From positions 1,302,001 through 1,366,000 of the forward strand of contig OU365335.1 of the NCBI GenBank assembly GCA_910822395.1: a DNA stretch of 64,000 bases, written 5' to 3'. Position 1 is the stretch's first letter. Every line of letters begins with the position of its first letter. The position numbers were made by a program, and so were the translations under genes. Below, in pieces: positions 1 to 64,000 of this stretch. This DNA comes from Pseudoclavibacter triregionum. Its GTDB lineage: Bacteria; Actinomycetota; Actinomycetes; Actinomycetales; Microbacteriaceae. The notes under the pieces are model-generated. The model saw only the letters and a list, made by a program, of their open reading frames with translations, did no database searches and was not told where the DNA came from.

Positions 1-2
1 TG

Positions 3-599
3 TGGTCCGCCGGAGACAACATCCTTCCCTTGTCGTTCCGCACGATCGAGAATGCGACTGATGCCGCACTCAATCTGTTGTTGGATGTCGTGACGCGTGG
101 GCGTCTCGGAGTGTCGTCGTTCGGGCGAGAGGCAGCGATCGCCAGGCTCGGGCTTGATCGTGAGCGGTTCCTGGCCGAGCAGGATCGAGTCCTGCAACCG
201 ATAGTCGCCGGGCTGCGCGCGGGGAGAGCACCTGCTGACGCGCTCAATGAACTCCGAAATGCGATCAGGGATCTCGGTGTCACTCGGCCGCGTCGCCTTG
301 GTTCGGCCGCAGAGGCTGAACGGGTCGCACAAGTCGAGCGTCTCGCGGCGCGACTTGTCAAGGATTCGGTTGTTCCCGGCATGACCGTCTTCCAGGCGAA
401 AGGACGTGAGTGGGAGCGTGTTGGCGTCATCCTCACCAGGGCGCAGCGCGCGCTCTTGTCCACCGGGCTGCACGAGCTCGAGGACGAGCACTGCGTCGTC
501 TACGTCGCCCTTACACGAGCAAGGCGTGAATGCATTCAACTTGACGGAGACCCAGCACTGGATGAGGGCACGCTCGACATACCCGCGGACGACGATTGA
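3..599 (+). CDS. UvrD/Rep-type DNA helicase, C-terminal end only (gene runs off the left edge)
   Basis: The reading frame is open from the first bases, so the true start lies outside the window; the TTG at 30 is only an internal codon. The last 199 residues carry two C-terminal signatures of superfamily 1 helicases: a 'TVFQAKGREWERVGVI' stretch, matching the motif with SKGLEW in UvrD/PcrA, and 'VVYVALTRARRECI', matching the YVALTRA motif VI that contacts ATP. Such proteins unwind DNA during repair, or act in phage-defence islands alongside nuclease partners. The base composition is lower in GC than the genes right of 5.5 kb, in keeping with the island context. Whether this is a housekeeping UvrD or a defence helicase cannot be decided from the tail alone. 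Confidence 0.75.
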   Translation, partial: WSAGDNILPLSFRTIENATDAALNLLLDVVTRGRLGVSSFGREAAIARLGLDRERFLAEQDRVLQPIVAGLRAGRAPADALNELRNAIRDLGVTRPRRLGSAAEAERVAQVERLAARLVKDSVVPGMTVFQAKGREWERVGVILTRAQRALLSTGLHELEDEHCVVYVALTRARRECIQLDGDPALDEGTLDIPADDD

Positions 600-646
600 C
601 CTACAGAGCAAGCACACGTTGTACGGGCTTAGCGCTAGCATGGTTG

Positions 647-669
647 GGTACGCAGGCCAATTGCGTACC
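647..669. promoter_or_regulatory. Inverted repeat, likely operator of the truncated AbiEi antitoxin gene
   Basis: Perfect 8-bp arms GGTACGCA (647-654) and TGCGTACC (662-669) are separated by 7 nt, and a further related half-site (GTACGGTA) follows at about 678-685. The right arm overlaps a candidate -35 (TTGCGT, 661-666), with a -10-like TATTGT at 683-688. AbiEi antitoxins are known to repress their own operons by binding inverted repeats in the promoter, so this probably is the old binding site of the antitoxin stub that begins at 703. That role is inferred. Confidence 0.5.
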
Positions 670-702
670 ACTTACAGTACGGTATTGTCGCGAGATGAAC
701 CT

Positions 703-845
703 GTGGGTTATCGCCAGGATCTGTGGGAGATTGCCGCATCCCGCAACGGTGTAGTGACCGTCGCCGAGGCGGAGGACGCGGGCGTGCCCGCCGTCGAGGT
801 GCGAAAGCTCGCTGCTCGCGGCGCTCTCCGCGGATACGGCGAACC
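703..845 (+). pseudogene. AbiEi-type antitoxin, N-terminal fragment truncated by IS21 remnant
   Basis: Read from GTG 703 (TTG 685 is also in frame), the fragment contains 'DLWEIAASRNGVVTVAEAED' followed by 'VPAVEVRKLAARGALRGYG'. This is the typical N-terminal winged-helix domain of type IV antitoxins of the AbiEi family. The similarity stops at about 845, exactly where the IS21-type remnant begins on the other strand, so the rest of the antitoxin and any partner toxin are missing. The AbiEi gene at 1402 is a different, complete copy with a diverged N-terminus. This is a dead fragment; the operator and promoter in front of it may still be active. Confidence 0.6.
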
Positions 846-980
846 CCCGGGGACACGGTCACCGTTCAGGTATGAACGGATGGTCTTGCGGTCATGGCCG
901 GTGCGACGAGCGATCTCACTGATCGTCATCCCCTGCCGTTTCAGAGCGTGGATGTCCACGCTGCTCCTCTCTGAAAGCAT
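846..980 (-). pseudogene. istA: IS21-family istA transposase, 5' fragment
   Basis: On the minus strand, from ATG at 980, the first 45 residues are an IstA-like N-terminus: 'MLSERSSVDIHALKRQG' then 'TISEIARRTGHDRKTIRSYL', the helix-turn-helix that begins IS21-type transposases. Similarity ends after 'DRVPG' at 846. The DDE catalytic domain and the helper ATPase IstB are absent, so the element cannot move by itself. It lies between an AbiEi stub and the IS terminal repeats. Confidence 0.7.
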
Positions 981-988
981 GAGGAACA

Positions 989-1044
989 GGGCCTCCCTCG
1001 GAAGCTGGTGTGTGGTCAGAGACCACCAGCATCGAGGGAGGCCC
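989..1044. repeat. Long hairpin in the leader of the IS21-type istA remnant
   Basis: GGGCCTCCCTCG (989-1000) and its exact complement CGAGGGAGGCCC (1033-1044) form a 12-bp stem, and an inner pairing of GCTGGTG with CACCAGC lengthens it. It lies just in front of istA on the minus strand. It may limit read-through transcription into the transposase gene; this role is inferred. Confidence 0.6.
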
Positions 1045-1401
1045 GCCTCATGAGACGGAGCGACCCAGGGCGGGGAATTTCAATGAGCAGAAGTGGGGAG
1101 TTTCAGTGAGCGCCGTCAGCGTCGGGGTCGGCGGATCGGATGCCCCTCACCCATCCTGCCAACTGCTACACCAGATTCATCTTGGTATGCCAGTGCCTCG
1201 ATCACGTTGGTGGGATCGGATGTGGTCCGACCGATGGCAGGCCCTCGTCTCTCAAGCGCTGCGACGAGAGCTGGTCGGAGAGCAGGACATCCATACGCGG
1301 AGGGCTTCATTCGGAAGCTGTTGACCAGCGCAAGAAGAACGTGTGACCAGGGGTGGATAAAAACCGCACACACCAGAGTGAGCTGTGCAAGGATTGTATC
1401 C

Positions 1402-1992
1402 ATGAAGGAGTTGGATGACTCGCTCCCGTCGACGTTCACGACGGAGGCCGCGCGGGCGCACGGTGTGCATCCGCGAGATCTGTATGCCTGGCGAGATGGC
1501 GGGCAGATCATCGAGCTCTCGCGTGGGGTCTTCCGTCGAGCAGACGCGTCCCCGGCGTCGTACCCCGACATGATCGCGGTGGCGCACCGCGCTCCTCGCG
1601 CGATTGTGTGCTGTATCTCCGCGGCAGCGATCCACGAGCTGACGGACGAGATGCCGGCGTCGGTGCAGATCGCGGTTCCCAACCGGTCGCATACGCCGGC
1701 GATCACTTACCCGCCTGTGACGGTGTTTCGCTTCGATGAGACCACGTTCGAGCTCGGTTTGACCGCGTTCGAGGCGGGGCCGGGGGAGCCCGTGCGCATC
1801 TACGACGCGGCGAGGACTGTGGTGGATCTCATGCGGTTCCGGAGACGCCTTGGCGAACCGATCGCGCACGCCGCGCTTCACCGATACCTGGCAGTGCCGA
1901 ACTCGAAACCGGCACTGCTGCTGGACTACGCGGAGGCGCTGGGGACTTTTGGGCCGATGCGCGCTGCGCTCGATGTTGCGAGTGCCCGATGA
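1402..1992 (+). CDS. abiEi: AbiEi family antitoxin of a type IV toxin-antitoxin system
   Basis: This 196-residue protein starts at ATG 1402. The N-terminal 50 residues form a winged helix ('FTTEAARAHGVHPRDLYAWR' then 'IIELSRGVFRRAD'). The rest is the AbiEi C-terminal domain, ending in 'RIYDAARTVVDLMRFRRRLG' and 'LLLDYAEALG'. AbiEi binds DNA to repress the operon and counters the AbiEii nucleotidyltransferase without binding it, which defines type IV systems. Its TGA overlaps the ATG of the toxin (ATGA, 1989-1992), so the two are translationally coupled. A short palindrome GGATTGTATCC lies directly in front of the start. The 283 nt between the IS remnant and this gene hold no recognisable gene. 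Confidence 0.88.
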   Translation: MKELDDSLPSTFTTEAARAHGVHPRDLYAWRDGGQIIELSRGVFRRADASPASYPDMIAVAHRAPRAIVCCISAAAIHELTDEMPASVQIAVPNRSHTPAITYPPVTVFRFDETTFELGLTAFEAGPGEPVRIYDAARTVVDLMRFRRRLGEPIAHAALHRYLAVPNSKPALLLDYAEALGTFGPMRAALDVASAR

Positions 1993-2948
1993 GTCGCCCC
2001 ACGCGAGAGAGCGCCGCAGGGCGCGCATACCTCGACCTGCAGAACCAGGCTCGCCGCCAGAACCGTGGCACCCAGGAACTGCTCACGATGTACATCGTCG
2101 AGCGGTGGCTGTCGCGGATGTCGCGCTCACCGTACGCCGAGGACTTTATCCTGAAGGGCGGGATGCTGCTGGCTTCCTTCGGCACCCGCCGTCCCACGGT
2201 CGACGCCGACGCCCTCGCGCGCAACATGGCCTCTGACGAAGAGACCGTGGCCCGCCGCGTCGCTGACATCGCCGCGATCGAAGACCCAGACGGCGGCGTG
2301 GAGTTCCTGCCCGACACGGCCACCACTGCGGTGATTCGTGATGACGCGCTGTATTCCGGCGTGCGGGTGACGATGACGGCACGGCTCGTGACAGCGCAGG
2401 TCAAGCTACGGCTCGACATCAACTTCGGCGACCCCGTCACGCCGGCCCCGCGAACAGTCGTGCTGCCGTCGCTGCGGCCGGACGCTGCGCCGATCCGCGT
2501 CCTGGGCTACCCGATCGAGACGGTACTCGCAGAGAAACTCGTCACCGCGATCGAACTGGGACGAGCGAATACGCGCGTGCGTGACTTCGCTGACATCCAT
2601 GTCTTGACCGGCACACAGGCTCTCCAGTGCGGGCAACTGCGTGACGCGCTCACGGCGACCGCAACTTTCCGCGGGACCACGTTGATTCCGTTAGCGCAGG
2701 CCGCCGAGGGGCTCGCAGTGCTCCGAGACTCAACCTATGTCGCCTACCGGAAGGGGCTCGGCGACGCAGGCGCGAGTCTGCCGGAGAGGTTCTCCGACAC
2801 CGTCGCTGTCGTTGCTGACTTCGTCGACCCGGTGCTCGATGGGCTCGATGCCAAGGCCGTGTGGAGCCCCGCCGAACGGAACTGGCACACGGCACCCGTC
2901 ACGCCGTCCGAGCCGACAGAATCCACTACAGGTACGACCGACCTGTGA
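1989..2948 (+). CDS. abiEii: AbiEii-type nucleotidyltransferase toxin
   Basis: This 319-residue protein belongs to the AbiEii/AbiGii toxin family. It shows the nucleotidyltransferase signature: a GG pair ('FILKGGMLL', G57-G58) followed by a D-x-D metal site ('VDADAL', D72 and D74), then a second strand ending 'RLDINFGD' and the family-typical 'VLGYPIETVLAEKLVTAI' and 'RVRDFADIHVL'. Toxins of this family transfer nucleotides, in characterised cases to tRNA, and cause growth arrest during phage infection. It overlaps its antitoxin by 4 nt. All catalytic positions that can be recognised are present, so the pair looks functional. Confidence 0.88.
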   Translation: MSRPTRESAAGRAYLDLQNQARRQNRGTQELLTMYIVERWLSRMSRSPYAEDFILKGGMLLASFGTRRPTVDADALARNMASDEETVARRVADIAAIEDPDGGVEFLPDTATTAVIRDDALYSGVRVTMTARLVTAQVKLRLDINFGDPVTPAPRTVVLPSLRPDAAPIRVLGYPIETVLAEKLVTAIELGRANTRVRDFADIHVLTGTQALQCGQLRDALTATATFRGTTLIPLAQAAEGLAVLRDSTYVAYRKGLGDAGASLPERFSDTVAVVADFVDPVLDGLDAKAVWSPAERNWHTAPVTPSEPTESTTGTTDL

Positions 2949-2993
2949 CGGCTTTCGTCGGGCTCAGCCGCAGCCGATCCGGTGACCACACGG

Positions 2994-4406
2994 TCAAGCC
3001 CGTATGACGCCCCGGGCGATGGCTGCGACGGCCGTGTTCAGGCTCTTGGGTCGCCGGTTCACGCGCATCGCCCCGGTGAGCAGGTTGAGTGCGTCGAGCG
3101 TGGGGCTGTCGGGGGATGGGGCGCGGTAGGGGTCCTCACGGTCGCGCCAGCCGAGGTCGAAGAGGAGCTCGCTGATGCTCGCTTCCCACAGTTCCGCGGG
3201 TGTCTCGTTCGCGACGACGGCGAGTGCCATCCATCCGGCGTGCCGCTCTGCAGGGGTTGTTCCGAGCGGGAGCCGGCCGGTGATGTGCCTCAGGATCGCG
3301 TGCGGGTCATCTCTACGTCTTGCGATGGCCTGAGTCGGAGCAATGCGGCCTTTGCGCACCGACACGAGCCCCAGTGCTCGCGCCGTGGCGCGCAGGTCCG
3401 CGACGGGCCAGGTGAGGTCTTCGCGGTTGGCCTTGCCGATCCACCATTCGGTGATGCCCGTGCGATGTGCTATCTGCTCGACGACGGCGGGTTTCAGATA
3501 GCCGGCGCCGGTGAGCGTCACGCCGTCCCCGACGACGTCGAGGAGCACTCGGAACGGCTCGGTGAGATCAGCGGCCTCGTCTGCGCTGACATCGGTCGCA
3601 CCGGAGGCAGTCGGCTTAGCGAGCGCGTTGCGCAGGCCGCGTGCGCCACGGTTCTGCGCCAGCTCAAGCAGCGACTCGAGTTCCTCGACGACCGGGATCG
3701 GCTCCGCGGTGACGGAGGTGATCAGCTCGTTCGTCTCATCGATGTCGCAGGCGTCGGGATGCCAGCCGTGGGGCAGCCACGCGCGTCCTTCCGCCGTGCT
3801 GTCGAACACCTCGGGGCGGAGGGCATCGTCGTAGTCGCTGCGCACCCAGTCGGCGAGTTCGGCGTAACCCCAGACGCCACCGCAGTCCTCGGGCGGGCAG
3901 GCGAGCTTCCCGCCGACGCACACCGGAGCCGAAGGAGGGGCGTCGAGCACCTTCTCGACGCGCAGGAGGTGCTTCCAGTCATCCCCGAAGTCGTAGTCGT
4001 ACCAGAGCCGATCACCCTCGCCGGCGACGACCTGATCGAGACGAACATCGTCTTCGAGCATCCCCTCGTCGCCCTCGTCGAGGTCGAACTGGGTGAGGAA
4101 CTCGGGAGCGTTGCGGTCATTGCTCGTGCGGAAGCGGTGCAGGTGGCTGTCGGTCCATCCCATCGCCGCCTGGATCACCTCATGCAACCGCGGCAGGAGG
4201 ATGTCACCCGGCACCTCGACACGTCGCCACACCGGCGGCTTCGTGCGCTGCAGGTCGATACGGATGCGGAAACCCCGCACCACCGAGGGGACGGGGAGGA
4301 GCTGCGGCTCGGGTCGGCGCCAGAGATCGTCCAGATGATCGTCGTCGGGGCGCAGCGCGGCGATGAACTTCTGAAGCTCCGGTGCCTCGAACTTCTCGGA
4401 TGCCAT
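2994..4406 (-). CDS. Plasmid pRiA4b ORF-3-like protein (PF07929)
   Basis: This 470-residue protein starts at ATG 4406 behind a strong AAGGAGGAA ribosome site. Residues about 45-200 are the pRiA4b ORF-3 domain: 'RIRIDLQRTKPPVWRRVEVP', 'LHEVIQAAMGWTDSHLHRF' and 'YDYDFGDDWKHLLRVEKV', then a cysteine-containing 'CPPEDCGGVWGYAEL' segment. The second half is less conserved. The family occurs in plasmids, IS1096-type elements and genomic islands; its biochemical role is not established. It converges with the AbiE toxin gene, 45 nt away. The gene fits the island but cannot be assigned a function. Confidence 0.8.
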   Translation of the reverse strand: MASEKFEAPELQKFIAALRPDDDHLDDLWRRPEPQLLPVPSVVRGFRIRIDLQRTKPPVWRRVEVPGDILLPRLHEVIQAAMGWTDSHLHRFRTSNDRNAPEFLTQFDLDEGDEGMLEDDVRLDQVVAGEGDRLWYDYDFGDDWKHLLRVEKVLDAPPSAPVCVGGKLACPPEDCGGVWGYAELADWVRSDYDDALRPEVFDSTAEGRAWLPHGWHPDACDIDETNELITSVTAEPIPVVEELESLLELAQNRGARGLRNALAKPTASGATDVSADEAADLTEPFRVLLDVVGDGVTLTGAGYLKPAVVEQIAHRTGITEWWIGKANREDLTWPVADLRATARALGLVSVRKGRIAPTQAIARRRDDPHAILRHITGRLPLGTTPAERHAGWMALAVVANETPAELWEASISELLFDLGWRDREDPYRAPSPDSPTLDALNLLTGAMRVNRRPKSLNTAVAAIARGVIRA

Positions 4407-4594
4407 CTTCCTCCTTCCGACTCGGGCGCATCACGTCGGGATACGCCATCGCGATCAATTCTCGTGGAACACGTCGGTTTCCACCCAACTGCTGGTCAGG
4501 GAAGTGCCTGGGGCCGGCGCGTGCACCGCGGCCCCACCAGGAGGGAGTCGGCACGATAGAATGAAGTCGATCCTGCTCTCCCGGAGGTGAGCAT

Positions 4595-4750
4595 ATGAAG
4601 CGCAAGGACGTCACTCGCGAGGCGCTTCATCGTGCCGCTCTGCGTTCCACGCGGGCGTCGGCAGCGTTGGAGAACAGGTCGGTGCCGGTCGGTGTCACTC
4701 GCTCTGAACGGGTCGAGCGCTTCCTCGCCGCGCGCAAGCAGCGCGTTTGA
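4595..4750 (+). CDS. Small Fic antitoxin (FicA/VbhA-like, class I inhibitory helix)
   Basis: A 51-residue ORF starts at ATG 4595 behind GGAGG (4583-4587), with a -10-like TAGAAT at 4557-4562. It contains S22-A-A-L-E26-N27, which matches the (S/T)xxxE(G/N) inhibitory motif by which class I Fic antitoxins push a glutamate into the ATP site of the partner Fic toxin. Its stop TGA shares one base with the ATG of the Fic gene (TGATG, 4748-4752), the arrangement expected for a VbhA-VbhT or FicA-FicT pair. The assignment rests on the motif, the size and the position. Confidence 0.7.
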   Translation: MKRKDVTREALHRAALRSTRASAALENRSVPVGVTRSERVERFLAARKQRV

Positions 4751-5272
4751 TGGGTGTCGATCCCGGCTACGGCGAAACGCCGGTGGACCCGGAAGAAGCA
4801 GACGCCCTCACCCCACAGGCTCGTGAGATCCTCGGCGATGCGCCGAAGAAGATCGACCTCTACGAGGCCGAGCTGACGATCAACGATGAGGTCAGCATCG
4901 CGTTTCTCGACGACATCGCCGACGGGCGACTCGTGCTCACCGATATCCTGACGGACTCGTTCCTCCGTGACCTGCACCAGAAGCTCTACGGAGACCTATG
5001 GACGTGGGCAGGCCGGTACCGAACGCGCGATCTCAACATCGGCGTCGAACCCCAGCACATCGCCGTCGAGCTCCGCGGATCGCTCGACAACATCCGGTAC
5101 CGGTGGGAGCACACCGACGACTGGACAGCACGCGAACTCGGCATCGCCGTGCATGCCGATCGACAAGCGCCGATACATCGCCTTGCTGCGTCAGTACGAC
5201 CTCACCAGAGATCCCCAACCGCTCGCCGCATTCGTGCCCGTCCAGCGGCTCGATGACGTCGAGAACCGGTGA
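4750..5272 (+). pseudogene. Fic/DOC family AMP-transferase toxin, inactivated by an internal out-of-frame deletion
   Basis: From ATG 4750 the first 136 residues are a normal Fic N-terminus ('FLRDLHQKLYGDLWTWAGRY', 'HIAVELRGSLDNIRYRW'). In intact relatives the region after 'WTARELGIAVHA' continues into the catalytic HPFxDGNGR loop. Here that loop is absent. At about 5157-5161 the sequence jumps into another frame that encodes a typical Fic C-terminus ('IDKRRYIALLRQYDLTRD', then 'LAAFVPVQRLDD', stop at 5272). The deletion therefore removed the catalytic motif and broke the frame. If translated, the product would end at 5256 with unrelated residues and could not transfer AMP. The antitoxin upstream remains intact. 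Confidence 0.75.
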
Positions 5273-5285
5273 CCAGATTGGTGAC
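5263..5285. repeat. Direct repeat GTGACCAGA, possible integrase arm-type site
   Basis: Two copies of GTGACCAGA lie 12 nt apart around 5268-5288, between the broken Fic gene and the tRNA-derived attachment core. Short direct repeats at this distance from an att core often are arm-type binding sites of tyrosine recombinases. No integrase gene is visible in the window, so this reading is tentative. Confidence 0.3.
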
Positions 5286-5434
5286 CAGAAACCCTCCCGA
5301 GAGGCGCGAATCAGCACGAATCACTGCGTAGCTGTCGGTAGCCCGCGGTAGAGTCAACCCCATGAGATCCCTGAAATCACGGGGAACTCCACCGATTCGG
5401 GGCTTCGCTCGGACAGGCCAAGCGGCTCTCAGTT

Positions 5435-5462
5435 GTTCTTGGTTCGAGTCCAGGTACCCCAG
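5435..5462 (+). other. attR: Displaced tRNA-Gln 3' end: likely attachment site (attR) of the genomic island
   Basis: The 28 nt read as the 3' part of an actinobacterial tRNA-Gln gene. A five-pair T stem, CTTGG (5438-5442) with CCAGG (5450-5454), encloses the TTCGAGT loop, followed by the 3' acceptor strand TACCCCA and discriminator G. No matching 5' acceptor, D arm or anticodon arm is found in the 80 nt before it, so it is not a whole tRNA. The tRNA terminator follows at once. This is the pattern left when an element integrates at a tRNA 3' end: the reconstituted tRNA would lie at the far, unseen left end. Confidence 0.7.
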
Positions 5463-5468
5463 CTCTCA

Positions 5469-5490
5469 CGCCCCCGCGGATGCGGGGGCG
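5469..5490 (+). terminator. Terminator hairpin behind the tRNA-Gln 3' fragment
   Basis: CGCCCCCGC and GCGGGGGCG form a perfect 9-bp stem with a GGAT loop, followed by TTCGCG rather than a long T run. It lies 7 nt after the tRNA 3' end, and is presumably the original terminator of the tRNA gene on the chromosomal side of the attachment site. Confidence 0.65.
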
Positions 5491-5571
5491 TTCGCGCATC
5501 TCGATGTCGCGCCCTCTCCCTTCCGCTACGCTGACGCCAGTCAGTTCCAGGGGGCGAGGAGGCGGGGCGCG

Positions 5572-5943
5572 GTGCGACGCGGCATTCTTCTCATCCTCGC
5601 GATCTTCGCCGAGGTCGGCGGCTCGCTCGCGCTCAAGGGCGGGCTCGAGCGCCCGTGGCTCTACGCGATCACCGTCGCCGGCTACGTGACGGCGTTCGTC
5701 CTCCTCGCGATGGTGCTCAGGCTCGGCCTCCCGCTGGGCGTCACCTACGGCATCTGGGGCGCCACCGACGTCGCGCTCACCGCCGTCGGCTCGGCGATCA
5801 TCTTCGGGGAGCCGCTCACGCCGGTCATGGTGCTCGGCATCGCGCTCGTCGCCGCCGGCGTCCTCTGCGTCGAGCTCGGCTCGCGCGACGGCGCGGTGCC
5901 CGCCGATCCGGGCCGCGCTCGAGCCGAGGGGGACGCCGGCTGA
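5572..5943 (+). CDS. SMR-family drug/metabolite exporter subunit 1
   Basis: This 123-residue, four-helix membrane protein starts at GTG 5572 behind GAGGAGG (5556-5562); longer in-frame starts would run through the attachment site and are implausible. The first helix carries the conserved membrane glutamate of small multidrug resistance proteins ('LILAIFAEVGGSLALK'), which couples proton entry to substrate export. 'LGVTYGIWGATDVALT' and 'IIFGEPLT' are further SMR motifs. It forms a pair with the following gene, whose ATG overlaps its stop (TGATG). Paired SMR genes usually encode heterodimers inserted with opposite topology, as in EbrAB and YkkCD. Substrate unknown. Confidence 0.88.
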   Translation: MRRGILLILAIFAEVGGSLALKGGLERPWLYAITVAGYVTAFVLLAMVLRLGLPLGVTYGIWGATDVALTAVGSAIIFGEPLTPVMVLGIALVAAGVLCVELGSRDGAVPADPGRARAEGDAG

Positions 5944-6263
5944 TGGCCTGGCTCTGGCTCGCGCTCGCGATCTCCTTCGAGATCCTCGGCACGCTGTCGC
6001 TCAAGCGCGCCTCCGAACGGGGCGCTCCCCGCGCCTGGTACGCGGCCGTCGTCACGGGCTACGGCATCTCGTACGCCTTCCTCGCGCTCGCGCTCGCCGA
6101 CATCCCCCTCGGCGTCGCGTACGGCATCTGGTCGGGCGTCGGCGTCGTCGCGATGGCGATCTTGGGGCGCATCCTCTTCAGGGAGCCGCTCACGTGGGTG
6201 ATGTCGCTCGGCATCGTCCTCATCGTGGGCGGCGTCCTCCTCATCGAGACCGGCGCGCACTGA
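5943..6263 (+). CDS. SMR-family drug/metabolite exporter subunit 2
   Basis: This 106-residue partner of the preceding gene has the SMR glutamate in helix 1 ('LALAISFEILGTLSLKRA') and the conserved 'PLGVAYGIWSGVGVVAM' and 'FREPLTWVMSLGIVLIVGG' segments. Start ATG 5943 shares one base with the previous stop. It is likely to assemble with subunit 1 as an asymmetric exporter of cations or small metabolites. Its 3' end overlaps the convergent MBL-hydrolase gene by 23 nt, so transcription from the two sides must collide or terminate inside coding sequence. Confidence 0.88.
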   Translation: MAWLWLALAISFEILGTLSLKRASERGAPRAWYAAVVTGYGISYAFLALALADIPLGVAYGIWSGVGVVAMAILGRILFREPLTWVMSLGIVLIVGGVLLIETGAH

Positions 6264-7008
6264 CCTCGAGCGCGCTCCGCGCCGCCGCGGCGTCCGGCCG
6301 CTCCCGCGCCGCAGCGTCCGAGGCCTCGTCGGGCAGCGCGGCGTCGCCGAGCTCCGCGGTGTCGTACGGCTGCAGGTCGAGCACCGCGGCGCCCGCTGCC
6401 TCCGCGGCGGCGCGGATGCGCGCCGCCGCGAGCTCCTTGCCGGGCCGGGCGAGCAGCATCTCGTGCACGCCGACGACGGCGCGCGGGCGGACTTCGAGGA
6501 TGTAGTCGATCGTGTCGGCGATGCGCATCCACGGCCCGTATGCCGGCACCGCGAGCGTGTCGACGGCGGCGTCGTCCGGCGCCAGGTACGCGTCGCCGCC
6601 GTAGTAGAACACGTCGTTCACGAGCACGCCGAGGTTGTCGACGCGGGGGATCGACGAGTGGATCTCCGCGTGCTCGCCGCCGTAGAAGCGGAGGCGGAAG
6701 GCCTGGAACTCGAGGCGATCGCCGGGCTTCGCGACGAGCAGCTGCGACTCCGGGACGAGGTCGAGGGCGCGGACGGCGTCGATGACGGCCGCCGTCGAGA
6801 TGACGTGGACGCCCGGGCTGCGGTCGAGGATGCGCGCGAGCTGCTCCTTCGTCCAATGGTCGTCGTGCTCGTGGGTGATGACGACGGCCGCGACGTTCGC
6901 GCACTCGGTGAGGGGCGTCGTGAACGTGCCCGGGTCGATGTAGAGCCGCTCGCCGCCGCGCTCGAGCATGAGGCAGGAGTGCTCGAGCTTCGTGAGCCGC
7001 ATCGTCAT
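6241..7008 (-). CDS. MBL-fold metal-dependent hydrolase (UlaG/RNase Z-like)
   Basis: This 255-residue protein starts at ATG 7008 behind AGAGGG; a longer in-frame ORF to 7203 lacks a good ribosome site and has a non-conserved, Arg-rich extension. Residues 45-52 'THEHDDHW' are the HxHxDH zinc-binding signature of the metallo-beta-lactamase fold; 'MRLTKLEHSCLML' is the usual N-terminal strand, and 'VVGVHEMLL' carries a late metal-ligand histidine. The family cleaves phosphodiester, lactone or related bonds; the substrate cannot be inferred. The C-terminal 40 residues are low-complexity Ala/Arg/Asp and overlap the SMR gene. Confidence 0.85.
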   Translation of the reverse strand: MTMRLTKLEHSCLMLERGGERLYIDPGTFTTPLTECANVAAVVITHEHDDHWTKEQLARILDRSPGVHVISTAAVIDAVRALDLVPESQLLVAKPGDRLEFQAFRLRFYGGEHAEIHSSIPRVDNLGVLVNDVFYYGGDAYLAPDDAAVDTLAVPAYGPWMRIADTIDYILEVRPRAVVGVHEMLLARPGKELAAARIRAAAEAAGAAVLDLQPYDTAELGDAALPDEASDAAARERPDAAAARSALEVSARRSR

Positions 7009-7177
7009 GGCCGGATCCCTCTTTCTCGCGCGCCCTCGCGCGGCAGCCGGCCGCGACCCTCGCGGCCCTCGGCGCCATCGTAGGAGAGCGCGGATCGACG
7101 GCTCCTGGCGATCGGCCGCGACCTGCGCCTCCCGAGCGGGAGCGGCGCTGGCCCGCGGCCCTCGGCGTGTCGCCGAG

Positions 7178-7206
7178 TTGACACCCCTCCGGGGGTGTGG
7201 CACAGT
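7178..7206 (+). promoter_or_regulatory. Promoter of tRNA-Glu
   Basis: A consensus -35 TTGACA (7178-7183) is followed after 17 nt by CACAGT (7201-7206). The spacer contains the inverted repeat CACCCC-tccg-GGGGTG. The transcript would begin about 60 nt before the mature tRNA. No other gene is seen between 7009 and 7268. Confidence 0.55.
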
Positions 7207-7268
7207 AGTCGAGTTGTCAGCGCGCGGGACGCGAGAGATCGCCCCGAGGATCGCGAAGACAGCAGTCC

Positions 7269-7344
7269 GGCCCCATCGTTTAGCGGCCTAGGACGCCGCC
7301 CTCTCACGGCGGTAGCGCGGGTTCAAATCCCGCTGGGGTCACCA
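7269..7344 (+). tRNA. tRNA-Glu (CUC anticodon)
   Basis: The 76 nt fold as a cloverleaf: acceptor GGCCCCA (7269-7275) with TGGGGTC (7334-7340, one G-U pair), anticodon stem CCGCC/GGCGG around the loop CTCTCAC with anticodon CTC, and T stem GCGGG/CCCGC around TTCAAAT. Discriminator A and CCA (7342-7344) are encoded. It reads GAG codons. A strong terminator starts 4 nt later. Confidence 0.95.
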
Positions 7345-7347
7345 CCA

Positions 7348-7378
7348 AGAAGCCCTCCCGGAATCCGGGAGGGCTTCT
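7348..7378 (+). terminator. Intrinsic terminator of tRNA-Glu
   Basis: A perfect 14-bp stem (7348-7361 with 7365-7378, core AAGCCCTCCCGG) closes on an AAT triloop and is followed by CTCGTTCC. It should stop the tRNA transcript and separate it from the phosphatase-kinase operon. Confidence 0.85.
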
Positions 7379-7447
7379 CTCGTTCCCGGGCGGCCCGCAC
7401 GCGGCCGCGCGCGCCGGCATGGCCCGCCGTCGCGAGGCCGGCGGCCC

Positions 7448-7475
7448 CTGACGCGTCGCCCCCATGCCGTACCAT
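7448..7475 (+). promoter_or_regulatory. Candidate promoter of the phosphatase-FHA-kinase operon
   Basis: CTGACG (7448-7453) and TACCAT (7470-7475) are separated by 16 nt and lie about 40 nt before the GTG start of the PP2C gene. It is the only promoter-like sequence between the tRNA terminator and the cluster. Confidence 0.45.
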
Positions 7476-7517
7476 GTGCGAATTGTCCGGTCCCGTGCCC
7501 CGTGAAGGTGTTCGCCA

Positions 7518-8408
7518 GTGCAAGCAGAGTTCTCGACGACGTACGAGCGATCCTTCGGCAGCCTCACCCTCCACGTGTCGGGCGCGAGCAACGTCGGCCG
7601 CGTCCGCCAGGTGAACGAGGACTCCTTCTTCGCGAAGTCGCCCGCCTTCTTCGTCGCGGACGGCATGGGCGGCCACGCCTACGGCGACCGCGCGAGCCAG
7701 ACCGTCGTCGAGACCTTCGACGAGGCGCTCCAGGACGAGTCGCCGCTGCGCCCCGAGCGCATCCTCGAGCTCATCGACCAGGCGAACGAGCACGTCCAGA
7801 ACCTCATCACCGAGGACGACGGCCCCGGCGCCGTCGCCGGCACGACACTCTCCGGCATCGCGATCGTCGACGTCGACGAGATCGGCGGCGACGAGCTCCA
7901 CTGGATGATCTTCAACGTGGGCGACTCGCGCGTCTACGGCTGGAACGGCCGCTCGCTCATCCAGGTCACGGTCGACCACTCGGCCGTCCAGGAGATGGTG
8001 GCGATGGGCCTCATCACGCCCGCCGACGCGCTCATCCACCCCGACCGCAACGTCATCACGCGCGCCGTCGGCTCGGAGCGCCACGTCGAGACCGACATCT
8101 GGCTCATGCCGACCCGCGGCCACCAGGTCTTCCTCCTGTGCTCGGACGGGCTCACGAAGGAGCTCGACGACCAGCAGATCGCGCAGGTCATGGCCGAGTA
8201 CGGCGCCGAAGCGGAGCCCGCCGTGACGCTCTCGGAGGCGCTCGTCGAGGCGGCCGTCGCCGCCGGCGGACGCGACAACATCACGGTCGTCGTCGTCGAG
8301 TCGACGCTCACGCTGAAGCCCTCCTCGGGTCTCACCGCCGAGCAGGAGTCGACGACGCCGCGCGAGGCCGTTCGCGAGCAGGCAGAAGGCGGCGGGGCCG
8401 CCGGATGA
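7518..8408 (+). CDS. PP2C-family Ser/Thr protein phosphatase
   Basis: This 296-residue protein starts at GTG 7518 (weak GAAGGTG upstream). All PPM/PP2C metal-site motifs are visible: 'VNEDSFF', 'VADGMGGHAYGDRAS', 'GTTLSGI', 'FNVGDSRVY', 'LLCSDGLTKELDD' and 'GGRDNITVVVV'. There is no membrane segment, so it acts in the cytoplasm. It removes phosphate from Ser/Thr, probably opposing the kinase encoded two genes downstream and resetting binding of the FHA proteins of this cluster. Its stop overlaps the ATG of the FHA gene (ATGA, 8405-8408). This gene opens the long co-directional cluster that ends with the FtsK-type ATPase. Confidence 0.93.
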   Translation: MQAEFSTTYERSFGSLTLHVSGASNVGRVRQVNEDSFFAKSPAFFVADGMGGHAYGDRASQTVVETFDEALQDESPLRPERILELIDQANEHVQNLITEDDGPGAVAGTTLSGIAIVDVDEIGGDELHWMIFNVGDSRVYGWNGRSLIQVTVDHSAVQEMVAMGLITPADALIHPDRNVITRAVGSERHVETDIWLMPTRGHQVFLLCSDGLTKELDDQQIAQVMAEYGAEAEPAVTLSEALVEAAVAAGGRDNITVVVVESTLTLKPSSGLTAEQESTTPREAVREQAEGGGAAG

Positions 8409-11212
8409 CCGGGACGGCCGTGACCTTCGGCGGCCGTGACTGGCTGCGCCTGGAGACGGAGCGGCTCCTCCTCCTCATCGACGCCGACGCCGCCCCGCGC
8501 GTCGTCGACCGCGCGCGCGAGGGCCTCGACGACGGCCTCGGCGAGGTGCTCGACGCGCTCGTGTCGCGCGGCTTCCACCGGATGCCCGACTTCCTCGCGC
8601 TCGAGCGCGCCGACGGCGGGCTCCGCGTCCTCGGCCGCGGGCCGCTCCACGCGCGGACGCGGGCGGGCGAGGCGAGCTGGTCGCTCGACGGCCTCGTGAG
8701 CTGGTCGGAGCGCATCGTCGCCTCCGGCGAGATCGAGGTCGCGGGGGAGAGGACGCCGTGGGCGCGGGTCGCGCTCGGCGCGGCCGTCCGCGAGCTCACC
8801 GACGAGGAGGCGGATGGCGCGGCGGTCGCGGCGTCGCCGGAGCCGGAGCCGTCGATGGCGGACGCCGCGGAGGCGGCGTCGGACGAGCGGGAGGCAAGGC
8901 AGGGCGACGCGACGCAGGGCGACGCGACGAAGGGCGACGCGACGAAGGTCGAGCCTGCTGGGGCCGCCGCCGACGAGCAGCCGAGCGCCGACGAGGCGAC
9001 CGTCGCCGCCGAGTCAGCCGAGCCCGCGGCCGAGGAGCCGGCCGCGGAGGCGCCCGCTGCCGAGGAGCCGGCGGCCGACCAGCCCGACGCCCCCGCAGAG
9101 GAGCCCGCGCCGGCCGAGGACGCCTCCGAGGACGCCGAGCCCGCGTCCGCCGACGCCGCCGACGAGGCCGAGGAGTTCGACGCGAGCGATCTCGAGGGCA
9201 TCGCCCCGGACATCCTCGAGATGATCGCGGGCACGCGGAAGATCCCGACGATGGCCGAGCTCCTGGAAGAGGCGGGCATCGACCCCGACGCCGAATTCGA
9301 CGGCCGTCCGCCGGTTCGCAACGTCGGCCTCGAGATCATGCGCGCCCGCCAGCAGATCCGCGAGCGCGATCGGAAGCGCGAGCGCGCGAAGCGCGAGGCG
9401 GCCCGCGAGAAGGCCCAAGCCGAGCGGGATCGCGAGCGCAAGGCGCGCCAGGAGCGCGCGCAGTCCGAGGCCGAGGCCCGCGAGAAGCGCCGCGCGGAGG
9501 TCGCCGCCGAGCGCGATCGCAAGCTCAAGGAGTTCGCGAGCGGCCCGCGCGCGTGGCACCCCGGCGGTCCGACGACGCTCGGCGAGGCGCCCCTTGACGA
9601 CGAGGCGCGCGAGGAGCGCGCCCGCCGCCGCGCGGAGCGGCAGGCCCGCGAGGCCGCCCGCGCCGCGGCCTTCGTCGCGCGCGCCGGCGGCGCCGCGGCC
9701 GCGAGCGAAGACGCGACGGCAGGCGACCAGGGCGGCGCCGCCGACGAGAGCGCGTCGCCCGAAGCAGGCCCGGCCGGCGGACCGGCGGCTGCGAGCGCCG
9801 CCACGACGGCCCCCGCGGCCGTCGCCGCGAACGCCGACGCCTCCGGGGAGATGAGCGAGCGCGAGCGCCGTCGGGCCCGCTTCGCCGAGCGCCGCGCCGC
9901 GCGTCGTGCTGCGGCCGCCGCCCGCGCCGCCCGGGCCGAGCAGGCCGGCGGCCAGGCGGCTCCGCAGGCCGTCGAGCCTTCGCCCCAGAGCGCGCCGTCC
10001 GCGCCCTCCTCGACGCCCGCGAGCGACTCGGCCCCCGTCGTCGAGGCCTCGACGACCGCGGCGCCCCTCCAGGCCGCCGCGCCCTCCGCCGCCGCCGGCG
10101 GTGCCGCACCGACTCCCACGCCAGCTACCACGCCTGAGCCCGCCGCGCCGCAGCTCTCCGCCCCGGCGCCCCTCGGGAGTGCGCCCGCGGCGAGCAAGCC
10201 CGCGCCGGCCCCCGCCGACGATCCGAGCCCCTACGACTTCCTCTTCGGCAGCACCGTCACGATGAACGAGGTGAGCCGACGCCTGCGCGAGAGGTCCGAG
10301 GCGCGCGCCGCCGACTCGGCCGACGACGCCTCCGCCGCGGCGCCCGCCGAGGCCGCCGAGCCCGTCGCCCGGCCGGTCGCGCAGACGCCCGCCGACCCGC
10401 CGACGCCCCCGGCCCCCGCCGAGCCGTCCCGCCTCGAGGCGACCCAGGCGCAGGCCCAGACCCCCGTCCCCGCCGACGACTCGCCCTTCGCCGGCGACCA
10501 CGACGGCAGCACCGTCCTCGCCGCCGAGCTCCGCGCCTGGCGCGCGAGCCCCGGCCGCCACGCCGCTCCCGCGATCTCGCTCGGCTCGGTCGGCGCCTTC
10601 TCCGCGGGCCGCACCTTCGCTGACGCCGACTCCGACGCCCACGCCGCCCCGCCCGTCTGGGGCCCCGGCGCCGCCGACGGCGACCACGACGGCCACACCG
10701 TCCGCACCGAGTCGATCGCCGAGCTCCGCCGCCGCGCCGCCGAGACCTCCGCCGCCGCGGCGCAGGCAGCCGCCCCGCAGGCGAGCGGGCCCGCGCCCAC
10801 CGCGCCCACCGAGGCCGGCACCACCGCGCCGATCACGGTCATCCCCGAGGCGCCGGAGCTCGCCGTCGTCACCTCGACCGGCGTGACGACGCCGCTCGAG
10901 GGCGTCATCGTCTACGGCCGCGCGCCCCGCGCCGACCACCCGGGCGTCCTCGACGGACTCTCGGGCGAGCTCGCCCGCCGCGATCCGCGCACCGTCGTCA
11001 TCTCCGGCTCGACCGACATCTCGCGCAACCACGTCCGCGTCTCGCTCGAGGGCGGCGCGATCATCGTCACCGACCTCCACTCGCGCAACGGCACCGACAT
11101 CGTCCTGCCCGGCCGCTCGGCCCAGCGCCTGCGCGCCGGCGAGCCGACCGCCGTCCTGCCCGGCACCGTCGTCGACCTCGGCGACGGCATCACGCTCCGG
11201 ATCGGGGGCTAG
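8405..11212 (+). CDS. Large FHA-domain protein with disordered and coiled-coil middle
   Basis: This 935-residue protein begins at ATG 8405, overlapping the PP2C stop. Residues 1-130 form a conserved-looking globular domain. Residues 140-300 are acidic Ala/Glu/Pro-rich and include a GDAT[Q/K] tandem repeat near 8900-8950. A charged coiled coil follows at about 315-390 ('RQQIRERDRKRERAKREA'), then long Ala/Pro linkers. The FHA domain fills about residues 840-935 ('ISRNHVRVSLEG' and 'LHSRNGTDIVLPG'). Three copies of a G-[S/H]-T-V motif (Thr617, Thr703, Thr765; two within GDHDGxTV) lie before the FHA domain and may be kinase targets. It probably is a phospho-regulated scaffold; the precise role is unknown. 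Confidence 0.8.
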   Translation: MTGTAVTFGGRDWLRLETERLLLLIDADAAPRVVDRAREGLDDGLGEVLDALVSRGFHRMPDFLALERADGGLRVLGRGPLHARTRAGEASWSLDGLVSWSERIVASGEIEVAGERTPWARVALGAAVRELTDEEADGAAVAASPEPEPSMADAAEAASDEREARQGDATQGDATKGDATKVEPAGAAADEQPSADEATVAAESAEPAAEEPAAEAPAAEEPAADQPDAPAEEPAPAEDASEDAEPASADAADEAEEFDASDLEGIAPDILEMIAGTRKIPTMAELLEEAGIDPDAEFDGRPPVRNVGLEIMRARQQIRERDRKRERAKREAAREKAQAERDRERKARQERAQSEAEAREKRRAEVAAERDRKLKEFASGPRAWHPGGPTTLGEAPLDDEAREERARRRAERQAREAARAAAFVARAGGAAAASEDATAGDQGGAADESASPEAGPAGGPAAASAATTAPAAVAANADASGEMSERERRRARFAERRAARRAAAAARAARAEQAGGQAAPQAVEPSPQSAPSAPSSTPASDSAPVVEASTTAAPLQAAAPSAAAGGAAPTPTPATTPEPAAPQLSAPAPLGSAPAASKPAPAPADDPSPYDFLFGSTVTMNEVSRRLRERSEARAADSADDASAAAPAEAAEPVARPVAQTPADPPTPPAPAEPSRLEATQAQAQTPVPADDSPFAGDHDGSTVLAAELRAWRASPGRHAAPAISLGSVGAFSAGRTFADADSDAHAAPPVWGPGAADGDHDGHTVRTESIAELRRRAAETSAAAAQAAAPQASGPAPTAPTEAGTTAPITVIPEAPELAVVTSTGVTTPLEGVIVYGRAPRADHPGVLDGLSGELARRDPRTVVISGSTDISRNHVRVSLEGGAIIVTDLHSRNGTDIVLPGRSAQRLRAGEPTAVLPGTVVDLGDGITLRIGG

Positions 11213-11214
11213 CC

Positions 11215-13167
11215 GTGTCGACCTCCCGCCGCACGCCCGCCGCCCCGCCCGAGATCCCGGGCTTCGTCTACCAGCGCCTGCTCGGCTCGGGCGGCTTCTC
11301 CGACGTCTACCTCTACGAGCAGCAGCTCCCGCGCCGCCTCGTCGCCGTGAAGGTCCTCCTCGGCGGCGACGACCTCAACGAGACGAGCCGCCAGGCCTTC
11401 ATCGGCGAGGCCAACCTCATGGCGCAGATGTCGTCCCACCCCTACATCGTCACGATCTTCCACGCCGACGTCGCCGCCGACGGCCGCCCCTACTTCGTCA
11501 TGGAGTACGCGCCCGGCAAGAGCCTCTCCGAGCGCTACAAGACCGAGGTCATCCCGGTCGAGGAGGTGCTGCGCACGGGCGTCCGCGTCGCGAGCGCCGT
11601 CGCGACCGCGCACCAGGTCGGCATCCTCCACCGCGACATCAAGCCCGCGAACATCCTCGCGAACGACTACGGATGGCCTGCCCTCACCGACTTCGGCATC
11701 TCCTCGGCCGTCGACGACGAGCTCGCCGACGCCGCCGAGGGCGAGACCACCGCGACCGCGGGCATGTCGGTGCCGTGGTCGCCGCCGGAGATGTTCTCCG
11801 ACCACCCCGTGCCGGATGCCCGCTCCGAGGTATTCTCGCTCGGCGCGACCGTCTACACCGCGCTCGCCGGCCACTCGCCCTTCGAGATCCGCGGCCGGAA
11901 GAACGGCACGATCGACCTCATCGGCCGCATCGAGCGCGGGCAGATCACGCCCGTCACGCGCTCGGATGCGCCCCGCTCGCTCATCGCCGTGCTGCAGCGG
12001 GCCATGTCGGTCCGGCCCACCGACCGCTACGCGACGGTCATGGACTTCGCGCGCGCCCTCCAGCGCGTCGAGCTCGAGCTCGGCTTCCCGCCCACACCGA
12101 TCGACGTGCCGAAGATGAACGTCGCCGCGCCCGCGAGCGCCCCCGCGGGCGATTTCGACGCGACGAGCACGCGCCAGGTCGCGACGATCGACGCGCAGGG
12201 CACGGGTCTCGCGAGCGGAGCCTCGACGCCCGCCGCCTACGAGGGCGCGCGGGCGAGCGAGGAGGAGCGGACCTCGACCCGCTCGGTCATCCGCATCGCG
12301 GCGCAGCGGGAGACGGGGCCGGGCGCGCCCTGGTCCGCGGGCGCCATGACGGCCGCCGGCGCCGCGGGCGCCGCCGCGCTCGACGCCGAGACGACGGGCG
12401 CGCGGGCGCCGCAGCCCATCCGGGCCCAGCCGATCGAGCTGCCGGGCTCGCTGCCCGGCGCCCGCGTCGAGGGCGGGGAGGCGGATTCCGGCGCCGCCGC
12501 CGGCCGCGCGGGCGGATCGTCCGTCCCCACCTTCGCCGAGCCCGAGCTCCGCGCCCCCGAGGCCGCCGAGGGGCCCGTCCGCCCCGTCTTCGAGCGCGGC
12601 CGCATCGAGCTCCCCGAGGACACCGCGAGCGGCGCCGAGATCGCCGCCCTCCGCGGCGGCCGCCCCGCCGTCTCGACGACCGCCGCGGCGGAGGCCGCCG
12701 AGCGCCGCCGCGGCGACCACGCCGACCCCTACGGCGAGGCGCCGAAGAAGAAGAGCCCGAACCTCCTCGTCGGCATCCTCGCCGGCCTCGTCGTCGTGCT
12801 GCTCGCCGTGCTCATCGTGCTCGGCTGGGTGTTCCGCCCCAAGGAGACGCCCGCCGGGGCCGGGGCGACGACGGCGCCCACGGGGGTCGTCGGCGCGGCC
12901 GCCGCCTATCCGCCCTCGCCCGTCGCGCCCATCTCCGTGCGCGACTCGAGCGGGTACATCACCTTCCGCTGGGAGAACCCGGACCCGCAGAGCGGCGACA
13001 GCTACTACTGGCGCCTCTCCGACAAGTCGCAGGCGGGGCAGACCACCCAGGAGCCCACCGCGGTCGTCGGGCCGTCGCCGGAGGGCGTGAAGGTGTGCAT
13101 CAACGTCGAGATCCGACGGAACGGGAAGACGAGCGCCGAGCCGCTCGTGGCCTGCTATCCGCAGTAG
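11215..13167 (+). CDS. Membrane-anchored Ser/Thr protein kinase (Hanks type)
   Basis: This 650-residue kinase starts at GTG 11215, 2 nt after the FHA gene. Residues 15-280 hold the catalytic domain: glycine loop 'LGSGGFSDVY', Lys46 in 'VAVK', catalytic 'HRDIKPANIL' from His139, DFG at 159-161. A linker rich in Thr and Ala follows, then one membrane helix (about 517-541) and an extracellular C-terminus of about 85 residues with two cysteines and no PASTA repeats. The extracellular part 'SSGYITFRWENPDPQSGD' resembles an FN3-like strand pattern and may sense a surface ligand. Likely target proteins are the neighbouring FHA-linked components. The paired phosphatase is encoded at 7518. Confidence 0.92.
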   Translation: MSTSRRTPAAPPEIPGFVYQRLLGSGGFSDVYLYEQQLPRRLVAVKVLLGGDDLNETSRQAFIGEANLMAQMSSHPYIVTIFHADVAADGRPYFVMEYAPGKSLSERYKTEVIPVEEVLRTGVRVASAVATAHQVGILHRDIKPANILANDYGWPALTDFGISSAVDDELADAAEGETTATAGMSVPWSPPEMFSDHPVPDARSEVFSLGATVYTALAGHSPFEIRGRKNGTIDLIGRIERGQITPVTRSDAPRSLIAVLQRAMSVRPTDRYATVMDFARALQRVELELGFPPTPIDVPKMNVAAPASAPAGDFDATSTRQVATIDAQGTGLASGASTPAAYEGARASEEERTSTRSVIRIAAQRETGPGAPWSAGAMTAAGAAGAAALDAETTGARAPQPIRAQPIELPGSLPGARVEGGEADSGAAAGRAGGSSVPTFAEPELRAPEAAEGPVRPVFERGRIELPEDTASGAEIAALRGGRPAVSTTAAAEAAERRRGDHADPYGEAPKKKSPNLLVGILAGLVVVLLAVLIVLGWVFRPKETPAGAGATTAPTGVVGAAAAYPPSPVAPISVRDSSGYITFRWENPDPQSGDSYYWRLSDKSQAGQTTQEPTAVVGPSPEGVKVCINVEIRRNGKTSAEPLVACYPQ

Positions 13168-13190
13168 GCGGACGGCGAGGGGGAGCGCGC

Positions 13191-14015
13191 ATGCGCGAGC
13201 AAGGGGGAGCGACGATGGGGGAGACGGCGATGGAAGAGCGAGAGCAGGCCGAGGAGCGCGAGCTCCGCGAGCAGCCGCCCGCCGAGGCGGCCGAGGCCGG
13301 CGCCCTCCGTATCGACTTCTGCGGCGAGGAGTACGTGCTCGACCCGAGCGCGCCGTTCACGATCGGCCGGGAGGCCGATCTCTCGATCGACGAGAACCCG
13401 TACCTGCACCGCACCTTCCTCGTCGTCGTCTTCGAGTTCGGGATGTGGTGGCTCCAGAACGTCGGCCGCACGCTCTCCGCGACCGTGAGCGACGAGTCCG
13501 GCCAGGTGCAGTCGTGGCTCGCGCCGGGCGCGAAGCTGCCGATCGTCTTCCCGCACACGAACGTCATGTTCAGCGCCGGATCGACGACCTACGACTTCGC
13601 GATCCACACGAGCGCCGACTTCTACAACACGACGCACCACAACGTCGAGGAGTCCGGCTCGACGACGCAGGACGCCGTCCACCTCACCTCGAGCCAGCGC
13701 CTCCTCGTCGTCGCGCTCGCCGAGGACGTCCTCCGGGTCAACGCGCCGGGCCGCGGCGAGATCCCGTCCTCGGCGGAGGCCGCCGCGCGCCTCGGCTGGA
13801 CGATGACGACCTTCAACCGCAAGCTCGACAACGTCTGCGACAAGCTCGACAAGATGGGCGTGACGGGCCTCCGCGGCGGCCGCGGCAAGCTCGCGACGAA
13901 CCGCCGCGCGCGCCTCGTCGAGTACGCGGTCTCGACGCGGCTCGTGACGCCGGAGGACCTCGTGCTGCTCGACCAGAACGACGCCGAGCGCGCGGCGGGG
14001 ACCGTGACGGCCTAG
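13191..14015 (+). CDS. FHA-like / helix-turn-helix-like cytoplasmic protein of the T7-like locus
   Basis: This 274-residue protein starts at ATG 13191 behind GAGGGGGAG; ATG 13215 also has a ribosome site and cannot be excluded. Residues 45-150 look like a degenerate FHA fold: 'FTIGREADLSIDENPYLHRT' matches the GR...SR start of FHA domains, but the later SxxH and NG positions are altered. Residues 165-250 ('LTSSQRLLVVALAEDVLR', 'PSSAEAAARLGWTMTTFNRK', 'NRRARLVEYAVSTRLV') resemble a winged-helix DNA-binding region. It therefore could link the kinase to transcription. Homologues of known function are not recognised. Confidence 0.6.
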   Translation: MREQGGATMGETAMEEREQAEERELREQPPAEAAEAGALRIDFCGEEYVLDPSAPFTIGREADLSIDENPYLHRTFLVVVFEFGMWWLQNVGRTLSATVSDESGQVQSWLAPGAKLPIVFPHTNVMFSAGSTTYDFAIHTSADFYNTTHHNVEESGSTTQDAVHLTSSQRLLVVALAEDVLRVNAPGRGEIPSSAEAAARLGWTMTTFNRKLDNVCDKLDKMGVTGLRGGRGKLATNRRARLVEYAVSTRLVTPEDLVLLDQNDAERAAGTVTA

Positions 14016-14070
14016 CGCCGCCCGACCCTCCACGCTGTCCCCGGGCCACCGGCGGGTCGAAGCCGTCCCC

Positions 14071-14076
14071 TACACT
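14071..14076 (+). promoter_or_regulatory. -10-like box in the gap before the first Ig-like protein
   Basis: TACACT lies about 120 nt before the ATG at 14195, in the only sizeable gap (179 nt) of the cluster's first half. No convincing -35 accompanies it. It may allow separate expression of the two Ig-like genes. Confidence 0.3.
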
Positions 14077-14194
14077 GTCGCCGTTCTCGGCGGGGGCCGG
14101 GCCGCAGCCGCCTCGCGCGGCCGCGATCCGGGGCCGGGAGCCCGGTCGGCGCCGTCCCGGCGTCCGCCGCGCAGGACGACGAGGGGAGGCGCCG

Positions 14195-17100
14195 ATGCTC
14201 GAGCGTCGCCGCCGTCGCGCGCAGCGGCTCCTCACGGCGATCCTCGCCCTCCTCATCGTCGTCCCGCTCGCCATCGCCGCCCTCCACCCGGGCTTCGCCG
14301 CGACAAGCCAGGCGCCCGAGCGCGGCTCGGTGTGGGTCGCGAACGACCGCATGGGCCTCATCGCGCGCGTGAACGACGCCGCCCAGGAGCTCGACGCCTC
14401 GCTCGCGGCCGCCCCCGGCACGCGGATCCTCCAGGCCGGCCTCGACGTCTTCCTCGTCGACCCCGAGGCGGGCGTCGTCGGCCGCCTCGATCCCGCGCGC
14501 GTCGAGCTGCGCGAGCGGATCACCGTGCCGCCGGGCGCGGAGGTCGCCTGGAACGCGGGGGTCATGTCGATCCTCGACCCCGCCTCGGGCCGGCTCTGGG
14601 GCATCCTCACCGACCGCGAGCTCGAGTTCGATCCGCGCACGACCCAGCCGCTCGCCGAGCTCGGCGCGGGCGCCCAGGCGGTCGTCGCCGTCGACGGCGC
14701 GATCATCGCCTACGCGCCGGGCTCCGGCGCCGTCATCCGGATCCGCCCCGGCTCGGCGCCCGAGCGCATCATCGTGCCTGCCGGCCTCGGCGAGGACGTC
14801 GAGCTCACCGCCGTCGGCGACCGCCCCGTCCTCCTCGACCGCGACCGGAGCGTCGTCATCCTCGACGGCCGCCGCGAGCTCGCGCTCTCCGCCGACGGCG
14901 TCCGCATCCAGCAGCCGGGCCCGCGCGCCGACACGGTCGTCGTCGCGACCGCCGACGCGCTCCTGGCCGTCCCCTTCTCGGGCGACAAGGTGGAGGACGT
15001 CGGCGCGGCGGGCTCGGGCATGGGCTCCGCCTCCTCGATCGCCGACCCCGTCGCGGTCTCGCGCCCGCTCGTCGTCGGGCCGTGCGTGTACGGCGCCTGG
15101 GCCGCGCTCGCCGCCGTCACCTCGCGCTGCGCCGGGCAGGAGGAGCGGCAGCTGCGCATCCGCGATCTCCTCGAGGGCGGCGAGCTCGTGCTCCGCGAGA
15201 ACGGCGGCCGCGTCGTCGCGAACAACCTCGCGAACGGGCGCAGCTACCTCGCCGACCTCAACCTCCTCCCCGTCGAGGGCTGGGAGTCGCTCGTCCCGCC
15301 CTCCCCGGCCCCCGAGCCCGCGCCGGCGCCGGACGCCCTCGCCCAGCAGCTCGCCGCCCGCACCGGCCAGAACCACGCCCCCGAGCTGCGCGACGACGTC
15401 ATCGGCGTGCGGCCCGGGGAGACGACGACCTTCTCGCTCCTCGCGAACGACCTCGACTCCGATGGCGACGTGCTCGAGATCGCCGAGCTGCGCGGCTCCC
15501 TCCCCGCCTCGATCGGCGCGATCGAGATCGTCGACGGCGGCCGGGCCGTGCAGGTGCGCGCCGCCCCCGAGGCCGAGGGCTCGGCGCAGCTCGGCTACAT
15601 CGCGAGCGACGGCCGCCCCGGCGGCGTCTCGCAGGCGGGGGTCACCGTCCGCGTCATCCCGCCCGAGGCGAACGCGGGCCCCGTCACCGAGCGGCGCGAC
15701 ACGGTCGCCGTGGAGCTCGGCCAGTCGATCGAGGCCGAGGTGCTCTCGGGCTGGTCGGACCCGGACGGCGACCCGCTCACGCTCGTGGCCGCCGAGGGCG
15801 CCGCCGGCACGCTCGTGCGCTTCACCTCCGACGGCCGCATCACGGCGACCGCCTCGGGCGGCGAGCCCGGGCTTCGGGAGATCTCGTACCGCGTCTACGA
15901 CGGCATCCGCGAGAGCTTCGGGACCCTCGGCCTCGACGTCCACCCGGCCGGCACGCTCGCCCCCGTCGCCGAGCCCGACGCCGCGAGCAGGCTCGCGAAC
16001 GCCCCCATCGTGCTGCGCCCCCTCGAGAACGACCGCTCGCCGAGCGGCCAGCCGCTGCGGCTCGCCTCCGTGCGCTCCCTCGACGGGGTGGCCGGGACGG
16101 CCGTCGTCGACCCGGACCGCGGCGAGCTCACGCTCTCGACGAGCGCGCCCGGCACCTACTACCTCGAGTACACGGTCGCCGCGGGCCCGCTCACGACGAT
16201 CGGCCTCGCGCGCGTCGACGTGCTCGAGACGGCCGGCGAGCCGGACCCGCCCGTGGCCGCGCAGGACGTCGTGCACCTCGCCCCCGGCTCGAGCGCGAGC
16301 GTCGACCTCACCGCGAACGACCTCTCGCCCTCGGGCCGCGTGCTGGGCGTCGCCTCCATCGACCTCGCCGCCGTCGCCGAGGAGCCCGGGCTCGCCGTCG
16401 CCCTCGACGGCGGCGCCATCGCGCGGATCGAGGCGGTCGGCGGCATCGCGGAGCCCGTCCGCGTGCCCTATGTCGTCTCCGACGGCGTCGCGAGCTCGCC
16501 CGGCGAGCTGCTCGTGCTGCCGGCCGCGAGCTCGGCGCTCGCGGCCTCGCCGAGGGCCGAGGACGACATCGTCCGCGTCCGCGCCGGTGAGCTCGCGACG
16601 CTCGACCCGCTCGCCAATGACGTCCAGCCGGACGGCCTGCCCCTGCGCCTCGACCCGCGCCTGCTCGACCCCGGCATCCCCGCGGGATCGGGCGGCCTCG
16701 CCGTCGTCGCGGGGCAAGAGGTCCGCATCCAGGCGCCGCCGCAGGCCGGCACCTACACCGCGAGCTACGGCGTCACCGACTCGCGCGGGGCGCAGGCGCG
16801 AGGACGCATCACGATCGAGGTCTCGGCCCCCGATCCCGCGGCGAACCGGCCGCCGTCGCCGGCCGAGCGCGTCGTGCGGGCGACGGCGGGGCAGGCCATC
16901 CGCATCGAGCTGCCGCTCTCGGGCGCCGACCCGGACGGCGACGCGACGACGCTCGCCTCGATCGACTCGGTGCCGAGCCTCGGCGCGATCCGCGAGCAGG
17001 GGCCGGGCTGGATCGTCTACGCCGCGAACCCGAGCGCGGGCGGCACCGAGGAGCTCGGGTATTCGCTCGCCGACGGTCACGGAGGCGTCGGCACTGGGAC

Positions 17101-17740
17101 GATCCGCATCGGGGTCATCCCGCCTGCGGACGGGCAGGCGCCCGGAGCGGCCGCCGCGGCCGCGCCCGTCGCCGTCGACGACGTCGTCCGCCTCCGCCCC
17201 GACCGCTCGAGCCTCGTTCCCGTGCTCGACAATGACCGGGACCCGGCCGGCCTCGGCCTCGCGCTCGCGCCGCTGCCCGCCTCGGCCCACGGGCTCGGCG
17301 CGACGGTCGAGGGCGACGGGCTGCGCATCGCGCCGCCCGCGGCCGGGGGCTTCCTCACGGTGCCGTACGAGATCCGGAACACGGCCGGCGAGACGGCGCG
17401 CGCGAACGTGCACGTCCTCGTCGACGCGAACGCCCCCCTCGCGCCGCCGCTCGCGGCCGACCGCGCGCTCGGGGCCGAGGAGCTCGGCCGCGACGGGACC
17501 TACCTCGTCGACGCGCGGGCCGAGGCGCGGAGCCTCGCCTGCGCGATCGGCGAGCTCGAGGTGCGGCTGCCGGCGCCGCCCGCCGACCCGAGCGGGAGCC
17601 GCGCCACGGCGATCGTCGACCCCGCCGGGCGCCTGCGCATCACGCCCGGCGCCGAGCGGACGATCCTCGCCTACGAGCTCGTCGATCCGACGACGGGCCT
17701 CGCGGGCACGGGCTTCCTCATCGTGCCGGCGCGGCGCTAG
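14195..17740 (+). CDS. Giant membrane-anchored Ig-like repeat protein (paralogue 1, short form)
   Basis: This 1181-residue protein starts at ATG 14195 behind GAGGGGAGG. An Arg-rich N-terminus and one helix ('LLTAILALLIVVPLAIAAL', about 11-30) anchor it, with the rest outside. Residues 35-390 contain repeated beta-strand units that resemble a propeller. From about 395 to the end there are around eight Ig-/cadherin-like repeats, each marked by a 'V-x-V-L-x-N-D-x-D-x-D-G-D' type of start and 'Y-x-V-x-D-G' centre. It aligns end to end with the first 1180 residues of the next protein and stops at the same position ('FLIVPARR' against 'FVLVPAL'). A structural or adhesion role at the cell surface is likely. 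Confidence 0.8.
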   Translation: MLERRRRRAQRLLTAILALLIVVPLAIAALHPGFAATSQAPERGSVWVANDRMGLIARVNDAAQELDASLAAAPGTRILQAGLDVFLVDPEAGVVGRLDPARVELRERITVPPGAEVAWNAGVMSILDPASGRLWGILTDRELEFDPRTTQPLAELGAGAQAVVAVDGAIIAYAPGSGAVIRIRPGSAPERIIVPAGLGEDVELTAVGDRPVLLDRDRSVVILDGRRELALSADGVRIQQPGPRADTVVVATADALLAVPFSGDKVEDVGAAGSGMGSASSIADPVAVSRPLVVGPCVYGAWAALAAVTSRCAGQEERQLRIRDLLEGGELVLRENGGRVVANNLANGRSYLADLNLLPVEGWESLVPPSPAPEPAPAPDALAQQLAARTGQNHAPELRDDVIGVRPGETTTFSLLANDLDSDGDVLEIAELRGSLPASIGAIEIVDGGRAVQVRAAPEAEGSAQLGYIASDGRPGGVSQAGVTVRVIPPEANAGPVTERRDTVAVELGQSIEAEVLSGWSDPDGDPLTLVAAEGAAGTLVRFTSDGRITATASGGEPGLREISYRVYDGIRESFGTLGLDVHPAGTLAPVAEPDAASRLANAPIVLRPLENDRSPSGQPLRLASVRSLDGVAGTAVVDPDRGELTLSTSAPGTYYLEYTVAAGPLTTIGLARVDVLETAGEPDPPVAAQDVVHLAPGSSASVDLTANDLSPSGRVLGVASIDLAAVAEEPGLAVALDGGAIARIEAVGGIAEPVRVPYVVSDGVASSPGELLVLPAASSALAASPRAEDDIVRVRAGELATLDPLANDVQPDGLPLRLDPRLLDPGIPAGSGGLAVVAGQEVRIQAPPQAGTYTASYGVTDSRGAQARGRITIEVSAPDPAANRPPSPAERVVRATAGQAIRIELPLSGADPDGDATTLASIDSVPSLGAIREQGPGWIVYAANPSAGGTEELGYSLADGHGGVGTGTIRIGVIPPADGQAPGAAAAAAPVAVDDVVRLRPDRSSLVPVLDNDRDPAGLGLALAPLPASAHGLGATVEGDGLRIAPPAAGGFLTVPYEIRNTAGETARANVHVLVDANAPLAPPLAADRALGAEELGRDGTYLVDARAEARSLACAIGELEVRLPAPPADPSGSRATAIVDPAGRLRITPGAERTILAYELVDPTTGLAGTGFLIVPARR

Positions 17741-17820
17741 AGTCGGCACGGCCCGACTGAAGCATCCGGCGCGGCAGCCCACGCGAGCTGAGATCGCCTC
17801 ACGGCATCGCCCCCGCGCGA

Positions 17821-17870
17821 TTCACCGGGACTTCACCCGAACTGTGAATACTGTCGAAGTTCGCCGTGAA
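17821..17870 (+). promoter_or_regulatory. Candidate promoter/operator before the second Ig-like gene
   Basis: The 132-nt gap has a -10-like AATACT (17847-17852). Two TTCACC copies (17821, 17832) and the inverse sequence GTGAA (17844-17848, 17866-17870) form a possible binding site around it. No clear -35 is seen. Confidence 0.35.
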
Positions 17871-17908
17871 CGGTGGACGCGGAGGACGCCTGGGGGAGGG
17901 GGACGCCG

Positions 17909-20900
17909 ATGGCCGGTTCGACGCGCGCCCGCGCGCCCCGCTTCGGCGCCGCCCGCCGTCGACGGCCCGCCCAGCGGATCACCGCGATCCTCCTCGCCCT
18001 CCTCATCGCCGTCCCCGTCGCGATCGCCGCGCTCCACCAGGGCTTCCCCGCTGCCGACGTCGAGATGCGCGGCCGCGACGTGTGGGTCACGAACGCGAAC
18101 GACGAGCGCGCCGGGCGCCTCAACGCCCAGATCTCCGAGATCGACGCCTCCCTGAGCCTCGACTCCGACCGCATGGACGTGCTCCAGGACGGCGAGGACG
18201 TCTTCGTCCACGACATCGGCGGCGGCACCCTCGGCCGCGTCGACCCGATGTACCTCGACCTCCGAGAGCGGATCGCCGTCCCGACCGACTCCGTCTCGGC
18301 CTACGGCGGCGACACGCTCGCCATCCTCGAGCGCTCCTCCGGCCGCCTCTGGATCCTCGACGCGACGCTCCCGCTCACCTTCGATGCCGCGGGCTCGAAC
18401 CCCGTCCTCACCCTCGGCCCCAACGCCCAGATCGCCGTCTCGCAGGGCGGCGCCGTCTTCGCCGCCTCGCCGGACGGCGGCGTCTTCCGCATCCCGAAGC
18501 TCGGCGCGGAGCCCGTCCAGGTCGAGCTCGGCGAGGGCAAGTTCACGGACTTCGAGCTCACGGCCGTCGGCGAGACGCCGGTCGTCTTCGACAAGGGCGA
18601 GAACCGCGTGCTCCTCGAGGGGAAGAACGTCGTGAGCCTCGACGCCATCGGCGTCCGCGCCCAGCTGCCCGGGCCGGAGGCCGACCACGTCGTCATCGCG
18701 GGCGCCGACGGCTTCATCCAGGTGCCCCTCCACGGCGGTGCGCCCGCGCAGGTCACGTGGCCCGGCCCCGAGGGCACGGCGACCGACCGCCTCTCCGTCG
18801 CGCGTCCCGCCGTCGTCGAGGGCTGCGTCTACGGCGCCTGGGCGGCGACGCGCGAGGTCGTCATCGCCTGCGGCAGCGGGCCCGAGGCGCCCGCCCCGCG
18901 CGTGGCCGAGCTGCCGCCGCGCGACGAGGCCGGCGAGCTCGTCTTCCGCGTGAACCGCGACCTCGTCGCGCTCAACGACGTCGCCTCCGGCAACGTGTGG
19001 ATGCCGCAGGAGGACCTCCGCTTCGTCGAGAACTGGGAGGACACCGTCCCGCCCGAGGACGAGCAGGGTCAGGACGGCCAGCAGGACGCGACCGAGCAGT
19101 CGTTCGAGGACACGCTCGCCGAGCGCACCGACGAGAACCACCCGCCGCAGCTCGAGGACGACTCGTTCGGCGCGCGCCCGGGCGGCAGCTCCTACCTGCC
19201 CGTCCTCGACAACGACACCGACCCGGACGGCGACCTCATCACCGTCTCGGCGCTCGCGGCGCAGATCCCGGCCGAGGTCGGCACGCTCCGCGTCGTCGAC
19301 CAGGGCCGCGCCTTCCAGCTCGACGCGGCGCCCGGCGCGACGGGGGAGTACACCGTCACGTACCAGGGCACGGACGGCCGCCCGAACGGCGTCGCCGAGG
19401 CGCGCCTCACGATCCGCATCGTCGCGGGCGAGAACGGCGCCCCCATGCAGCGCCACCGCGCCACCGTCACGGTCGAGGCGGGCCAGACGATCCGCTACAA
19501 CGTCCTCCCCGACTGGCAGGACCCGGAGGGCGACCCCGTCTACCTCCTCTCGGCGACCGAGCCGGGCGGCTCGCGCGTGACGACCTCGCCCGACGGCATG
19601 CTCACCTTCGAGGCCGTCGGCGCCGAGCTCGGCGAGCGGCTCGTCACCTACACGGTCTCCGACGGCACGACGCAGGCCACGGGCGAGCTCGCCGTGCAGG
19701 TCGCGGCCCCGCAGAGCCTCAAGCCCGTCGCGACCCCCGACTTCGCGCGCGGCCTCGCCGGCGACATGGTCACCATGGAGCCGCTCATCAACGACCTCTC
19801 GCCTTCCGGCTCGGCGCTCCAGCTCGTGGAGATCTCCGAGCTCGGCGGCGGCGCGGGCGGCGCGAGCTTCAACCCCGACAAGCAGACCGTCTCGTACAAG
19901 ACCGACCTGCCGGGCACCTACTACGTGCAGTACACGGTGAAGGGATCGTCAGGGGAGACGAAGGGCCTCATCCGCTTCGACATCGCCGACCCGGCGAAGA
20001 TCGAGCCCAGCCTCGCCGCCGTGCGCGACGTCGCCTACCTCCGCCCGGGCCAGCCCGCGACCGTCTCGCCGCTCGTCAACGACGAGCACCTCGGCGCCGG
20101 CGTCGTCTCGGTGAAGTCGGTGACGACGACCGACCAGGCGCTCGTGGCCGGCCTCGCGATCGAGCTGCTCGACAACGCGACCGTCCGAGTCTCGACGGCG
20201 AACGCGCTCCAGGCGCCGGTGGAGATCCCGTACACGGCGACCGACGGCGTCCGCACCGCCGACGGCGTCATCGTCGTCATGCCCGTCGAGCCCTCGACCG
20301 CGCACCATCCGCCGCTCGCCGTCGACGACGTCCGCACCGTCCGCGTCGGCGACTACACCTCCGTCGACGTGCTCGCGAACGACGTCCACCCGGACGGCAC
20401 GCCCATGACGCTCGAGTCGACGCTCGGCGACCTCGTCGTCGGCGACGGCTTCGCCTTCGTCTCGGGCGACCAGGTGCGCTTCCAGGCCCCCAAGGAGCCC
20501 GGCACCTACGGCGTGAGCTACCTCGTCACCGACGAGTACGGCGAGCAGGCCGGCGCGCGCGTCACCTTCCACGTCACCGCGATGGACGAGGCGTCGAACC
20601 GGCCGCCCGCGCCGAGCGACGAGACGGCGCGCGTCTACGAGGGCGCCTCCATCCGCGTCAACGTGCCGCTCTCGGGCGTCGACGCGGACGGCGACTCCGT
20701 GACCTTCTCCGACATCGTGGGGCTCCCGACCCTCGGCTCGATCCGCGAGCAGGACGAGACCTCCTTCCTCTACGAGGCCTTCCCCGGATCGCAGGGCACC
20801 GACACCCTCACCTACGAGGTCGTCGACACCTACGGCGCCCGCGGCGTCGGCACGATCCGCATCGGCGTCGTCGAGCGCCCGAGCGACACAGCGCCCCCGG

Positions 20901-23317
20901 TCGCGGTCGACGACCTCCTCGACGCGAAGCCCGGCACGATCGTCTCGGTGCCCGTGCTCGACAACGACTCCGACCCGAACGGCTACCGGGTGAGCGTCGT
21001 CGAGGACCTCTCGGCGATCGATCCGGCCCTCGAGCCGCGCCTCGACGGCTCCTCGCTCGTCTTCAAGGTCCCCGCCGATCTGCCCTTCTTCTCCGTGCCC
21101 TACACGATCACGAACGGACACGGCGGCACCGACGAGGCCTACGTGCACGTCACCGTGACGCCGGAGGCGCCCGAGCGCTCGCCGTCCGCCGTCGACCACG
21201 TCGTCGCGCTCTCGGCCTTCGACGGCGTCGACTTCGTCGACGTGCCGCTGCGCGACGGCGCGACGAACCCCTCCGGCCTCGTCGCCGAGCTCGAGGTGCA
21301 GGCGGCGGGCGTGAACGCCGGCGCAGCCGAGATCACCTCCGACGGCTCGCTGCGCGTGCGGCCGACCGACCGCCGCCAGGTGTTCGCGTACACGCTCACC
21401 GACCCCGTGACGGAGCGCACCGCCTCCGCCTTCGTGCTCGTGCCCGCGCTCATCAAGGAGGAGTCGAAGCGCCAGTCGCCGTACCTGCGCACCGACCTCC
21501 CGGCGCAGATCGCGAACGTCGGCCAGACGCTGCGCTGGAACGTCGGCGACCTCGTCATCGCGCCCTCGGGCCTGCCCGTGCGGATCATCGACGCCCAGGC
21601 CGCCTGGGCAGAGCAGGGCGACGGCTCGCCCATCGTGACGGGCGACACGACGCTGCAGTTCACCCCGCGGCCGGGCTTCCGCGGTCCCGCCTCGATCACC
21701 TTCCTCGTCTCCGACGCGCAGGGGCCGGACGACACGCTCGCGGGCGTCGCGACCATCCGCGTCCCCATCACGGTCGGCGACCCGAACTTCCACGACGTCG
21801 CCCCGACCTTCGTCACCCCGCGGATCTCGCTGCCGGTCGGCGAGACGAAGAGCTTCGACCTCGCGAGCGCGACCGGCCACCCGAACCAGGCGGTCGTCCC
21901 GCAGGTGCAGTTCTCGGGCCTCCAGGGCGGCGCGGCCGGCGTCACGGCGAGACTCAGCGGCTCGACCCTCAACCTCGAGGCCGCCAGGCAGGTGCGCGTG
22001 GGCGAGGTCGTGAAGCTCACGGTCACCTACGCCTTCCGGGAGTTCGTGCAGACGGGCACGATCTCCGTGACGATCACCTCGAGCCCGAAACCGCCGCCGA
22101 GGGTCGTCGACGACACGGCGCTGGGCCTGCGCGGCCAGGCGCTCGTCGTGAACGTCACCCGCAACGACTTCAACCCGTACCCCGACGCCCCGCTGAAGAT
22201 CACCGAGGCGAAGGAGGTCTCGGCGACGGCGACCGGCGCGAAGGTGACCGTCTCCGGCACGGGCGAGATCCGCATCGAGCCGAACCAGAGCTTCATCGGC
22301 GAGATCACGATCCAGTACTCGGTGCTCGACGACACCCGGGATCCCCTCCGCACCGCGACCGGCTACCTCCGCGTGAAGATCCGCGACGTGCCGAGCGCGC
22401 CCGGCAACGCGCGCCTCGACGGCTCCGGCGCCGGCCAGCTCACCGTCGCGTGGGACGGCGCCGAGTCGAACGGCGAGCCGATCACCGCCTACGAGGTGAC
22501 GCTCACGCCGAGCGGCACGGGCGCGGCGCCCATCACGCGCCAGACGGGCGTGGGCACGACGCTCACGCTCGGCCAGGCGGACGGCATCCGCAACGGCGTC
22601 GCGTACTCCGCGACCGTCCGCGCGCTCAACTCGATCGGCTGGGGCCCGCTCTCCGCGCCGAGCCCCAGCGTCGTGCCGAAGTCGAAGCCGACGGCGCCGC
22701 AGAACGTCGCCGTCTCGAGCGCCTACACGAAGCCCGGCGCGAAGACGGGCGACCTCGTCGTGACCTGGCAGCCGCCTTCCGACGACGGCGGCGGCGTGAA
22801 GGAGTACACGGTGACGATCGTGTCGCCGTCGGTGCCCAACTCGAAGCTCACGGTGAGCGGCACGACCCTCACGGCGACCCTCACGGGCCTGCCGGTGCAG
22901 ACCGCGACGCAGTACCAGGTGACCGTGACGGCGACGAACGAGAAGGGGTCGGAGACCTCGCTGCCCGCCGTCGGCACGCTCACCTACATGGCCGAGCCCG
23001 CGATCGTGCTCCGGCAGGGCGCGTTCATCGGCGACATCCCGTACTTCGCGAACCTCACCGCCCCCGCCTACCAATACGAGCTCTATGGCCGCGACTTCGT
23101 CGCCGACGCCACGTACCAGGTGAAGTGCTTCACCGGCAAGGACGAGATCAAGGGCGAGTACTACTACACGGGCGCCTCGCTCAACTCCGTCGTCGTGCCC
23201 GACTGCGTCGCCATCGGCGGGAACTACTCCGTCGAGGTGTGGCTCGTGAACCCCGGCAACAAGAAGGACGAGCTCATCGCGAGATCGAACACGATCCCCG
23301 CGTGGACGAAGCCCTAG
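17909..23317 (+). CDS. Giant membrane-anchored Ig-like/fibronectin type III repeat protein (paralogue 2, long form)
   Basis: ATG 17909 behind GGGGGAGGGGG is preferred to GTG 17873, 36 nt upstream, giving 1802 residues. An Arg-rich start and helix ('ITAILLALLIAVPVAIAAL') anchor it. Residues 45-400 are the same propeller-like domain as paralogue 1. About ten Ig-/cadherin-like repeats follow (for example 'YLPVLDNDTDPDGDLITV'). Unlike paralogue 1 it continues for about 620 residues with more Ig-like domains, two fibronectin type III domains (about 1500-1690) and a C-terminal domain with two cysteines. Its place between the kinase and the FtsK-type ATPase suggests it is an extracellular part of the T7-like apparatus or a surface adhesin tied to it. 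Confidence 0.8.
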   Translation: MAGSTRARAPRFGAARRRRPAQRITAILLALLIAVPVAIAALHQGFPAADVEMRGRDVWVTNANDERAGRLNAQISEIDASLSLDSDRMDVLQDGEDVFVHDIGGGTLGRVDPMYLDLRERIAVPTDSVSAYGGDTLAILERSSGRLWILDATLPLTFDAAGSNPVLTLGPNAQIAVSQGGAVFAASPDGGVFRIPKLGAEPVQVELGEGKFTDFELTAVGETPVVFDKGENRVLLEGKNVVSLDAIGVRAQLPGPEADHVVIAGADGFIQVPLHGGAPAQVTWPGPEGTATDRLSVARPAVVEGCVYGAWAATREVVIACGSGPEAPAPRVAELPPRDEAGELVFRVNRDLVALNDVASGNVWMPQEDLRFVENWEDTVPPEDEQGQDGQQDATEQSFEDTLAERTDENHPPQLEDDSFGARPGGSSYLPVLDNDTDPDGDLITVSALAAQIPAEVGTLRVVDQGRAFQLDAAPGATGEYTVTYQGTDGRPNGVAEARLTIRIVAGENGAPMQRHRATVTVEAGQTIRYNVLPDWQDPEGDPVYLLSATEPGGSRVTTSPDGMLTFEAVGAELGERLVTYTVSDGTTQATGELAVQVAAPQSLKPVATPDFARGLAGDMVTMEPLINDLSPSGSALQLVEISELGGGAGGASFNPDKQTVSYKTDLPGTYYVQYTVKGSSGETKGLIRFDIADPAKIEPSLAAVRDVAYLRPGQPATVSPLVNDEHLGAGVVSVKSVTTTDQALVAGLAIELLDNATVRVSTANALQAPVEIPYTATDGVRTADGVIVVMPVEPSTAHHPPLAVDDVRTVRVGDYTSVDVLANDVHPDGTPMTLESTLGDLVVGDGFAFVSGDQVRFQAPKEPGTYGVSYLVTDEYGEQAGARVTFHVTAMDEASNRPPAPSDETARVYEGASIRVNVPLSGVDADGDSVTFSDIVGLPTLGSIREQDETSFLYEAFPGSQGTDTLTYEVVDTYGARGVGTIRIGVVERPSDTAPPVAVDDLLDAKPGTIVSVPVLDNDSDPNGYRVSVVEDLSAIDPALEPRLDGSSLVFKVPADLPFFSVPYTITNGHGGTDEAYVHVTVTPEAPERSPSAVDHVVALSAFDGVDFVDVPLRDGATNPSGLVAELEVQAAGVNAGAAEITSDGSLRVRPTDRRQVFAYTLTDPVTERTASAFVLVPALIKEESKRQSPYLRTDLPAQIANVGQTLRWNVGDLVIAPSGLPVRIIDAQAAWAEQGDGSPIVTGDTTLQFTPRPGFRGPASITFLVSDAQGPDDTLAGVATIRVPITVGDPNFHDVAPTFVTPRISLPVGETKSFDLASATGHPNQAVVPQVQFSGLQGGAAGVTARLSGSTLNLEAARQVRVGEVVKLTVTYAFREFVQTGTISVTITSSPKPPPRVVDDTALGLRGQALVVNVTRNDFNPYPDAPLKITEAKEVSATATGAKVTVSGTGEIRIEPNQSFIGEITIQYSVLDDTRDPLRTATGYLRVKIRDVPSAPGNARLDGSGAGQLTVAWDGAESNGEPITAYEVTLTPSGTGAAPITRQTGVGTTLTLGQADGIRNGVAYSATVRALNSIGWGPLSAPSPSVVPKSKPTAPQNVAVSSAYTKPGAKTGDLVVTWQPPSDDGGGVKEYTVTIVSPSVPNSKLTVSGTTLTATLTGLPVQTATQYQVTVTATNEKGSETSLPAVGTLTYMAEPAIVLRQGAFIGDIPYFANLTAPAYQYELYGRDFVADATYQVKCFTGKDEIKGEYYYTGASLNSVVVPDCVAIGGNYSVEVWLVNPGNKKDELIARSNTIPAWTKP

Positions 23318-23342
23318 CCACCCCCGCGCCACCCGGGTGCCC

Positions 23343-23348
23343 TACAGT
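23343..23348 (+). promoter_or_regulatory. -10-like TACAGT before the first moxR gene
   Basis: TACAGT is identical to the -10 box of the two WXG100 promoters and lies 64 nt before the ATG at 23412. No good -35 is visible 17 nt upstream, so its activity is uncertain. Confidence 0.3.
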
Positions 23349-23411
23349 GCCCCCGCCCTCGGCGCCAGACTCAGACCCCCCTCCCATCAGCGAGATCGAC
23401 AAGGACGGCCC

Positions 23412-24380
23412 ATGAGCATCAACCAGGAGCAGGCGAGCTGGTTCGCCGACGCGTACGAGCGGCTCGTCGCGAACGTCGACCAGGCCATCCTCGGCAAGCA
23501 GCAGGTCATCCGCCTCGCCCTCTGCGCCCTCTTCAGCCAGGGCCACCTCCTGCTCGAGGACTACCCGGGCACGGGCAAGACGGTGCTCGCGAAGGCCCTC
23601 GCCCGCACGGTCGACGGCACGAGCTCGCGCATCCAGTTCACGCCCGACCTCCTGCCCTCGGACGTCACCGGCATCACGATCTTCGACCAGCAGAAGGGCG
23701 CCTTCGAGTTCCACCCGGGCCCGATCTTCTCGTCGATCGTGCTCGCGGACGAGATCAACCGCGCCTCGCCGAAGACGCAGTCGGCGCTCCTCGAGGTCAT
23801 GGAGGAGGGCCTCGTCACCGTGGACGGCGAGCGCCATGAGGTGCCGAGCCCGTTCATGGTCATCGCGACCCAGAATCCCGTCGAGCAGGCCGGCACCTAC
23901 AAGCTCCCCGAGGCCCAGCTCGACCGCTTCCTCATCAAGACGAGCCTCGGCTACCCGGACCACCAGACGACCGTGAAGCTCCTCATGGAGGCCTCGAACC
24001 GCCAGCGCGCCGAGCTCGTCGAGCCGATCCTCCGCGCCGAGAACGTCGTCGCCATGCAGGGGCTCGCGGGCCAGGTGCACGTGGACGGTTCGATCATGGA
24101 GTACATCGCGCAGCTCGCGCAGGCCACGCGCACCGACCGCGACATCGTCCTCGGCGTCTCGACGCGCGGCGCGCTCGCGCTCGCCCGCGCCGCGAAGACC
24201 TGGGCGCTCTCGCAGGGCCGCGGCTTCGTCATCCCGGACGACGTGCGCGAGCTCGCCGTGCCCGTCCTCGCGCATCGCCTCATCATCGACCCCGAGGTCG
24301 AATTCGCGGGCACGAGCTCGGACGCGATCCTCGGCCGCATCCTCGCCGACATCGCGCCGCCCCAGTACCGGGCCGCCTAG
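23412..24380 (+). CDS. MoxR-type AAA+ ATPase (copy 1, T7-like locus)
   Basis: This 322-residue protein starts at ATG 23412. It contains Walker A 'EDYPGTGKTVLAKAL', Walker B 'IVLADEINRASPKTQ' and sensor 'VIATQNPVEQAGTYKLPEAQ', with the lid domain behind. MoxR ATPases act as chaperones that assemble or activate partner proteins, typically the DUF58 and VWA proteins of the same operon. Here DUF58 and a transglutaminase-like protein follow. A second MoxR-DUF58-transglutaminase set occurs at 51692-56484. The two MoxR proteins share the 'RIQFTPDLLPSDVTG' core but differ elsewhere, so they are paralogues and not a recent duplicate. Confidence 0.92.
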   Translation: MSINQEQASWFADAYERLVANVDQAILGKQQVIRLALCALFSQGHLLLEDYPGTGKTVLAKALARTVDGTSSRIQFTPDLLPSDVTGITIFDQQKGAFEFHPGPIFSSIVLADEINRASPKTQSALLEVMEEGLVTVDGERHEVPSPFMVIATQNPVEQAGTYKLPEAQLDRFLIKTSLGYPDHQTTVKLLMEASNRQRAELVEPILRAENVVAMQGLAGQVHVDGSIMEYIAQLAQATRTDRDIVLGVSTRGALALARAAKTWALSQGRGFVIPDDVRELAVPVLAHRLIIDPEVEFAGTSSDAILGRILADIAPPQYRAA

Positions 24381-24483
24381 GAGGCGCGGCGCCGCCCGGA
24401 GGGGCGCGCCGCCGCGACCGCCGATCCGACCGCCGCCGCCCGGACGACCGCCCGAGCACCCGCCACGACCACGGAAAGCCACG

Positions 24484-25815
24484 ATGACCGCACTCGACGC
24501 CCGCGAGCCCGCCGCGCAGACCCCGGCCGCGCCGGGCTTCGCCGCGCCGCGCTCCGCCGTGCCGCTCGAGCGCCGCACGCCCGGACGCTTCGACGGCGCG
24601 CGCGCCGCGGCACGCGATGCGGGCGCGTGGTTCGGGGCCGTGGGCGAGAGCGCGCGGGGACGCTTCGGCCCCGCCCTCGGCGCGATCACCCGCCTCGGCT
24701 GGATCGTCCTCATCGCCGGCATCGTCGCGCTCGTCGCGAGCCTCGTCCTCGGCTGGGTCGAGCTCCTCGCGGTCGGCGGGGTCCTCCTCGTCGCGATGCT
24801 CGCCGCCATCCCCTTCGCCCTCGGCCGCACGAGCTACGAGGTCGAGATCGAGCTCTCGCCCCGCCGCGTCACGGTCGGCGACCGCGCGCTCGGACGCCTC
24901 GGGGTGCGCAACGCCGGCGACGAGCGCGTGCTGCCCACGCGGATGGAGTTCCCCGTCGGCGTCGGCCGCGCCGAGTTCGGCATCCCCGCCCTCGAGCCGG
25001 GCCAGCCGCACGAGGAGCTCTTCGCCGTGCCGACCTCGAAGCGCGCGGTCATCCCCGCCGGCCCCGCCATGAGCGTCCGCGGCGACGAGCTCGGGCTCCT
25101 GCGCCGCACCGTGAAGTGGACGGGCGTCATCGAGCTCTGCGTCCACCCGCGCGTCATCCCGATCGCGCCCGGCGCCGCGGGCCTGCTCCGCGACCTCGAG
25201 GGCATCGAGTCGACGAAGCTCGCCGACGCCGACCTCGCCTTCCACGCCCTCCGCCCCTACGAGGCGGGCGACGACCGCCGCCACATCCACTGGCGCACCT
25301 CGGCGCGCACGGGCCAGCTCATGGTGCGGCAGTTCCAGGAGACGCGGAAGTCGCAGCTCACGATCGTCCACTCGCTCAACCGCGAGCTCTACGCGGGCGA
25401 GGAGGAGTTCGAGCTCGCGATCTCCGTCGCCGCCTCGCTCGCGTGCCAGGCGCTCCGCGACGACGTCGACGTCGAGCTCGTGAACGAGGCCGGCCGCGCG
25501 CCGACGCGAACGCGCACCGCTCTCCTCGACGCGACGAGCCGCTTCGAGCCGTGCGACCCCACGCACCCGACCGTGCGCGGCTTCGTGCTCGACGCGACCC
25601 GGCGCCTGCCTCCGCCGAGCGTCGTCATCGTCGTCGCCGGCAGCCGTCTCGAGCGCGCGGAGCTGCGCCGCATCGAGGCGCTCTTCCCGCACGAGGTGCA
25701 GGTGCTCGCCTACGTCTGCGACGTCGCGAAGCGCGCCTCGCGGACGCGCTCCGGCGACCTCATGCTCTGCACGATCCCTCGCCTCGAGGACCTCCCGAAG
25801 CTGGCGGCGGCATGA
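24484..25815 (+). CDS. DUF58 membrane protein (copy 1, T7-like locus)
   Basis: This 443-residue protein starts at ATG 24484. A poorly conserved cytoplasmic N-terminus of about 70 residues leads to two membrane helices (about 72-110). The DUF58 signature 'YEAGDDRRHIHWRTSARTG' occurs near residues 258-276, followed by a VWA-like C-terminal domain. DUF58 proteins work with MoxR ATPases, which precede it here. Its stop overlaps the next gene (ATGA, 25812-25815), indicating coupled synthesis with the transglutaminase-like protein. In this setting it probably helps assemble the envelope part of the system. Confidence 0.88.
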   Translation: MTALDAREPAAQTPAAPGFAAPRSAVPLERRTPGRFDGARAAARDAGAWFGAVGESARGRFGPALGAITRLGWIVLIAGIVALVASLVLGWVELLAVGGVLLVAMLAAIPFALGRTSYEVEIELSPRRVTVGDRALGRLGVRNAGDERVLPTRMEFPVGVGRAEFGIPALEPGQPHEELFAVPTSKRAVIPAGPAMSVRGDELGLLRRTVKWTGVIELCVHPRVIPIAPGAAGLLRDLEGIESTKLADADLAFHALRPYEAGDDRRHIHWRTSARTGQLMVRQFQETRKSQLTIVHSLNRELYAGEEEFELAISVAASLACQALRDDVDVELVNEAGRAPTRTRTALLDATSRFEPCDPTHPTVRGFVLDATRRLPPPSVVIVVAGSRLERAELRRIEALFPHEVQVLAYVCDVAKRASRTRSGDLMLCTIPRLEDLPKLAAA

Positions 25816-28487
25816 GCGGGCAGGGCATGAGCGCGCAGGGCATGAGCGCGAACGGCGCGGCCGCGCCGCGCACGATCGACGCCCAGGGCGGCCTCGACGC
25901 CGAGGGCTCGCGCCGCCTCACCGGCCGGACGGCCGTCGACCTCGCCGTCCTCGCCGGGCTCGCGCTCATCGCCGTGCTCGGCTTCGGCGCCGCCTACCGC
26001 GGCTGGGGCTTCCTCCTCGCCGCCGCCGGCGGCCTTCTCGTCGGCGGGGGAGCGGCGCTCCTCGCGCACCGCCTGCGCCTCAACCTCCTCAACACCGTCC
26101 TCATCGCGATCGCCGCGTACTTCCTCCTCGGCACGGGCTTCGCCATGCCGGGCACGGGCTTTCTCGGCGTCCTCCCGACGCTGCAGACGCTCTGGGCGCT
26201 CGCGGTCGGCGCCGTCGACTCGTGGCGGGATGCCGTCACCCTCGCGGCCCCCATCGAGAGCCCCGCCCACATGGGCGCGCTGCCGTACCTCGCGACCGCG
26301 CTGTCGATCCTCGCCTCCTGGCTCATCGCCCTGCGCTGGCTGCCCCGTCGGCCCGGCAGCGGCGCGAGCGCGGCCGTCGCGGTCGTCCCGCCGGCGCTCC
26401 TCTTCCTCCTCTCGCTCGTCATCGGCACGCACGAGCCGTTCTGGGGCGTCGCCCGCGGCATCGCCTTCGCGCTCCTCGCCCTCGTGTGGCTCGGGTGGCG
26501 GCGCGGCGTCGACTCGGTCGCGAGCGCCGAGGCGAAGGCGGGCCTGCGCCGCCGCCGCCTCGTCGGCACCGCCGCCGTCGCAGCCGCCGCGGTCGCCGTC
26601 ACGGGCGCGGGCGGATGGCTCGCCACCCCGGCCCTCGACGCGAGCCGGCTCGTCGTCCGCGACGAGGTCACGCCGCCCTTCGACCCGTACCCCTACGAGT
26701 CGCCGCTCGCCGGGTTCCGCGAGTACACGAAGCTCCTCCGCGAGACGACGCTCTTCACCGTGAGCGGCCTCTCGCAGGGCGACCGCCTCCGGATCGCCGC
26801 CCTCGACGAGTACACGGGCATGCGCTGGCAGACCGCGAGCCCCGAGCTCGCCGGCCCCGACTCCGGCTCGTACACGCTCATCGGCCGCGACCTCGCCCAG
26901 CCGCAGCTGCTCACCGCCTCCTCGACCCGCAGCCTCGAGGTGTACGTGAACGGCTACGACGACATCTGGCTCCCCACCATCGGCAGCCCGACCTCGCTCG
27001 ACCTCTCCGGCGGCTCGCTCTCCTCCCGCCGCTCGGAGCTGCGCTTCAACGAGCAGGCGGGCGCGGGCATGCTCATCGACGGCCTCCGCGAGGGCGACTC
27101 GTACCGCGTCGAGGCGGCGATCCAGGACGCCCCGCTCGAGGGCCAGCTCGACGACGTGCCGGTCGCGCCGCTGCAGCTCCCGCCGAGCCAGCCGGCGCCC
27201 GCGGCCCTCGTCGAGAAGATGCAGACCTTCACGGCCGGCGAGACCTCGCCGTACCTGCAGCTCCGCGCGATCGAGGAGGCCCTCAAGGCGCAGGGCTACC
27301 TCTCGCACGGCACGGCGAGCGACCAGGCGCCCTCCCGCGCCGGCCACGGCCTCGACCGCATGCAGGAGCTCTTCGGCCTCACCTACATGATCGGCGACGA
27401 GGAGCAGTACGCCGCGGCGATGGCGCTCATGGCCCGCGAGCTCGGCTACCCCTCGCGCGTCGTCGTGGGCTTCGCGCCCTCCGTGCCGAACGCCGGCGCG
27501 GCCGTCGAGGTGCGCGGCGAGGACATCACCGCCTGGGTCGAGGTGCCCTTCGAGGGCTTCGGCTGGGTCGCCTTCGACCCGACCCCCGAGCAGACCGACG
27601 CGCCGGTGAACACGGCCGTCCAGCCGCAGACGAAGCCCCGCGCGCAGGTCCGCCAGCCTCCGCAGACCGAGGCGCAGCCCGACGACCTCGTCACGGCCGC
27701 CGACCGCCCGGGCGAGGATGACCGCGAGAAGCCCGAGCAGTTCCCGGTCTGGGCGATCATCGCGATCGCGGCCGTCGGCATCCCGCTGCTCCTCCTGCTC
27801 GTGCCGCTGGGCGTCTTCGCCCTGCTGCGCTGGCTGCGGCGCCGCCGACGCGACCGGGGCTCGCCCGACGCCCGCATCGCGGGGGCCTGGGACGAGGCCG
27901 TCGACCGGATGGCCGAGCTCGGCTACGCCGTGCCCGAGCGGGAGACGCGGCCCGTCATGGCGCGCGCCCTCCATCCCGAGCTCGCGCCCGTCGCGCTCGC
28001 GGCCGACCGCGCCGTCTTCGGCGGCGGCGAGCCCGACGAGCAGGCGGTCCGCGCCGTGTGGGAGGACGCCGAGCGGATCGTCCGGCAGGCCGGCCTCGAC
28101 GCCTCGCCGTGGCGGCGCCTGCTCGCCCGCTTCCGGGCGGGCGGACGCGGCGGCGACGCCGCGCGCCGGGCCCGCGAGCGGCGAGAGGGCGCGATGACCG
28201 CCGAGCGCGCGGAGCTGCGGAACCGGATCATCCGCTCGCGCGGCGCCGACATGCCCGACCTCGACCAGCTCGCCCGCGTCGAGGGCATCGAGGTCTCGCC
28301 CGAGGCGCGCGCGATCGCGGAGGCGGAGCGCGTGGAGACGACCTCGATCGCGGTCGTGCGCGACGGGGGAGCGGGTGCCGTCGCGGGCGCCGCCGAGCGG
28401 GCCCAGTCCGCCGCGCCGTCCGCGGCCGCTGAGCCCTCCGCCGCCGTCCCCGCGTCCGCCGAGCCGGAGGGGGAGGAGCGCCGATGA
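25812..28487 (+). CDS. Transglutaminase-like membrane protein lacking catalytic Cys and His (pseudo-enzyme)
   Basis: This 891-residue protein starts at ATG 25812; the first residues are an odd repeat 'MSGQGMSAQGMSANG'. Several N-terminal helices (to about residue 275) lead to an extracellular TgpA/DUF3488-like core, one C-terminal helix (about 645-675), and a cytoplasmic tail. In the transglutaminase fold the active Cys position is Glu530 ('GDEEQYAAAMALMAREL'; active enzymes have GxCxxFA) and the His position is Thr573 ('EDITAWVEV'; normally HAWVEV). Asp589 remains. The paralogue at 54088 keeps Cys and His. A structural or peptidoglycan-binding role without catalysis is likely. It overlaps the ATPase gene by 4 nt. 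Confidence 0.82.
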   Translation: MSGQGMSAQGMSANGAAAPRTIDAQGGLDAEGSRRLTGRTAVDLAVLAGLALIAVLGFGAAYRGWGFLLAAAGGLLVGGGAALLAHRLRLNLLNTVLIAIAAYFLLGTGFAMPGTGFLGVLPTLQTLWALAVGAVDSWRDAVTLAAPIESPAHMGALPYLATALSILASWLIALRWLPRRPGSGASAAVAVVPPALLFLLSLVIGTHEPFWGVARGIAFALLALVWLGWRRGVDSVASAEAKAGLRRRRLVGTAAVAAAAVAVTGAGGWLATPALDASRLVVRDEVTPPFDPYPYESPLAGFREYTKLLRETTLFTVSGLSQGDRLRIAALDEYTGMRWQTASPELAGPDSGSYTLIGRDLAQPQLLTASSTRSLEVYVNGYDDIWLPTIGSPTSLDLSGGSLSSRRSELRFNEQAGAGMLIDGLREGDSYRVEAAIQDAPLEGQLDDVPVAPLQLPPSQPAPAALVEKMQTFTAGETSPYLQLRAIEEALKAQGYLSHGTASDQAPSRAGHGLDRMQELFGLTYMIGDEEQYAAAMALMARELGYPSRVVVGFAPSVPNAGAAVEVRGEDITAWVEVPFEGFGWVAFDPTPEQTDAPVNTAVQPQTKPRAQVRQPPQTEAQPDDLVTAADRPGEDDREKPEQFPVWAIIAIAAVGIPLLLLLVPLGVFALLRWLRRRRRDRGSPDARIAGAWDEAVDRMAELGYAVPERETRPVMARALHPELAPVALAADRAVFGGGEPDEQAVRAVWEDAERIVRQAGLDASPWRRLLARFRAGGRGGDAARRARERREGAMTAERAELRNRIIRSRGADMPDLDQLARVEGIEVSPEARAIAEAERVETTSIAVVRDGGAGAVAGAAERAQSAAPSAAAEPSAAVPASAEPEGEERR

Positions 28488-31400
28488 AGATCAACCTCAC
28501 GCTCGTCCGCCCCGGCAGCCGCCAGGTCGACCTCACGCTCACCGCCGAGCCGACGACCCCGATCGTCGACATCGCGCGCGAGATCTACAACGCCGACCCG
28601 GAGCGGGAGGGCGCGCCGCTCGGCGTCGAGGACCGCATCTCCCTCCGCCTCCATACGCCGCCGGACGAGCAGGGCCGCTCGACGAGCCGCGTCCTCGACT
28701 ACGCGACCCCGCTCGCCGACTCGAGCCTCGCGGGCGGCGCCTACGTGTCGCTCGCGAACGCCGTCGAGGCGAAGGAGGGCCACGAGACCCGCCGGCGCGG
28801 CGCCGCGAAGATCACCGTGCTCTCCGGCGCCGACGACGGGCGCGAGTTCTCCGTCGGCCACGGCTCCTCGACGATCGGCCGCGATCCGGGCCAGGACATC
28901 GTCCTCCGCGACGAGCTCGTCTCGAAGGCGCACGCCCGCCTCAACATCTCCGACGTCGCCGAGGTCATCGACATGGGCTCGGCGAACGGCACTCGCGTGA
29001 ACGGCGAGCTCATCACGCGCGCGAACGTCACCCGGAACGACGTCGTCACCGTCGGCTCGACCTCGTTCATGATCGAGGTCGCCGCGCTCGGCGCCGGCGC
29101 CGACCTCGGCGGCGTCGTCTCGCTCAACCGCTCGCCGCGCCTCGACCCGCAGTACGCGGGCCGCGAGATCATCGCCCCCGAGCCGCCGGAGAAGCCGAAG
29201 CCCGCGCATCTGCCGTGGACGATGTTCCTCATCCCGCTCGTCATGGGCCCGATCTTCCTGCTCGCGGGCCGCGGTCCGGCGTCGATGATCTTCATGCTCA
29301 TGATGCCGCTCATGGCGCTCGGCATGTACCTCGACAACTCGCGCCGCTCGAAGAAGGAGTGGAAGGACGCCCGCGTCGAGTTCGCGGCGGCCGTCGACGC
29401 GACCGCCGACGAGATCGACGAGGAGCACCGCCTCGAGCGGGCCATGCGGCTCAAGGAGGCGCCGAGCGTCGCCGAGATCATCGACGACGCCTTCTCGCGG
29501 GGGCCGCTGCTGTGGACCCGGCGCCCTGAGCACGACGCCTACCTCAAGCTCCGCCTCGGCATCGGCTCGATGGCGAGCCGCATCGAGATGAAGATGCCGA
29601 CGAGCAAGAAGGGCCTGCCCGAGATGTGGCGGGACCTCCGCCGCCTCGAGGCGCATGGCTCGACCGTCCACGACGTGCCCGTCGTCGAGAACCTCCGCTC
29701 CTCCTCGAACCTCGGCGTCGGCGGGCAGCGGGCCGTCGCGGTCGGCGTCGCCCGCGCGATCGCCATCCAGATCGCCGGCCTCCACTCGCCGGCCGAGCTC
29801 GCCATCGCCGCCGTCGCCTCGACCGAGTCGGCGCGCGACTGGCACTGGCTGCGCTGGCTGCCGCACGTCACGGGCGGGCACTCGCCGCTCGGCGGCGAGC
29901 CGCTCGCCGCGGGCACCGAGCCCGTGGGCCGCATGACGACCGCGCTCGAGGACCTCCTCGAGCTGCGCCGCACGGGGTCCGGGCCGGGCGCCGCGGCGAG
30001 CTCCGGCAGCGCCGACGAGCTCCCCTCGCCCACGCTCCCGACCGTCGTCCTCATCGTCGAGGACGACGCGCCCGTCGAGCGCGCCCGCCTCATCCAGCTC
30101 GCCGAGCAGGGCCCGGCCTACGGCATCCACCTCCTCTGGGTCGCCGGCTCGCTCGCGCGCATCCCGGCCGCCTGCCGCACCTACCTCGAGCTCAGCCCCG
30201 CGTCCGGCGACGCCGTCGCGGGCTTCGTGCGCACCGGGCTCGGCGTGCAGCCGGTCGTCTGCGACCTCGTCGACCACGCCGGCGCGGAGGCCTTCGCCCG
30301 CGCCCTCACCCCCGTCGAGGACGCGAGCGCCCGCATCGACGACGCGAGCGACCTGCCGCGCTCCATCAACTTCCTCTCGATCGTCGGCACCGAGATCGCC
30401 GAGAGCCCGGACGCCATCCTCGAGCGCTGGGGCGAGACGCACTCGATCCTCACCGGCCCGCTCGCCTCGAAGCAGATCGGGAAGCAGCGCTCGACCCTCC
30501 GCGCCGTGTTCGGCATGGCGGCGGGGGAGCCCTTCGCGATCGACCTCCGCACCGACGGCCCCCATGCCCTCGTCGGCGGCACGACGGGATCCGGAAAGTC
30601 GGAGTTCCTCCAGGCGTGGGTGCTCGGCATGGCCACCGCCCACTCGCCGCAGCGCGTCTCGTTCCTCTTCGTCGACTACAAGGGCGGCTCGGCCTTCGCC
30701 GAGTGCACGAAGCTGCCGCACTGCGTCGGCATCGTCACCGACCTCTCGCAGCACATGGTCTACCGGGCGCTCACCTCGCTGCGCGCCGAGCTCCACTACC
30801 GCGAGCACCTCTTCAACCGGAAGAAGGTGAAGGACCTCATCGAGCTCGAGCGCTCGGGCGACACGGAGGTCCCGCCCGCGCTCATCATCATCGTCGACGA
30901 GTTCGCGGCCCTCGTGAACGAGGTGCCGGAGTTCGTCGACGGCATGGTCGACATCGCCCAGCGAGGCCGCTCGCTCGGCCTCCACATGGTGCTCGCGACC
31001 CAGCGCCCCGCGGGCGTCATCCGCGACAACCTCCGCGCGAACACGAACCTCCGCATCGCGCTGCGCATGGCCGACGAGGACGACTCGAAGGACATCCTCG
31101 GCACGAAGATGGCCGCCCACTTCGACTCCGCGACCCCCGGCCGCGGCGCCGCGAAGACCGGCCCCGGCCGCATCCGCGCCTTCCAGTCCGGCTACGCGGG
31201 CGGCTGGACGAGCGGCGAGAAGGAGCCGAGCCGCGTGCTCGTCGAGGAGCTTCGCTTCGGCCGCGCCATCCAGTGGGAGCCGCCGAAGGACCCGGACGCC
31301 GCGCGGAAGAAGGAGGAGCTCGCGAAGCGGCCGAACGACATGAAGCGGATCGTCGGCACGGTCATGAGGGCCCGCGAGATCGCCGAGATCCCGGAGCTTC

Positions 31401-32947
31401 GCCGCCCGTGGCTGCCCGAGCTCGAGCCGACCTACGACCTCGCGCAGCTGCCGAACCCGCGCCTCGACACCGAGATCCTCCTCGGCGTCTGCGACCGCCC
31501 GGCCGAGCAGTCGCAGCCGACGATGTCCTGGTTCCCCGACCGCGACGGCAACTTCGCCGTCATGGGCACCGGCGGCTCGGGCAAGTCGAGCGCGCTGCGC
31601 ACGATCGCCGTCTCGGCGGGCATCAGCGCGAAGGGCGGGCCCATCCACGTCTACGGCCTCGACTTCGCGGGCGGCGGCCTCGCGATGCTCGAGACGCTCC
31701 CGCACGTCGGCGCCGTGCTCTCGGCCGACGAGGAGGACCGCATCGGACGGCTCCTGCGCACCATCCAGAAGGAGATCGACGACCGCGTCCTCCGCTACTC
31801 GGAGGCGCGCGCCGCGACGATCACGGAGTACCGCCAGATCGCGGGCCGCCCCGAGGAGCCGCGCATCCTCATCCTCCTCGACGGCTTCCGGCTCTTCCGC
31901 GACACCTATGAGTCGAACATCCGCATGCCGTTCTGGCCGATCTTCGAGCAGATCGCGAGCGACGGCCGCCAGGTGGGCGTGCACCTCATCATCACCGCCG
32001 ACCGCGTGGGCGGGATCCCCATGTCGCTGAGCTCGTCGATCCAGCGCCGGCTCATCCTCCGCCTCACGAGCCGCGACGACTACGCCTCGGCGAACGTGCC
32101 GAAGGACATCCTCACCCCGGCCTCGCCTCCCGGCCGCGGCATCCTCGACGGGCTCGAGCTCCAGCTCGGCGTGCTCGGCGGCGACTCGAACGTCGCGGTG
32201 CAGTCGCGGCAGCTCGAGGCCCTCGCCGCCTCGATGCGCCGGGCCGGGCTCTCGGAGGCGCCGGGCGTCGCGTCGCTCCCCGAGGTCGTGCCCTTCTCGG
32301 CCCTCGGCGGGCAGCGCCCCGAGGCGATCGCCATCGGCATCGGCGACGAGGAGCTCGCGCCGCTGCGCATCGAGCCCGTCGGCGCCTTCGTCGTCACCGG
32401 CCCTCCCGGCTGCGGCAAGACGACCGCCCTCGTCACGATCGGCACGGCGCTGCGCGTCGCGAAGCCGGCCGCCCGCATCTACCTCATCTCCGGCCGGCGC
32501 TCGACGATCGCGGCGACGGGGCCCTGGTCGCACGCGACGCACGACCACGAGGAGATCCTCGAGCTGCTCGAGGACCTTGGGGAGGAGCTCGCCCGCGGCA
32601 CGCTCCAGCCCGGCGAGATCACGGTCGTGCTCGAGTACCTCGCCGACTTCGGCGGGACGCCCCTCGAGCGCCAGCTCGAGCCCATCGTCAAGGAGCTCAT
32701 CAAGCAGGACCAGTTCGTCGTCGCCGAGAACGAGCTCGCCACGTGGAGCCAGATCTACGGCATCGGCGGCGCGCTCCGCGCGAAGCGCCGGGGCATCATC
32801 CTCCAGCCCGCCGAGGGCGAGGCCGACAACGTGCTCTCGACGCCCCTCGGCCGCATCAAGCGCGGCACCCTGCCCGTGGGCCGCGGCTTCTACGTCGCGC
32901 AGGCGAAGGCGGTCAAGGTCCAGATGGGCATCGTCGAGGGCGCGTAG
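28484..32947 (+). CDS. EssC/EccC-type FtsK/SpoIIIE secretion ATPase with ubiquitin-like and FHA N-terminus
   Basis: This 1487-residue protein starts at ATG 28484, overlapping the previous stop. Residues 1-85 look like a ubiquitin-like (YukD/EsaB-type) domain, 105-200 an FHA domain ('STIGRDPGQDIVLRDELVSK' and 'GSANGTRVNG'), and 244-285 two membrane helices. Three FtsK-type ATPase domains follow: D1 with GTTGSGKS (699-706) and Walker B ending D805-E806; D2 with GTGGSGKS (1028-1035) but DG in place of DE in Walker B; D3 with GPPGCGKT (1306-1313) and a degenerate Walker B ('VVLEYLADF'). This is the motor of type VII secretion, which moves WXG100 substrates across the membrane. Fusion to FHA is the EssC pattern of Firmicutes, not that of mycobacterial EccC. 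Confidence 0.92.
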   Translation: MKINLTLVRPGSRQVDLTLTAEPTTPIVDIAREIYNADPEREGAPLGVEDRISLRLHTPPDEQGRSTSRVLDYATPLADSSLAGGAYVSLANAVEAKEGHETRRRGAAKITVLSGADDGREFSVGHGSSTIGRDPGQDIVLRDELVSKAHARLNISDVAEVIDMGSANGTRVNGELITRANVTRNDVVTVGSTSFMIEVAALGAGADLGGVVSLNRSPRLDPQYAGREIIAPEPPEKPKPAHLPWTMFLIPLVMGPIFLLAGRGPASMIFMLMMPLMALGMYLDNSRRSKKEWKDARVEFAAAVDATADEIDEEHRLERAMRLKEAPSVAEIIDDAFSRGPLLWTRRPEHDAYLKLRLGIGSMASRIEMKMPTSKKGLPEMWRDLRRLEAHGSTVHDVPVVENLRSSSNLGVGGQRAVAVGVARAIAIQIAGLHSPAELAIAAVASTESARDWHWLRWLPHVTGGHSPLGGEPLAAGTEPVGRMTTALEDLLELRRTGSGPGAAASSGSADELPSPTLPTVVLIVEDDAPVERARLIQLAEQGPAYGIHLLWVAGSLARIPAACRTYLELSPASGDAVAGFVRTGLGVQPVVCDLVDHAGAEAFARALTPVEDASARIDDASDLPRSINFLSIVGTEIAESPDAILERWGETHSILTGPLASKQIGKQRSTLRAVFGMAAGEPFAIDLRTDGPHALVGGTTGSGKSEFLQAWVLGMATAHSPQRVSFLFVDYKGGSAFAECTKLPHCVGIVTDLSQHMVYRALTSLRAELHYREHLFNRKKVKDLIELERSGDTEVPPALIIIVDEFAALVNEVPEFVDGMVDIAQRGRSLGLHMVLATQRPAGVIRDNLRANTNLRIALRMADEDDSKDILGTKMAAHFDSATPGRGAAKTGPGRIRAFQSGYAGGWTSGEKEPSRVLVEELRFGRAIQWEPPKDPDAARKKEELAKRPNDMKRIVGTVMRAREIAEIPELRRPWLPELEPTYDLAQLPNPRLDTEILLGVCDRPAEQSQPTMSWFPDRDGNFAVMGTGGSGKSSALRTIAVSAGISAKGGPIHVYGLDFAGGGLAMLETLPHVGAVLSADEEDRIGRLLRTIQKEIDDRVLRYSEARAATITEYRQIAGRPEEPRILILLDGFRLFRDTYESNIRMPFWPIFEQIASDGRQVGVHLIITADRVGGIPMSLSSSIQRRLILRLTSRDDYASANVPKDILTPASPPGRGILDGLELQLGVLGGDSNVAVQSRQLEALAASMRRAGLSEAPGVASLPEVVPFSALGGQRPEAIAIGIGDEELAPLRIEPVGAFVVTGPPGCGKTTALVTIGTALRVAKPAARIYLISGRRSTIAATGPWSHATHDHEEILELLEDLGEELARGTLQPGEITVVLEYLADFGGTPLERQLEPIVKELIKQDQFVVAENELATWSQIYGIGGALRAKRRGIILQPAEGEADNVLSTPLGRIKRGTLPVGRGFYVAQAKAVKVQMGIVEGA

Positions 32948-33028
32948 CCCACCCGATCCGGCGCGCCCGGGCGGAGAACCCCCGGTCACGAGACGATCCC
33001 GAAACCGCGCCGAAATGTTCCGTGTGCG

Positions 33029-33034
33029 TACGAT
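33029..33034 (+). promoter_or_regulatory. -10-like box before the permease gene
   Basis: TACGAT lies 73 nt before the ATG at 33108 within a 160-nt gap that has no other gene. The -35 region is not clear. It suggests the permease is transcribed separately from the ATPase. Confidence 0.35.
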
Positions 33035-33107
33035 GTGGGTTTCCCCAGCACATCGAGCGCTCGGCAATCCCCCCCTGAGCGGGGCGCTCCCCGAGAAGGA
33101 CGAGCTC

Positions 33108-34697
33108 ATGTCCGTGCGATTCGAACCCGCCGCCTCGAGCGGCTCCGCGTCTGCAGCCGCCGACGGCACCACGGCCGCGGCCCCCGGCGCGCCCGCCGAC
33201 GGCACGGCCCTCCCCGAGGGCGTGAAGCCCCTGCGCCAGCGCCACGTCACGATGATCGCCCTCGGCGGCATCATCGGCGCGAGCCTCTTCGTGGGCTCGG
33301 GCCAGGTCATCCGCGACGTCGGCCCCGCCGCGATCCTCTCCTGCGCCCTCGGCGGCCTCCTCGTCGTCCTCGTCATGCGCATGCTCGGCGAGATGGCGAC
33401 GACGCGCCCCGCCGTCGGCTCCTTCATGGAGTACGCCCGCATCGGCCCTGGCCCCTGGGCCGGCTACTCGATCGGCTGGCTCTCCTGGTACTTCTGGGTC
33501 GGCGTCATCGCCTTCGAGGCCGTCGTCGCCGGCGACGTCCTCCACGGATGGCTGCCCGACGCGGCCGCGTGGCTCCTCGCCGCCATCTCGCTCCTCGTGC
33601 TCGCCGCGACGAACCTCATCTCGCTGCGCTCCTTCGGCGAGACCGAGTTCTGGCTCGCGAGCATCAAGGTCGCGACGATCATCGTCTTCCTCATCGTCGG
33701 AGCCCTGTTCGTCCTCGGCCTCTGGCCGAACGCCACCTTCGCCGTGCCGAACCTCTGGCAGCAGGAGGGCGGCTTCATGCCGAACGGCATCCAGGCCGTC
33801 ATCGCCGGCGTCGCCGTCGTGATCTTCTCCTACTTCGGCACCGAGATCGCCACGATGGCCGGCGCCGAGTCGGACGACCCCGCCCGCGGCATCAAGCGCG
33901 CCACGAACTCGGTCATCTGGCGGATCATGCTCTTCTACGTCGGCGGCGTGACGCTCCTCGTCATGATGATCCCGTGGGCGACCTCCTCGAAGACTCCCGG
34001 CCCGTTCGTGCAGGCCTTCGAGATGTTCGGCATCCCCTACGCGGGCCTCGTCATCCAGATCGTCGTCCTCACGGCCGCCATCTCGGTGCTCAACTCGGGC
34101 ATCTACTCGGCCTCGCGCATGCCCATGGCGCTCTCGCACAAGTCGTTCGCCCCGAAGGCGCTCGGCCGCCGCTCGGGCCACGGCGTCCCGACCTGGGCCG
34201 TCCTCGTCACGTCGGTCGTCGTGCTCGCGATCGTCGCGATCAACTACGCGCTGCCCAAGGGCGCCTTCGACTTCATCATGAACTCGGCCGGCGCCGTCGC
34301 CCTCTTCGTCTACGCGTTCATCGCCGTGACGCAGATGGTGCTCCGCAACCGCATGCCGAAGTCGGTCCAGGACAAGCTCCAGCTCAGGATGTGGCTGCAC
34401 CCCTGGGGCGCGATCCTCGTCATGGCGATGGTCGCCGGTGTCGTCGTCGTCATGCTCGTCCTCAGCGACGACTCGCGCCAGCAGGTGCTCCTCTCGCTCG
34501 GCTGCTTCGCGCTCCTGCTCGTGCTGTGGCGGCTCGTCCACCGCACCGCGATCAAGCGGGGCGTCATCCCGGAGGGCACGCCGATGTTCGGCCGCGCCCC
34601 CGGCGACGACAAGCTCATCGACGAGTCGCTCGTCGTGCCGGGCTCGCCCGAGGCCGCGGCGATCCGCCCGGATCTCCACCGGGCTGCGGACGCCTGA
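33108..34697 (+). CDS. Amino-acid permease, APC superfamily (GabP/AAT family)
   Basis: This 529-residue protein starts at ATG 33108 behind GAGAAGGA. After a 40-residue Ala-rich cytoplasmic lead, it shows the family signature 'MIALGGIIGASLFVGSG' in helix 1 and 'SYFGTEIATMAGAESDDPA' in the helix 6-7 region; about 12 membrane helices can be counted. Such proteins import amino acids or GABA with protons. Substrate is not determined. It lies between the secretion ATPase and the WXG100 genes but has no evident functional tie to them. Confidence 0.9.
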   Translation: MSVRFEPAASSGSASAAADGTTAAAPGAPADGTALPEGVKPLRQRHVTMIALGGIIGASLFVGSGQVIRDVGPAAILSCALGGLLVVLVMRMLGEMATTRPAVGSFMEYARIGPGPWAGYSIGWLSWYFWVGVIAFEAVVAGDVLHGWLPDAAAWLLAAISLLVLAATNLISLRSFGETEFWLASIKVATIIVFLIVGALFVLGLWPNATFAVPNLWQQEGGFMPNGIQAVIAGVAVVIFSYFGTEIATMAGAESDDPARGIKRATNSVIWRIMLFYVGGVTLLVMMIPWATSSKTPGPFVQAFEMFGIPYAGLVIQIVVLTAAISVLNSGIYSASRMPMALSHKSFAPKALGRRSGHGVPTWAVLVTSVVVLAIVAINYALPKGAFDFIMNSAGAVALFVYAFIAVTQMVLRNRMPKSVQDKLQLRMWLHPWGAILVMAMVAGVVVVMLVLSDDSRQQVLLSLGCFALLLVLWRLVHRTAIKRGVIPEGTPMFGRAPGDDKLIDESLVVPGSPEAAAIRPDLHRAADA

Positions 34698-34734
34698 CCC
34701 GCGCATCTCGTCGCCCGGTCCTCCGGGGCGTCGC

Positions 34735-34752
34735 ATGGGGACTCCTCCCCAT
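34735..34752. promoter_or_regulatory. Palindromic operator at WXG100 promoter 1
   Basis: ATGGGGAC-TC-CTCCCCAT has near-perfect 8-bp arms (one mismatch) and a 2-nt spacer. It touches the -35 box TTGAGG at 34752. The same sequence with perfect arms occurs twice at the same place before WXG100 gene 2. An unidentified dimeric regulator probably binds. Confidence 0.65.
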
Positions 34753-34780
34753 TGAGGCGTCCCGGAGGCGTTTCTACAGT
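34752..34780 (+). promoter_or_regulatory. Promoter of WXG100 gene 1
   Basis: TTGAGG (34752-34757), a 17-nt spacer and TACAGT (34775-34780). The transcribed part GTGTTCCTGCAGGGAGTGGG is nearly identical to that of WXG100 gene 2. The leader is about 47 nt, ending in AAAGGA before the ATG. Confidence 0.8.
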
Positions 34781-34833
34781 GGTCGTGTTCCTGCAGGGAG
34801 TGGGACGACGAACAGCGAGCGAAAGGAATCCTC

Positions 34834-35109
34834 ATGGGCACCGGCATGAAGGGCATGAACGTCGAGCGGGGCAACCAGGTCCTCGGTCAGATCCAGGTCC
34901 GCATCGGCATGGTCGAGGGCGAGATCACGAAGATGGAGGCCGTGAAGGCGGCCCTCGAGGCGAACTGGCACGGCCCGGACTCGACGGCGATGATCGCCCG
35001 CGTCGAGACGAACATCGGCGAGATGAAGCACATCGTCACGCAGCTCGAGGAGCGCAAGACGGAGCTCCAGGAGGACGTCAACGAGCAGTCGCAGACCTCG
35101 GCCAAGTAG
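34834..35109 (+). CDS. WXG100 family secreted protein 1 (ESAT-6-like)
   Basis: This 91-residue protein starts at ATG 34834. Two predicted helices flank the turn W45-H46-G47, the WxG motif that defines ESAT-6/CFP-10-like substrates of type VII secretion. No signal peptide is present. The C-terminus 'NEQSQTSAK' shares an EQxxTSAx pattern with the other two WXG100 proteins here, and the mycobacterial YxxxD/E secretion motif is absent. It is expressed from its own promoter and ended by a strong terminator. It may form dimers with one of its neighbours and be exported by the ATPase at 28484. Confidence 0.9.
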   Translation: MGTGMKGMNVERGNQVLGQIQVRIGMVEGEITKMEAVKAALEANWHGPDSTAMIARVETNIGEMKHIVTQLEERKTELQEDVNEQSQTSAK

Positions 35110-35138
35110 CCGTCGTCGGCGATCGCGCGCCGCGCAGA

Positions 35139-35163
35139 GGCGGGGCCCCTCGGGGGCCCCGCC
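35139..35163 (+). terminator. Terminator after WXG100 gene 1
   Basis: GGCGGGGCCCC (35139-35149) and GGGGCCCCGCC (35153-35163) form a perfect 11-bp stem with a TCG loop, followed by TTCGTCGT. Confidence 0.75.
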
Positions 35164-35240
35164 TTCGTCGTGCGCGGCTCGAGATCCCATGCCCGACCGG
35201 ATCGTCCGCCGTGGCCGTCCGCCCGCCGGCGGGCGTCGAC

Positions 35241-35278
35241 ATGGGGAGACCTCCCCATTGATGGGGAGTCCTCCCCAT
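35241..35278. promoter_or_regulatory. Two tandem palindromic operators at WXG100 promoter 2
   Basis: Two perfect palindromes, ATGGGGAG-AC-CTCCCCAT (35241-35258) and ATGGGGAG-TC-CTCCCCAT (35261-35278), are exactly 20 bp apart, close to two helical turns, so bound dimers would sit on the same face. The second touches the -35 box. A repressor or an activator contacting RNA polymerase are both possible. Confidence 0.75.
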
Positions 35279-35306
35279 TGAGGCCCCTCCCGCGCCTTCT
35301 TACAGT
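35278..35306 (+). promoter_or_regulatory. Promoter of WXG100 gene 2
   Basis: TTGAGG (35278-35283), 17-nt spacer, TACAGT (35301-35306). The box sequences and spacing are identical to promoter 1, and the leader is nearly so, which points to a duplicated promoter-gene module. Confidence 0.8.
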
Positions 35307-35362
35307 GGACGTGTTCCTACAGGGAGTGGGACGACGAGAAGCAACGAGCGAAGGGGAGAGCG

Positions 35363-35641
35363 ATGGCTTTCACGCACGGCATGAACCTGGCCGAGATCCA
35401 GAACCAGTTCAAGCAGATGGGCACGATCCACACCGACCTCGGGACCAACCGGGGCGAGGGCAACGACATGATCATCGAGTTCGTCGAGTCCGACTGGTGG
35501 GGCGACGACGCCACGAAGTTCCAGACCACCTGGATGGACACGGTCGACAAGGCCTTCGACAAGGCCATGGACACGCTCGAGCAGATCAAGGCCGACGTCA
35601 ACACGAACATCACCGAGCAGGAGACGACCTCGGCCCACTAG
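35363..35641 (+). CDS. WXG100 family secreted protein 2 (ESAT-6-like)
   Basis: This 92-residue protein starts at ATG 35363 behind AAGGGGAGAG. The WxG motif lies at W45-W46-G47 ('SDWWGDDATKF'), between two long helices. The C-terminus is 'TEQETTSAH', again matching EQxxTSAx. It diverges from WXG100 protein 1 outside the motif, so the two could form a heterodimer. Expression is from promoter 2 with the double operator. A hairpin terminator follows at 35665. Confidence 0.9.
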   Translation: MAFTHGMNLAEIQNQFKQMGTIHTDLGTNRGEGNDMIIEFVESDWWGDDATKFQTTWMDTVDKAFDKAMDTLEQIKADVNTNITEQETTSAH

Positions 35642-35664
35642 CGCCGAGCTCGCGCGCTCAGCCT

Positions 35665-35697
35665 GCGGGGCCGCCTGATGAGATCGGGCGGCCCCGC
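35665..35697 (+). terminator. Terminator after WXG100 gene 2
   Basis: GCGGGGCCGCC (35665-35675) pairs perfectly with GGCGGCCCCGC (35687-35697) over an 11-nt loop. No promoter like those of genes 1 and 2 follows before WXG100 gene 3, so the third gene may rely on read-through past this hairpin. Confidence 0.7.
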
Positions 35698-35783
35698 GCG
35701 CTCATGCGGGGCGGGATCCGGCCGGATCGGCCCGGGCTGCGGGACGACGAGCGCAGCGCATCACGACGAGAAACGGAGACGGC

Positions 35784-36065
35784 ATGGCAGGCGGCATGCA
35801 GGGCGGCGACCCGGCAGACATGGAGCGCGTGGCCGGCATCATCGACGGCCAGCGCCAGGAGATCGAGGGAGCCCTCAAGGAGCTCCAGACGAAGGTCCAC
35901 TCGCTCATCCCGACGATCTGGAACGGCCCCGACGCCGAGAAGTTCGTCGGCGACTTCGACGCGGAGGTGAAGCCGCAGTTCGACGAGGTCATCCGCGAGA
36001 TGACCGAGGCGGCCGCGGAGCTCCGGCGCAACGCGAAGGAGCAGGCGCAGACCTCCGCGAACTAG
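35784..36065 (+). CDS. WXG100 family secreted protein 3 (ESAT-6-like)
   Basis: This 93-residue protein starts at ATG 35784 behind ACGGAGA. The WxG motif is W46-N47-G48 ('PTIWNGPDAEKFVGDFDAEV'), the most canonical of the three. The C-terminal tail 'KEQAQTSAN' shares the EQxxTSAx pattern. The leader keeps a GGGACGACGA block also found in the leaders of genes 1 and 2, but the promoter and palindromes are missing. It is likely to be another substrate or structural component of the type VII-like system. Confidence 0.9.
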   Translation: MAGGMQGGDPADMERVAGIIDGQRQEIEGALKELQTKVHSLIPTIWNGPDAEKFVGDFDAEVKPQFDEVIREMTEAAAELRRNAKEQAQTSAN

Positions 36066-36075
36066 CGCGGCGCCC

Positions 36076-36109
36076 GAGGGCGGCGGGGCCATCCGGCTCC
36101 GCCGCCCTC
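36076..36109 (+). terminator. Terminator after WXG100 gene 3
   Basis: GAGGGCGGCGG (36076-36086) pairs with CCGCCGCCCTC (36099-36109), an 11-bp stem with a 12-nt loop. Confidence 0.7.
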
Positions 36110-36170
36110 ATCGCGTCCGCCGGCCGGATGCTCGATCGTCCGGCCCCGCGGCCCCGTCACCCGTCTCGCC

Positions 36171-36176
36171 TAGGAT
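36171..36176 (+). promoter_or_regulatory. -10 box of a leaderless promoter (FHA gene)
   Basis: TAGGAT ends 6 nt before GTG 36183, so transcription would begin at the start codon itself. The same arrangement occurs at several other genes in the window. Confidence 0.5.
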
Positions 36177-36182
36177 GCGCAC

Positions 36183-36906
36183 GTGGCCAACTCCGGATTC
36201 ATCGAGCCCCCGCCCGGCATGTTCGGCGCGCCCGCGACGCCGCGGGCCGAGACGCCGATGCCGGCCGCCGCCGCGCCCGCGACCCCCGAGCCGCATAACG
36301 CGCCCGCGGCGCCGAGCGCGCGCGAGCGACCCGCCGCGCGCCCGAGCTTCGCGCCGCGCCCGGCCGCGCCGCAAAGAGGCCGCGCAGGCTCCCGCCGCGC
36401 AGCCCGCAACCCCGCAGGCTCCCGCCGCTCCGCAGCTCGCCGAGCCGGCCACGCGCCCGCTCGGCTACGACGCCGCCCGCGGCGAGCTGCCCCCGTTCCC
36501 GCGCTTCGACCCCGAGCGCCTCCCGGCGCCCCGCGGGGGAGCGCGCCCGGCCGGCCCCGAGGCGAACGCGCCTCGCCGGTGGATCCTCGGCCTCCCCGAC
36601 GGCACCTCCTTCCCGCTCGACGCCCCGGTCGTCCTCGGCCGGAACCCCGCGGCCGAGCACTTCCCGCACGTCGCGGTGCGCGCTCTCAGCGATCCGACCC
36701 GCACGATGTCGAAGACGCACGCCCGCTTCCTCGTCGAGGGCGGCGCGCTCTTCGTCGACGACCTCAACTCGACGAACGGCGTGGCCGTGCTCCCCGGCGG
36801 CGAGCTCGCCCGGGCGACGGCCGTCGAGCCGGGCCGCCCCGCCGAGGTGCGCGCGGGCGACGTCGTCCAGCTCGGCGAGTACCCGATCTCGGCCCGCGTC
36901 GAGTAG
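36183..36906 (+). pseudogene. FHA-domain protein gene with an apparent +1 frameshift
   Basis: GTG 36183 opens a frame that reads 'MANSGFIEPPPGMFG' and a Pro/Ala-rich linker. Near 36363-36372 the coding signal moves to the +1 frame, which continues the linker ('KEAAQAPAAQPATPQAPAA') and then encodes a complete FHA domain of about 110 residues ('VVLGRNPAAEHF', 'MSKTHARFLVEGG', 'LNSTNGVAVLPGG') to the stop at 36906. Removing one C near 36372 restores a single protein of about 240 residues. No good internal start lies before the FHA domain. Sequencing error in a GC run, a real inactivating insertion, or programmed frameshifting are all possible; the first two are more likely. Confidence 0.65.
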
Positions 36907-36994
36907 CGCCCGCGCCGCGCGGCGCGAGCCGGGCGGCGACCTCCTCGAGCCGTCCCCGCGCCCGTTCCCGAGGTGCCGTCAGAGGCCCCGGTGC

Positions 36995-37000
36995 TAGGAT
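36995..37000 (+). promoter_or_regulatory. -10 box before the leuC leader peptide
   Basis: TAGGAT ends exactly 7 nt before ATG 37008. The mRNA would begin at or next to the A of that ATG. Confidence 0.5.
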
Positions 37001-37007
37001 CGTGCGC

Positions 37008-37055
37008 ATGTTCGCGCCCCGACGGCAGCTCCTTCGCGGCCGCGACGGGTCCTAG
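37008..37055 (+). CDS. Possible leuC leader peptide (15 residues)
   Basis: The short [18 protein letters not shown] begins at the predicted transcription start and ends at TAG 37053. It contains two adjacent Leu codons (CTC CTT). Its stop lies in the loop of a perfect 10-bp hairpin (CCGCGACGGG, 37040-37049, with CCCGTCGCGG, 37066-37075). Leader peptides with Leu codons control leu operons in several bacteria by stalling ribosomes; here the number of Leu codons is small, so the function is only a suggestion. Confidence 0.4.
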
Positions 37056-37075
37056 CCAGGCGCGCCCCGTCGCGG
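37040..37075 (+). promoter_or_regulatory. Hairpin overlapping the end of the leuC leader peptide
   Basis: A perfect 10-bp stem encloses a 16-nt loop with the leader's stop codon. A ribosome translating or stalled at the leader would melt it. There is no T run behind it, so it could be an attenuator, a pause site or only a structure in GC-rich RNA. Confidence 0.4.
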
Positions 37076-37174
37076 AGTCCGACCGACCGGTCCCGCGCCT
37101 GACAGAGCGCCGCGGCGAGCAGCCCCGCATGCACGGCGGGCCCGCACAGCGGCACGGACACGAGGAGCAGGAAC

Positions 37175-38674
37175 ATGACGGAAACCACCACCACCGAGGC
37201 CGCGCGCCCCCGCACGCTCGCCGAGAAGGTCTGGGACGCGCACGTCGTCTCGCGCGGCGAGAACGGCGCCCCGGACCTCATCTACATCGACCTCCACATC
37301 ATGCACGAGGTCACGAGCCCGCAGGCCTTCGACGGCCTCCGCCAGGCCGGCCGCCCGATGCGCCGCACCGACCTCACGATCGCGACCGAGGACCACAACA
37401 CCCCGACGCTGAACATCCTCGACCGCATCGCGGACGACACGAGCCGCCTCCAGATCGAGACGCTCCGCCGCAACGCCGAGGAGTTCGGCGTCCGCCTCCA
37501 CTCGCTCGGCGACGACGAGCAGGGCATCGTCCACATCATGGGACCGCAGCTCGGCCTCACGATGCCGGGCATCACCGTCGTCTGCGGCGACTCGCACACC
37601 TCCACGCACGGCGCCTTCGGCGCCATGGCCTTCGGCATCGGCACGAGCGAGGTCGAGCACGTCCTCGCCACGCAGACCCTGCCGCTCAAGCCCTTCAAGA
37701 CGATGGCGATCACCGTCGAGGGCGAGCTCAAGCCGGGCGTCACCGCGAAGGACATCATCCTCGCCGTCATCGCGAAGATCGGCACCGGCGGCGGGCAGGG
37801 CTACGTGCTCGAGTACCGCGGCTCGGCCATCCGCTCGCTCTCGATGGAGGGCCGGATGACCATCTGCAACATGTCGATCGAGGCCGGCGCCCGCGCCGGC
37901 ATGGTCGCCCCCGACGAGACGACCTTCGAATACGTGAAGGGCCGCCCGCACGCCCCGCAGGGCGAGGACTGGGACGCCGCCGTCGAGTACTGGAAGACGC
38001 TCCCCACCGACGAGGGCGCCGTCTTCGACGCCGAGGTCGTCCTCGACGCGAGCGAGCTCGAGCCCTTCGTCACCTGGGGCACGAACCCCGGCCAGGGCGT
38101 CTCCCTCAACGACGCGGTGCCCGATCCCGCGGCGATCGCCGACCCGAACGAGCGCCAGGCCGCCGAGCGCGCGCTCGAGTACATGGACCTCGCGGCGGGC
38201 ACGCCGATGAAGGAGATCCCCGTCGACGCGGTCTTCATGGGCTCGTGCACGAACTCGCGCCTCGAGGACCTCCGCGCCTTCGCCGAGATCATCCGCGGGC
38301 GGAAGAAGGCCGAGGGCGTGCGCGTCATGGTCGTGCCGGGATCGGCCCGCGTGCGCCTCGACGCCGAGGCCGAGGGCATCGACAAGGTCGTCGAGGAGTT
38401 CGGCGGCGAGTGGCGCTTCGCCGGCTGCTCGATGTGCCTCGGCATGAACCCCGACCAGCTCGCGCCGGGGGAGCGCTGCGCCTCGACCTCGAACCGCAAC
38501 TTCGAGGGACGCCAGGGCAAGGGCGGTCGCACCCACCTCGTCTCGCCGCTCGTCGCGGCCGCGACCGCCGTGCGCGGCACGCTCTCGAGCCCGAGCGACC
38601 TCGACCCGCTGCCGGCCGAGTCCGCCGGGAACCGGACCCACGCCGGCGACCAGACCCAGGAGGTGGCCGCGTAA
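37175..38674 (+). CDS. leuC: 3-isopropylmalate dehydratase, large subunit
   Basis: This 499-residue protein starts at ATG 37175 behind GAGGAG. It converts 2-isopropylmalate to 3-isopropylmalate in leucine synthesis, with LeuD. The 4Fe-4S ligands are visible as 'GSCTNSR' and '[13 protein letters not shown]'; '[14 protein letters not shown]' and '[13 protein letters not shown]' are aconitase-family active-site segments. The C-terminal tail after 'VRGTLSSP' is poorly conserved and slightly longer than usual. Its TAA overlaps the leuD start by one base (TAATG), which fits the fixed stoichiometry of the heterodimer. Confidence 0.97.
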
Positions 38675-39288
38675 TGGAGGCCCTGCAGACCGTCACGGGC
38701 GTCGCGGTGCCGCTGCGCCGCTCGAACGTCGACACCGACCAGATCATCCCCGCCGTCTACCTCAAGCGCGTCACGAAGACGGGCTACGAGGACGCGCTCT
38801 TCGCGCGCTGGCGCCAGGACGAGACGTTCGTCCTCAACCGCCCCGAGTACGCGAGTCCGCGCATCCTCGTCGCCGGCCCCGACTTCGGCACCGGCTCGAG
38901 CCGCGAGCACGCCGTGTGGGCGCTGCGCGACTTCGGCTTCCGCGTCGTGCTCTCCTCGCGCTTCGCCGACATCTTCCGCGGCAACTCCGGCAAGCAGGGC
39001 CTGCTCGCCGGCCAGGTCTCCGAGGCCGACGCGGAGCGCCTCCAGGACGCCCTCGAGGCGCACCCGGGCGCCGAGATGACCGTCGACCTCGAGTCGAAGA
39101 CCGCGACGCTCGCGATCGATGGCGAGGAGACGCTCGTCGTGCCCTTCGAGGTCGACGACTACACGCGCTGGCGCCTCCTCGAGGGCCTCGACGACATCGC
39201 CCTCACGCTTCGCAACGAATCGGCCATCACCGAGTTCGAATCCCGCCGACCGGCCTGGATGCCCCGTACTCTGCCTGTGCGGCGCTGA
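38674..39288 (+). CDS. leuD: 3-isopropylmalate dehydratase, small subunit
   Basis: This 204-residue protein starts at ATG 38674, sharing a base with the leuC stop. Typical LeuD signatures are '[17 protein letters not shown]', '[17 protein letters not shown]' and '[15 protein letters not shown]'. It completes the active site of LeuC in leucine biosynthesis. The 74 nt after it hold two copies of GGACCCCCGCTC, one of them directly before murA; their meaning is unknown. Confidence 0.97.
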
Positions 39289-39362
39289 CGAGCAGGACCC
39301 CCGCTCTCGCGCCCCTCTCGCGCCGGCATCCAGGCGCGACCCGACGGAAGGACCCCCGCTCG

Positions 39363-40733
39363 ATGAACTCCCTCACGCAGGACGCCGCGCTCCACGGCAG
39401 CGCCGTCGGCCTCACCGGCGACACGATCACGTTCCGCGGCGGCTGGCCGCTGCGCGGTCGCATCGAGGTGCGCGGCGCGAAGAACCTCGTGACGAAGGCC
39501 ATGGTGGCGGCCCTCCTGGGCGAGACGCCGAGCATCCTCCGCGACGTGCCGAACATCTCGGACGTCCGCGTCGTCTCGGGCCTGCTCGAGATCCACGGCG
39601 CGAAGATCGAGCGCGACGAGGTCTCGGGCGAGCTGCGCCTCGACCCCTCGAACGTCGAGTCGGCGCACATGGCCGAGATCAACGCGCACGCGGGCTCGAG
39701 CCGCATCCCGATCCTCTTCTGCGGCCCGCTCCTGCACCGCCTCGGCGAGGCGTTCATCCCGGACCTCGGCGGCTGCCGCATCGGCGACCGCCCGATCGAC
39801 TTCCACCTCGACGTGCTCCGCAACTTCGGCGCCGTCGTCGAGAAGCTGCCGGACGGCATCCGGATGAGCGCCCCGAACGGCCTCGTCGGCGCGAAGATCG
39901 AGCTGCCCTACCCCTCGGTCGGCGCGACCGAGCAGGTCCTCCTCACCTCGGTGCGCGCGGAGGGCCGCACGGAGCTGCGGAACGCCGCGATCGAGCCCGA
40001 GATCATGGATCTCATCAACATCCTCCAGAAGATGGGCGCCTCGATCTCGGTCGACGCCGACCGCGTCATCCGCGTCGAGGGCGTCGAGAAGCTCGCGGGC
40101 TACACGCACCGCGCGCTCTTCGACCGCAACGAGGCCGCGAGCTGGGCCTCGGCCGCGCTCGTCACGAAGGGCGACATCTTCGTCGGCGGCGCCCGCCAGC
40201 CCGAGATGCTCACCTTCCTCAACGTCTTCCGCAAGGTCGGCGGCGCCTTCGAGATCGAGGACGACGGCATCCGCTTCTACCACCCGGGCGGCGAGCTCAA
40301 GCCGGTCGTCATCGAGACCGACGTGCACCCCGGCTTCATGACCGACTGGCAGCAGCCGCTCGTCGTGGCGCTCACGCAGGCGCAGGGCGTCTCGATCGTC
40401 CACGAGACGGTCTACGAGCAGCGCTTCGGCTTCGTCGACGCCCTCGTCGAGATGGGCGCCACGGTGCAGCTGCACCGCGAGTGCCTCGGCTCCGAGCACT
40501 GCCGCTTCGGCCAGCGGAACTTCCTCCACTCGGCAGTCATCTCGGGTCCGACCGAGCTCCACGGCGCCGACATCGAGGTGCCGGACCTCCGCGGCGGCTT
40601 CAGCCACCTCATCGCGGCCCTCGCCGCCGACGGCGTCTCGCGCGTCTCGAACGTCGGCATCATCGCGCGCGGCTACGAGAACTTCATCGAGAAGCTCCGC
40701 GATCTCGGCGCCGACTTCACGGTCGAGAGCTGA
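39363..40733 (+). CDS. murA: UDP-N-acetylglucosamine 1-carboxyvinyltransferase
   Basis: This 456-residue enzyme starts at ATG 39363 behind GGAAGGA. It transfers enolpyruvate from PEP to UDP-GlcNAc, the first committed step of peptidoglycan synthesis. The active-site loop 'LGGCRIGDRPIDFH' keeps the catalytic cysteine (Cys138), so it is expected to be sensitive to fosfomycin, unlike mycobacterial enzymes with Asp. 'RGAKNLVTKAMVAALL' and 'NILQKMGA' are further family motifs. It overlaps the next gene (TGATG, 40731-40735), so murA, plsC and gpsA are probably one operon. Confidence 0.96.
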   Translation: MNSLTQDAALHGSAVGLTGDTITFRGGWPLRGRIEVRGAKNLVTKAMVAALLGETPSILRDVPNISDVRVVSGLLEIHGAKIERDEVSGELRLDPSNVESAHMAEINAHAGSSRIPILFCGPLLHRLGEAFIPDLGGCRIGDRPIDFHLDVLRNFGAVVEKLPDGIRMSAPNGLVGAKIELPYPSVGATEQVLLTSVRAEGRTELRNAAIEPEIMDLINILQKMGASISVDADRVIRVEGVEKLAGYTHRALFDRNEAASWASAALVTKGDIFVGGARQPEMLTFLNVFRKVGGAFEIEDDGIRFYHPGGELKPVVIETDVHPGFMTDWQQPLVVALTQAQGVSIVHETVYEQRFGFVDALVEMGATVQLHRECLGSEHCRFGQRNFLHSAVISGPTELHGADIEVPDLRGGFSHLIAALAADGVSRVSNVGIIARGYENFIEKLRDLGADFTVES

Positions 40734-41509
40734 TGACGCGCGAGCAGTCCCGCCCGTCGATCTTCTGGCCGCTCGCCGGGCTCGTCGTCCCGTCGTTCTC
40801 GCTCCTGTTCGACTACGAGATCGAGGGCGAGCTGCCGGCCGAGGGCCCGTTCATCCTCGCCGCGAACCACCTCTCCGAGCTCGACCCGGTCGTGTTCGGG
40901 CGCGCCGTGTGGAAGCTCGGCCGCAAGCCCCGCTTCATGGCGAAGGACTCGCTCTGGAAGATCCCCGGCCTCGGCTGGCTCCTCCGCGCGTCCGGGCAGA
41001 TCCCGGTCGCCCGCGGCCGCGGCGGCCAGGCGGCCGTCGACGCGGCGGCGACGCTTCTCAAGAGCGGCGGCGGCGTCATCGTCTACCCCGAGGGCACGCT
41101 CACGCGCGAGCCGGGCCTGTGGCCGATGAAGGGCAAGTCGGGCGCCGTGCGGATGGCCGCCGAGCTCGGCATCCCGCTCATCCCCGCCGCGCACTGGGGC
41201 ACCCAGGCCGTCTTCGCGCGTTACGCGAAGACGCCCACGCTCCGCTTCCGCGCGCCCGTCAAGGTCGTCATCGGGCAGCCCATGGACCTCTCCGCCCTCA
41301 AGGCCGACCCGAAGGACCGCGAGATCGTCGCCGAGGCGAGCGACCGCCTCATGTGCGAGATCACGGCCCTCCTCGAGGGCATCCGCGGCGAGAAGGCCCC
41401 CGCGGAGCTCTACGACCCGACGCGCGCGAACCGCCCCGGCAAGGACCCGGCCTCCCCGGCCGAGCCGCACACGCCCACGGCGCCCGGCGGGGCGTCCGCC
41501 GGAGCATGA
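40733..41509 (+). CDS. plsC: 1-acyl-sn-glycerol-3-phosphate acyltransferase family protein
   Basis: This 258-residue protein starts at ATG 40733. It has the acyltransferase motifs NHxxxxD ('NHLSELD'), the 'YPEGTLTREPGLWPMKGKSG' substrate-binding block, and 'IPLIPAAHWGT'. It likely adds an acyl chain to lysophosphatidate at the membrane, the second acylation in phospholipid synthesis. Placement between murA and gpsA (which supplies glycerol-3-phosphate) supports this. The last 35 residues are Pro/Ala-rich and not conserved. Stop overlaps gpsA (ATGA). Confidence 0.92.
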   Translation: MTREQSRPSIFWPLAGLVVPSFSLLFDYEIEGELPAEGPFILAANHLSELDPVVFGRAVWKLGRKPRFMAKDSLWKIPGLGWLLRASGQIPVARGRGGQAAVDAAATLLKSGGGVIVYPEGTLTREPGLWPMKGKSGAVRMAAELGIPLIPAAHWGTQAVFARYAKTPTLRFRAPVKVVIGQPMDLSALKADPKDREIVAEASDRLMCEITALLEGIRGEKAPAELYDPTRANRPGKDPASPAEPHTPTAPGGASAGA

Positions 41510-42567
41510 GCGAGTGGTACCCGCCCACGACCGGCATCGAGCTGCCGGGCGGCGCCGCTGAGCGCCTCTCGGTCATCGGCGGCGGCAGCTGGGGGACGAC
41601 CTTCGCGAAGGTCCTCGCCGACGCCGACCCCGAGCGCCGCATCACGCTCTGGGCGCGCCGCCCCGAGCATGTCGCGGAGATGAACGACGCCCACCGCAAC
41701 ACGCAGTACCTGCCGGGCGTGAACCTGCCGCCGAACCTCCGCGCGACCGACTCGCTCGAGGCCGCGGTGCAGGGCGCGACGGTGCTCTTCCTCTCGATCC
41801 CGGCCCAGGCGGCGCGCGAGACGCTCGAGCGGCTGCGGCCGCTCATCGGCGAGCGGACGATCCTCGTGAGCCTCATGAAGGGCGTCGAGCGCTCGACGGG
41901 CCTGCGCATGAGCGAGGTCGTCGCCGAGGTCACGGGCATCGAGCCCGAGCGCATCGCCGTCGCCTCCGGCCCGAACATCGCCCTCGAGATCGCGCGCGGC
42001 GAGCCGACCGCGATCGTCGTCTCGAGCGCCTCGAGCGAGACCGCCGCCTCCGTGGCCCGGCTCGCCCGCAACTCGTACCTCCGCTCCTTCGTGAACACCG
42101 ACGTCGTCGGCACGGAGTTCGGCGGCATCCTCAAGAACCTCATCGCGATCGCGGTCGGCATCGTCGACGGCGTCGGCTACGGCGAGAACGCGAAGGCCGC
42201 CGTCATGACGCGCGGCCTCGCCGAGATCACCGACTTCGCCGTCGCCATGGGCGCCGAGCGCGAGACGCTCATGGGCCTCGCCGGCCTCGGCGACCTCATC
42301 GCGACGTGCGAGTCGCCCCTCTCGCGGAACTTCACCGCGGGGCGCCTTCTCGGCCAGGGCTACGTCTTCGACGACGTCATCGCCCAGATGGAGCAGACGG
42401 CCGAGGGCCTCCGCTCGGTCGGGCCGATCCTCGAGCTCGCGCGGCAGCACGGCGTCCGGATGCCCATCGCCGAGCAGATCGAGGCCGTCCTCCACGGCCG
42501 CATGAGCCCCGCCGACCTCGCGCCCCACCTCGCCACCGACAGCGACGACGCACCCCAGGGAGAATGA
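41506..42567 (+). CDS. gpsA: NAD(P)H-dependent glycerol-3-phosphate dehydrogenase
   Basis: This 353-residue enzyme starts at ATG 41506. It reduces dihydroxyacetone phosphate to sn-glycerol-3-phosphate for phospholipids. The dinucleotide site 'LSVIGGGSWGTTFAKVLAD' lies near residue 21, and 'VASGPNIALEIARGEPT', 'GGILKNLIAIAVGIVDG' and 'GLAGLGDLIATCESPLSRN' are typical GpsA motifs. The 20 residues before the Rossmann fold are an extension. It is followed after 5 nt by ddl. Confidence 0.96.
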   Translation: MSEWYPPTTGIELPGGAAERLSVIGGGSWGTTFAKVLADADPERRITLWARRPEHVAEMNDAHRNTQYLPGVNLPPNLRATDSLEAAVQGATVLFLSIPAQAARETLERLRPLIGERTILVSLMKGVERSTGLRMSEVVAEVTGIEPERIAVASGPNIALEIARGEPTAIVVSSASSETAASVARLARNSYLRSFVNTDVVGTEFGGILKNLIAIAVGIVDGVGYGENAKAAVMTRGLAEITDFAVAMGAERETLMGLAGLGDLIATCESPLSRNFTAGRLLGQGYVFDDVIAQMEQTAEGLRSVGPILELARQHGVRMPIAEQIEAVLHGRMSPADLAPHLATDSDDAPQGE

Positions 42568-42572
42568 ACCGG

Positions 42573-43727
42573 ATGACCGACGACCGGAAGACCGACGCCG
42601 CGGGCGCTCCGCGCAAGACCGCCGTCATGCTCGTCTTCGGCGGACGCTCGAGCGAGCACGCCATCTCCTGCGCGACGGCGGGCGGCGTGCTCGGCGCCAT
42701 CGACCGCGAGCGCTACGAGGTCATCCCGGTCGGCATCACGCGCGACGGCGCCTGGGTGCTCGAGCAGGACGATCCCGCCCGCTTCGCGCTCGACCCCGAG
42801 AAGCTGCCCGAGGTCGTCGACAACGGCACCCGCGTGCGCCTGCCCGACTCGGCGCGCACGCGCGTCGTGACGGTCGAGGACCTCGCCACCGGCGAGCGCC
42901 GCGAGCTCGGCGAGGTCGACGTCGTCTTCCCGATCCTCCACGGCCGCTTCGGCGAGGACGGCACCGTGCAGGGCATGCTCGAGCTCGCGGGGCTGCCCTT
43001 CGTCGGCTCCGGCGTGCTCGCCGCCTCGGTCGGGATGGACAAGCACTACACGAAGCTCGTGCTCGAGGCGGCGGGTCTGCGCGTCGCCGACGGGATCACC
43101 GTGACCGAGCGCCGCTGGGCCGCCGAGCCGGACGCCGTGCGCGCCGAGATCGAGCCGCTGGGCCTGCCCGTCTTCGTGAAGCCCGCCCGGGCCGGCTCGT
43201 CGGTCGGCGTCTCGAAGGTCTCCGCGCCCGAGGAGCTCGACGCCGCCATGGCGACGGCCTTCGCCGAGGACGACCACCTCCTCGTCGAGGCCGCCGTCGT
43301 CGGCCGCGAGGTCGAGATCGCGATCCTCGAGTCGATGCCGGGCGAGCGCGCCCGTGCCTCGGTCGCGGGCGAGATCAAGCTCACCGGCGCGGCCTTCTAC
43401 GACTTCGACACGAAGTACCTCGACGCCCCGGGCGTCGAGCTCGTGTGCCCCGCCTCGCTCACGGAGGCCGAGCACGCCGAGATGGCCGAGCTCGGCATCC
43501 GCGCCTTCGAGGCGCTCGGCGCCGCGGGCCTCTCGCGCGTCGACTTCTTCCTCACCGAGGACGGCTTCGTCGTGAACGAGGTGAACACGATGCCCGGCTT
43601 CACGCCGATCTCGATGTTCCCGAGCTGCTGGCAGGCGAGCGGCATGAGCTACCCGCAGCTCATCGCCGAGCTCATCGAGGTCGCGCTCGCGCACGCCGCG
43701 TCGCGCGTGAAGGGCGCGGAGGCGTAG
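42573..43727 (+). CDS. ddl: D-alanine--D-alanine ligase
   Basis: This 384-residue enzyme joins two D-Ala for the peptidoglycan stem peptide. ATG 42573 is chosen because the GGGAG at 42558-42562 is correctly spaced; ATG 42564 is in frame but lies too close. Motifs: 'MLVFGGRSSEHAIS', 'VFPILHGRFGEDGTVQG', ATP-grasp 'VFVKPARAGSSVGVSKV', and Mg-binding 'FVVNEVNTMPGFTPISMFP'. The stop shares one base with the GTG of the OsmC gene. Confidence 0.96.
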   Translation: MTDDRKTDAAGAPRKTAVMLVFGGRSSEHAISCATAGGVLGAIDRERYEVIPVGITRDGAWVLEQDDPARFALDPEKLPEVVDNGTRVRLPDSARTRVVTVEDLATGERRELGEVDVVFPILHGRFGEDGTVQGMLELAGLPFVGSGVLAASVGMDKHYTKLVLEAAGLRVADGITVTERRWAAEPDAVRAEIEPLGLPVFVKPARAGSSVGVSKVSAPEELDAAMATAFAEDDHLLVEAAVVGREVEIAILESMPGERARASVAGEIKLTGAAFYDFDTKYLDAPGVELVCPASLTEAEHAEMAELGIRAFEALGAAGLSRVDFFLTEDGFVVNEVNTMPGFTPISMFPSCWQASGMSYPQLIAELIEVALAHAASRVKGAEA

Positions 43728-44134
43728 TGGGCGCGGTCGAGGTCGTCCGCACCGGGAAGCGGACCTACGTCGGCCGCACCGAGCGCGGCCAGGAGCTCCT
43801 CATCGGTCCCGTCGAGGCCGAGGGGCACATCACGCCGGGCGAGCTGCTCAAGCTCGCGCTCGCCGGCTGCGCCGCGATGAGCGCGGACTTCGCGATCTCC
43901 CGCCGCCTCGGCGACGAGGTCGAGCTCGCGATCGAGATCCGCGAGGACTCGGACCCCGCCACGAACCGCTACGCGGCGGTCGACGAGCGGATCCGCCTCG
44001 ACCTCTCGGGCCTCGACGAGGCCGCGCGCGCCGACCTCGAGCGAGCCGTCGACCGCGCGATCGCGGCGGCCTGCACGGTGCAGCGCTCGGTCGAGCCCGG
44101 GATGACGGTGACGCACCGGTTCGTGGAGGACTAG
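43727..44134 (+). CDS. OsmC/Ohr family peroxiredoxin-like protein
   Basis: This 135-residue protein starts at GTG 43727, overlapping the ddl stop by one base. The two active-site cysteines of OsmC/Ohr proteins are present at Cys48 ('KLALAGCAAMSADF') and Cys116 ('AAACTVQRSVEPGMTV'). Such proteins reduce organic hydroperoxides with thiol donors. 'GHITPGELLKLALAGC' is the usual dimer-interface helix. Position after ddl suggests co-transcription, not a shared pathway. Confidence 0.88.
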   Translation: MGAVEVVRTGKRTYVGRTERGQELLIGPVEAEGHITPGELLKLALAGCAAMSADFAISRRLGDEVELAIEIREDSDPATNRYAAVDERIRLDLSGLDEAARADLERAVDRAIAAACTVQRSVEPGMTVTHRFVED

Positions 44135-44214
44135 GCCCGGGCCTTGGCGCGCGGCCGATGTCCGCACCCGCCCCCGCAGCCGCCCGCCGTCCCGCCCGTC
44201 CCGGCGGCGCGTCA

Positions 44215-44234
44215 CCCCGCGTTCATCCGCGGGG
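44215..44234 (+). terminator. Hairpin after the OsmC gene
   Basis: CCCCGCG and CGCGGGG pair over the loop TTCATC. It lies 80 nt past the OsmC stop and 49 nt before the next ATG. No T tract follows, so termination is only probable. Confidence 0.45.
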
Positions 44235-44282
44235 GCGACGATGCCCGCTCGCGATTCGGGGGAACGGGGAAGGAGGCAGGCC

Positions 44283-44702
44283 ATGGCCGAGCAGCCGCGC
44301 GCGCCCGAGCCCTCCGCGGCGACCGGGGCGGTGGCGATCCCGCGCTTCGAGCGCGGCGAGGACGCCGTCGCGAGCTCCTCGAGCCTCCAGCTCGCCGGCC
44401 CGCTCTCTCCGCCCAGGCTCCTGCCCGCGCTCGCGATCGCGCTCGCCGTCGTCGGGGCGGGGATCGCGATCGCCCTCGGCCAGCGCTCGGCGATGTGGGC
44501 GATCGTCGGCTGGGCGCTCGTGGGCCCGGCATCCGCCGTCGGCCTCGTGCTCGCGCGGCGCCTCGAGCTCGACCGCTCGAGCTCGGCGCGCTACCGTGCG
44601 AGCGAGACGGGGGAGCGGCTGCTGCGCCTCGCACTCGCGGCGATGCTCCTCGGCACCCTCGCGTGCTGCCTCGTGCTCGCGCCGTGGATGGCCCGGTGGT
44701 GA
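44283..44702 (+). CDS. Small membrane protein of unknown function (three helices)
   Basis: This 139-residue protein starts at ATG 44283 behind AAGGAGG; an upstream in-frame start (44241) lacks a ribosome site. After a 40-residue cytoplasmic segment there are two adjacent helices (about 42-85: 'ALAIALAVVGAGIAIAL', 'IVGWALVGPASAVGLVLA') and a third near the end (112-134). No family is recognised. It is 7 nt upstream of the VWA gene and probably belongs to the same transcription unit, perhaps as a membrane partner. Confidence 0.6.
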   Translation: MAEQPRAPEPSAATGAVAIPRFERGEDAVASSSSLQLAGPLSPPRLLPALAIALAVVGAGIAIALGQRSAMWAIVGWALVGPASAVGLVLARRLELDRSSSARYRASETGERLLRLALAAMLLGTLACCLVLAPWMARW

Positions 44703-44709
44703 GCGGACG

Positions 44710-47619
44710 ATGAGGGAGCTCGTGCTCGCGCTCGCGGCCGTCATCGCCGCGGTCTCCGCCTTCCTCGGGGCGCTCGGCCTGCCGACGGCGCGGGCGGACG
44801 ACGGGGCTGTCGCGGCTGCCCCCGCGACGGCCGCGGCGCCGGTCGTCCTCGACGCCGCCGAGGCGTCCGCCGAGGCCGCCGGCATCGCCCCGGCCGGCAT
44901 CGCCCCGAGCGCCTCCCTCACCGCCCCGCAGACCCCCGCGCAGCGCTTCGGCGCCTGCCTCGCGGGCGGCGGCGAGGCCGATCTCCTCCTCCTCGTCGAC
45001 GACTCGAGCTCGCTCCTCGGCACCGACCCCGACGCCGCGCGCGTGACGAGCGCCGGCTACTTCCTCGACGCGCTCGCCCAGAACGCCGAGCGCTCCGGCA
45101 CGCCGCTCGAGGTCGGCATCTCGACCTTCGGGCACGCCGTGCAGACCGTGACGCCGTGGACCGCGCTCACGACCGCGAGCCTCCCGACGCTCCACGCCGG
45201 CCTCGACCAGCTGCGCACGCGGGTCGACGGCTTCGACACCGACTACTGGACCGCGCTCGAGGGCGCCCGCGCCGAGCTCGCGGCGCGCGAGGCGGCGACC
45301 CCCGACACGACGCGCTGCCAGGCCGTCGTCCTCTTCTCCGACGGGCGGCTCTCGATCTCGCCGCGCTCGGGCGCGGAGGCCGCCGCCTACGGCGCCGCGA
45401 AGCCGTACGCGCCCGGCGTCGACCTCTCGACCTCCGCCGGCGCCGAGGAGGCGACCCGCCTCGCGCGCGAGGAGCTCTGCCGCGCGGGCGGCCTCGCCGA
45501 CCAGCTCGGCGCCGCCGAGATCGCGCTCTTCGGCATCGGCCTCGCGCCGCCCGGCACCCCCGAGACCGAGTTCGACGTGCTCCAGTCGATCCTCACCGGC
45601 AAGGGCTCGGCGGGGACGAGCTGCGGGGCCCCGTCATCCGGCGCCCGCGGCGAGTTCGCGCTCGCGAGCGACATGGACGGCCTCCTCTTCGCCTTCGACG
45701 CCATCTCGAACCCCGGCAAGCCGCCGCTCCAGCAGAGCGCGGGCGTGTGCGCCGGAGCCTTCTGCGCCGAGCAGTCGCACCGCTTCGTGCTCGACGTCGC
45801 GACGCCGCAGGTGCGCATCCTCGCCACGAGCGACCGGCCCGGGCTCTCGGCGTCGATCCGCCTGCCCGACTCGACGCCGATCGAGATCCCGCACGCGGCG
45901 CCCGGGACGCCCGTGCCCTTCGGTGTGCTCGGCATGAGCGGGCAGGCCGTGTGGAAGTCGGAGAAGACCGTCGCGATCGAGTTCGCGCAGGGGAGCATGA
46001 ACCTCCTGCTGTGGCAGGGGCAGTGGCAGCTCGCGCTCGTCGACCCGACGGGGCAGCCGGGCGCCTCGAAGTCGAACATCCACCTCTCGGGCGCGCTCGC
46101 GCCGGTCTGGGAGCAGGAGGGCGCGGCCGCGCTCCGCGCCGGCGAGGTGCTCGGCGGGCAGGTCTTCCGCATCGCGCTCGCGGGCGGCGGCGCCTTCGAC
46201 GCGACGCGCATCCTCGGCACGATGCAGTTCTCGGGCACGATCATCGACGGGCGTGGCGAGGAGCATCCGATCTTCGCGACGAGCGATCCGGCGAAGGTCG
46301 GCCGCTCGGAGCGGATCGACCTCTCGCAGGCCGCGGTCGGGGAGGGGCGGATCGTCCTCCGCCTCGACCTCGCGACGGCGCCCGCCGTCGGCCCCGGCGG
46401 CCAGCGGATCGAGGGCACGCGGCTCGAGCCCGCGCTCGTGTCGATCCCGGTGACGATCCTGCCGCCCGCCTCGTACCCGGTGCTCGCGGCGAGCGCGGGC
46501 TTCGACGCGGGCGACGCGGCGGCGGGGATCGCCGGTCGGCTCGAGCTCTCGGGCGAGGGCTGCGCGTGGGTGGATCCGGGCGCCGAGGCGACGATCGAGG
46601 CGAGCCCCGCGAACCTCGGCCGCGTGCGCGTCGAGGCCGCGGCGGCGACCGCGGCGGACGCCTGCCACGCCGCGGCCTCGGGCGCGCCGCTCGAACTGCG
46701 GCTCACGGCCGAGCGCCCCGGCACGGGCACGATCCGCGGCACGGTGCCCGTCTCGATCGGCGCGGCGGACGGCTCGGGCGAGCCGATCGTCGTCGACGTG
46801 CCCTTCACCGCCGAATCGCAGGCGCCGGTCGGCGGGCTGCACCTGCTCGCGGGCTTCGCGGCGGCGACCCTCCTCGGGCTCGGCATCCCGCTCGGGATCC
46901 TCGCCCTCGGCGGGGCCTGGAACGCGCGGATCGGCGGCCGCCCCGCGGCGATCGTCCGCGTGCCCGCGACGCTCCGCGGGGGACGGCTCACGCGAGGCGG
47001 CGCGCCCTTCCGGCTCGATCCGGCGGATCGCCTCGCCGCGGCGCCCCTTCCGGGCGCGCCCGTCCGCTACCTCCGGCTCGGCGAGGCCACGCTTCGGGCT
47101 CGATCGAGCCGCATCCCGGGGCTTGCGGGGCACGTGCGCGTCGAGCCCGGGCGCGGCGCGCACGCGCTGCCGGAGCGGCTGCCGGGCGCCATCCAGGGGG
47201 AGTGGCTCGCCGTGCGGCGCGAGGACGCGGCGGCCGGCGAGCTCGACGTCTTCGCGATCGTGCGCCTCGCGGACTCGGACGAGGCGCTGATGGCCCTCGG
47301 CGAGCGTATCGCGCGCGAGGCCCCGGAGCGGCTCGCGGCGTGGGACGCCGAGCGGCGCGCGGACGGGACCTCGGGCGAGCGCCCGGCGGCGGCCGCGCCC
47401 TGGCGGACGAGCGCCGACGCGGAGCCGGCGATGGCGGCGACGGCTCCTGCGGACTCGAGCGCGGCGGTCTCGGCCCCGGCATCCGGCTTCTCGCCGTGGC
47501 GGACGAGCGGCGCGAGCTCCGGCGCGCCTGCGCCGACCGGCGGCTCATCGGGCGCGCCGACGCCGGCCGCGAAGGAGGCGCCGCCGACGATCCCGGGCTG
47601 GAACGCGCCGCGGCGCTAG
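44710..47619 (+). CDS. Secreted/membrane-anchored VWA-domain protein
   Basis: This 969-residue protein starts at ATG 44710. A signal peptide (about 1-30, ending 'LPTARADD') exports it. A von Willebrand A domain (about 90-320) has an intact metal site: D97, S99 and S101 in 'VDDSSSL', a Thr in 'DTDYWTALEGARAEL', and Asp in 'VLFSDGRLS'. Several beta-sandwich segments follow, then a membrane helix (about 711-735), and a cytoplasmic tail with a compact domain and a Pro/Ala/Ser-rich end carrying two PWRTS motifs. VWA-MoxR-DUF58 proteins often cooperate; here two MoxR sets lie elsewhere in the window. It overlaps the convergent lipoprotein gene by 4 nt. Confidence 0.8.
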   Translation: MRELVLALAAVIAAVSAFLGALGLPTARADDGAVAAAPATAAAPVVLDAAEASAEAAGIAPAGIAPSASLTAPQTPAQRFGACLAGGGEADLLLLVDDSSSLLGTDPDAARVTSAGYFLDALAQNAERSGTPLEVGISTFGHAVQTVTPWTALTTASLPTLHAGLDQLRTRVDGFDTDYWTALEGARAELAAREAATPDTTRCQAVVLFSDGRLSISPRSGAEAAAYGAAKPYAPGVDLSTSAGAEEATRLAREELCRAGGLADQLGAAEIALFGIGLAPPGTPETEFDVLQSILTGKGSAGTSCGAPSSGARGEFALASDMDGLLFAFDAISNPGKPPLQQSAGVCAGAFCAEQSHRFVLDVATPQVRILATSDRPGLSASIRLPDSTPIEIPHAAPGTPVPFGVLGMSGQAVWKSEKTVAIEFAQGSMNLLLWQGQWQLALVDPTGQPGASKSNIHLSGALAPVWEQEGAAALRAGEVLGGQVFRIALAGGGAFDATRILGTMQFSGTIIDGRGEEHPIFATSDPAKVGRSERIDLSQAAVGEGRIVLRLDLATAPAVGPGGQRIEGTRLEPALVSIPVTILPPASYPVLAASAGFDAGDAAAGIAGRLELSGEGCAWVDPGAEATIEASPANLGRVRVEAAAATAADACHAAASGAPLELRLTAERPGTGTIRGTVPVSIGAADGSGEPIVVDVPFTAESQAPVGGLHLLAGFAAATLLGLGIPLGILALGGAWNARIGGRPAAIVRVPATLRGGRLTRGGAPFRLDPADRLAAAPLPGAPVRYLRLGEATLRARSSRIPGLAGHVRVEPGRGAHALPERLPGAIQGEWLAVRREDAAAGELDVFAIVRLADSDEALMALGERIAREAPERLAAWDAERRADGTSGERPAAAAPWRTSADAEPAMAATAPADSSAAVSAPASGFSPWRTSGASSGAPAPTGGSSGAPTPAAKEAPPTIPGWNAPRR

Positions 47620-48227
47620 GGCGCGGTCGTCTCCGCGGGCGCCTCGCTCGCGGCGGGCTCCGTCGCGGCCGGCTCCGTCGCGGCAGGTTCCGTGGCGCCG
47701 CCCGGCTGCCCCGTCGGCGTCGGCACGGCGAAGACGTCCTCCGCGCCGATGCAGCCGCTCGTCGCCGGGATGCGCGAGACCGCGGGCCCGAGGTCGACGA
47801 GCGCGGCCGTGCCCGAGACGCCCGACTCCGGCGAGGCGTCGATGAGCACCTCGACGGCGGGCTCGCGGCCGTAGGTCGTGAAGCGGTAGGTCGGCGCCTC
47901 CGACTCGTCCTTGATCCAGTCGACGCCGTTCACCGTGACGCACTTGTCGGCGGTCGGGCCGGGCGGGGTGACGCCGCAGCGCAGCAGCACGTGCGCGGGG
48001 GTGCCCCAGGCGCCGGTGGCCTGCGCGTTCGTGAGGCGCTGCTCGAGGCCGTCCACCGTCTTCGGCAGGGCGAGCGAGACGTAGGCGCAGTCGACGTTCT
48101 GGGCGTCGGGCGCGGGCTCCATCGGCACCGACTGGCAGCCCGCGAGGGCCGCGGCGAGCGGGACGAGGAGGGCGGCGGCGAGGGCGCGGCGCGGGCGTCC
48201 GGCGGGCGGCGTGAGGGCGGAGGGCAT
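47616..48227 (-). CDS. DUF3515 family lipoprotein
   Basis: This 203-residue protein starts at ATG 48227 on the minus strand. The lipobox 'LAAALAGCQS' places the lipid on Cys31 and the mature protein outside the membrane. 'CAYVSLALPKTVDGLEQRL' and 'AWGTPAHVLLRCGVTPPGP' are the DUF3515 core, with paired cysteines. The C-terminus is Thr/Pro/Glu-rich with repeated ATEPA units, like a wall-spanning stalk. DUF3515 genes are commonly found between ddl and thiL in actinobacteria, as here. Function unknown. Confidence 0.85.
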   Translation of the reverse strand: MPSALTPPAGRPRRALAAALLVPLAAALAGCQSVPMEPAPDAQNVDCAYVSLALPKTVDGLEQRLTNAQATGAWGTPAHVLLRCGVTPPGPTADKCVTVNGVDWIKDESEAPTYRFTTYGREPAVEVLIDASPESGVSGTAALVDLGPAVSRIPATSGCIGAEDVFAVPTPTGQPGGATEPAATEPAATEPAASEAPAETTAP

Positions 48228-48236
48228 GGCCCGTTC

Positions 48237-48246
48237 AGGATACCGT
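48237..48246. promoter_or_regulatory. Overlapping divergent -10 boxes (DUF3515 and thiL)
   Basis: AGGATACCGT contains TACCGT on the plus strand (48241-48246, 7 nt before thiL ATG 48254) and TATCCT on the minus strand (48242-48237, 9 nt before the DUF3515 ATG at 48227). The two boxes share the central TA. Both mRNAs would be leaderless or nearly so. Confidence 0.5.
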
Positions 48247-48253
48247 GGGCGCC

Positions 48254-49357
48254 ATGAGCGAGCGGGACGGCGGGGGAGCGGGCGGGCGGGCGGACGGCGC
48301 GGGAGCGTTGCCCGTCGACGCCGAGCTCACCGTCGCCGAGGCGGGGGAGCTGGGCCTGCTCGCCGGGATCCTCCGCGATGCGCCCGTCGCCGAGGCCGCC
48401 GAGCTCGGGCCGGGCGACGACGCGGCCGTGCTGCGCGCGCCCGACGCCCGCGTCGTCGTGACGATCGACACGATGAACGAGGGCCCCGACTTCCGCACCG
48501 CCTGGTCGACGCCCGAGGACCTCGGCCGCAAGGCCATCGCCTCGAACCTCGCCGACGTCGCCGCCATGGGCGCGCGCCCGACGGGCCTCGTCGTCGCGCT
48601 CTCGCTGCCGGGCGAGCTGCCCGTGGCCTGGGTCTCCGGCTTCGCGGCGGGCCTCAAGGCCGCGCTCGCGGAGTCGGCGGCCGGATGCGGCATCATCGGC
48701 GGCGATCTCGCGACGGCGGATCGCCTCTCCATCGCCGTCACCGCCTTCGGCGACCTCGAGGGCCGCGCGCCGGTCGTCCGCTCGGGCGCCCGCCCCGGCG
48801 ACGTGCTCGCGCTCGCGGGCGCCGCCGGCCGCAGCGCCGCGGGCCTCGCGCTCCTCTTCGCCCACGCCGACTCGCCCGACGCCCGCGTCGCCCGCGCGCT
48901 CCGCGAGCTGACCCCGGCGACCGCGTCGCTCATCGGCGCGCACCTCGCCCCCGTCGCCCCGATCGCCGCCGGCCGCGAGGCCGCGCTCGCCGGCGCGACC
49001 GCGATGATGGACGTCTCCGACGGGCTCCTCCTCGACGCCCACCGCCTCGCCGCCGCCTCCGGCGTCGCCTTCGAGCTCGACTCGCGCCTCCTCGAGGCGG
49101 ATGCCCGCGAGCTCGCCATGCTCCTCGCCGAGTGCCCCGCCCTGCCAGGGGAGGAGCCGCTCGAGCTCGTCCTCCGCGGCGGCGAGGACCACGCCCTCCT
49201 CGCGGCCTTCCCCGCGGACGCCGAGCTGCCCGCCACGTTCCGCCCGATCGGCCGCGTGCTCGAGGCCGAGCCCGGCCGCGGCGCCGTGCGCCTCGACGGC
49301 GCCGACCGCGCCCCGGAGGGCTGGGACCCGTACCGCGACGCGCGGCCCGCGCGCTAG
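48254..49357 (+). CDS. thiL: Thiamine-monophosphate kinase
   Basis: This 367-residue enzyme starts at ATG 48254, 7 nt after a -10 box, so its mRNA is probably leaderless. It phosphorylates thiamine monophosphate to the active cofactor, thiamine diphosphate. Motifs: 'LGPGDDAAVLRAPD', 'VTIDTMNEGPDF', 'KAIASNLADVAAMGARPTG', 'GGDLATADRLSIAVT', 'DVSDGLLLDAHRLA' and 'LVLRGGEDHALLAAFP', all ATP/Mg/substrate sites of the PurM-like family. Its end overlaps the convergent rsmD gene by 4 nt. Confidence 0.95.
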   Translation: MSERDGGGAGGRADGAGALPVDAELTVAEAGELGLLAGILRDAPVAEAAELGPGDDAAVLRAPDARVVVTIDTMNEGPDFRTAWSTPEDLGRKAIASNLADVAAMGARPTGLVVALSLPGELPVAWVSGFAAGLKAALAESAAGCGIIGGDLATADRLSIAVTAFGDLEGRAPVVRSGARPGDVLALAGAAGRSAAGLALLFAHADSPDARVARALRELTPATASLIGAHLAPVAPIAAGREAALAGATAMMDVSDGLLLDAHRLAAASGVAFELDSRLLEADARELAMLLAECPALPGEEPLELVLRGGEDHALLAAFPADAELPATFRPIGRVLEAEPGRGAVRLDGADRAPEGWDPYRDARPAR

Positions 49358-49974
49358 GAGTCCGAGGCCTCCGCGCCGGACTCGTCCTCGCGCACCCGAT
49401 CGGCCCGCTCGAGGTAGTGGATCGCCGTCTCCCCGTACGCCTTCGTCCGCTCGAGCGCGAGCGACGCCGGCAGCTCCGGCAGCCCGCTGCGCGTCGAGCG
49501 CTCGAGCACGACGAGCGCCCAGGGCTCGAGCTTCGGGGCGATCGCCTCGAGGATCGCCGTCACCTCGGCATCCGCCGCCTCGTAGGGCGGGTCGATGAAG
49601 ACGAGCCCGAGCCCCGGCGCGCACGTCGACGCGACCGACTGGGCGCTCGCGGTCTCGACGCGCACGCGGGCTCGCCGCTTCGGCGCCGCCGCGCGGATCG
49701 CCCGCTCGACCTCGCCGGCGTTGCGCTTGAGGATCGCCGCCGCCTTCGGCGCCTTCTCGACGAGCGTCGCGCTCGCCGCGCCGCGGGAGAGCGCCTCGAG
49801 CCCGAGCGCGCCCGTGCCGGCGTAGAGGTCGAGCACCTCGACGCCCTCGAGCACGTCGGCCGCCTCGAGCGCCGAGAAGATCGCCTCGCGCACCCGATCG
49901 CTCGTGGGCCGCGTGCCCGACTTCGGCACCGCGAGCGCGGCGCCCCGGCCGTGGCCGGCGATGATGCGCGTCAT
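49354..49974 (-). CDS. rsmD: 16S rRNA (guanine(966)-N(2))-methyltransferase
   Basis: This 206-residue enzyme starts at ATG 49974, 7 nt after TAGGCT on the minus strand, so it is probably leaderless; the longer ORF to 50022 is not needed. It methylates G966 of 16S rRNA. The SAM site is 'VLDLYAGTGALGLEALSRGA', and the N2-guanine catalytic motif is 'VFIDPPYE'. 'RPTSDRVREAIFSAL' is the RNA-recognition start. In many actinobacteria rsmD is next to recG and coaD; here a 6.5-kb insertion separates them. Confidence 0.95.
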   Translation of the reverse strand: MTRIIAGHGRGAALAVPKSGTRPTSDRVREAIFSALEAADVLEGVEVLDLYAGTGALGLEALSRGAASATLVEKAPKAAAILKRNAGEVERAIRAAAPKRRARVRVETASAQSVASTCAPGLGLVFIDPPYEAADAEVTAILEAIAPKLEPWALVVLERSTRSGLPELPASLALERTKAYGETAIHYLERADRVREDESGAEASDS

Positions 49975-49981
49975 GCCCGCG

Positions 49982-49987
49982 AGCCTA
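49982..49987 (-). promoter_or_regulatory. -10 box of leaderless rsmD promoter
   Basis: On the minus strand TAGGCT ends 7 nt before the ATG at 49974. Confidence 0.5.
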
Positions 49988-50072
49988 GCCGTCGGGTGCC
50001 CGGGCGCCGCCGCGGCGCTCACCGGCCTTGAACAGGCTCGCGGCAGGGTGCCCAGCTTCCGTCGGAGCGAGC

Positions 50073-50447
50073 TCAGGTCGGCGCGCCTGCGGTCTCGAGG
50101 AGCATCTGCGCGTGGGCGCGGTCGTCCTCCGGCACGCCCTCGTTCCAGCGCATGATGAAGATCTCGCGCACGCGCACGTCGCCGGGCAGGAGCTCCGCCT
50201 CGGCGTCCTCGGGGCTGCCGAACTTGAGGAAGAGGCCCTGGTCGGCGGCGAGGGCCTCCACGCAGGCGCTCGAGATGCCGCAGAGCTCGCTCGTGACGTC
50301 GCGCTGCGACGTGAGCTGACTGGCGGCCTCCGTGTCCCAGACGTGTGCGAGGGTGACGTCATCGCGCAGACGGTCGCATGCCGTCAGCGCGCCGCTCACA
50401 GCGATGGCGAGAACGCAGACGGCGACCGTCTTCATCGGCTGCCACAT
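50073..50447 (-). CDS. Small lipoprotein of unknown function
   Basis: This 124-residue protein is read from ATG 50447, just 1 nt after the stop of the DUF2599-like gene; ATG 50435 is also possible. The signal 'MKTVAVCVLAIAVSGALTAC' ends in a lipobox (LTAC), so the mature chain is anchored by Cys to the outer face of the membrane. It has three more cysteines and an acidic middle ('GSPEDAEAELLPGD'). No family is recognised. The tight coupling to a secreted protein suggests the two work together. Confidence 0.65.
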   Translation of the reverse strand: MWQPMKTVAVCVLAIAVSGALTACDRLRDDVTLAHVWDTEAASQLTSQRDVTSELCGISSACVEALAADQGLFLKFGSPEDAEAELLPGDVRVREIFIMRWNEGVPEDDRAHAQMLLETAGAPT

Positions 50448-50448
50448 G

Positions 50449-51489
50449 TCACACCGACCCATCGGGGTAGTTCCAATTGCACTGATGTCTGGCAACGTTG
50501 TACGTGACCAAGTCGGGCGTCACCACCGGGCGATCGATCTCCAGGTCCCAGGTGGGCCCGCCGATCCAGTCCGCGCCCGCGTACCAGACGTGGCAGGCGT
50601 ATTGCTGTCTCACGGTCGGGAAGATCCACTGGGGCCCCGGACTGCGGTGGAGGAACTCGCGCCACCCCTCGTTCATGAAGATGATTCTCCCCGTCACGGG
50701 GCCGTTCACCACGCCATTCTGGATGGCTCGTCCCCACCCCGAGGGGGTCAAGATATGGACCCCGGGCCCCAGCTCGACCTTGTCGAAGAGGTTCGTCCCC
50801 CAAAATGGGTCCGCGACGATGGGGTACGCGTAGGTGCTCGACGCGTGATCCACGACTTGAGTAATGAGGTTGCCTTCGACTTCGTAGTGGGTCGGCACTG
50901 CTTGGCCGTTTGCGTCCACAGCCCATGCCGGAGCCAACCCGCCGATGAGGGAACCGTCCTCGGCGCGGATGAGGAGGGCCCCTTCCACGGAGGAGATGGC
51001 GGCAAGGCCTTCTGCCTCGACGGCATACTGAGTGCGCGTCGCCGACGCTGGCTCGGAGATGACCGAGACGGTCTGGACGGAGCCGTCGTCGTGAAGCAAC
51101 GTCGTCGAGCTCACACCTTCCGAATGCTGCGTGTACATGTGCTGATCTGCGGTGACCTCGCTCGGCGCGGGGTGGCCGCTTTCGTCCACCAGCGTGAGAG
51201 TGAGCGCAGTCCCGGATGGGTCGGCGATGGCGGCAGTCGACGTGGACGCCTCGAGGGTGGTGGTCTCGTTCCCGTCCGTGTCGGCGGCCGCGACGGTCGC
51301 ATTGGACATCGTCGTGGGCTCGGCAAGGTCGACAAGCACCTCTGGGGCGATCGATCGAATGGATTCGACGGATTCCTCGGCAGAAGGCGTCGATGCTTCT
51401 TCGGCGTAGGCCGGTGAAGGGGTCAGGGCAGTGAACAACAGGGTGGACCCGGCCGCGGCGGCCAGCCATCCGACGTGTCGTCGATCCAC
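50449..51489 (-). CDS. Secreted DUF2599-like protein
   Basis: This 346-residue protein starts at GTG 51489 behind GGAGGA; ORFs extending to 51987 run into the opposite gene. The signal peptide is 'VGWLAAAAGSTLLFTAL', cleaved after 'AYA'. Residues 30-200 are Thr/Ser-rich. The C-terminus ('NEGWREFLHR', 'RQQYACHVWYAGADW', 'GPTWDLEIDRPVVTPD') matches the DUF2599 pattern of secreted actinobacterial proteins with paired cysteines. Base use is clearly less GC-rich than the neighbours, suggesting recent acquisition. Its stop is followed after 1 nt by the ATG of a lipoprotein. Confidence 0.7.
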   Translation of the reverse strand: MDRRHVGWLAAAAGSTLLFTALTPSPAYAEEASTPSAEESVESIRSIAPEVLVDLAEPTTMSNATVAAADTDGNETTTLEASTSTAAIADPSGTALTLTLVDESGHPAPSEVTADQHMYTQHSEGVSSTTLLHDDGSVQTVSVISEPASATRTQYAVEAEGLAAISSVEGALLIRAEDGSLIGGLAPAWAVDANGQAVPTHYEVEGNLITQVVDHASSTYAYPIVADPFWGTNLFDKVELGPGVHILTPSGWGRAIQNGVVNGPVTGRIIFMNEGWREFLHRSPGPQWIFPTVRQQYACHVWYAGADWIGGPTWDLEIDRPVVTPDLVTYNVARHQCNWNYPDGSV

Positions 51490-51691
51490 CGTGCTCCTCC
51501 GTCGTTTCAGGGCCGGCGTTGCGACCGGCGAGCCGATGCATGACTCGTATCCACGGTAACCGACGGCGGCGACGCGTGGACAGGGGCTGAGTGCGATGCT
51601 CAGATGTGCCGCCCCATCGAGCTCAGGCAAGCTGTGCGCCTGGCCGCTCCCAGACCTCCGCCTGTGCGAGACTGGTTCGCTGGAGGTGCCC

Positions 51692-52702
51692 ATGACCCAG
51701 CACACGACGGCCGTCCCCGCCGGCCCGCCGCACGCCGCGACCGCGATGACCCCGGCCCAGGTGGCCGAGGCCGTCGCCCGCATCCGCGAGAACGTCGCGA
51801 CGGTCATCGAGGGCAAGGAGCCGCAGATCCACCTCGCGCTCGTCGTCTTCCTCGCCGAGGGCCACCTCCTCGTCGAGGACGTCCCGGGCGTCGGCAAGAC
51901 CGTGCTCGCGAAGTCGCTCGCGGCCTCGATGGACTCGACGGTGAACCGCATCCAGTTCACGCCCGACCTCCTCCCCTCGGACGTCACGGGCGTCGCGATC
52001 TACGACCAGTCAGCCCGCCGCTTCGACTTCCAGCCGGGCCCCGTCTTCGCGAACGTCGTCATCGGCGACGAGATCAACCGCGCCTCCCCGAAGACCCAGT
52101 CGGCCTTCCTCGAGTGCATGGAGGAGCACCAGGTCTCCGTCGACGGCACGACCCACCGCCTGCCCGACCCCTTCACCGTCTTCGCGACGCAGAACCCCTC
52201 CGAGATGGAGGGCACCTACGCCCTCCCCGAGGCGCAGCGCGACCGCTTCATGGCGCGCATGTCGATGGGCTACCCGGGCCGCGACGCCGAGCTCGCGATG
52301 GTCGACCGCCGCGACGCCGGCGACCCGCAGCGCACGCTCCGCCCCGTCGTCTCGGCCGTGCAGGTGCGCCAGATGATCGACGCCGCCCAGCGCGTCTACA
52401 TCGCGCCCCCGATCAAGCAGTACCTCGTCGACCTCGCCCGCGCCACGCGCGAGCACGACGACGTCCGCGTCGGCGTGAGCCCGCGCGCGACGCTCCACCT
52501 CCTCCGCGCCGCGAAGGCGAACGCCGCGATCGCGGGCCGCGACTTCGTCGTGCCGGACGACGTCGTCGCGCTCGCCGCGCCCGTGTTCGCGCACCGCCTC
52601 GTGCTCGGCTCGCGCGGCTCCCGCGGCGCGATCGGCACGAGCGAGGCCACGCGCGTCATGCAGCAGATCCTCGCGCAGGTCCCGGCCCCGACCGGGGCGT
52701 AG
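51692..52702 (+). CDS. MoxR-type AAA+ ATPase (copy 2)
   Basis: This 336-residue protein starts at ATG 51692 behind GGAGGTG. Walker A 'EDVPGVGKTVLAKSL', Walker B 'VVIGDEINRASPKTQS' and sensor 'FATQNPSEMEGTYALPEAQ' are intact. It heads an operon with DUF58 and an apparently active transglutaminase. The AT-richer DUF2599 gene diverges from it across a 202-nt gap in which no other gene is seen. The operon interrupts the usual rsmD-recG neighbourhood. Confidence 0.92.
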   Translation: MTQHTTAVPAGPPHAATAMTPAQVAEAVARIRENVATVIEGKEPQIHLALVVFLAEGHLLVEDVPGVGKTVLAKSLAASMDSTVNRIQFTPDLLPSDVTGVAIYDQSARRFDFQPGPVFANVVIGDEINRASPKTQSAFLECMEEHQVSVDGTTHRLPDPFTVFATQNPSEMEGTYALPEAQRDRFMARMSMGYPGRDAELAMVDRRDAGDPQRTLRPVVSAVQVRQMIDAAQRVYIAPPIKQYLVDLARATREHDDVRVGVSPRATLHLLRAAKANAAIAGRDFVVPDDVVALAAPVFAHRLVLGSRGSRGAIGTSEATRVMQQILAQVPAPTGA

Positions 52703-52708
52703 GCGGGC

Positions 52709-54091
52709 ATGCCCTCGAGCGCGCAGCGCCTGGGCGAGACCGCGCCGACGATCGCCCGCCGCCTCCGCCCGACGTCCCGGGCCTGGGGGCTCCTCGTCGC
52801 GGGCGCGATCGCGATCGTCGTCGCCTACCTCATCGGGCGCATCGAGCTGCTCGGCATCGGCGCCTTCCTCGTCGCGCTGCCGCTCGTCGCCCTCCTCATC
52901 CGCGCCGTCCTGCGGCCCCGCGTCGAGCTCGAGCGGACGGTCTTCCCGCGCTCTCTCGCCGTCGGCGACCGCCTCCGCGTCGTGAGCGAGCTGCGGAACC
53001 GGTCGATCCTCCCGCTCGAGCCGGCCTCGTACCTCGACCTCACGCCGGGCGCCGGCAAGCCCGCCATCGGCGGCGTCCTGCCCGCCATCGCGAGCCGATG
53101 GCACCGCAACGAGAACCGCCGCCGGCGCCGCATCGCCTACAGCCTCGCCTCGCTCCGCCGCGGCGTGCACGCGATCGGCCCGCTCTACCTCGAGAACGTC
53201 GACGGCCTCGGCCTCACGCGCCGCGTCATCGAGGTCGGGGAGGCCGTGCCGATCGAGGTGCGGCCGCGCATCCATGACCTCGACGAGCTCGACATGCCCG
53301 CGACCCGCTCGGGCGGCGAGGTCGAGGCGGGCCTCGCGATCGCGGGGGACTCCGACGACGTGCTCACGCGCGACTACCGCCGCGGCGACCCGATGCGCCG
53401 CGTGCACTGGAAGGCGACCGCGCGCTCGGGCGAGCTGCGCGTGCGCCAGGAGGAGCACCACGCCGAGGTCGCCTCCCTCGTCGTGCTCGACACCGGCCCG
53501 AGCCTCGCGCCCGCGGCGCCGCCCGCCCCGACGACCGCGTTCGAGCTCATGGACGCCCCCGGCGACCAGGAGGCCGCGCAGGTCGACCCGGTCTTCGAGC
53601 AGGCCGTCTCGGTGGCCGCGAGCCTCATCGCGCGCCTCCACGACATGGGCTACGAGACCGACTACTACGAGACCCGGCAGATGGCCGACGGCTCGGACGA
53701 CCCGCGCATCGGCGGCGCCCGCGTCGCGGCCGAGGAGAGCCTCGAGCCGATCATGCGGCACCTCATGCTGGCGGCGCCCGCCACCGCCGAGGCCGAGCGC
53801 GCCGACGCGATCGACGACCTCCTCGCCCGCTCGGCCCGCCTCGGCCGCGCGCCGATCTTCCTCGTGCACCGCGTCGCGGCCGGCCGCGAGCTCGAGCGGC
53901 TCCTCGAGCTCGGCGTCGACGCGCAGCCCGCCGTCTGCCTCATGGTCGTCGACGGCGCCGCGCCCGCCGTGGACGCGCGCCGCATCGCGGCCATGGGCTG
54001 GGACGTCGCCCTCCTCGACGCCCGCGCCGCCGATCCCTGGGCGACGATGCGCCGCGTCGAGGCGCCGGCCACAGCGGGAGGCGCCCGATGA
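52709..54091 (+). CDS. DUF58 membrane protein (copy 2)
   Basis: This 460-residue protein starts at ATG 52709, 6 nt after moxR. Two helices occur at about 27-68. The DUF58 core 'RDYRRGDPMRRVHWKATARS' lies near residue 221, then a VWA-like domain with 'ASLVVLDTGPSLAP'. It probably is activated by the MoxR protein next to it. It overlaps the transglutaminase gene by 4 nt (54088-54091). Confidence 0.88.
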   Translation: MPSSAQRLGETAPTIARRLRPTSRAWGLLVAGAIAIVVAYLIGRIELLGIGAFLVALPLVALLIRAVLRPRVELERTVFPRSLAVGDRLRVVSELRNRSILPLEPASYLDLTPGAGKPAIGGVLPAIASRWHRNENRRRRRIAYSLASLRRGVHAIGPLYLENVDGLGLTRRVIEVGEAVPIEVRPRIHDLDELDMPATRSGGEVEAGLAIAGDSDDVLTRDYRRGDPMRRVHWKATARSGELRVRQEEHHAEVASLVVLDTGPSLAPAAPPAPTTAFELMDAPGDQEAAQVDPVFEQAVSVAASLIARLHDMGYETDYYETRQMADGSDDPRIGGARVAAEESLEPIMRHLMLAAPATAEAERADAIDDLLARSARLGRAPIFLVHRVAAGRELERLLELGVDAQPAVCLMVVDGAAPAVDARRIAAMGWDVALLDARAADPWATMRRVEAPATAGGAR

Positions 54092-56484
54092 GCCCCGCCC
54101 GCCGCTCCGTCGCCGAGGACCTCGAGGCCCGCGGCTCCTGGCTCGTCGCCGCCTCGAGCGCGGCGGTCATCCTCGCCGCCCTCGCCGTCATCCGCCCCGT
54201 CTTCTCGGGCGACGGATGGCTCAGCCCCGCCGTCATCCTCGTCGCCGCGATCCTCATCGCCGCGACGCTCGTCCGCACGCTCGTCGCCCACGCCGGGCTC
54301 GCGATCCTCGCGGGCGCCCTCGCCGGCCTCGGCGTCATCGCCTGGGCCATGCATCCGCCGAGCCTCGCCGCCCTGCCGGGCCTGCTCGACCAGCGGATCG
54401 TCGAGGCCTTCACGCAGCTCGCCTCGGACACGCCGCCGATCCGCGACACCCCGGGCGTCACGCTCGTCCTGCTCATCCTCATCGCGCTCGTCACCGTGCT
54501 CGTCGACGTGCTCGCGCTCGGGGCCGGCATGGGCGCGACGGCCCTCGCGCCGGTCGTGCTCCTGCTCGCGATCCCGTTCCTCGCCGAGATCGGCGTCGCG
54601 ACGAGCCCGATCGAAGCGTGGCCGCTCGCGGTGCTCGCGGTCGCCGTCGCCTTCCACCTCCTCACGACCGCGCTCTGGCGCCGCCGCATCGCCGACGCGG
54701 CGCTCGCGGACGAGGGCTTCCTCGTCGACGAGCGCGGCTTCGCGGGCATCGGCGGCGCGACCGCCATCACCGCCGCGGCGCTCGCGGCCGCCATCGCCGC
54801 GACGGCGATCCTGCCGCCGCCGCAGGGCCTCGAGCTCTTCACGCGCGACGGGCCCGCGAGCCTCGCGACGAACCGCGCGAACCCCATCGTCGACCTCGGC
54901 GAGGACCTCCGCCGCCCGACCCCCGTCGAGGCGTTCCAGTACGCGACGACGGTCACCTCGGGCCGCCTGCCGTACTTCGAGCTCGTGACGCTGACCTCGA
55001 TCGACGACGCCTCGAGCGAGTGGGCCCCCGGCGACTTCGCCGGCGACACGCCCGTGCTCGAGGGCGTCGAGCTGCCCCCGGCCCAGGGCGCCGAGGGCGC
55101 GCAGCCGATGCAGATGACCGTCGGCATCGTCACGCACCGCGGCACGAGCGCGTACCTGCCGATCCCCGGCGAGGCCCGCCTCGTGAACGGCCTCCAGGGC
55201 GACTACAACCTCGACCCGGCCACGGGCGACATCCGCCAGGTCGAGGGCGACGCCCCCGGCCAGCAGCTCGAGATCACGAGCGACGTGCCGCTGCTCGACC
55301 CGTCCCCGCTCGCGAGCGCGACGGCCGACGGCATCCCGGACGAGCTCGCCCCGCTCGAGGCGGTGCCGTCCGGGGCCGCGGCGGACGCCATCCGCTCCCG
55401 CATCATGGCCCACGCGACAGGCGCGACCCCGTACGCGCAGGCGCTCTCGATCCGCTCCTGGCTCGCCGACTCGGGGGAGTTCGCGTACTCGCTCACGGCG
55501 CCGGTCGCCCAGGGCTACGACGGCACGAACCTCGACGTCGTCGCGCAGTTCCTCGACGCGAAGTCGGGCTACTGCGTGCACTTCGCCTCGACGATGGCGA
55601 TCGCCGCCCGCATGCTCGGCCTGCCCTCGCGGATCGTCGTCGGCTTCACCCCCGGCTCGCCCGTCGGTGTGAACGGCGACGGCCAGCAGCTCTACTCCGT
55701 CTCGAGCGGAGACCTCCACTCCTGGGCCGAGATCTACGCGCCCGGCGTCGGCTGGACGCCCTTCGAGGCGACCCCGTCGGCCGGCGTCGGCTCGGTCGCG
55801 GCCGTCGACCCCTCCGCCACGGTCGCCCAGACCGTCGAGGCGACGCCCACCGAGAACCCGACCCCGACGCCGACCGAGCAGCCGGCCGACCCGACCCCCG
55901 GCCAGAGCGGCGGCGGCGGAAGCGAGACGACGACGGCCACGCCGACCATCGAAGCGGACCAGGACGGCGACGAGGCCGCGGGCCTCGACTGGGGCCCGAT
56001 CCTCGCGATCGCGGGCGCCGTGCTCGGCGGGCTCGCGCTGCTCTCGCTCCTGCTCGGGGCGCCCGCGATCACGCGCGCCCTGCGCCGCCGCGCCCGCCTC
56101 GCGATCGCCGCGGGCGAGCGGGTCGACGAGGACCAGCTGCCGGGGCTCGCCGCCTGGCGCGAGCTCCGCGACGAGGCCGAGGACCTCGGCGCCGGCCGCC
56201 TCGACCACGGCACACCCGCGAGCGTCGAGTCGCGGCTCGTCCAGGCCCTCGGCGAGGACCCCGACGAGGAGCTCCTCGCCGCGGTCGGACGCGTGCGCGC
56301 CGTCCACGAGGCCTCCGCCTTCGATCGCCCCGAGCGCCGCGCCGAGGGCGCCGGCCCGGAGCTGCGCGAGGACGTCGAGGCGATCGAGCGCGGGCTCCGC
56401 GAGGCCGCCGGGCCGAAGGGCCGCCGCCGGGCGCGCCTGTGGCCGCGATCGGTCGTCGACACGGCGCGGCGAGGGCGGCGATGA
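54088..56484 (+). CDS. Transglutaminase-like membrane protein with intact catalytic residues (TgpA-like)
   Basis: This 798-residue protein starts at ATG 54088. Six or so N-terminal helices (to about residue 250) lead to an extracellular domain. The transglutaminase fold (about 430-570) keeps the active Cys496 ('SGYCVHFASTMAIAARMLG') and His544 ('GDLHSWAEIYAPGVGW'); the third position is Glu in 'PFEATPS'. A Thr/Pro-rich linker, one helix (about 640-665) and a cytoplasmic tail follow. Such proteins are thought to cross-link or cleave cell-envelope proteins. Its paralogue at 25812 has lost Cys and His. Confidence 0.88.
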   Translation: MSPARRSVAEDLEARGSWLVAASSAAVILAALAVIRPVFSGDGWLSPAVILVAAILIAATLVRTLVAHAGLAILAGALAGLGVIAWAMHPPSLAALPGLLDQRIVEAFTQLASDTPPIRDTPGVTLVLLILIALVTVLVDVLALGAGMGATALAPVVLLLAIPFLAEIGVATSPIEAWPLAVLAVAVAFHLLTTALWRRRIADAALADEGFLVDERGFAGIGGATAITAAALAAAIAATAILPPPQGLELFTRDGPASLATNRANPIVDLGEDLRRPTPVEAFQYATTVTSGRLPYFELVTLTSIDDASSEWAPGDFAGDTPVLEGVELPPAQGAEGAQPMQMTVGIVTHRGTSAYLPIPGEARLVNGLQGDYNLDPATGDIRQVEGDAPGQQLEITSDVPLLDPSPLASATADGIPDELAPLEAVPSGAAADAIRSRIMAHATGATPYAQALSIRSWLADSGEFAYSLTAPVAQGYDGTNLDVVAQFLDAKSGYCVHFASTMAIAARMLGLPSRIVVGFTPGSPVGVNGDGQQLYSVSSGDLHSWAEIYAPGVGWTPFEATPSAGVGSVAAVDPSATVAQTVEATPTENPTPTPTEQPADPTPGQSGGGGSETTTATPTIEADQDGDEAAGLDWGPILAIAGAVLGGLALLSLLLGAPAITRALRRRARLAIAAGERVDEDQLPGLAAWRELRDEAEDLGAGRLDHGTPASVESRLVQALGEDPDEELLAAVGRVRAVHEASAFDRPERRAEGAGPELREDVEAIERGLREAAGPKGRRRARLWPRSVVDTARRGRR

Positions 56485-56522
56485 GCGCGGCGACGAGCAC
56501 GGCGACGAGGGCCCCCCGATGA
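56481..56522 (+). CDS. 13-codon minicistron between the transglutaminase gene and recG
   Basis: ATG 56481 overlaps the preceding stop (ATGA) and reads MSAATSTATRAPR to TGA 56520-56522, which overlaps the ATG of recG (ATGA again). A ribosome could thus step from the transglutaminase gene through this short frame into recG. It may be a coupling device; chance is also possible in GC-rich DNA. Confidence 0.3.
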   Translation: MSAATSTATRAPR

Positions 56523-58792
56523 GCCCGGCGGGGGACGGAGGCTCGCCCGCCGAGCAGCGCGAGCCCGCGGCGGACGGCCCCGCCGCGAAGCTCGTCCTGC
56601 CCTCCGACCTCACGCTCGACACCCCGCTCTCGGCGCTCATGGGCGCCCGCGCCGCGAGGCCCTTCGCCTCGACGCTCCGCCTCGAGACCGTCGACGACCT
56701 CCTCTGGCACCTCCCGCGCCGCTACGCGAAGCGGGGCGAGCTCACCGCCATGAGCGAGCTGCCGCTCGGCGAGCACGTCTCGCTCGTCGCCGAGGTGCGC
56801 CGCGTCGAGGAGCGGCGCATGCGCTCCCGCGGCGGATCGATCCTCGAGGTGCTCATCACCGACGGCCGCGGCTACGTCACCCTCACCTTCTTCAACCAGG
56901 CCTGGCGCCGCCGCACCCTCGTCGTCGGCGCGCGCGGCATCTTCTCCGGCAAGGTCTCCCACTACAAGGGCAAGGTGCAGCTCGCGCACCCCGACTACGA
57001 GCTCTTCGACGAACTCGAGATGGCGCCCGGCTCGGAGGCGGCGAAGCGCTGGGCGGACACGCCCATCCCGATCTATCCGGCCTCGGCGCAGGTGACCTCG
57101 TGGCGCATCCAGTCGGCGATCGGGCAGCTCCTCGACTCGGGGCTCGAGATCCCGGATCCCGTGCCGCCGCACCTGCGCCGCGCGCGGAACGAGCCCGTCC
57201 TCGCCGACGCCTTCGAGCGCATCCACCGCCCGCAGTCCTTCGCCGACCGGCACGCGGCCGACGAGGCGCTCCGCTCGACGGAGGCCTTCGTCTTCCAGGC
57301 GGCGCTCCTCCAGCAGCGCGCCGCCGCCCGGGCCGTCCCGGCCATCCCGCGGGCGGCCTCGCCCGGCGGCGTCCGCGACCGCTTCGACGCGGGCCTCGCC
57401 TTCGCGCTCACGGGCGACCAGCGCCGCGTCGGCGAGGCGATCGAGCGCGACCTCGCCGCGACCGTGCCGATGCAGCGGCTCGTGCAGGGCGAGGTAGGCT
57501 CCGGCAAGACGCTCGTCGCCGTGCGCGCCATGCTCCAGGTCGCCGACTCCGGCGGCCAGGCCGCGCTCCTCGCGCCCACCGAGGTGCTCGCCGCCCAGCA
57601 CCTCCGCTCGATCGCCGCCTCCCTCGGCCCCGAGCTCGCGGCCGAGCTCCAGCCGACGCTCCTCACCGGCTCCCTCCCGCAGTCCGAGCGGCGCCGCGCG
57701 CTCCTGCGCATCGCCTCGGGCGACGCGCGCCTCGTCGTCGGCACCCATGCGCTCCTCGGCGACAAGGTCGCCTTCGCCGACCTCGGCCTCGTCGTCGTCG
57801 ACGAGCAGCACCGCTTCGGCGTCGAGCAGCGCGAGGCCCTGCGTCGCCGCTCCGGGCACCCGCCGCACCTCCTCGTGCTCACCGCGACGCCCATCCCGCG
57901 CACGGTCGCGATGACCGTCTTCGGCGACCTCGACGTCTCGACGATCTCGGAGCTGCCGGGCGGCCGCCGCGGCATCGAGAGCTACGTCATCGCGACCGCC
58001 GAGCGGCCGCACTGGCTCGACCGGGCCTGGGATCGCGTCGCCGAGGAGGTCGCCGCGGGCCGGCAGGCCTTCGTCGTCTGCGCCGCGATCGAGCCCGGGG
58101 AGGAGGCCGATGAGGCCGGCGGCGCCGTCGAGCGGCCGGCCGTCCCCGATCCGGATGCCGAGGAGGCCGAGCGGCGCGTCCCCGCCGCCGCCGTCGAGCA
58201 GGTGCTGCCGGCGCTCCGGGCCATGCCGCGCTTCGCGGGCCTGCGCATCGAGGCCGTGCACGGGCGGCTGCCCGGCGAGGAGAAGGATGCCGTCATGCGC
58301 GCCTTCGCGGCCGGCGAGATCGACGTCATCGTCGCGACGACCGTCATCGAGGTCGGCGTCGACGTGCCGAACGCGACGGTCATGATCATCCTCGACGCCG
58401 ACCGCTTCGGGGTCTCGCAGCTCCACCAGCTCCGCGGCCGCGTCGGCCGAGGCGGGCACGCTGGACTGTGCCTGCTCGTCACCTCGGCGGGGGAGGGCAC
58501 GCCCGCGTGGGAGCGCGTCGAGGTCGTCGCCTCGACCCTCGACGGCTTCGCGCTCGCCGAGGCCGACCTCCACCTGCGGCGCGAGGGCGACGTGCTCGGC
58601 ACGGCCCAGTCGGGCGGGCGCTCCTCGCTGCGCGTGCTGCGGGTGCTCGACGACGCCGAGCGGATCATCGAGGCCCGAGCGGCGGCCGAGTCGGTGGTCG
58701 ACGCGGATCCCGAGTTCGAGGGGCATCCCGCGCTCCGCGACGCCGTGCGGCGCGTGGGCGACCGCGAGCGCGAGTTCCTCGGGGCGTCCTGA
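56519..58792 (+). CDS. recG: ATP-dependent DNA helicase RecG
   Basis: This 757-residue enzyme starts at ATG 56519. It reverses stalled replication forks and moves Holliday junctions. The N-terminal wedge/OB domain is visible ('RYAKRGELTAMSELPLGEHV', 'GIFSGKVSHYKGKVQLAHPD'). Helicase motifs: Walker A GEVGSGKT (324-331), DEQH box in 'VVVDEQHRFGVEQREAL', 'LTATPIPRTVAM' (motif III), and 'LRGRVGRGGHAGLCLL' (motif VI). An insertion of about 25 acidic residues lies in the second helicase domain (58098-58190). It is separated from coaD by the copper/DyP operon. Confidence 0.96.
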   Translation: MSPAGDGGSPAEQREPAADGPAAKLVLPSDLTLDTPLSALMGARAARPFASTLRLETVDDLLWHLPRRYAKRGELTAMSELPLGEHVSLVAEVRRVEERRMRSRGGSILEVLITDGRGYVTLTFFNQAWRRRTLVVGARGIFSGKVSHYKGKVQLAHPDYELFDELEMAPGSEAAKRWADTPIPIYPASAQVTSWRIQSAIGQLLDSGLEIPDPVPPHLRRARNEPVLADAFERIHRPQSFADRHAADEALRSTEAFVFQAALLQQRAAARAVPAIPRAASPGGVRDRFDAGLAFALTGDQRRVGEAIERDLAATVPMQRLVQGEVGSGKTLVAVRAMLQVADSGGQAALLAPTEVLAAQHLRSIAASLGPELAAELQPTLLTGSLPQSERRRALLRIASGDARLVVGTHALLGDKVAFADLGLVVVDEQHRFGVEQREALRRRSGHPPHLLVLTATPIPRTVAMTVFGDLDVSTISELPGGRRGIESYVIATAERPHWLDRAWDRVAEEVAAGRQAFVVCAAIEPGEEADEAGGAVERPAVPDPDAEEAERRVPAAAVEQVLPALRAMPRFAGLRIEAVHGRLPGEEKDAVMRAFAAGEIDVIVATTVIEVGVDVPNATVMIILDADRFGVSQLHQLRGRVGRGGHAGLCLLVTSAGEGTPAWERVEVVASTLDGFALAEADLHLRREGDVLGTAQSGGRSSLRVLRVLDDAERIIEARAAAESVVDADPEFEGHPALRDAVRRVGDREREFLGAS

Positions 58793-58843
58793 CCTCGGAT
58801 GTGCCGCGCTCGGGCCGTCCCGCGCTCGGGCCCCCTCGTCTCC

Positions 58844-58859
58844 GCCCCTGACCAGGGGC
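58844..58859 (+). terminator. Short hairpin after recG
   Basis: GCCCCTG and CAGGGGC pair with a very short loop. It lies 50 nt after the recG stop. No T run; weak evidence. Confidence 0.35.
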
Positions 58860-58899
58860 TGCGGCCGCGCCCGCGTCCGGACCGGCGCCCGCGTCCCGG

Positions 58900-58905
58900 T
58901 ATCCT
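58900..58905 (+). promoter_or_regulatory. -10 box of leaderless promoter (copper-operon membrane protein)
   Basis: TATCCT ends 7 nt before ATG 58913. Confidence 0.5.
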
Positions 58906-58912
58906 TGACGCC

Positions 58913-59554
58913 ATGACTCGCGACGGCCACGCACGCGCGGGCGGCGCCGGCCGGGCGCTCGCCCGGGGCTGGTCGGCCGCCGCGATCGCGGTCGTCCCCG
59001 CGGCCGCCTCGCACGGGATCGCCGGCGGCCACGCCGTCGCCCCGATCGTGCTCCTCGTCGCGCTCGTCCTCGCCGCCGCCGTCTGCGTGCCGCTCGTCGG
59101 CCGCAGCCTCAGCCGCGTCCGCCTCGTCGCGGCCGTGCTCGCGAGCCAGGCCGGCCTCCACCTCCTCTACGCCTGCGGCGCCGGCGCCTCGGCCGCCGTC
59201 GACGGCCCCATGGGCGGCCACGTCCACGGCCCGGGCCTCGCCCCGGAGGCCGCCGGCGCGATCGCCGCGGCCGCCGGCCACGCGGCGCCCGTCGACGGGC
59301 CCATGCTCGTCGCCCACCTCGTCGCCGCCGTCGTCACGGTCGCCGGCCTCCTCCGCGCCGAGCGCCTCGCCGCCGCGCTCGTGCGCGCCGCCGAGGGCCT
59401 CGCCGCCGCCATCGCGCGCCTCGCCGAGGTCGTCCCGGCCCTCCCGATCTCCGCCCGCGCCGCCCGCCCCGCGGCGGCGCCCGCGGTCCTCGTCCGCCGC
59501 GCGCCGAGCGCCGACCCCGCGCGCGGGCCTCCGAGCGGCCTTCCCCTCCGCTGA
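58913..59554 (+). CDS. Membrane protein of unknown function next to copper genes
   Basis: This 213-residue protein starts at ATG 58913 with no ribosome site but a -10 box 7 nt upstream. Four helices are likely ('AAIAVVPAAASHGIAGG', 'IVLLVALVLAAAVCVPLVG', 'LVAAVLASQAGLHLLYA', 'LVAHLVAAVVTVAGLL'). A loop contains 'MGGHVHGPG', a His/Met cluster suited to metal binding. It precedes copC, PCuAC and DyP, so a role in copper handling is plausible. The last 40 residues are Ala/Pro/Arg-rich. Confidence 0.65.
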   Translation: MTRDGHARAGGAGRALARGWSAAAIAVVPAAASHGIAGGHAVAPIVLLVALVLAAAVCVPLVGRSLSRVRLVAAVLASQAGLHLLYACGAGASAAVDGPMGGHVHGPGLAPEAAGAIAAAAGHAAPVDGPMLVAHLVAAVVTVAGLLRAERLAAALVRAAEGLAAAIARLAEVVPALPISARAARPAAAPAVLVRRAPSADPARGPPSGLPLR

Positions 59555-59559
59555 TCCGC

Positions 59560-59605
59560 CGGCTCCCCGCCGGCGTCGCTCGCGCCGCATCGCGCGAGCG
59601 GGCCG
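59560..59605 (+). terminator. Two hairpins in the gap before copC
   Basis: GCCGGC-tcccc-GCCGGC (59560-59576) and CGCTCGCG-ccgcat-CGCGAGCG (about 59578-59602) follow the stop at 59554. The 175-nt gap has no gene. Either hairpin could terminate or pause transcription before copC. Confidence 0.35.
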
Positions 59606-59729
59606 AGGCGCCTCCGCGCCCGCGCCCGACCGCCGTCCCGCACCGCGGGGCGGCCAGCATCCGGGGATCCGCCGCCGCGCGCCCGCACGGGCCGCGAGCG
59701 CGGAATCCCGAACCTCAGGGAAGGCCTCC

Positions 59730-60392
59730 ATGCACGCCATCGCCCAGCTGAGCTCGCGCGCCCGCCGCGCCGCGCTCGCTCTCCTCGCCCTCGCCGCCGT
59801 CGCGGCGCTCGCCGGACTCGGCCTCTTCGGCCCGGGCTCCGCCGCGCCCGCCTCGGCGCACGACACGCTCCTGCGCTCCTCGCCGGCCGACGGCGAGCAG
59901 CTCGCGAGCGCGCCGAGCGAGTGGACCCTCGAGTTCTCGGCCGAGATCCTCCCGGTCGGGGCCGAGGCCGTCCTCGTCGACGAGCAGGGGCAGGTCACGC
60001 CGCTCGGCCCGCCGACGATCCAGGGCCAGAAGGTCAGCTTCGCCCTCGGCTCGCTCGCGCAGGGCTCGTGGACGGGCCAGTGGCGCGTCGTGTCGAGCGA
60101 CGGGCACCCCATCGCCGGCACGATCGTGTTCGGCGTCGGCGTGCCCGCGGGCCAGGTCGTCACCGCGGCCCCGGCCGGCGGCGGCCCTCAGGCGACGCCC
60201 GGCGGCGACGGCTCGGCGACCTCGAACCCGGTCGAGTCGGCCGGCGTGCCGCCGTGGCTCGTGCCGCTGCTCGGCCTCATCGCCGTCGCGGCCGCCGTCG
60301 CCGGCGCGTTCGCGATCATGGCGAAGTCGCGCCGCACGGAGGCCCTGCCGCCTGCCGCGTCCGATGAGGACGCAGAGAGCACCAGCGAATGA
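59730..60392 (+). CDS. copC: CopC-domain copper-binding protein
   Basis: This 220-residue protein starts at ATG 59730 behind AGGGAAGG. A signal peptide ends 'APASA', giving His44 as the mature N-terminus, the usual Cu(II) ligand of CopC. The CopC fold is shown by 'HDTLLRSSPADGEQL' and 'WRVVSSDGHPIAGTIVFGVG', with a second His in DGHP. A Gly/Ser linker, one membrane helix (about 170-195) and a short acidic tail anchor it. It overlaps the PCuAC gene (ATGA). It probably binds copper at the cell surface. Confidence 0.92.
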   Translation: MHAIAQLSSRARRAALALLALAAVAALAGLGLFGPGSAAPASAHDTLLRSSPADGEQLASAPSEWTLEFSAEILPVGAEAVLVDEQGQVTPLGPPTIQGQKVSFALGSLAQGSWTGQWRVVSSDGHPIAGTIVFGVGVPAGQVVTAAPAGGGPQATPGGDGSATSNPVESAGVPPWLVPLLGLIAVAAAVAGAFAIMAKSRRTEALPPAASDEDAESTSE

Positions 60393-61054
60393 TGAACCTC
60401 ACCACCAGCACCGCGCCCGCCTTCGCCCGCGTCCCGGCCCGCCTCGCCGGCGCCGCCGCCGTGGCGGCCCTCGCGATCGGCGCGCTCGCCGGCTGCGCGG
60501 GCGGCGGCTCGGCCGGCGCGAGCGCCGAGCCCACGGCATCCGCCGCGGCTACGGCCTCGACCTCGACCTCCTCGGGCACGGGCGCGGACGCCATGGGCGG
60601 CGCCGTCGTCGAGACCGGCATCCCCGGCCTCACGATCGTCGACCCGTGGGCGAAGGCCACGACGGGCATGATGACCGGCACCTTCGGCACGCTCCGAAAC
60701 GACACCGACGCCGACCTCAAGGTCGCGAAGATCGAGGTGCCGGGCGCGGGCATGGTCGAGCAGCACGAGACGGTCGTCCAGCAGGACGGCTCCTCGATGA
60801 TGCAGGAGGTCGGGGGCGGCTTCACGATCCCCGCCCACGGCCAGCTCGAGCTCAAGCCGGGCGCCGACCACATCATGCTCATGCAGCTCGAGAAGCCGCT
60901 CGCCGCCGGCGAGGAGCTGCCGATCACGATCACCTTCGCGGACGGCCAGGTCGCGACGTACCAGGCGGTCGTGAAGGAGTACACGGGCGCGCAGGAGAGC
61001 TACGCGCCCTCGCACACGGACATGCCGTCGCACTCCGACATGCACACGCCGTGA
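60389..61054 (+). CDS. PCu(A)C-family copper chaperone lipoprotein
   Basis: This 221-residue protein starts at ATG 60389 (ATG 60392 also possible). The lipobox 'ALAIGALAGCAG' anchors it. The domain carries the H/M copper ligands of the PCuAC family: 'GAGMVEQHETV', 'DGSSMMQEV' and 'GADHIMLMQL'. The C-terminus 'SHTDMPSHSDMHTP' adds more His and Met residues. These chaperones deliver Cu(I) to the Cu-A site of cytochrome oxidase or buffer copper. GTGA overlap with the next gene shows a tight operon. Confidence 0.92.
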   Translation: MMNLTTSTAPAFARVPARLAGAAAVAALAIGALAGCAGGGSAGASAEPTASAAATASTSTSSGTGADAMGGAVVETGIPGLTIVDPWAKATTGMMTGTFGTLRNDTDADLKVAKIEVPGAGMVEQHETVVQQDGSSMMQEVGGGFTIPAHGQLELKPGADHIMLMQLEKPLAAGEELPITITFADGQVATYQAVVKEYTGAQESYAPSHTDMPSHSDMHTP

Positions 61055-62388
61055 CCGAGCCCGTGAGCGAGCGCGCCGCCGCGCGCGCTCAGGCTGAGGC
61101 CGGAGCCGAGGGCGACCTCGGCTCCGGCCCCGCCGGCGTCCGCCGCCGCGACCTCCTCATCGGGGGCGCGGCGGCGGGCGCGGGCGCGCTCGCGGCCCTC
61201 GGCGTCGACCGCGCCGTCCAGGCGATGCCCGCCCAGGACGCCGCGCCGGGCTCGACCCGCCCCTGGGAGCAGCTCGGCCCCAGCGGCGACGCCTTCGGCG
61301 GCGAGACGGTGGCCGGCGACGGCATCCACCAGCCCGGCGTCGCGACGCCGCCGCAGGCCCATGCGGTCTTCCTCGGAATCGACCTCGACCCGGCCGTCGA
61401 CCGCGCGCGGCTCCGCAACCTCCTGCGCCTCCTCGGCGACGACATCGCCCGCCTCACCGCGGGCGCGGCCGCCCTCGCCGACCAGGAGCCGGAGCTCGCG
61501 ACGACCCCCGCGAACCTCACGATCACGCTCGGCTTCGGCCCGGGCCTCGTCGACCGCGTGGACCCAGCGCGGAAGCCCTCCTGGCTCGCGCCCCTGCCCG
61601 CATACTCGATCGACCGGCTCGAGGACCGCTGGTCCGGCGGCGACCTGCTCATCCAGGTCTGCGCCGACGACCCGCTCACCCTCGCGCACGCTCAGCGGAT
61701 GCTCCTCAAGGACGTCCGCGCCTTCGGCTCGATCCGCTGGGCGCAGCCCGGCTTCCGCAACGCCCGCGGCTCGCTGCCGACCGGCACGACGATGCGGAAC
61801 CTCTTCGGGCAGGTCGACGGCACCGTGAATCCGCATCCGGGCGACGCGGACTTCGACGCCGTCGTCTGGGTGGGGGAGGGCTCGGGGCAGCCCGCCTGGA
61901 TGATCGGCGGCTCCTCGCTCGTGCTGCGACGGATCCACATGAACCTCGAGACCTGGGACGAGGTCGACCGGCCCGGCCGAGAGGCATCGATCGGCCGCAA
62001 CCTCGCGAACGGCGCGCCGCTCACCGGCGTCGATGAGTTCGACGAGCCCGACTTCGAGGCCCGCACCCCGCAGGGCTTCACCGTCATCAGCCCCGCCTCG
62101 CACATGAGGCGGGCGCGCGGCGACGGAAAGGAGCGGATCCTCCGGCGCGTCTACAACTACGACGACGCGGTGCCCGGCGCCGCGGGCACGGGCGCGGCGG
62201 TGAACGACTCTGGGCTGCTCTTCGCCTCGTTCCAGGCCGACCCGCTCGAGCAGTTCGCGCCCATCCAGGCGCGGCTCGCGGAGGCCGACCTCCTCAACGT
62301 GTGGACGACGCCGATCGGATCCGCGGTGTTCGCCATCCCGCCGGCGGCGGGGGCGGGCGGGTTCCCGGGGGATGGGCTGTTCGCGTAG
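61051..62388 (+). CDS. efeB: Dye-decolourising (DyP-type) haem peroxidase, Tat-exported
   Basis: This 445-residue protein starts at GTG 61051 within the previous stop. A twin-arginine signal ('RRRDLLIGGAAAGAGALAAL', about 31-50) exports the folded haem protein. The GxxDG catalytic motif is present ('LFGQVDGTVNPHPGD'), and the proximal His lies in 'ISPASHMRRAR'. DyP/EfeB enzymes oxidise dyes, phenols or deliver iron from haem using peroxide. Here it is linked to copper genes and not to efeUO, so EfeB is used in the family sense only. Confidence 0.9.
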   Translation: MTEPVSERAAARAQAEAGAEGDLGSGPAGVRRRDLLIGGAAAGAGALAALGVDRAVQAMPAQDAAPGSTRPWEQLGPSGDAFGGETVAGDGIHQPGVATPPQAHAVFLGIDLDPAVDRARLRNLLRLLGDDIARLTAGAAALADQEPELATTPANLTITLGFGPGLVDRVDPARKPSWLAPLPAYSIDRLEDRWSGGDLLIQVCADDPLTLAHAQRMLLKDVRAFGSIRWAQPGFRNARGSLPTGTTMRNLFGQVDGTVNPHPGDADFDAVVWVGEGSGQPAWMIGGSSLVLRRIHMNLETWDEVDRPGREASIGRNLANGAPLTGVDEFDEPDFEARTPQGFTVISPASHMRRARGDGKERILRRVYNYDDAVPGAAGTGAAVNDSGLLFASFQADPLEQFAPIQARLAEADLLNVWTTPIGSAVFAIPPAAGAGGFPGDGLFA

Positions 62389-62401
62389 GGCTGCCGGGGC
62401 C

Positions 62402-62492
62402 GGTGATCTCGAGACGCGGCTGCGCTCGCTCCTCGACCGCCTCCACGCGCCGGAGGTGGTTGAGGAGGCCGAAGGCCCGTCTCGAAACCACC
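62402..62492. repeat. Pair of palindromic intergenic repeats (REP-like)
   Basis: Unit 1 (62402-62438, GGTGATCTCGAGACG ... CTCCTCGACC) and unit 2 (62455-62492, GGTGGTTGAGGAGG ... GTCTCGAAACCACC) are versions of one motif in opposite orientation; each ends are inverted (GGTGGTT/AACCACC). Such 'GTTGAGGAG...CTCGAAAC' elements are scattered in intergenic regions of related actinobacteria. The 213-nt gap between the DyP gene and coaD has nothing else except the coaD promoter. Confidence 0.6.
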
Positions 62493-62588
62493 GACCCTCT
62501 GACCATCCGCCACGCCATACGCCCCAGAGCGCTCGCCCTCGCCCGCGCGGATACCGGACGCCCAAGCCGCCCCGCAGGCTCTTGGCCC

Positions 62589-62594
62589 TAGGGT
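62589..62594 (+). promoter_or_regulatory. -10 box of leaderless coaD promoter
   Basis: TAGGGT ends 7 nt before ATG 62602. Confidence 0.5.
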
Positions 62595-62601
62595 GGATCC
62601 C

Positions 62602-63105
62602 ATGAGCAAGATCGCCGTCGTCCCGGGCTCCTTCGACCCGGTGACCCTGGGCCACCTCGACGTCATCGCCCGCGCCGCGAGCGTCTTCGACGAGGTGCAC
62701 GTCGTCGTCGTCCACAACCCGGACAAGCATGCGCTGCTGCCGATCTCGCGCCGCGTCGAGCTCATCGAGTCGGCCATCGCGGACGCCCGCATCCGCGGCG
62801 ACATCCGGGTCTCCTCGTGGTCGATGGGCCTGCTCGTCGACTACTGCACGGACATCGGCGCGTCGGTCATCGTGAAGGGCATCCGCTCGGCGCAGGACGT
62901 CGCCTACGAGACCCCGATGGCGATCGTGAACCGCAACCTCGCGAAGATCGAGACGATGTTCCTCCTGCCCGACCCGCAGCACGCCCACGTCTCGAGCTCG
63001 CTCGTGCGCCAGGTCGCGGCGCTCGGCGGCGACGTCACGCCCTACGTGCCCGCGGTCGTCCGCGAGTACCTCCAGGGCGACACGGATCCCACCATCACCG
63101 AATAG
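62602..63105 (+). CDS. coaD: Pantetheine-phosphate adenylyltransferase
   Basis: This 167-residue enzyme starts at ATG 62602, 7 nt after a -10 box. It transfers AMP to 4'-phosphopantetheine in coenzyme A synthesis. The nucleotidyltransferase motif '[20 protein letters not shown]' (T/HxGH), '[17 protein letters not shown]' and '[16 protein letters not shown]' (ISSTxVR) are present. The length is usual. It starts the coaD-DUF177-rpmF block. Confidence 0.96.
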
Positions 63106-63121
63106 GCCCACGATCACCGAG

Positions 63122-63127
63122 TAGGCT
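63122..63127 (+). promoter_or_regulatory. -10 box of leaderless DUF177 promoter, inside a direct repeat
   Basis: TAGGCT ends 7 nt before ATG 63135. It belongs to the second copy of the repeat ATCACCGA[A/G]TAGGC, whose first copy ends coaD. Confidence 0.45.
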
Positions 63128-63134
63128 CCGCCAG

Positions 63135-63668
63135 ATGAGCGCTTCCCCCTTCGTCGTCAACGTGGCGACGATCATCCGCAGGCCCGGCCAGATGCGAGAG
63201 CTCGAGCTCGACCTCGAGCTTCCCGAGCGGATCGGCGAGGGCATCGCGAAGCTCGAGAAGGGCTCGCCCCTCGAGATCGACGTCCGGCTGGAGACCCTCC
63301 ACGACGGGATCCTCGCCTCTGGCAAGGCCCGCGGCGAGATGACCGCCGAGTGCGTGCGCTGCCTCGACCCCATCGAGGAGGAGCTCGAGGTCGATTTCGC
63401 GGAGCTGTTCGCGTATGCTCAGGACGACGCGGTTGAATACGAGGTCCACGACGACACCGTCGACCTTGAGCCTCCCATCCGCGACGCGGTCGTGCTCGCC
63501 CTGCCATTCCAGCCGGTGTGCACGCCGGACTGCCTCGGCCTCGACCCGGCGACGGGCGAGAAGCTCACGGAGCCCCTCCCTGAGCCCGCCGAGGACGTCG
63601 ACCCCCGCTGGGCCGCGCTCCAGCAGCTCGCCGCGGACGACCGCGGCGACGACACGCCCTCCCGCTAG
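63135..63668 (+). CDS. DUF177 family protein (YceD-like)
   Basis: This 177-residue protein starts at ATG 63135. 'FVVNVATIIRRPGQMRELEL' and 'EMTAECVRCLDPIEEELEV' begin the DUF177 fold; two Cys pairs ('CVRC' and 'CTPDC') could bind zinc. The 'VDLEPPIRDAVVLALPFQPVC' segment is strongly typical. The family is encoded before rpmF in many bacteria and is linked to 23S rRNA or ribosome assembly. The distance to rpmF is 69 nt. Confidence 0.92.
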   Translation: MSASPFVVNVATIIRRPGQMRELELDLELPERIGEGIAKLEKGSPLEIDVRLETLHDGILASGKARGEMTAECVRCLDPIEEELEVDFAELFAYAQDDAVEYEVHDDTVDLEPPIRDAVVLALPFQPVCTPDCLGLDPATGEKLTEPLPEPAEDVDPRWAALQQLAADDRGDDTPSR

Positions 63669-63737
63669 GCGGCCACATCGGCCTGGCGCGGAACCCCGGC
63701 ACCGCCAAGCATTCCCTCAATCCAGGAAGGAGCCACC

Positions 63738-63941
63738 ATGGCTCTCCCCAAGCGCAAGATGAGCCGCTCGAACACGCGCTCGCGTCGTTCGCAGTGGAAG
63801 GCATCGGTCCCGACGCTCGTCAAGACCGTCGAGAACGGCAAGGTCGTCTACTCCCTTCCGCACCGCGCGAAGGTCGTCGAGGACGCCGCCGGCACGCCCA
63901 TGCACCTCGAGTACAAGGGCCGCAAGGTCGCCGACGCCTAG
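63738..63941 (+). CDS. rpmF: 50S ribosomal protein L32
   Basis: This 67-residue protein starts at ATG 63738 behind AGGAAGGAG. '[20 protein letters not shown]' is the usual L32 N-terminus. The four zinc-ligand cysteines of C+ forms are absent, so this is a zinc-independent (C-) L32; if another rpmF copy exists, it may be the zinc-rich form. The last 59 nt of the window hold no gene. Confidence 0.96.
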
Positions 63942-64000
63942 GCGTCGACCCTTCAGACCATCTCTGCATCCCTGATCGATTCGGCAGGCGCAGTGACGAA

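Follow-up and report, generated by a model that had tools for sequence, protein, structure and literature searches.

The 64,000-nucleotide stretch of Pseudoclavibacter triregionum DNA analyzed here (the window) contains a gene cluster at positions 7518–36906, in which all named genes lie on the + strand. The source genome (G000) consists of a single contig of 2.36 Mb and is 90.3% complete. The genes that an earlier note on this DNA had listed as one cluster are all present, supported by Pfam matches and by the high third-position GC of the frames of all named genes. A codon-based gene caller was trained on the cluster's own genes and therefore gives no independent proof of the frames. That the cluster goes beyond chance is indicated by the recurrence of its gene set, in order, in other families. 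A gene for tRNA-Glu (CTC) is situated directly upstream at 7269–7344, and tRNA was the only RNA matched in an Rfam scan.

The first gene (7518–8408) codes for a PP2C-type Ser/Thr phosphatase (Pfam PP2C_2, 46.6 bits) with intact motifs, which are kept across the aligned relatives and are weakest in G066. It is followed by a 935-residue Ala/Glu-rich protein (8405–11212) with a C-terminal FHA domain (Pfam FHA, 27.4 bits), where motif reading finds GR, SxxH, and NG all present. The third gene (11215–13167) encodes a membrane Ser/Thr kinase (Pfam Pkinase, 125.4 bits) that carries VAVK, HRDIKPAN, and DFG and, as read from the sequence, a single transmembrane helix with a short external domain. The K, HRD, and DFG residues are intact in all 32 aligned kinase rows. 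The next protein (13191–14015) has no Pfam match; its fold, read from the sequence, is FHA-like with a winged-helix-like C-terminal part. GR is kept, NPYLH replaces SxxH, and the protein is conserved in 21 aligned rows. It is likely a regulator.

Two giant Ig-like proteins are encoded downstream. Ig protein 1 (14195–17740) consists of a signal anchor, a propeller-type domain, and Big_9/cadherin-like repeats (Pfam Big_9, 219.3 bits over seven stretches). Ig protein 2 (17873–23317, with 17909 as a possible alternative start) has a signal anchor, a β-propeller, eight Big_9 stretches (226.8 bits), and two fn3 domains, which Pfam finds in this second protein only. An AlphaFold2 model of the N terminus of Ig protein 2 (pLDDT 87.4, pTM 0.80) contains a helix at residues 20–42 and an all-β domain at residues 57–373, and the Foldseek matches of the model are largely β-propellers. 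The N-terminal domain of Ig protein 1 is covered by an alignment (A3). The base of the Ig proteins is thus predicted to be a membrane-anchored β-propeller, a feature that is new here.

The Ig genes are followed by genes for a MoxR AAA+ ATPase (23412–24380; Pfam AAA_3, 208.6 bits), a DUF58 membrane protein (24484–25815; Pfam DUF58, 45.5 bits, transmembrane segments read from the sequence), and a TgpA-like membrane protein with a pseudo-transglutaminase domain (25812–28487; Pfam Transglut_core, 56.5 bits). The TgpA_N match of the last protein, at 28.6 bits, falls just below the Pfam cut-off of 30. The earlier note had taken this protein for a transglutaminase-like (TG-like) pseudo-enzyme, and the alignment bears this out. 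None of the 23 module TG sequences aligned has kept the catalytic Cys, and its column is occupied by E, Q, D, G, or A. In the window protein, which has E at this position, the catalytic His is replaced as well; the His is kept only in four rows, all of the gamma type described below. An outgroup transglutaminase, G016x, retains both Cys and His.

The gene at 28484–32947 encodes an EssC-like motor composed of a putative ubiquitin-like domain (residues ~1–95), an FHA domain (residues ~105–200), a transmembrane segment, and three ATPase domains. The P-loops of the three ATPase domains are visible in the sequence, in agreement with the earlier description of a three-ATPase FtsK protein. Pfam matches the motor with FtsK_SpoIIIE (185 bits) and FHA. 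The best-scoring model is EssC (TIGR03928), with 550 bits over residues 215–1370 against an equivalog cut-off of 778; the scores for EccCa (395 of 509 bits) and EccCb (329 of 347 bits) are likewise under their curated cut-offs. Two marks of a type VII system are found in the locus: an EccC/EssC motor with multiple ATPase domains and WXG100 proteins, of which one scores over the cut-off and two below. The FHA domain of the motor contains the phosphothreonine (pThr)-binding residues GR, S-x-x-H, and N-G, complete in 25 of 25 aligned rows.

The first 95 residues of the motor form two strands, a helix, and further strands in an AlphaFold2 model of 213 N-terminal residues (pLDDT 86.7, pTM 0.52). 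A profile of this region, built from 21 members with the row of genome G141 included, gave eight matches in the PDB at E values up to 10. Six of the eight are ubiquitin-like, and the matches include a redesigned ubiquitin (the best, E 0.0012), SAMP1, Hydra-1ubq, and MoaD; SAMP1 and MoaD we take to be ubiquitin-like proteins. The fold-search lists (Foldseek, VIA) for the motor N terminus were filled by FHA chains. Pfam YukD matches only 3 of the 21 members (best E 0.007), and the N-terminal domain of the window motor itself has no Pfam match. Model and profile together suggest that a ubiquitin-like domain is probably fused to the N terminus of the motor, as a candidate for the place of the TsxB/YukD part. 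This putative domain in front of the FHA domain is the second feature that is new here.

The earlier note had placed three WXG100 genes after the motor. The three genes are present, but they are separated from the motor by a gene for an APC amino-acid permease (33108–34697; Pfam AA_permease, 348.7 bits) that the note had missed. No close match to the permease is situated beside the motor in the mapped relatives, where only matches of 22–23% occur, in G047 and G029. The permease probably stands outside the export system. The first two small proteins, at 34834–35109 (WHG; Pfam, 20.0 bits) and 35363–35641 (WWG; TIGR03930, 24 bits), fall below both the Pfam and the TIGR03930 cut-offs and are WXG100-like in that the length and the W-x-G motif are both present. 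The third (35784–36065, WNG) alone passes the curated cut-offs, with 42.4 bits against 27.3 for Pfam and 46.7 against 44.85 for TIGR03930. All three have a similar C-terminal tail, TSA plus one residue, which is perhaps a signal recognized by the motor. A further WXG100 gene is found away from the locus, near 333836–334090 of the contig (G000:C1, L208), where it adjoins what read as groEL and sensor kinase genes. The second WXG100 gene of the window was not picked up when the whole genome was searched for WXG100.

The last gene of the cluster, before leuC, encodes an FHA protein (36183–36906; Pfam FHA, 31.7 bits in frame 36175). It is apparently split over two frames, with a switch near 36330–36390 that the note had also missed; an intact FHA gene is present beside leuC in relatives such as G021 and G048. 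The frame switch is possibly a sequencing error or the mark of a pseudogene, and it may reflect partial decay of the locus. Together with the permease between the motor and its substrates, and with the absence of any recognized toxin-like effector in Pfam scans of the locus, the split gene would fit a set of unrelated neighbors or a decayed relict that no longer exports. The other genes are, however, open full-length frames with conserved motifs, and the gene set is kept in order elsewhere, so that we consider this explanation very improbable.

EccB, EccD, and mycosin, which accompany the motor in T7SSa, were searched for beyond the locus. No match to EccB was found in the 90% complete source genome, and the only match to EccD, a fragment interrupted by a stop, scores 19.7 bits against a cut-off of 94.95, in line with what the earlier note had claimed for the locus. 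In a family sample of 60 genomes, the window's included, EccB is positive in nine and EccD is over its cut-off in eight. EccB does not follow the phyletic pattern of the window-type motor, a coincidence that would have told against a separate architecture: only one of the nine EccB genomes, G047, has a clear motor of this type, and G019 has a borderline one at 38%. The best mycosin-like match in the source genome reaches 99.5 of 278.75 bits and is located at 713 kb, unlinked to the locus. The mycosin cut-off was passed by none of the 18 genomes searched, EccB carriers included. The locus resembles T7SSa (ESX) in its EccC-like ATPase domains and WXG100 proteins, and it differs from it in the lack of EccB and of EccD above the cut-off in the genome, as well as in the separate clade formed by EccC. 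The likeness to T7SSb lies in EssC as the best model and in the N-terminal FHA domain. In contrast to T7SSb, the motor scores below the EssC cut-off, no model match to EssA, EssB, or EsaA is found among the ten locus proteins scanned, and the pThr site of the motor is intact, unlike that of the EssC FHA domain as characterized in PMC11217815.

The same gene order was sought in Microbacteriaceae and neighboring families, and the set recurs in several actinobacterial families. With a window-type motor defined by an alignment of at least 1,000 residues at 39% identity or more (our own cut), 19 other genomes of the family sample carry one. The module of kinase, PP2C, FHA, MoxR, DUF58, TG-like, and Ig genes is close to the motor in eight of them, being contiguous in G011, G007, G026, and G045 and within ~20 kb in G002, G043, G050, and G009; in the other 11 it is not near. 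Order-wide, a motor match of at least 1,000 bits is present in 83 of 297 genomes, the window's included, over 11 family codes by hand count. For each of 10 further families, the neighborhood of the locus with the best match was examined, a choice that makes the sample lean to close relatives. The gene set is found in seven (G331, G219, G284, G249, G204, G082, and G066, with G249 and G082 lacking the second FHA gene), and G284, G249, G082, and G066 have the order of the window. Two loci are partial: G185 reads FHA2-PP2C-FHA1-kinase-FHAHTH-motor-WXG100 up to the contig edge, and in G144, where the intervening gene calls are poor, Ig, MoxR, TG, the motor, and part of a kinase can be made out. In the tenth family, G106 has a motor without the module nearby.

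A scan of named genomes covered the best 80 of 571 motor relatives, which again lean to close ones. Among these best 80 of 571, a TG-like gene lies within 10 kb upstream in 56 of the 68 named motor loci for which that much upstream DNA is present. As far as 10 kb shows, the order TG...kinase-FHAHTH-motor is found in 41 of the 56, the window order MoxR-DUF58-TG-motor in 13, and another order in 2. Within the same best 80, a TG-like gene is seen in 4 of 12 named loci with less than 10 kb of upstream DNA, and a WXG100 profile match is found downstream in 48 of 68 named loci with at least 2 kb of downstream DNA. Well outside the family, the complete chromosome of Dactylosporangium vinaceum (L184) contains Ig-MoxR-DUF58-TG-motor-WXG100. 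An Arthrobacter-like motor locus in a record of Sporosarcina beigongshangi (L152) is probably contamination or mislabeling.

Of the order-wide motors with a match of at least 1,000 bits, 21 of 39 by hand count share their contig with a TG-like gene no more than 20 kb away, provided that the second search covered G000 and G060–G207. At the level of whole family genomes, with the window left out, a TG gene of the same clade occurs in 16 of 19 genomes with the motor and in 4 of 40 without (both, 16; motor only, 3; TG only, 4; neither, 36; Fisher p 3e-8, uncorrected for kinship). The TG-only genomes G023, G033, G048, and G056 have more distant EssC/EccC-type motors at 30–33%. The TG-like gene and the ATPase hence co-occur in other genomes, and a failure to do so had been named as grounds for giving up the proposal. 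The motors of G006, G008, G043, and G002 (L020/L021, L024/L025, L052/L053, and L056/L057) are situated downstream of apparent rpoB/rpoC. Their loci contain, by sequence reading, LXG-like proteins of ~430 residues, partners of ~109 residues, and possible immunity genes, none of which was recognized in the window.

A membrane kinase, an FHA-bearing EssC, an Ig-like giant, and WXG100 proteins also make up T7SSd (TsdA, C, D, H, and I; Garrett, Higginson and Palmer 2024, PMC11217815), which has no separate ubiquitin-like gene. The window shares these features, including an EssC whose FHA domain has the conserved pThr residues, and could for this reason be read as a plain T7SSd in another family. 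It adds PP2C, MoxR, DUF58, the pseudo-transglutaminase, propeller-based Ig proteins, and the FHA-like/winged-helix-like protein, and the main text of PMC11217815 does not name MoxR, DUF58, or transglutaminase. No small single-transmembrane gene of the TsdH type was called in 7518–36906, where short proteins may be missed. In a motor tree rooted on six EccC sequences, the motors of G141, G197, and G317 form a clade separate from the window-type motors with a support of 1.0; these loci are T7SSd-like by gene order only, and they stand in the comparison in place of the published TsdC/TsdI sequences. The Ig-like giant of the T7SSd-like loci does not match the window-type propeller-Ig N-terminal profile, and that of G141 has no BLASTP match to Ig protein 1 or 2. 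We therefore regard the identity of the locus with T7SSd as improbable. The fused domain of the window motor was also considered as the missing TsxB of T7SSd and rejected: the window-type profile misses the G141 motor (0.2 bits, E 77). A phmmer search with the N terminus of the G141 motor gave no ubiquitin-like chain; by eye, this N terminus looks similar to that of the window.

The block from the kinase to the TG-like gene has a counterpart in the PFNA operon of bifidobacteria, which runs kinase-Fn3/Ig-MoxR-DUF58-TG and in some species includes PP2C and FHA, as described in PMC8430577. The window has the same order of kinase, Fn3/Ig, MoxR, DUF58, and TG-like genes, except that an FHA-like gene follows the kinase and that there are two Ig genes. 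In contrast to the operon of the PFNA paper, the block of the window shares its locus with a motor and WXG100 genes; the words FtsK, WXG, and secretion are absent from the main text of that paper (PMC8430577). The Bifidobacterium-like genomes G141 and G197 contain both kinds of locus. Their PFNA block is located ~15–24 kb from the T7SSd-like locus with its different Ig giant, and it is the separate PFNA Ig protein that matches the propeller-Ig profile, with 227 and 224 bits. Profile matches to Ig, MoxR, DUF58, and TG are found in both genomes, and to the kinase in G197. In the open-access literature, a search for PFNA with type VII secretion gave no match, and among the matches listed none, by title and start of abstract, links PFNA or MoxR/DUF58 to T7SS or describes this locus.

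The module is also widespread away from the motor. In the family sample, a TG-like match (E 1e-8) is present in 54 of 60 genomes, a few of them weak and perhaps ordinary TgpA relatives; Ig matches (E 1e-15) occur in 52 of the same 60. Three TG types can be distinguished: alpha; beta, which is orthologous to that of the window; and gamma, which is joined to the motor with the gene order permuted. A hand count over the 60 family genomes finds the alpha type in 22 within ~5 kb of a shorter EssC-like ATPase of ~940 residues that lacks the ubiquitin-like and FHA parts; no WXG100 gene is labeled in the mapped alpha stretches. In a tree of ATPase domain 1, five alpha-type ATPases form one clade (1.0) among EssC-type motors, apart from FtsK, with a support of 0.21 for the exact placement. 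The source genome has a short orphan EssC-like ATPase of the alpha type (L026, G000:C1:1766000–1776000, ~3.3–6.0 kb in), and its sole TG match is that of the window.

The beta module is contiguous as TG-FHA2-leuC in G021, G048, and G057 and as TG-PP2C-FHA1-FHA2-leuC in G023, and none of the four has a motor inside this stretch. The window differs in that TG is separated from FHA2-leuC by the motor, the permease, and the WXG100 genes; the same place is occupied in G009 by a motor cluster, reversed. These arrangements give the motor block the appearance of a removable unit. They are also what would be expected if the Ig-MoxR-DUF58-TG-kinase-PP2C-FHA block acted independently in envelope sensing or adhesion, as proposed for the PFNA operon of bifidobacteria, and shared only its location or its regulation with a T7SS. 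Most family genomes have the block, which often lies apart from any full EssC, and some motors have no module nearby (12 of 68 named loci, among the best 80 of 571, have no TG-like gene within 10 kb upstream). In Bifidobacterium longum, moreover, the PFNA operon has its own proposed role (PMC8430577). On the other hand, tight linkage and a common order are repeated in several families, alpha TG genes accompany a short EssC-like ATPase, and modules adjoin a different EssC in G017 and G050. We consider an independent module less probable than the T7SS variant favored below.

The phylogenies bear on the same question. In the TG tree, one group unites most motor-linked loci with beta (0.97), and the alpha group (0.974) also holds G017, G050b, and L201, all beside motors. 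The earlier note had called for a comparison of ATPase and TG-like phylogenies; for 71 linked loci the two sets of distances go together at r 0.80 (uncorrected for kinship), but the controlled test is weak. With alpha TG as the control, the partial r between motor and TG reaches 0.74 for a set of 10 genomes and 0.56 for a set of 9, and the eight beta-only genomes give an r of 0.21 (p 0.13). The window TG belongs to the beta clade with a support of 100. The window motor falls outside beta in the free tree, and its placement in beta is not rejected (p-AU 0.174), for which reason we do not claim that gene transfer has exchanged the EssC of the window.

We favor, as the probable reading, that the locus is a T7SS variant apart from T7SSa and the T7SSd-like loci, in which an EssC/WXG100 core is combined with a PFNA-like module. 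This agrees with the distinct architecture proposed earlier, as a T7SS-type locus without EccB and EccD recurs in order across families. The observations on which it is built are established: the gene content and its recurrence, the conserved active-site and pThr residues, the dead transglutaminase site, the predicted propeller and FHA folds, and the ubiquitin-like profile. The locus is not wholly new, since the T7SSd trio of kinase, FHA-bearing EssC, and Ig-like giant (PMC11217815) and the PFNA block (PMC8430577) have been described. The recurring set may be an undescribed form of type VII export machine.

As a T7SS variant, the locus would work as follows. The core would be the EssC-like motor, with the putative ubiquitin-like part before its FHA domain, and the WXG100 substrates; the module would comprise the membrane kinase, PP2C, the FHA proteins, MoxR, DUF58, the dead TgpA-like transglutaminase, and the long Ig proteins. 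The kinase would phosphorylate a threonine of a partner, which would then dock on the motor FHA domain and switch assembly or activity. The motor FHA domain and the FHA proteins would read the phosphothreonine, and PP2C would reverse the phosphorylation. Phospho-threonine control had been suggested in the earlier note; the pThr residues of the motor and the intact kinase and phosphatase of the window are in place, and the control itself is what we infer from them. In B. longum, MoxR is reported to be phosphorylated by Pkb2 (PMC8430577). MoxR, DUF58, and the pseudo-transglutaminase would assemble an envelope complex, and the anchored propeller-Ig proteins may form a stalk that crosses the wall, a part suggested for EsaA in T7SSb. 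The motor would then export the WXG100 proteins. The earlier proposal that the membrane and outer parts are made up of the Ig, DUF58, and TG-like proteins is not supported as it was worded: the module is found so often away from a full EssC, and some motors have none nearby. It may form the conduit, or it may serve only to assemble or regulate it.

A wider reading, which we put forward as speculative and a little less probable than an independent module, is that every PFNA module, also in bifidobacteria, contributes the envelope half to a family of export machines of the type VII kind. In these machines the propeller-Ig proteins would cross the wall, MoxR, DUF58, and the pseudo-transglutaminase would assemble the complex, and the motor would be either a full EssC with fused ubiquitin-like and FHA domains, as in the window, or the short EssC-like ATPase of the alpha type. 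If so, the view of PFNA as a sensor of immune signals would become secondary. T7SS subtypes and the PFNA operon, which had been described apart from each other, come together here in one arrangement that recurs, and the motor itself becomes a candidate site both for the ubiquitin-like part and for a phospho-switch. The locus occurs in named and mostly cultured genera, such as Arthrobacter, Cellulosimicrobium, Terrabacter, Janibacter, and Leifsonia, and the question of which parts stand in for EccB/D/E and EsaA in other type VII systems of actinobacteria can therefore be tested directly.
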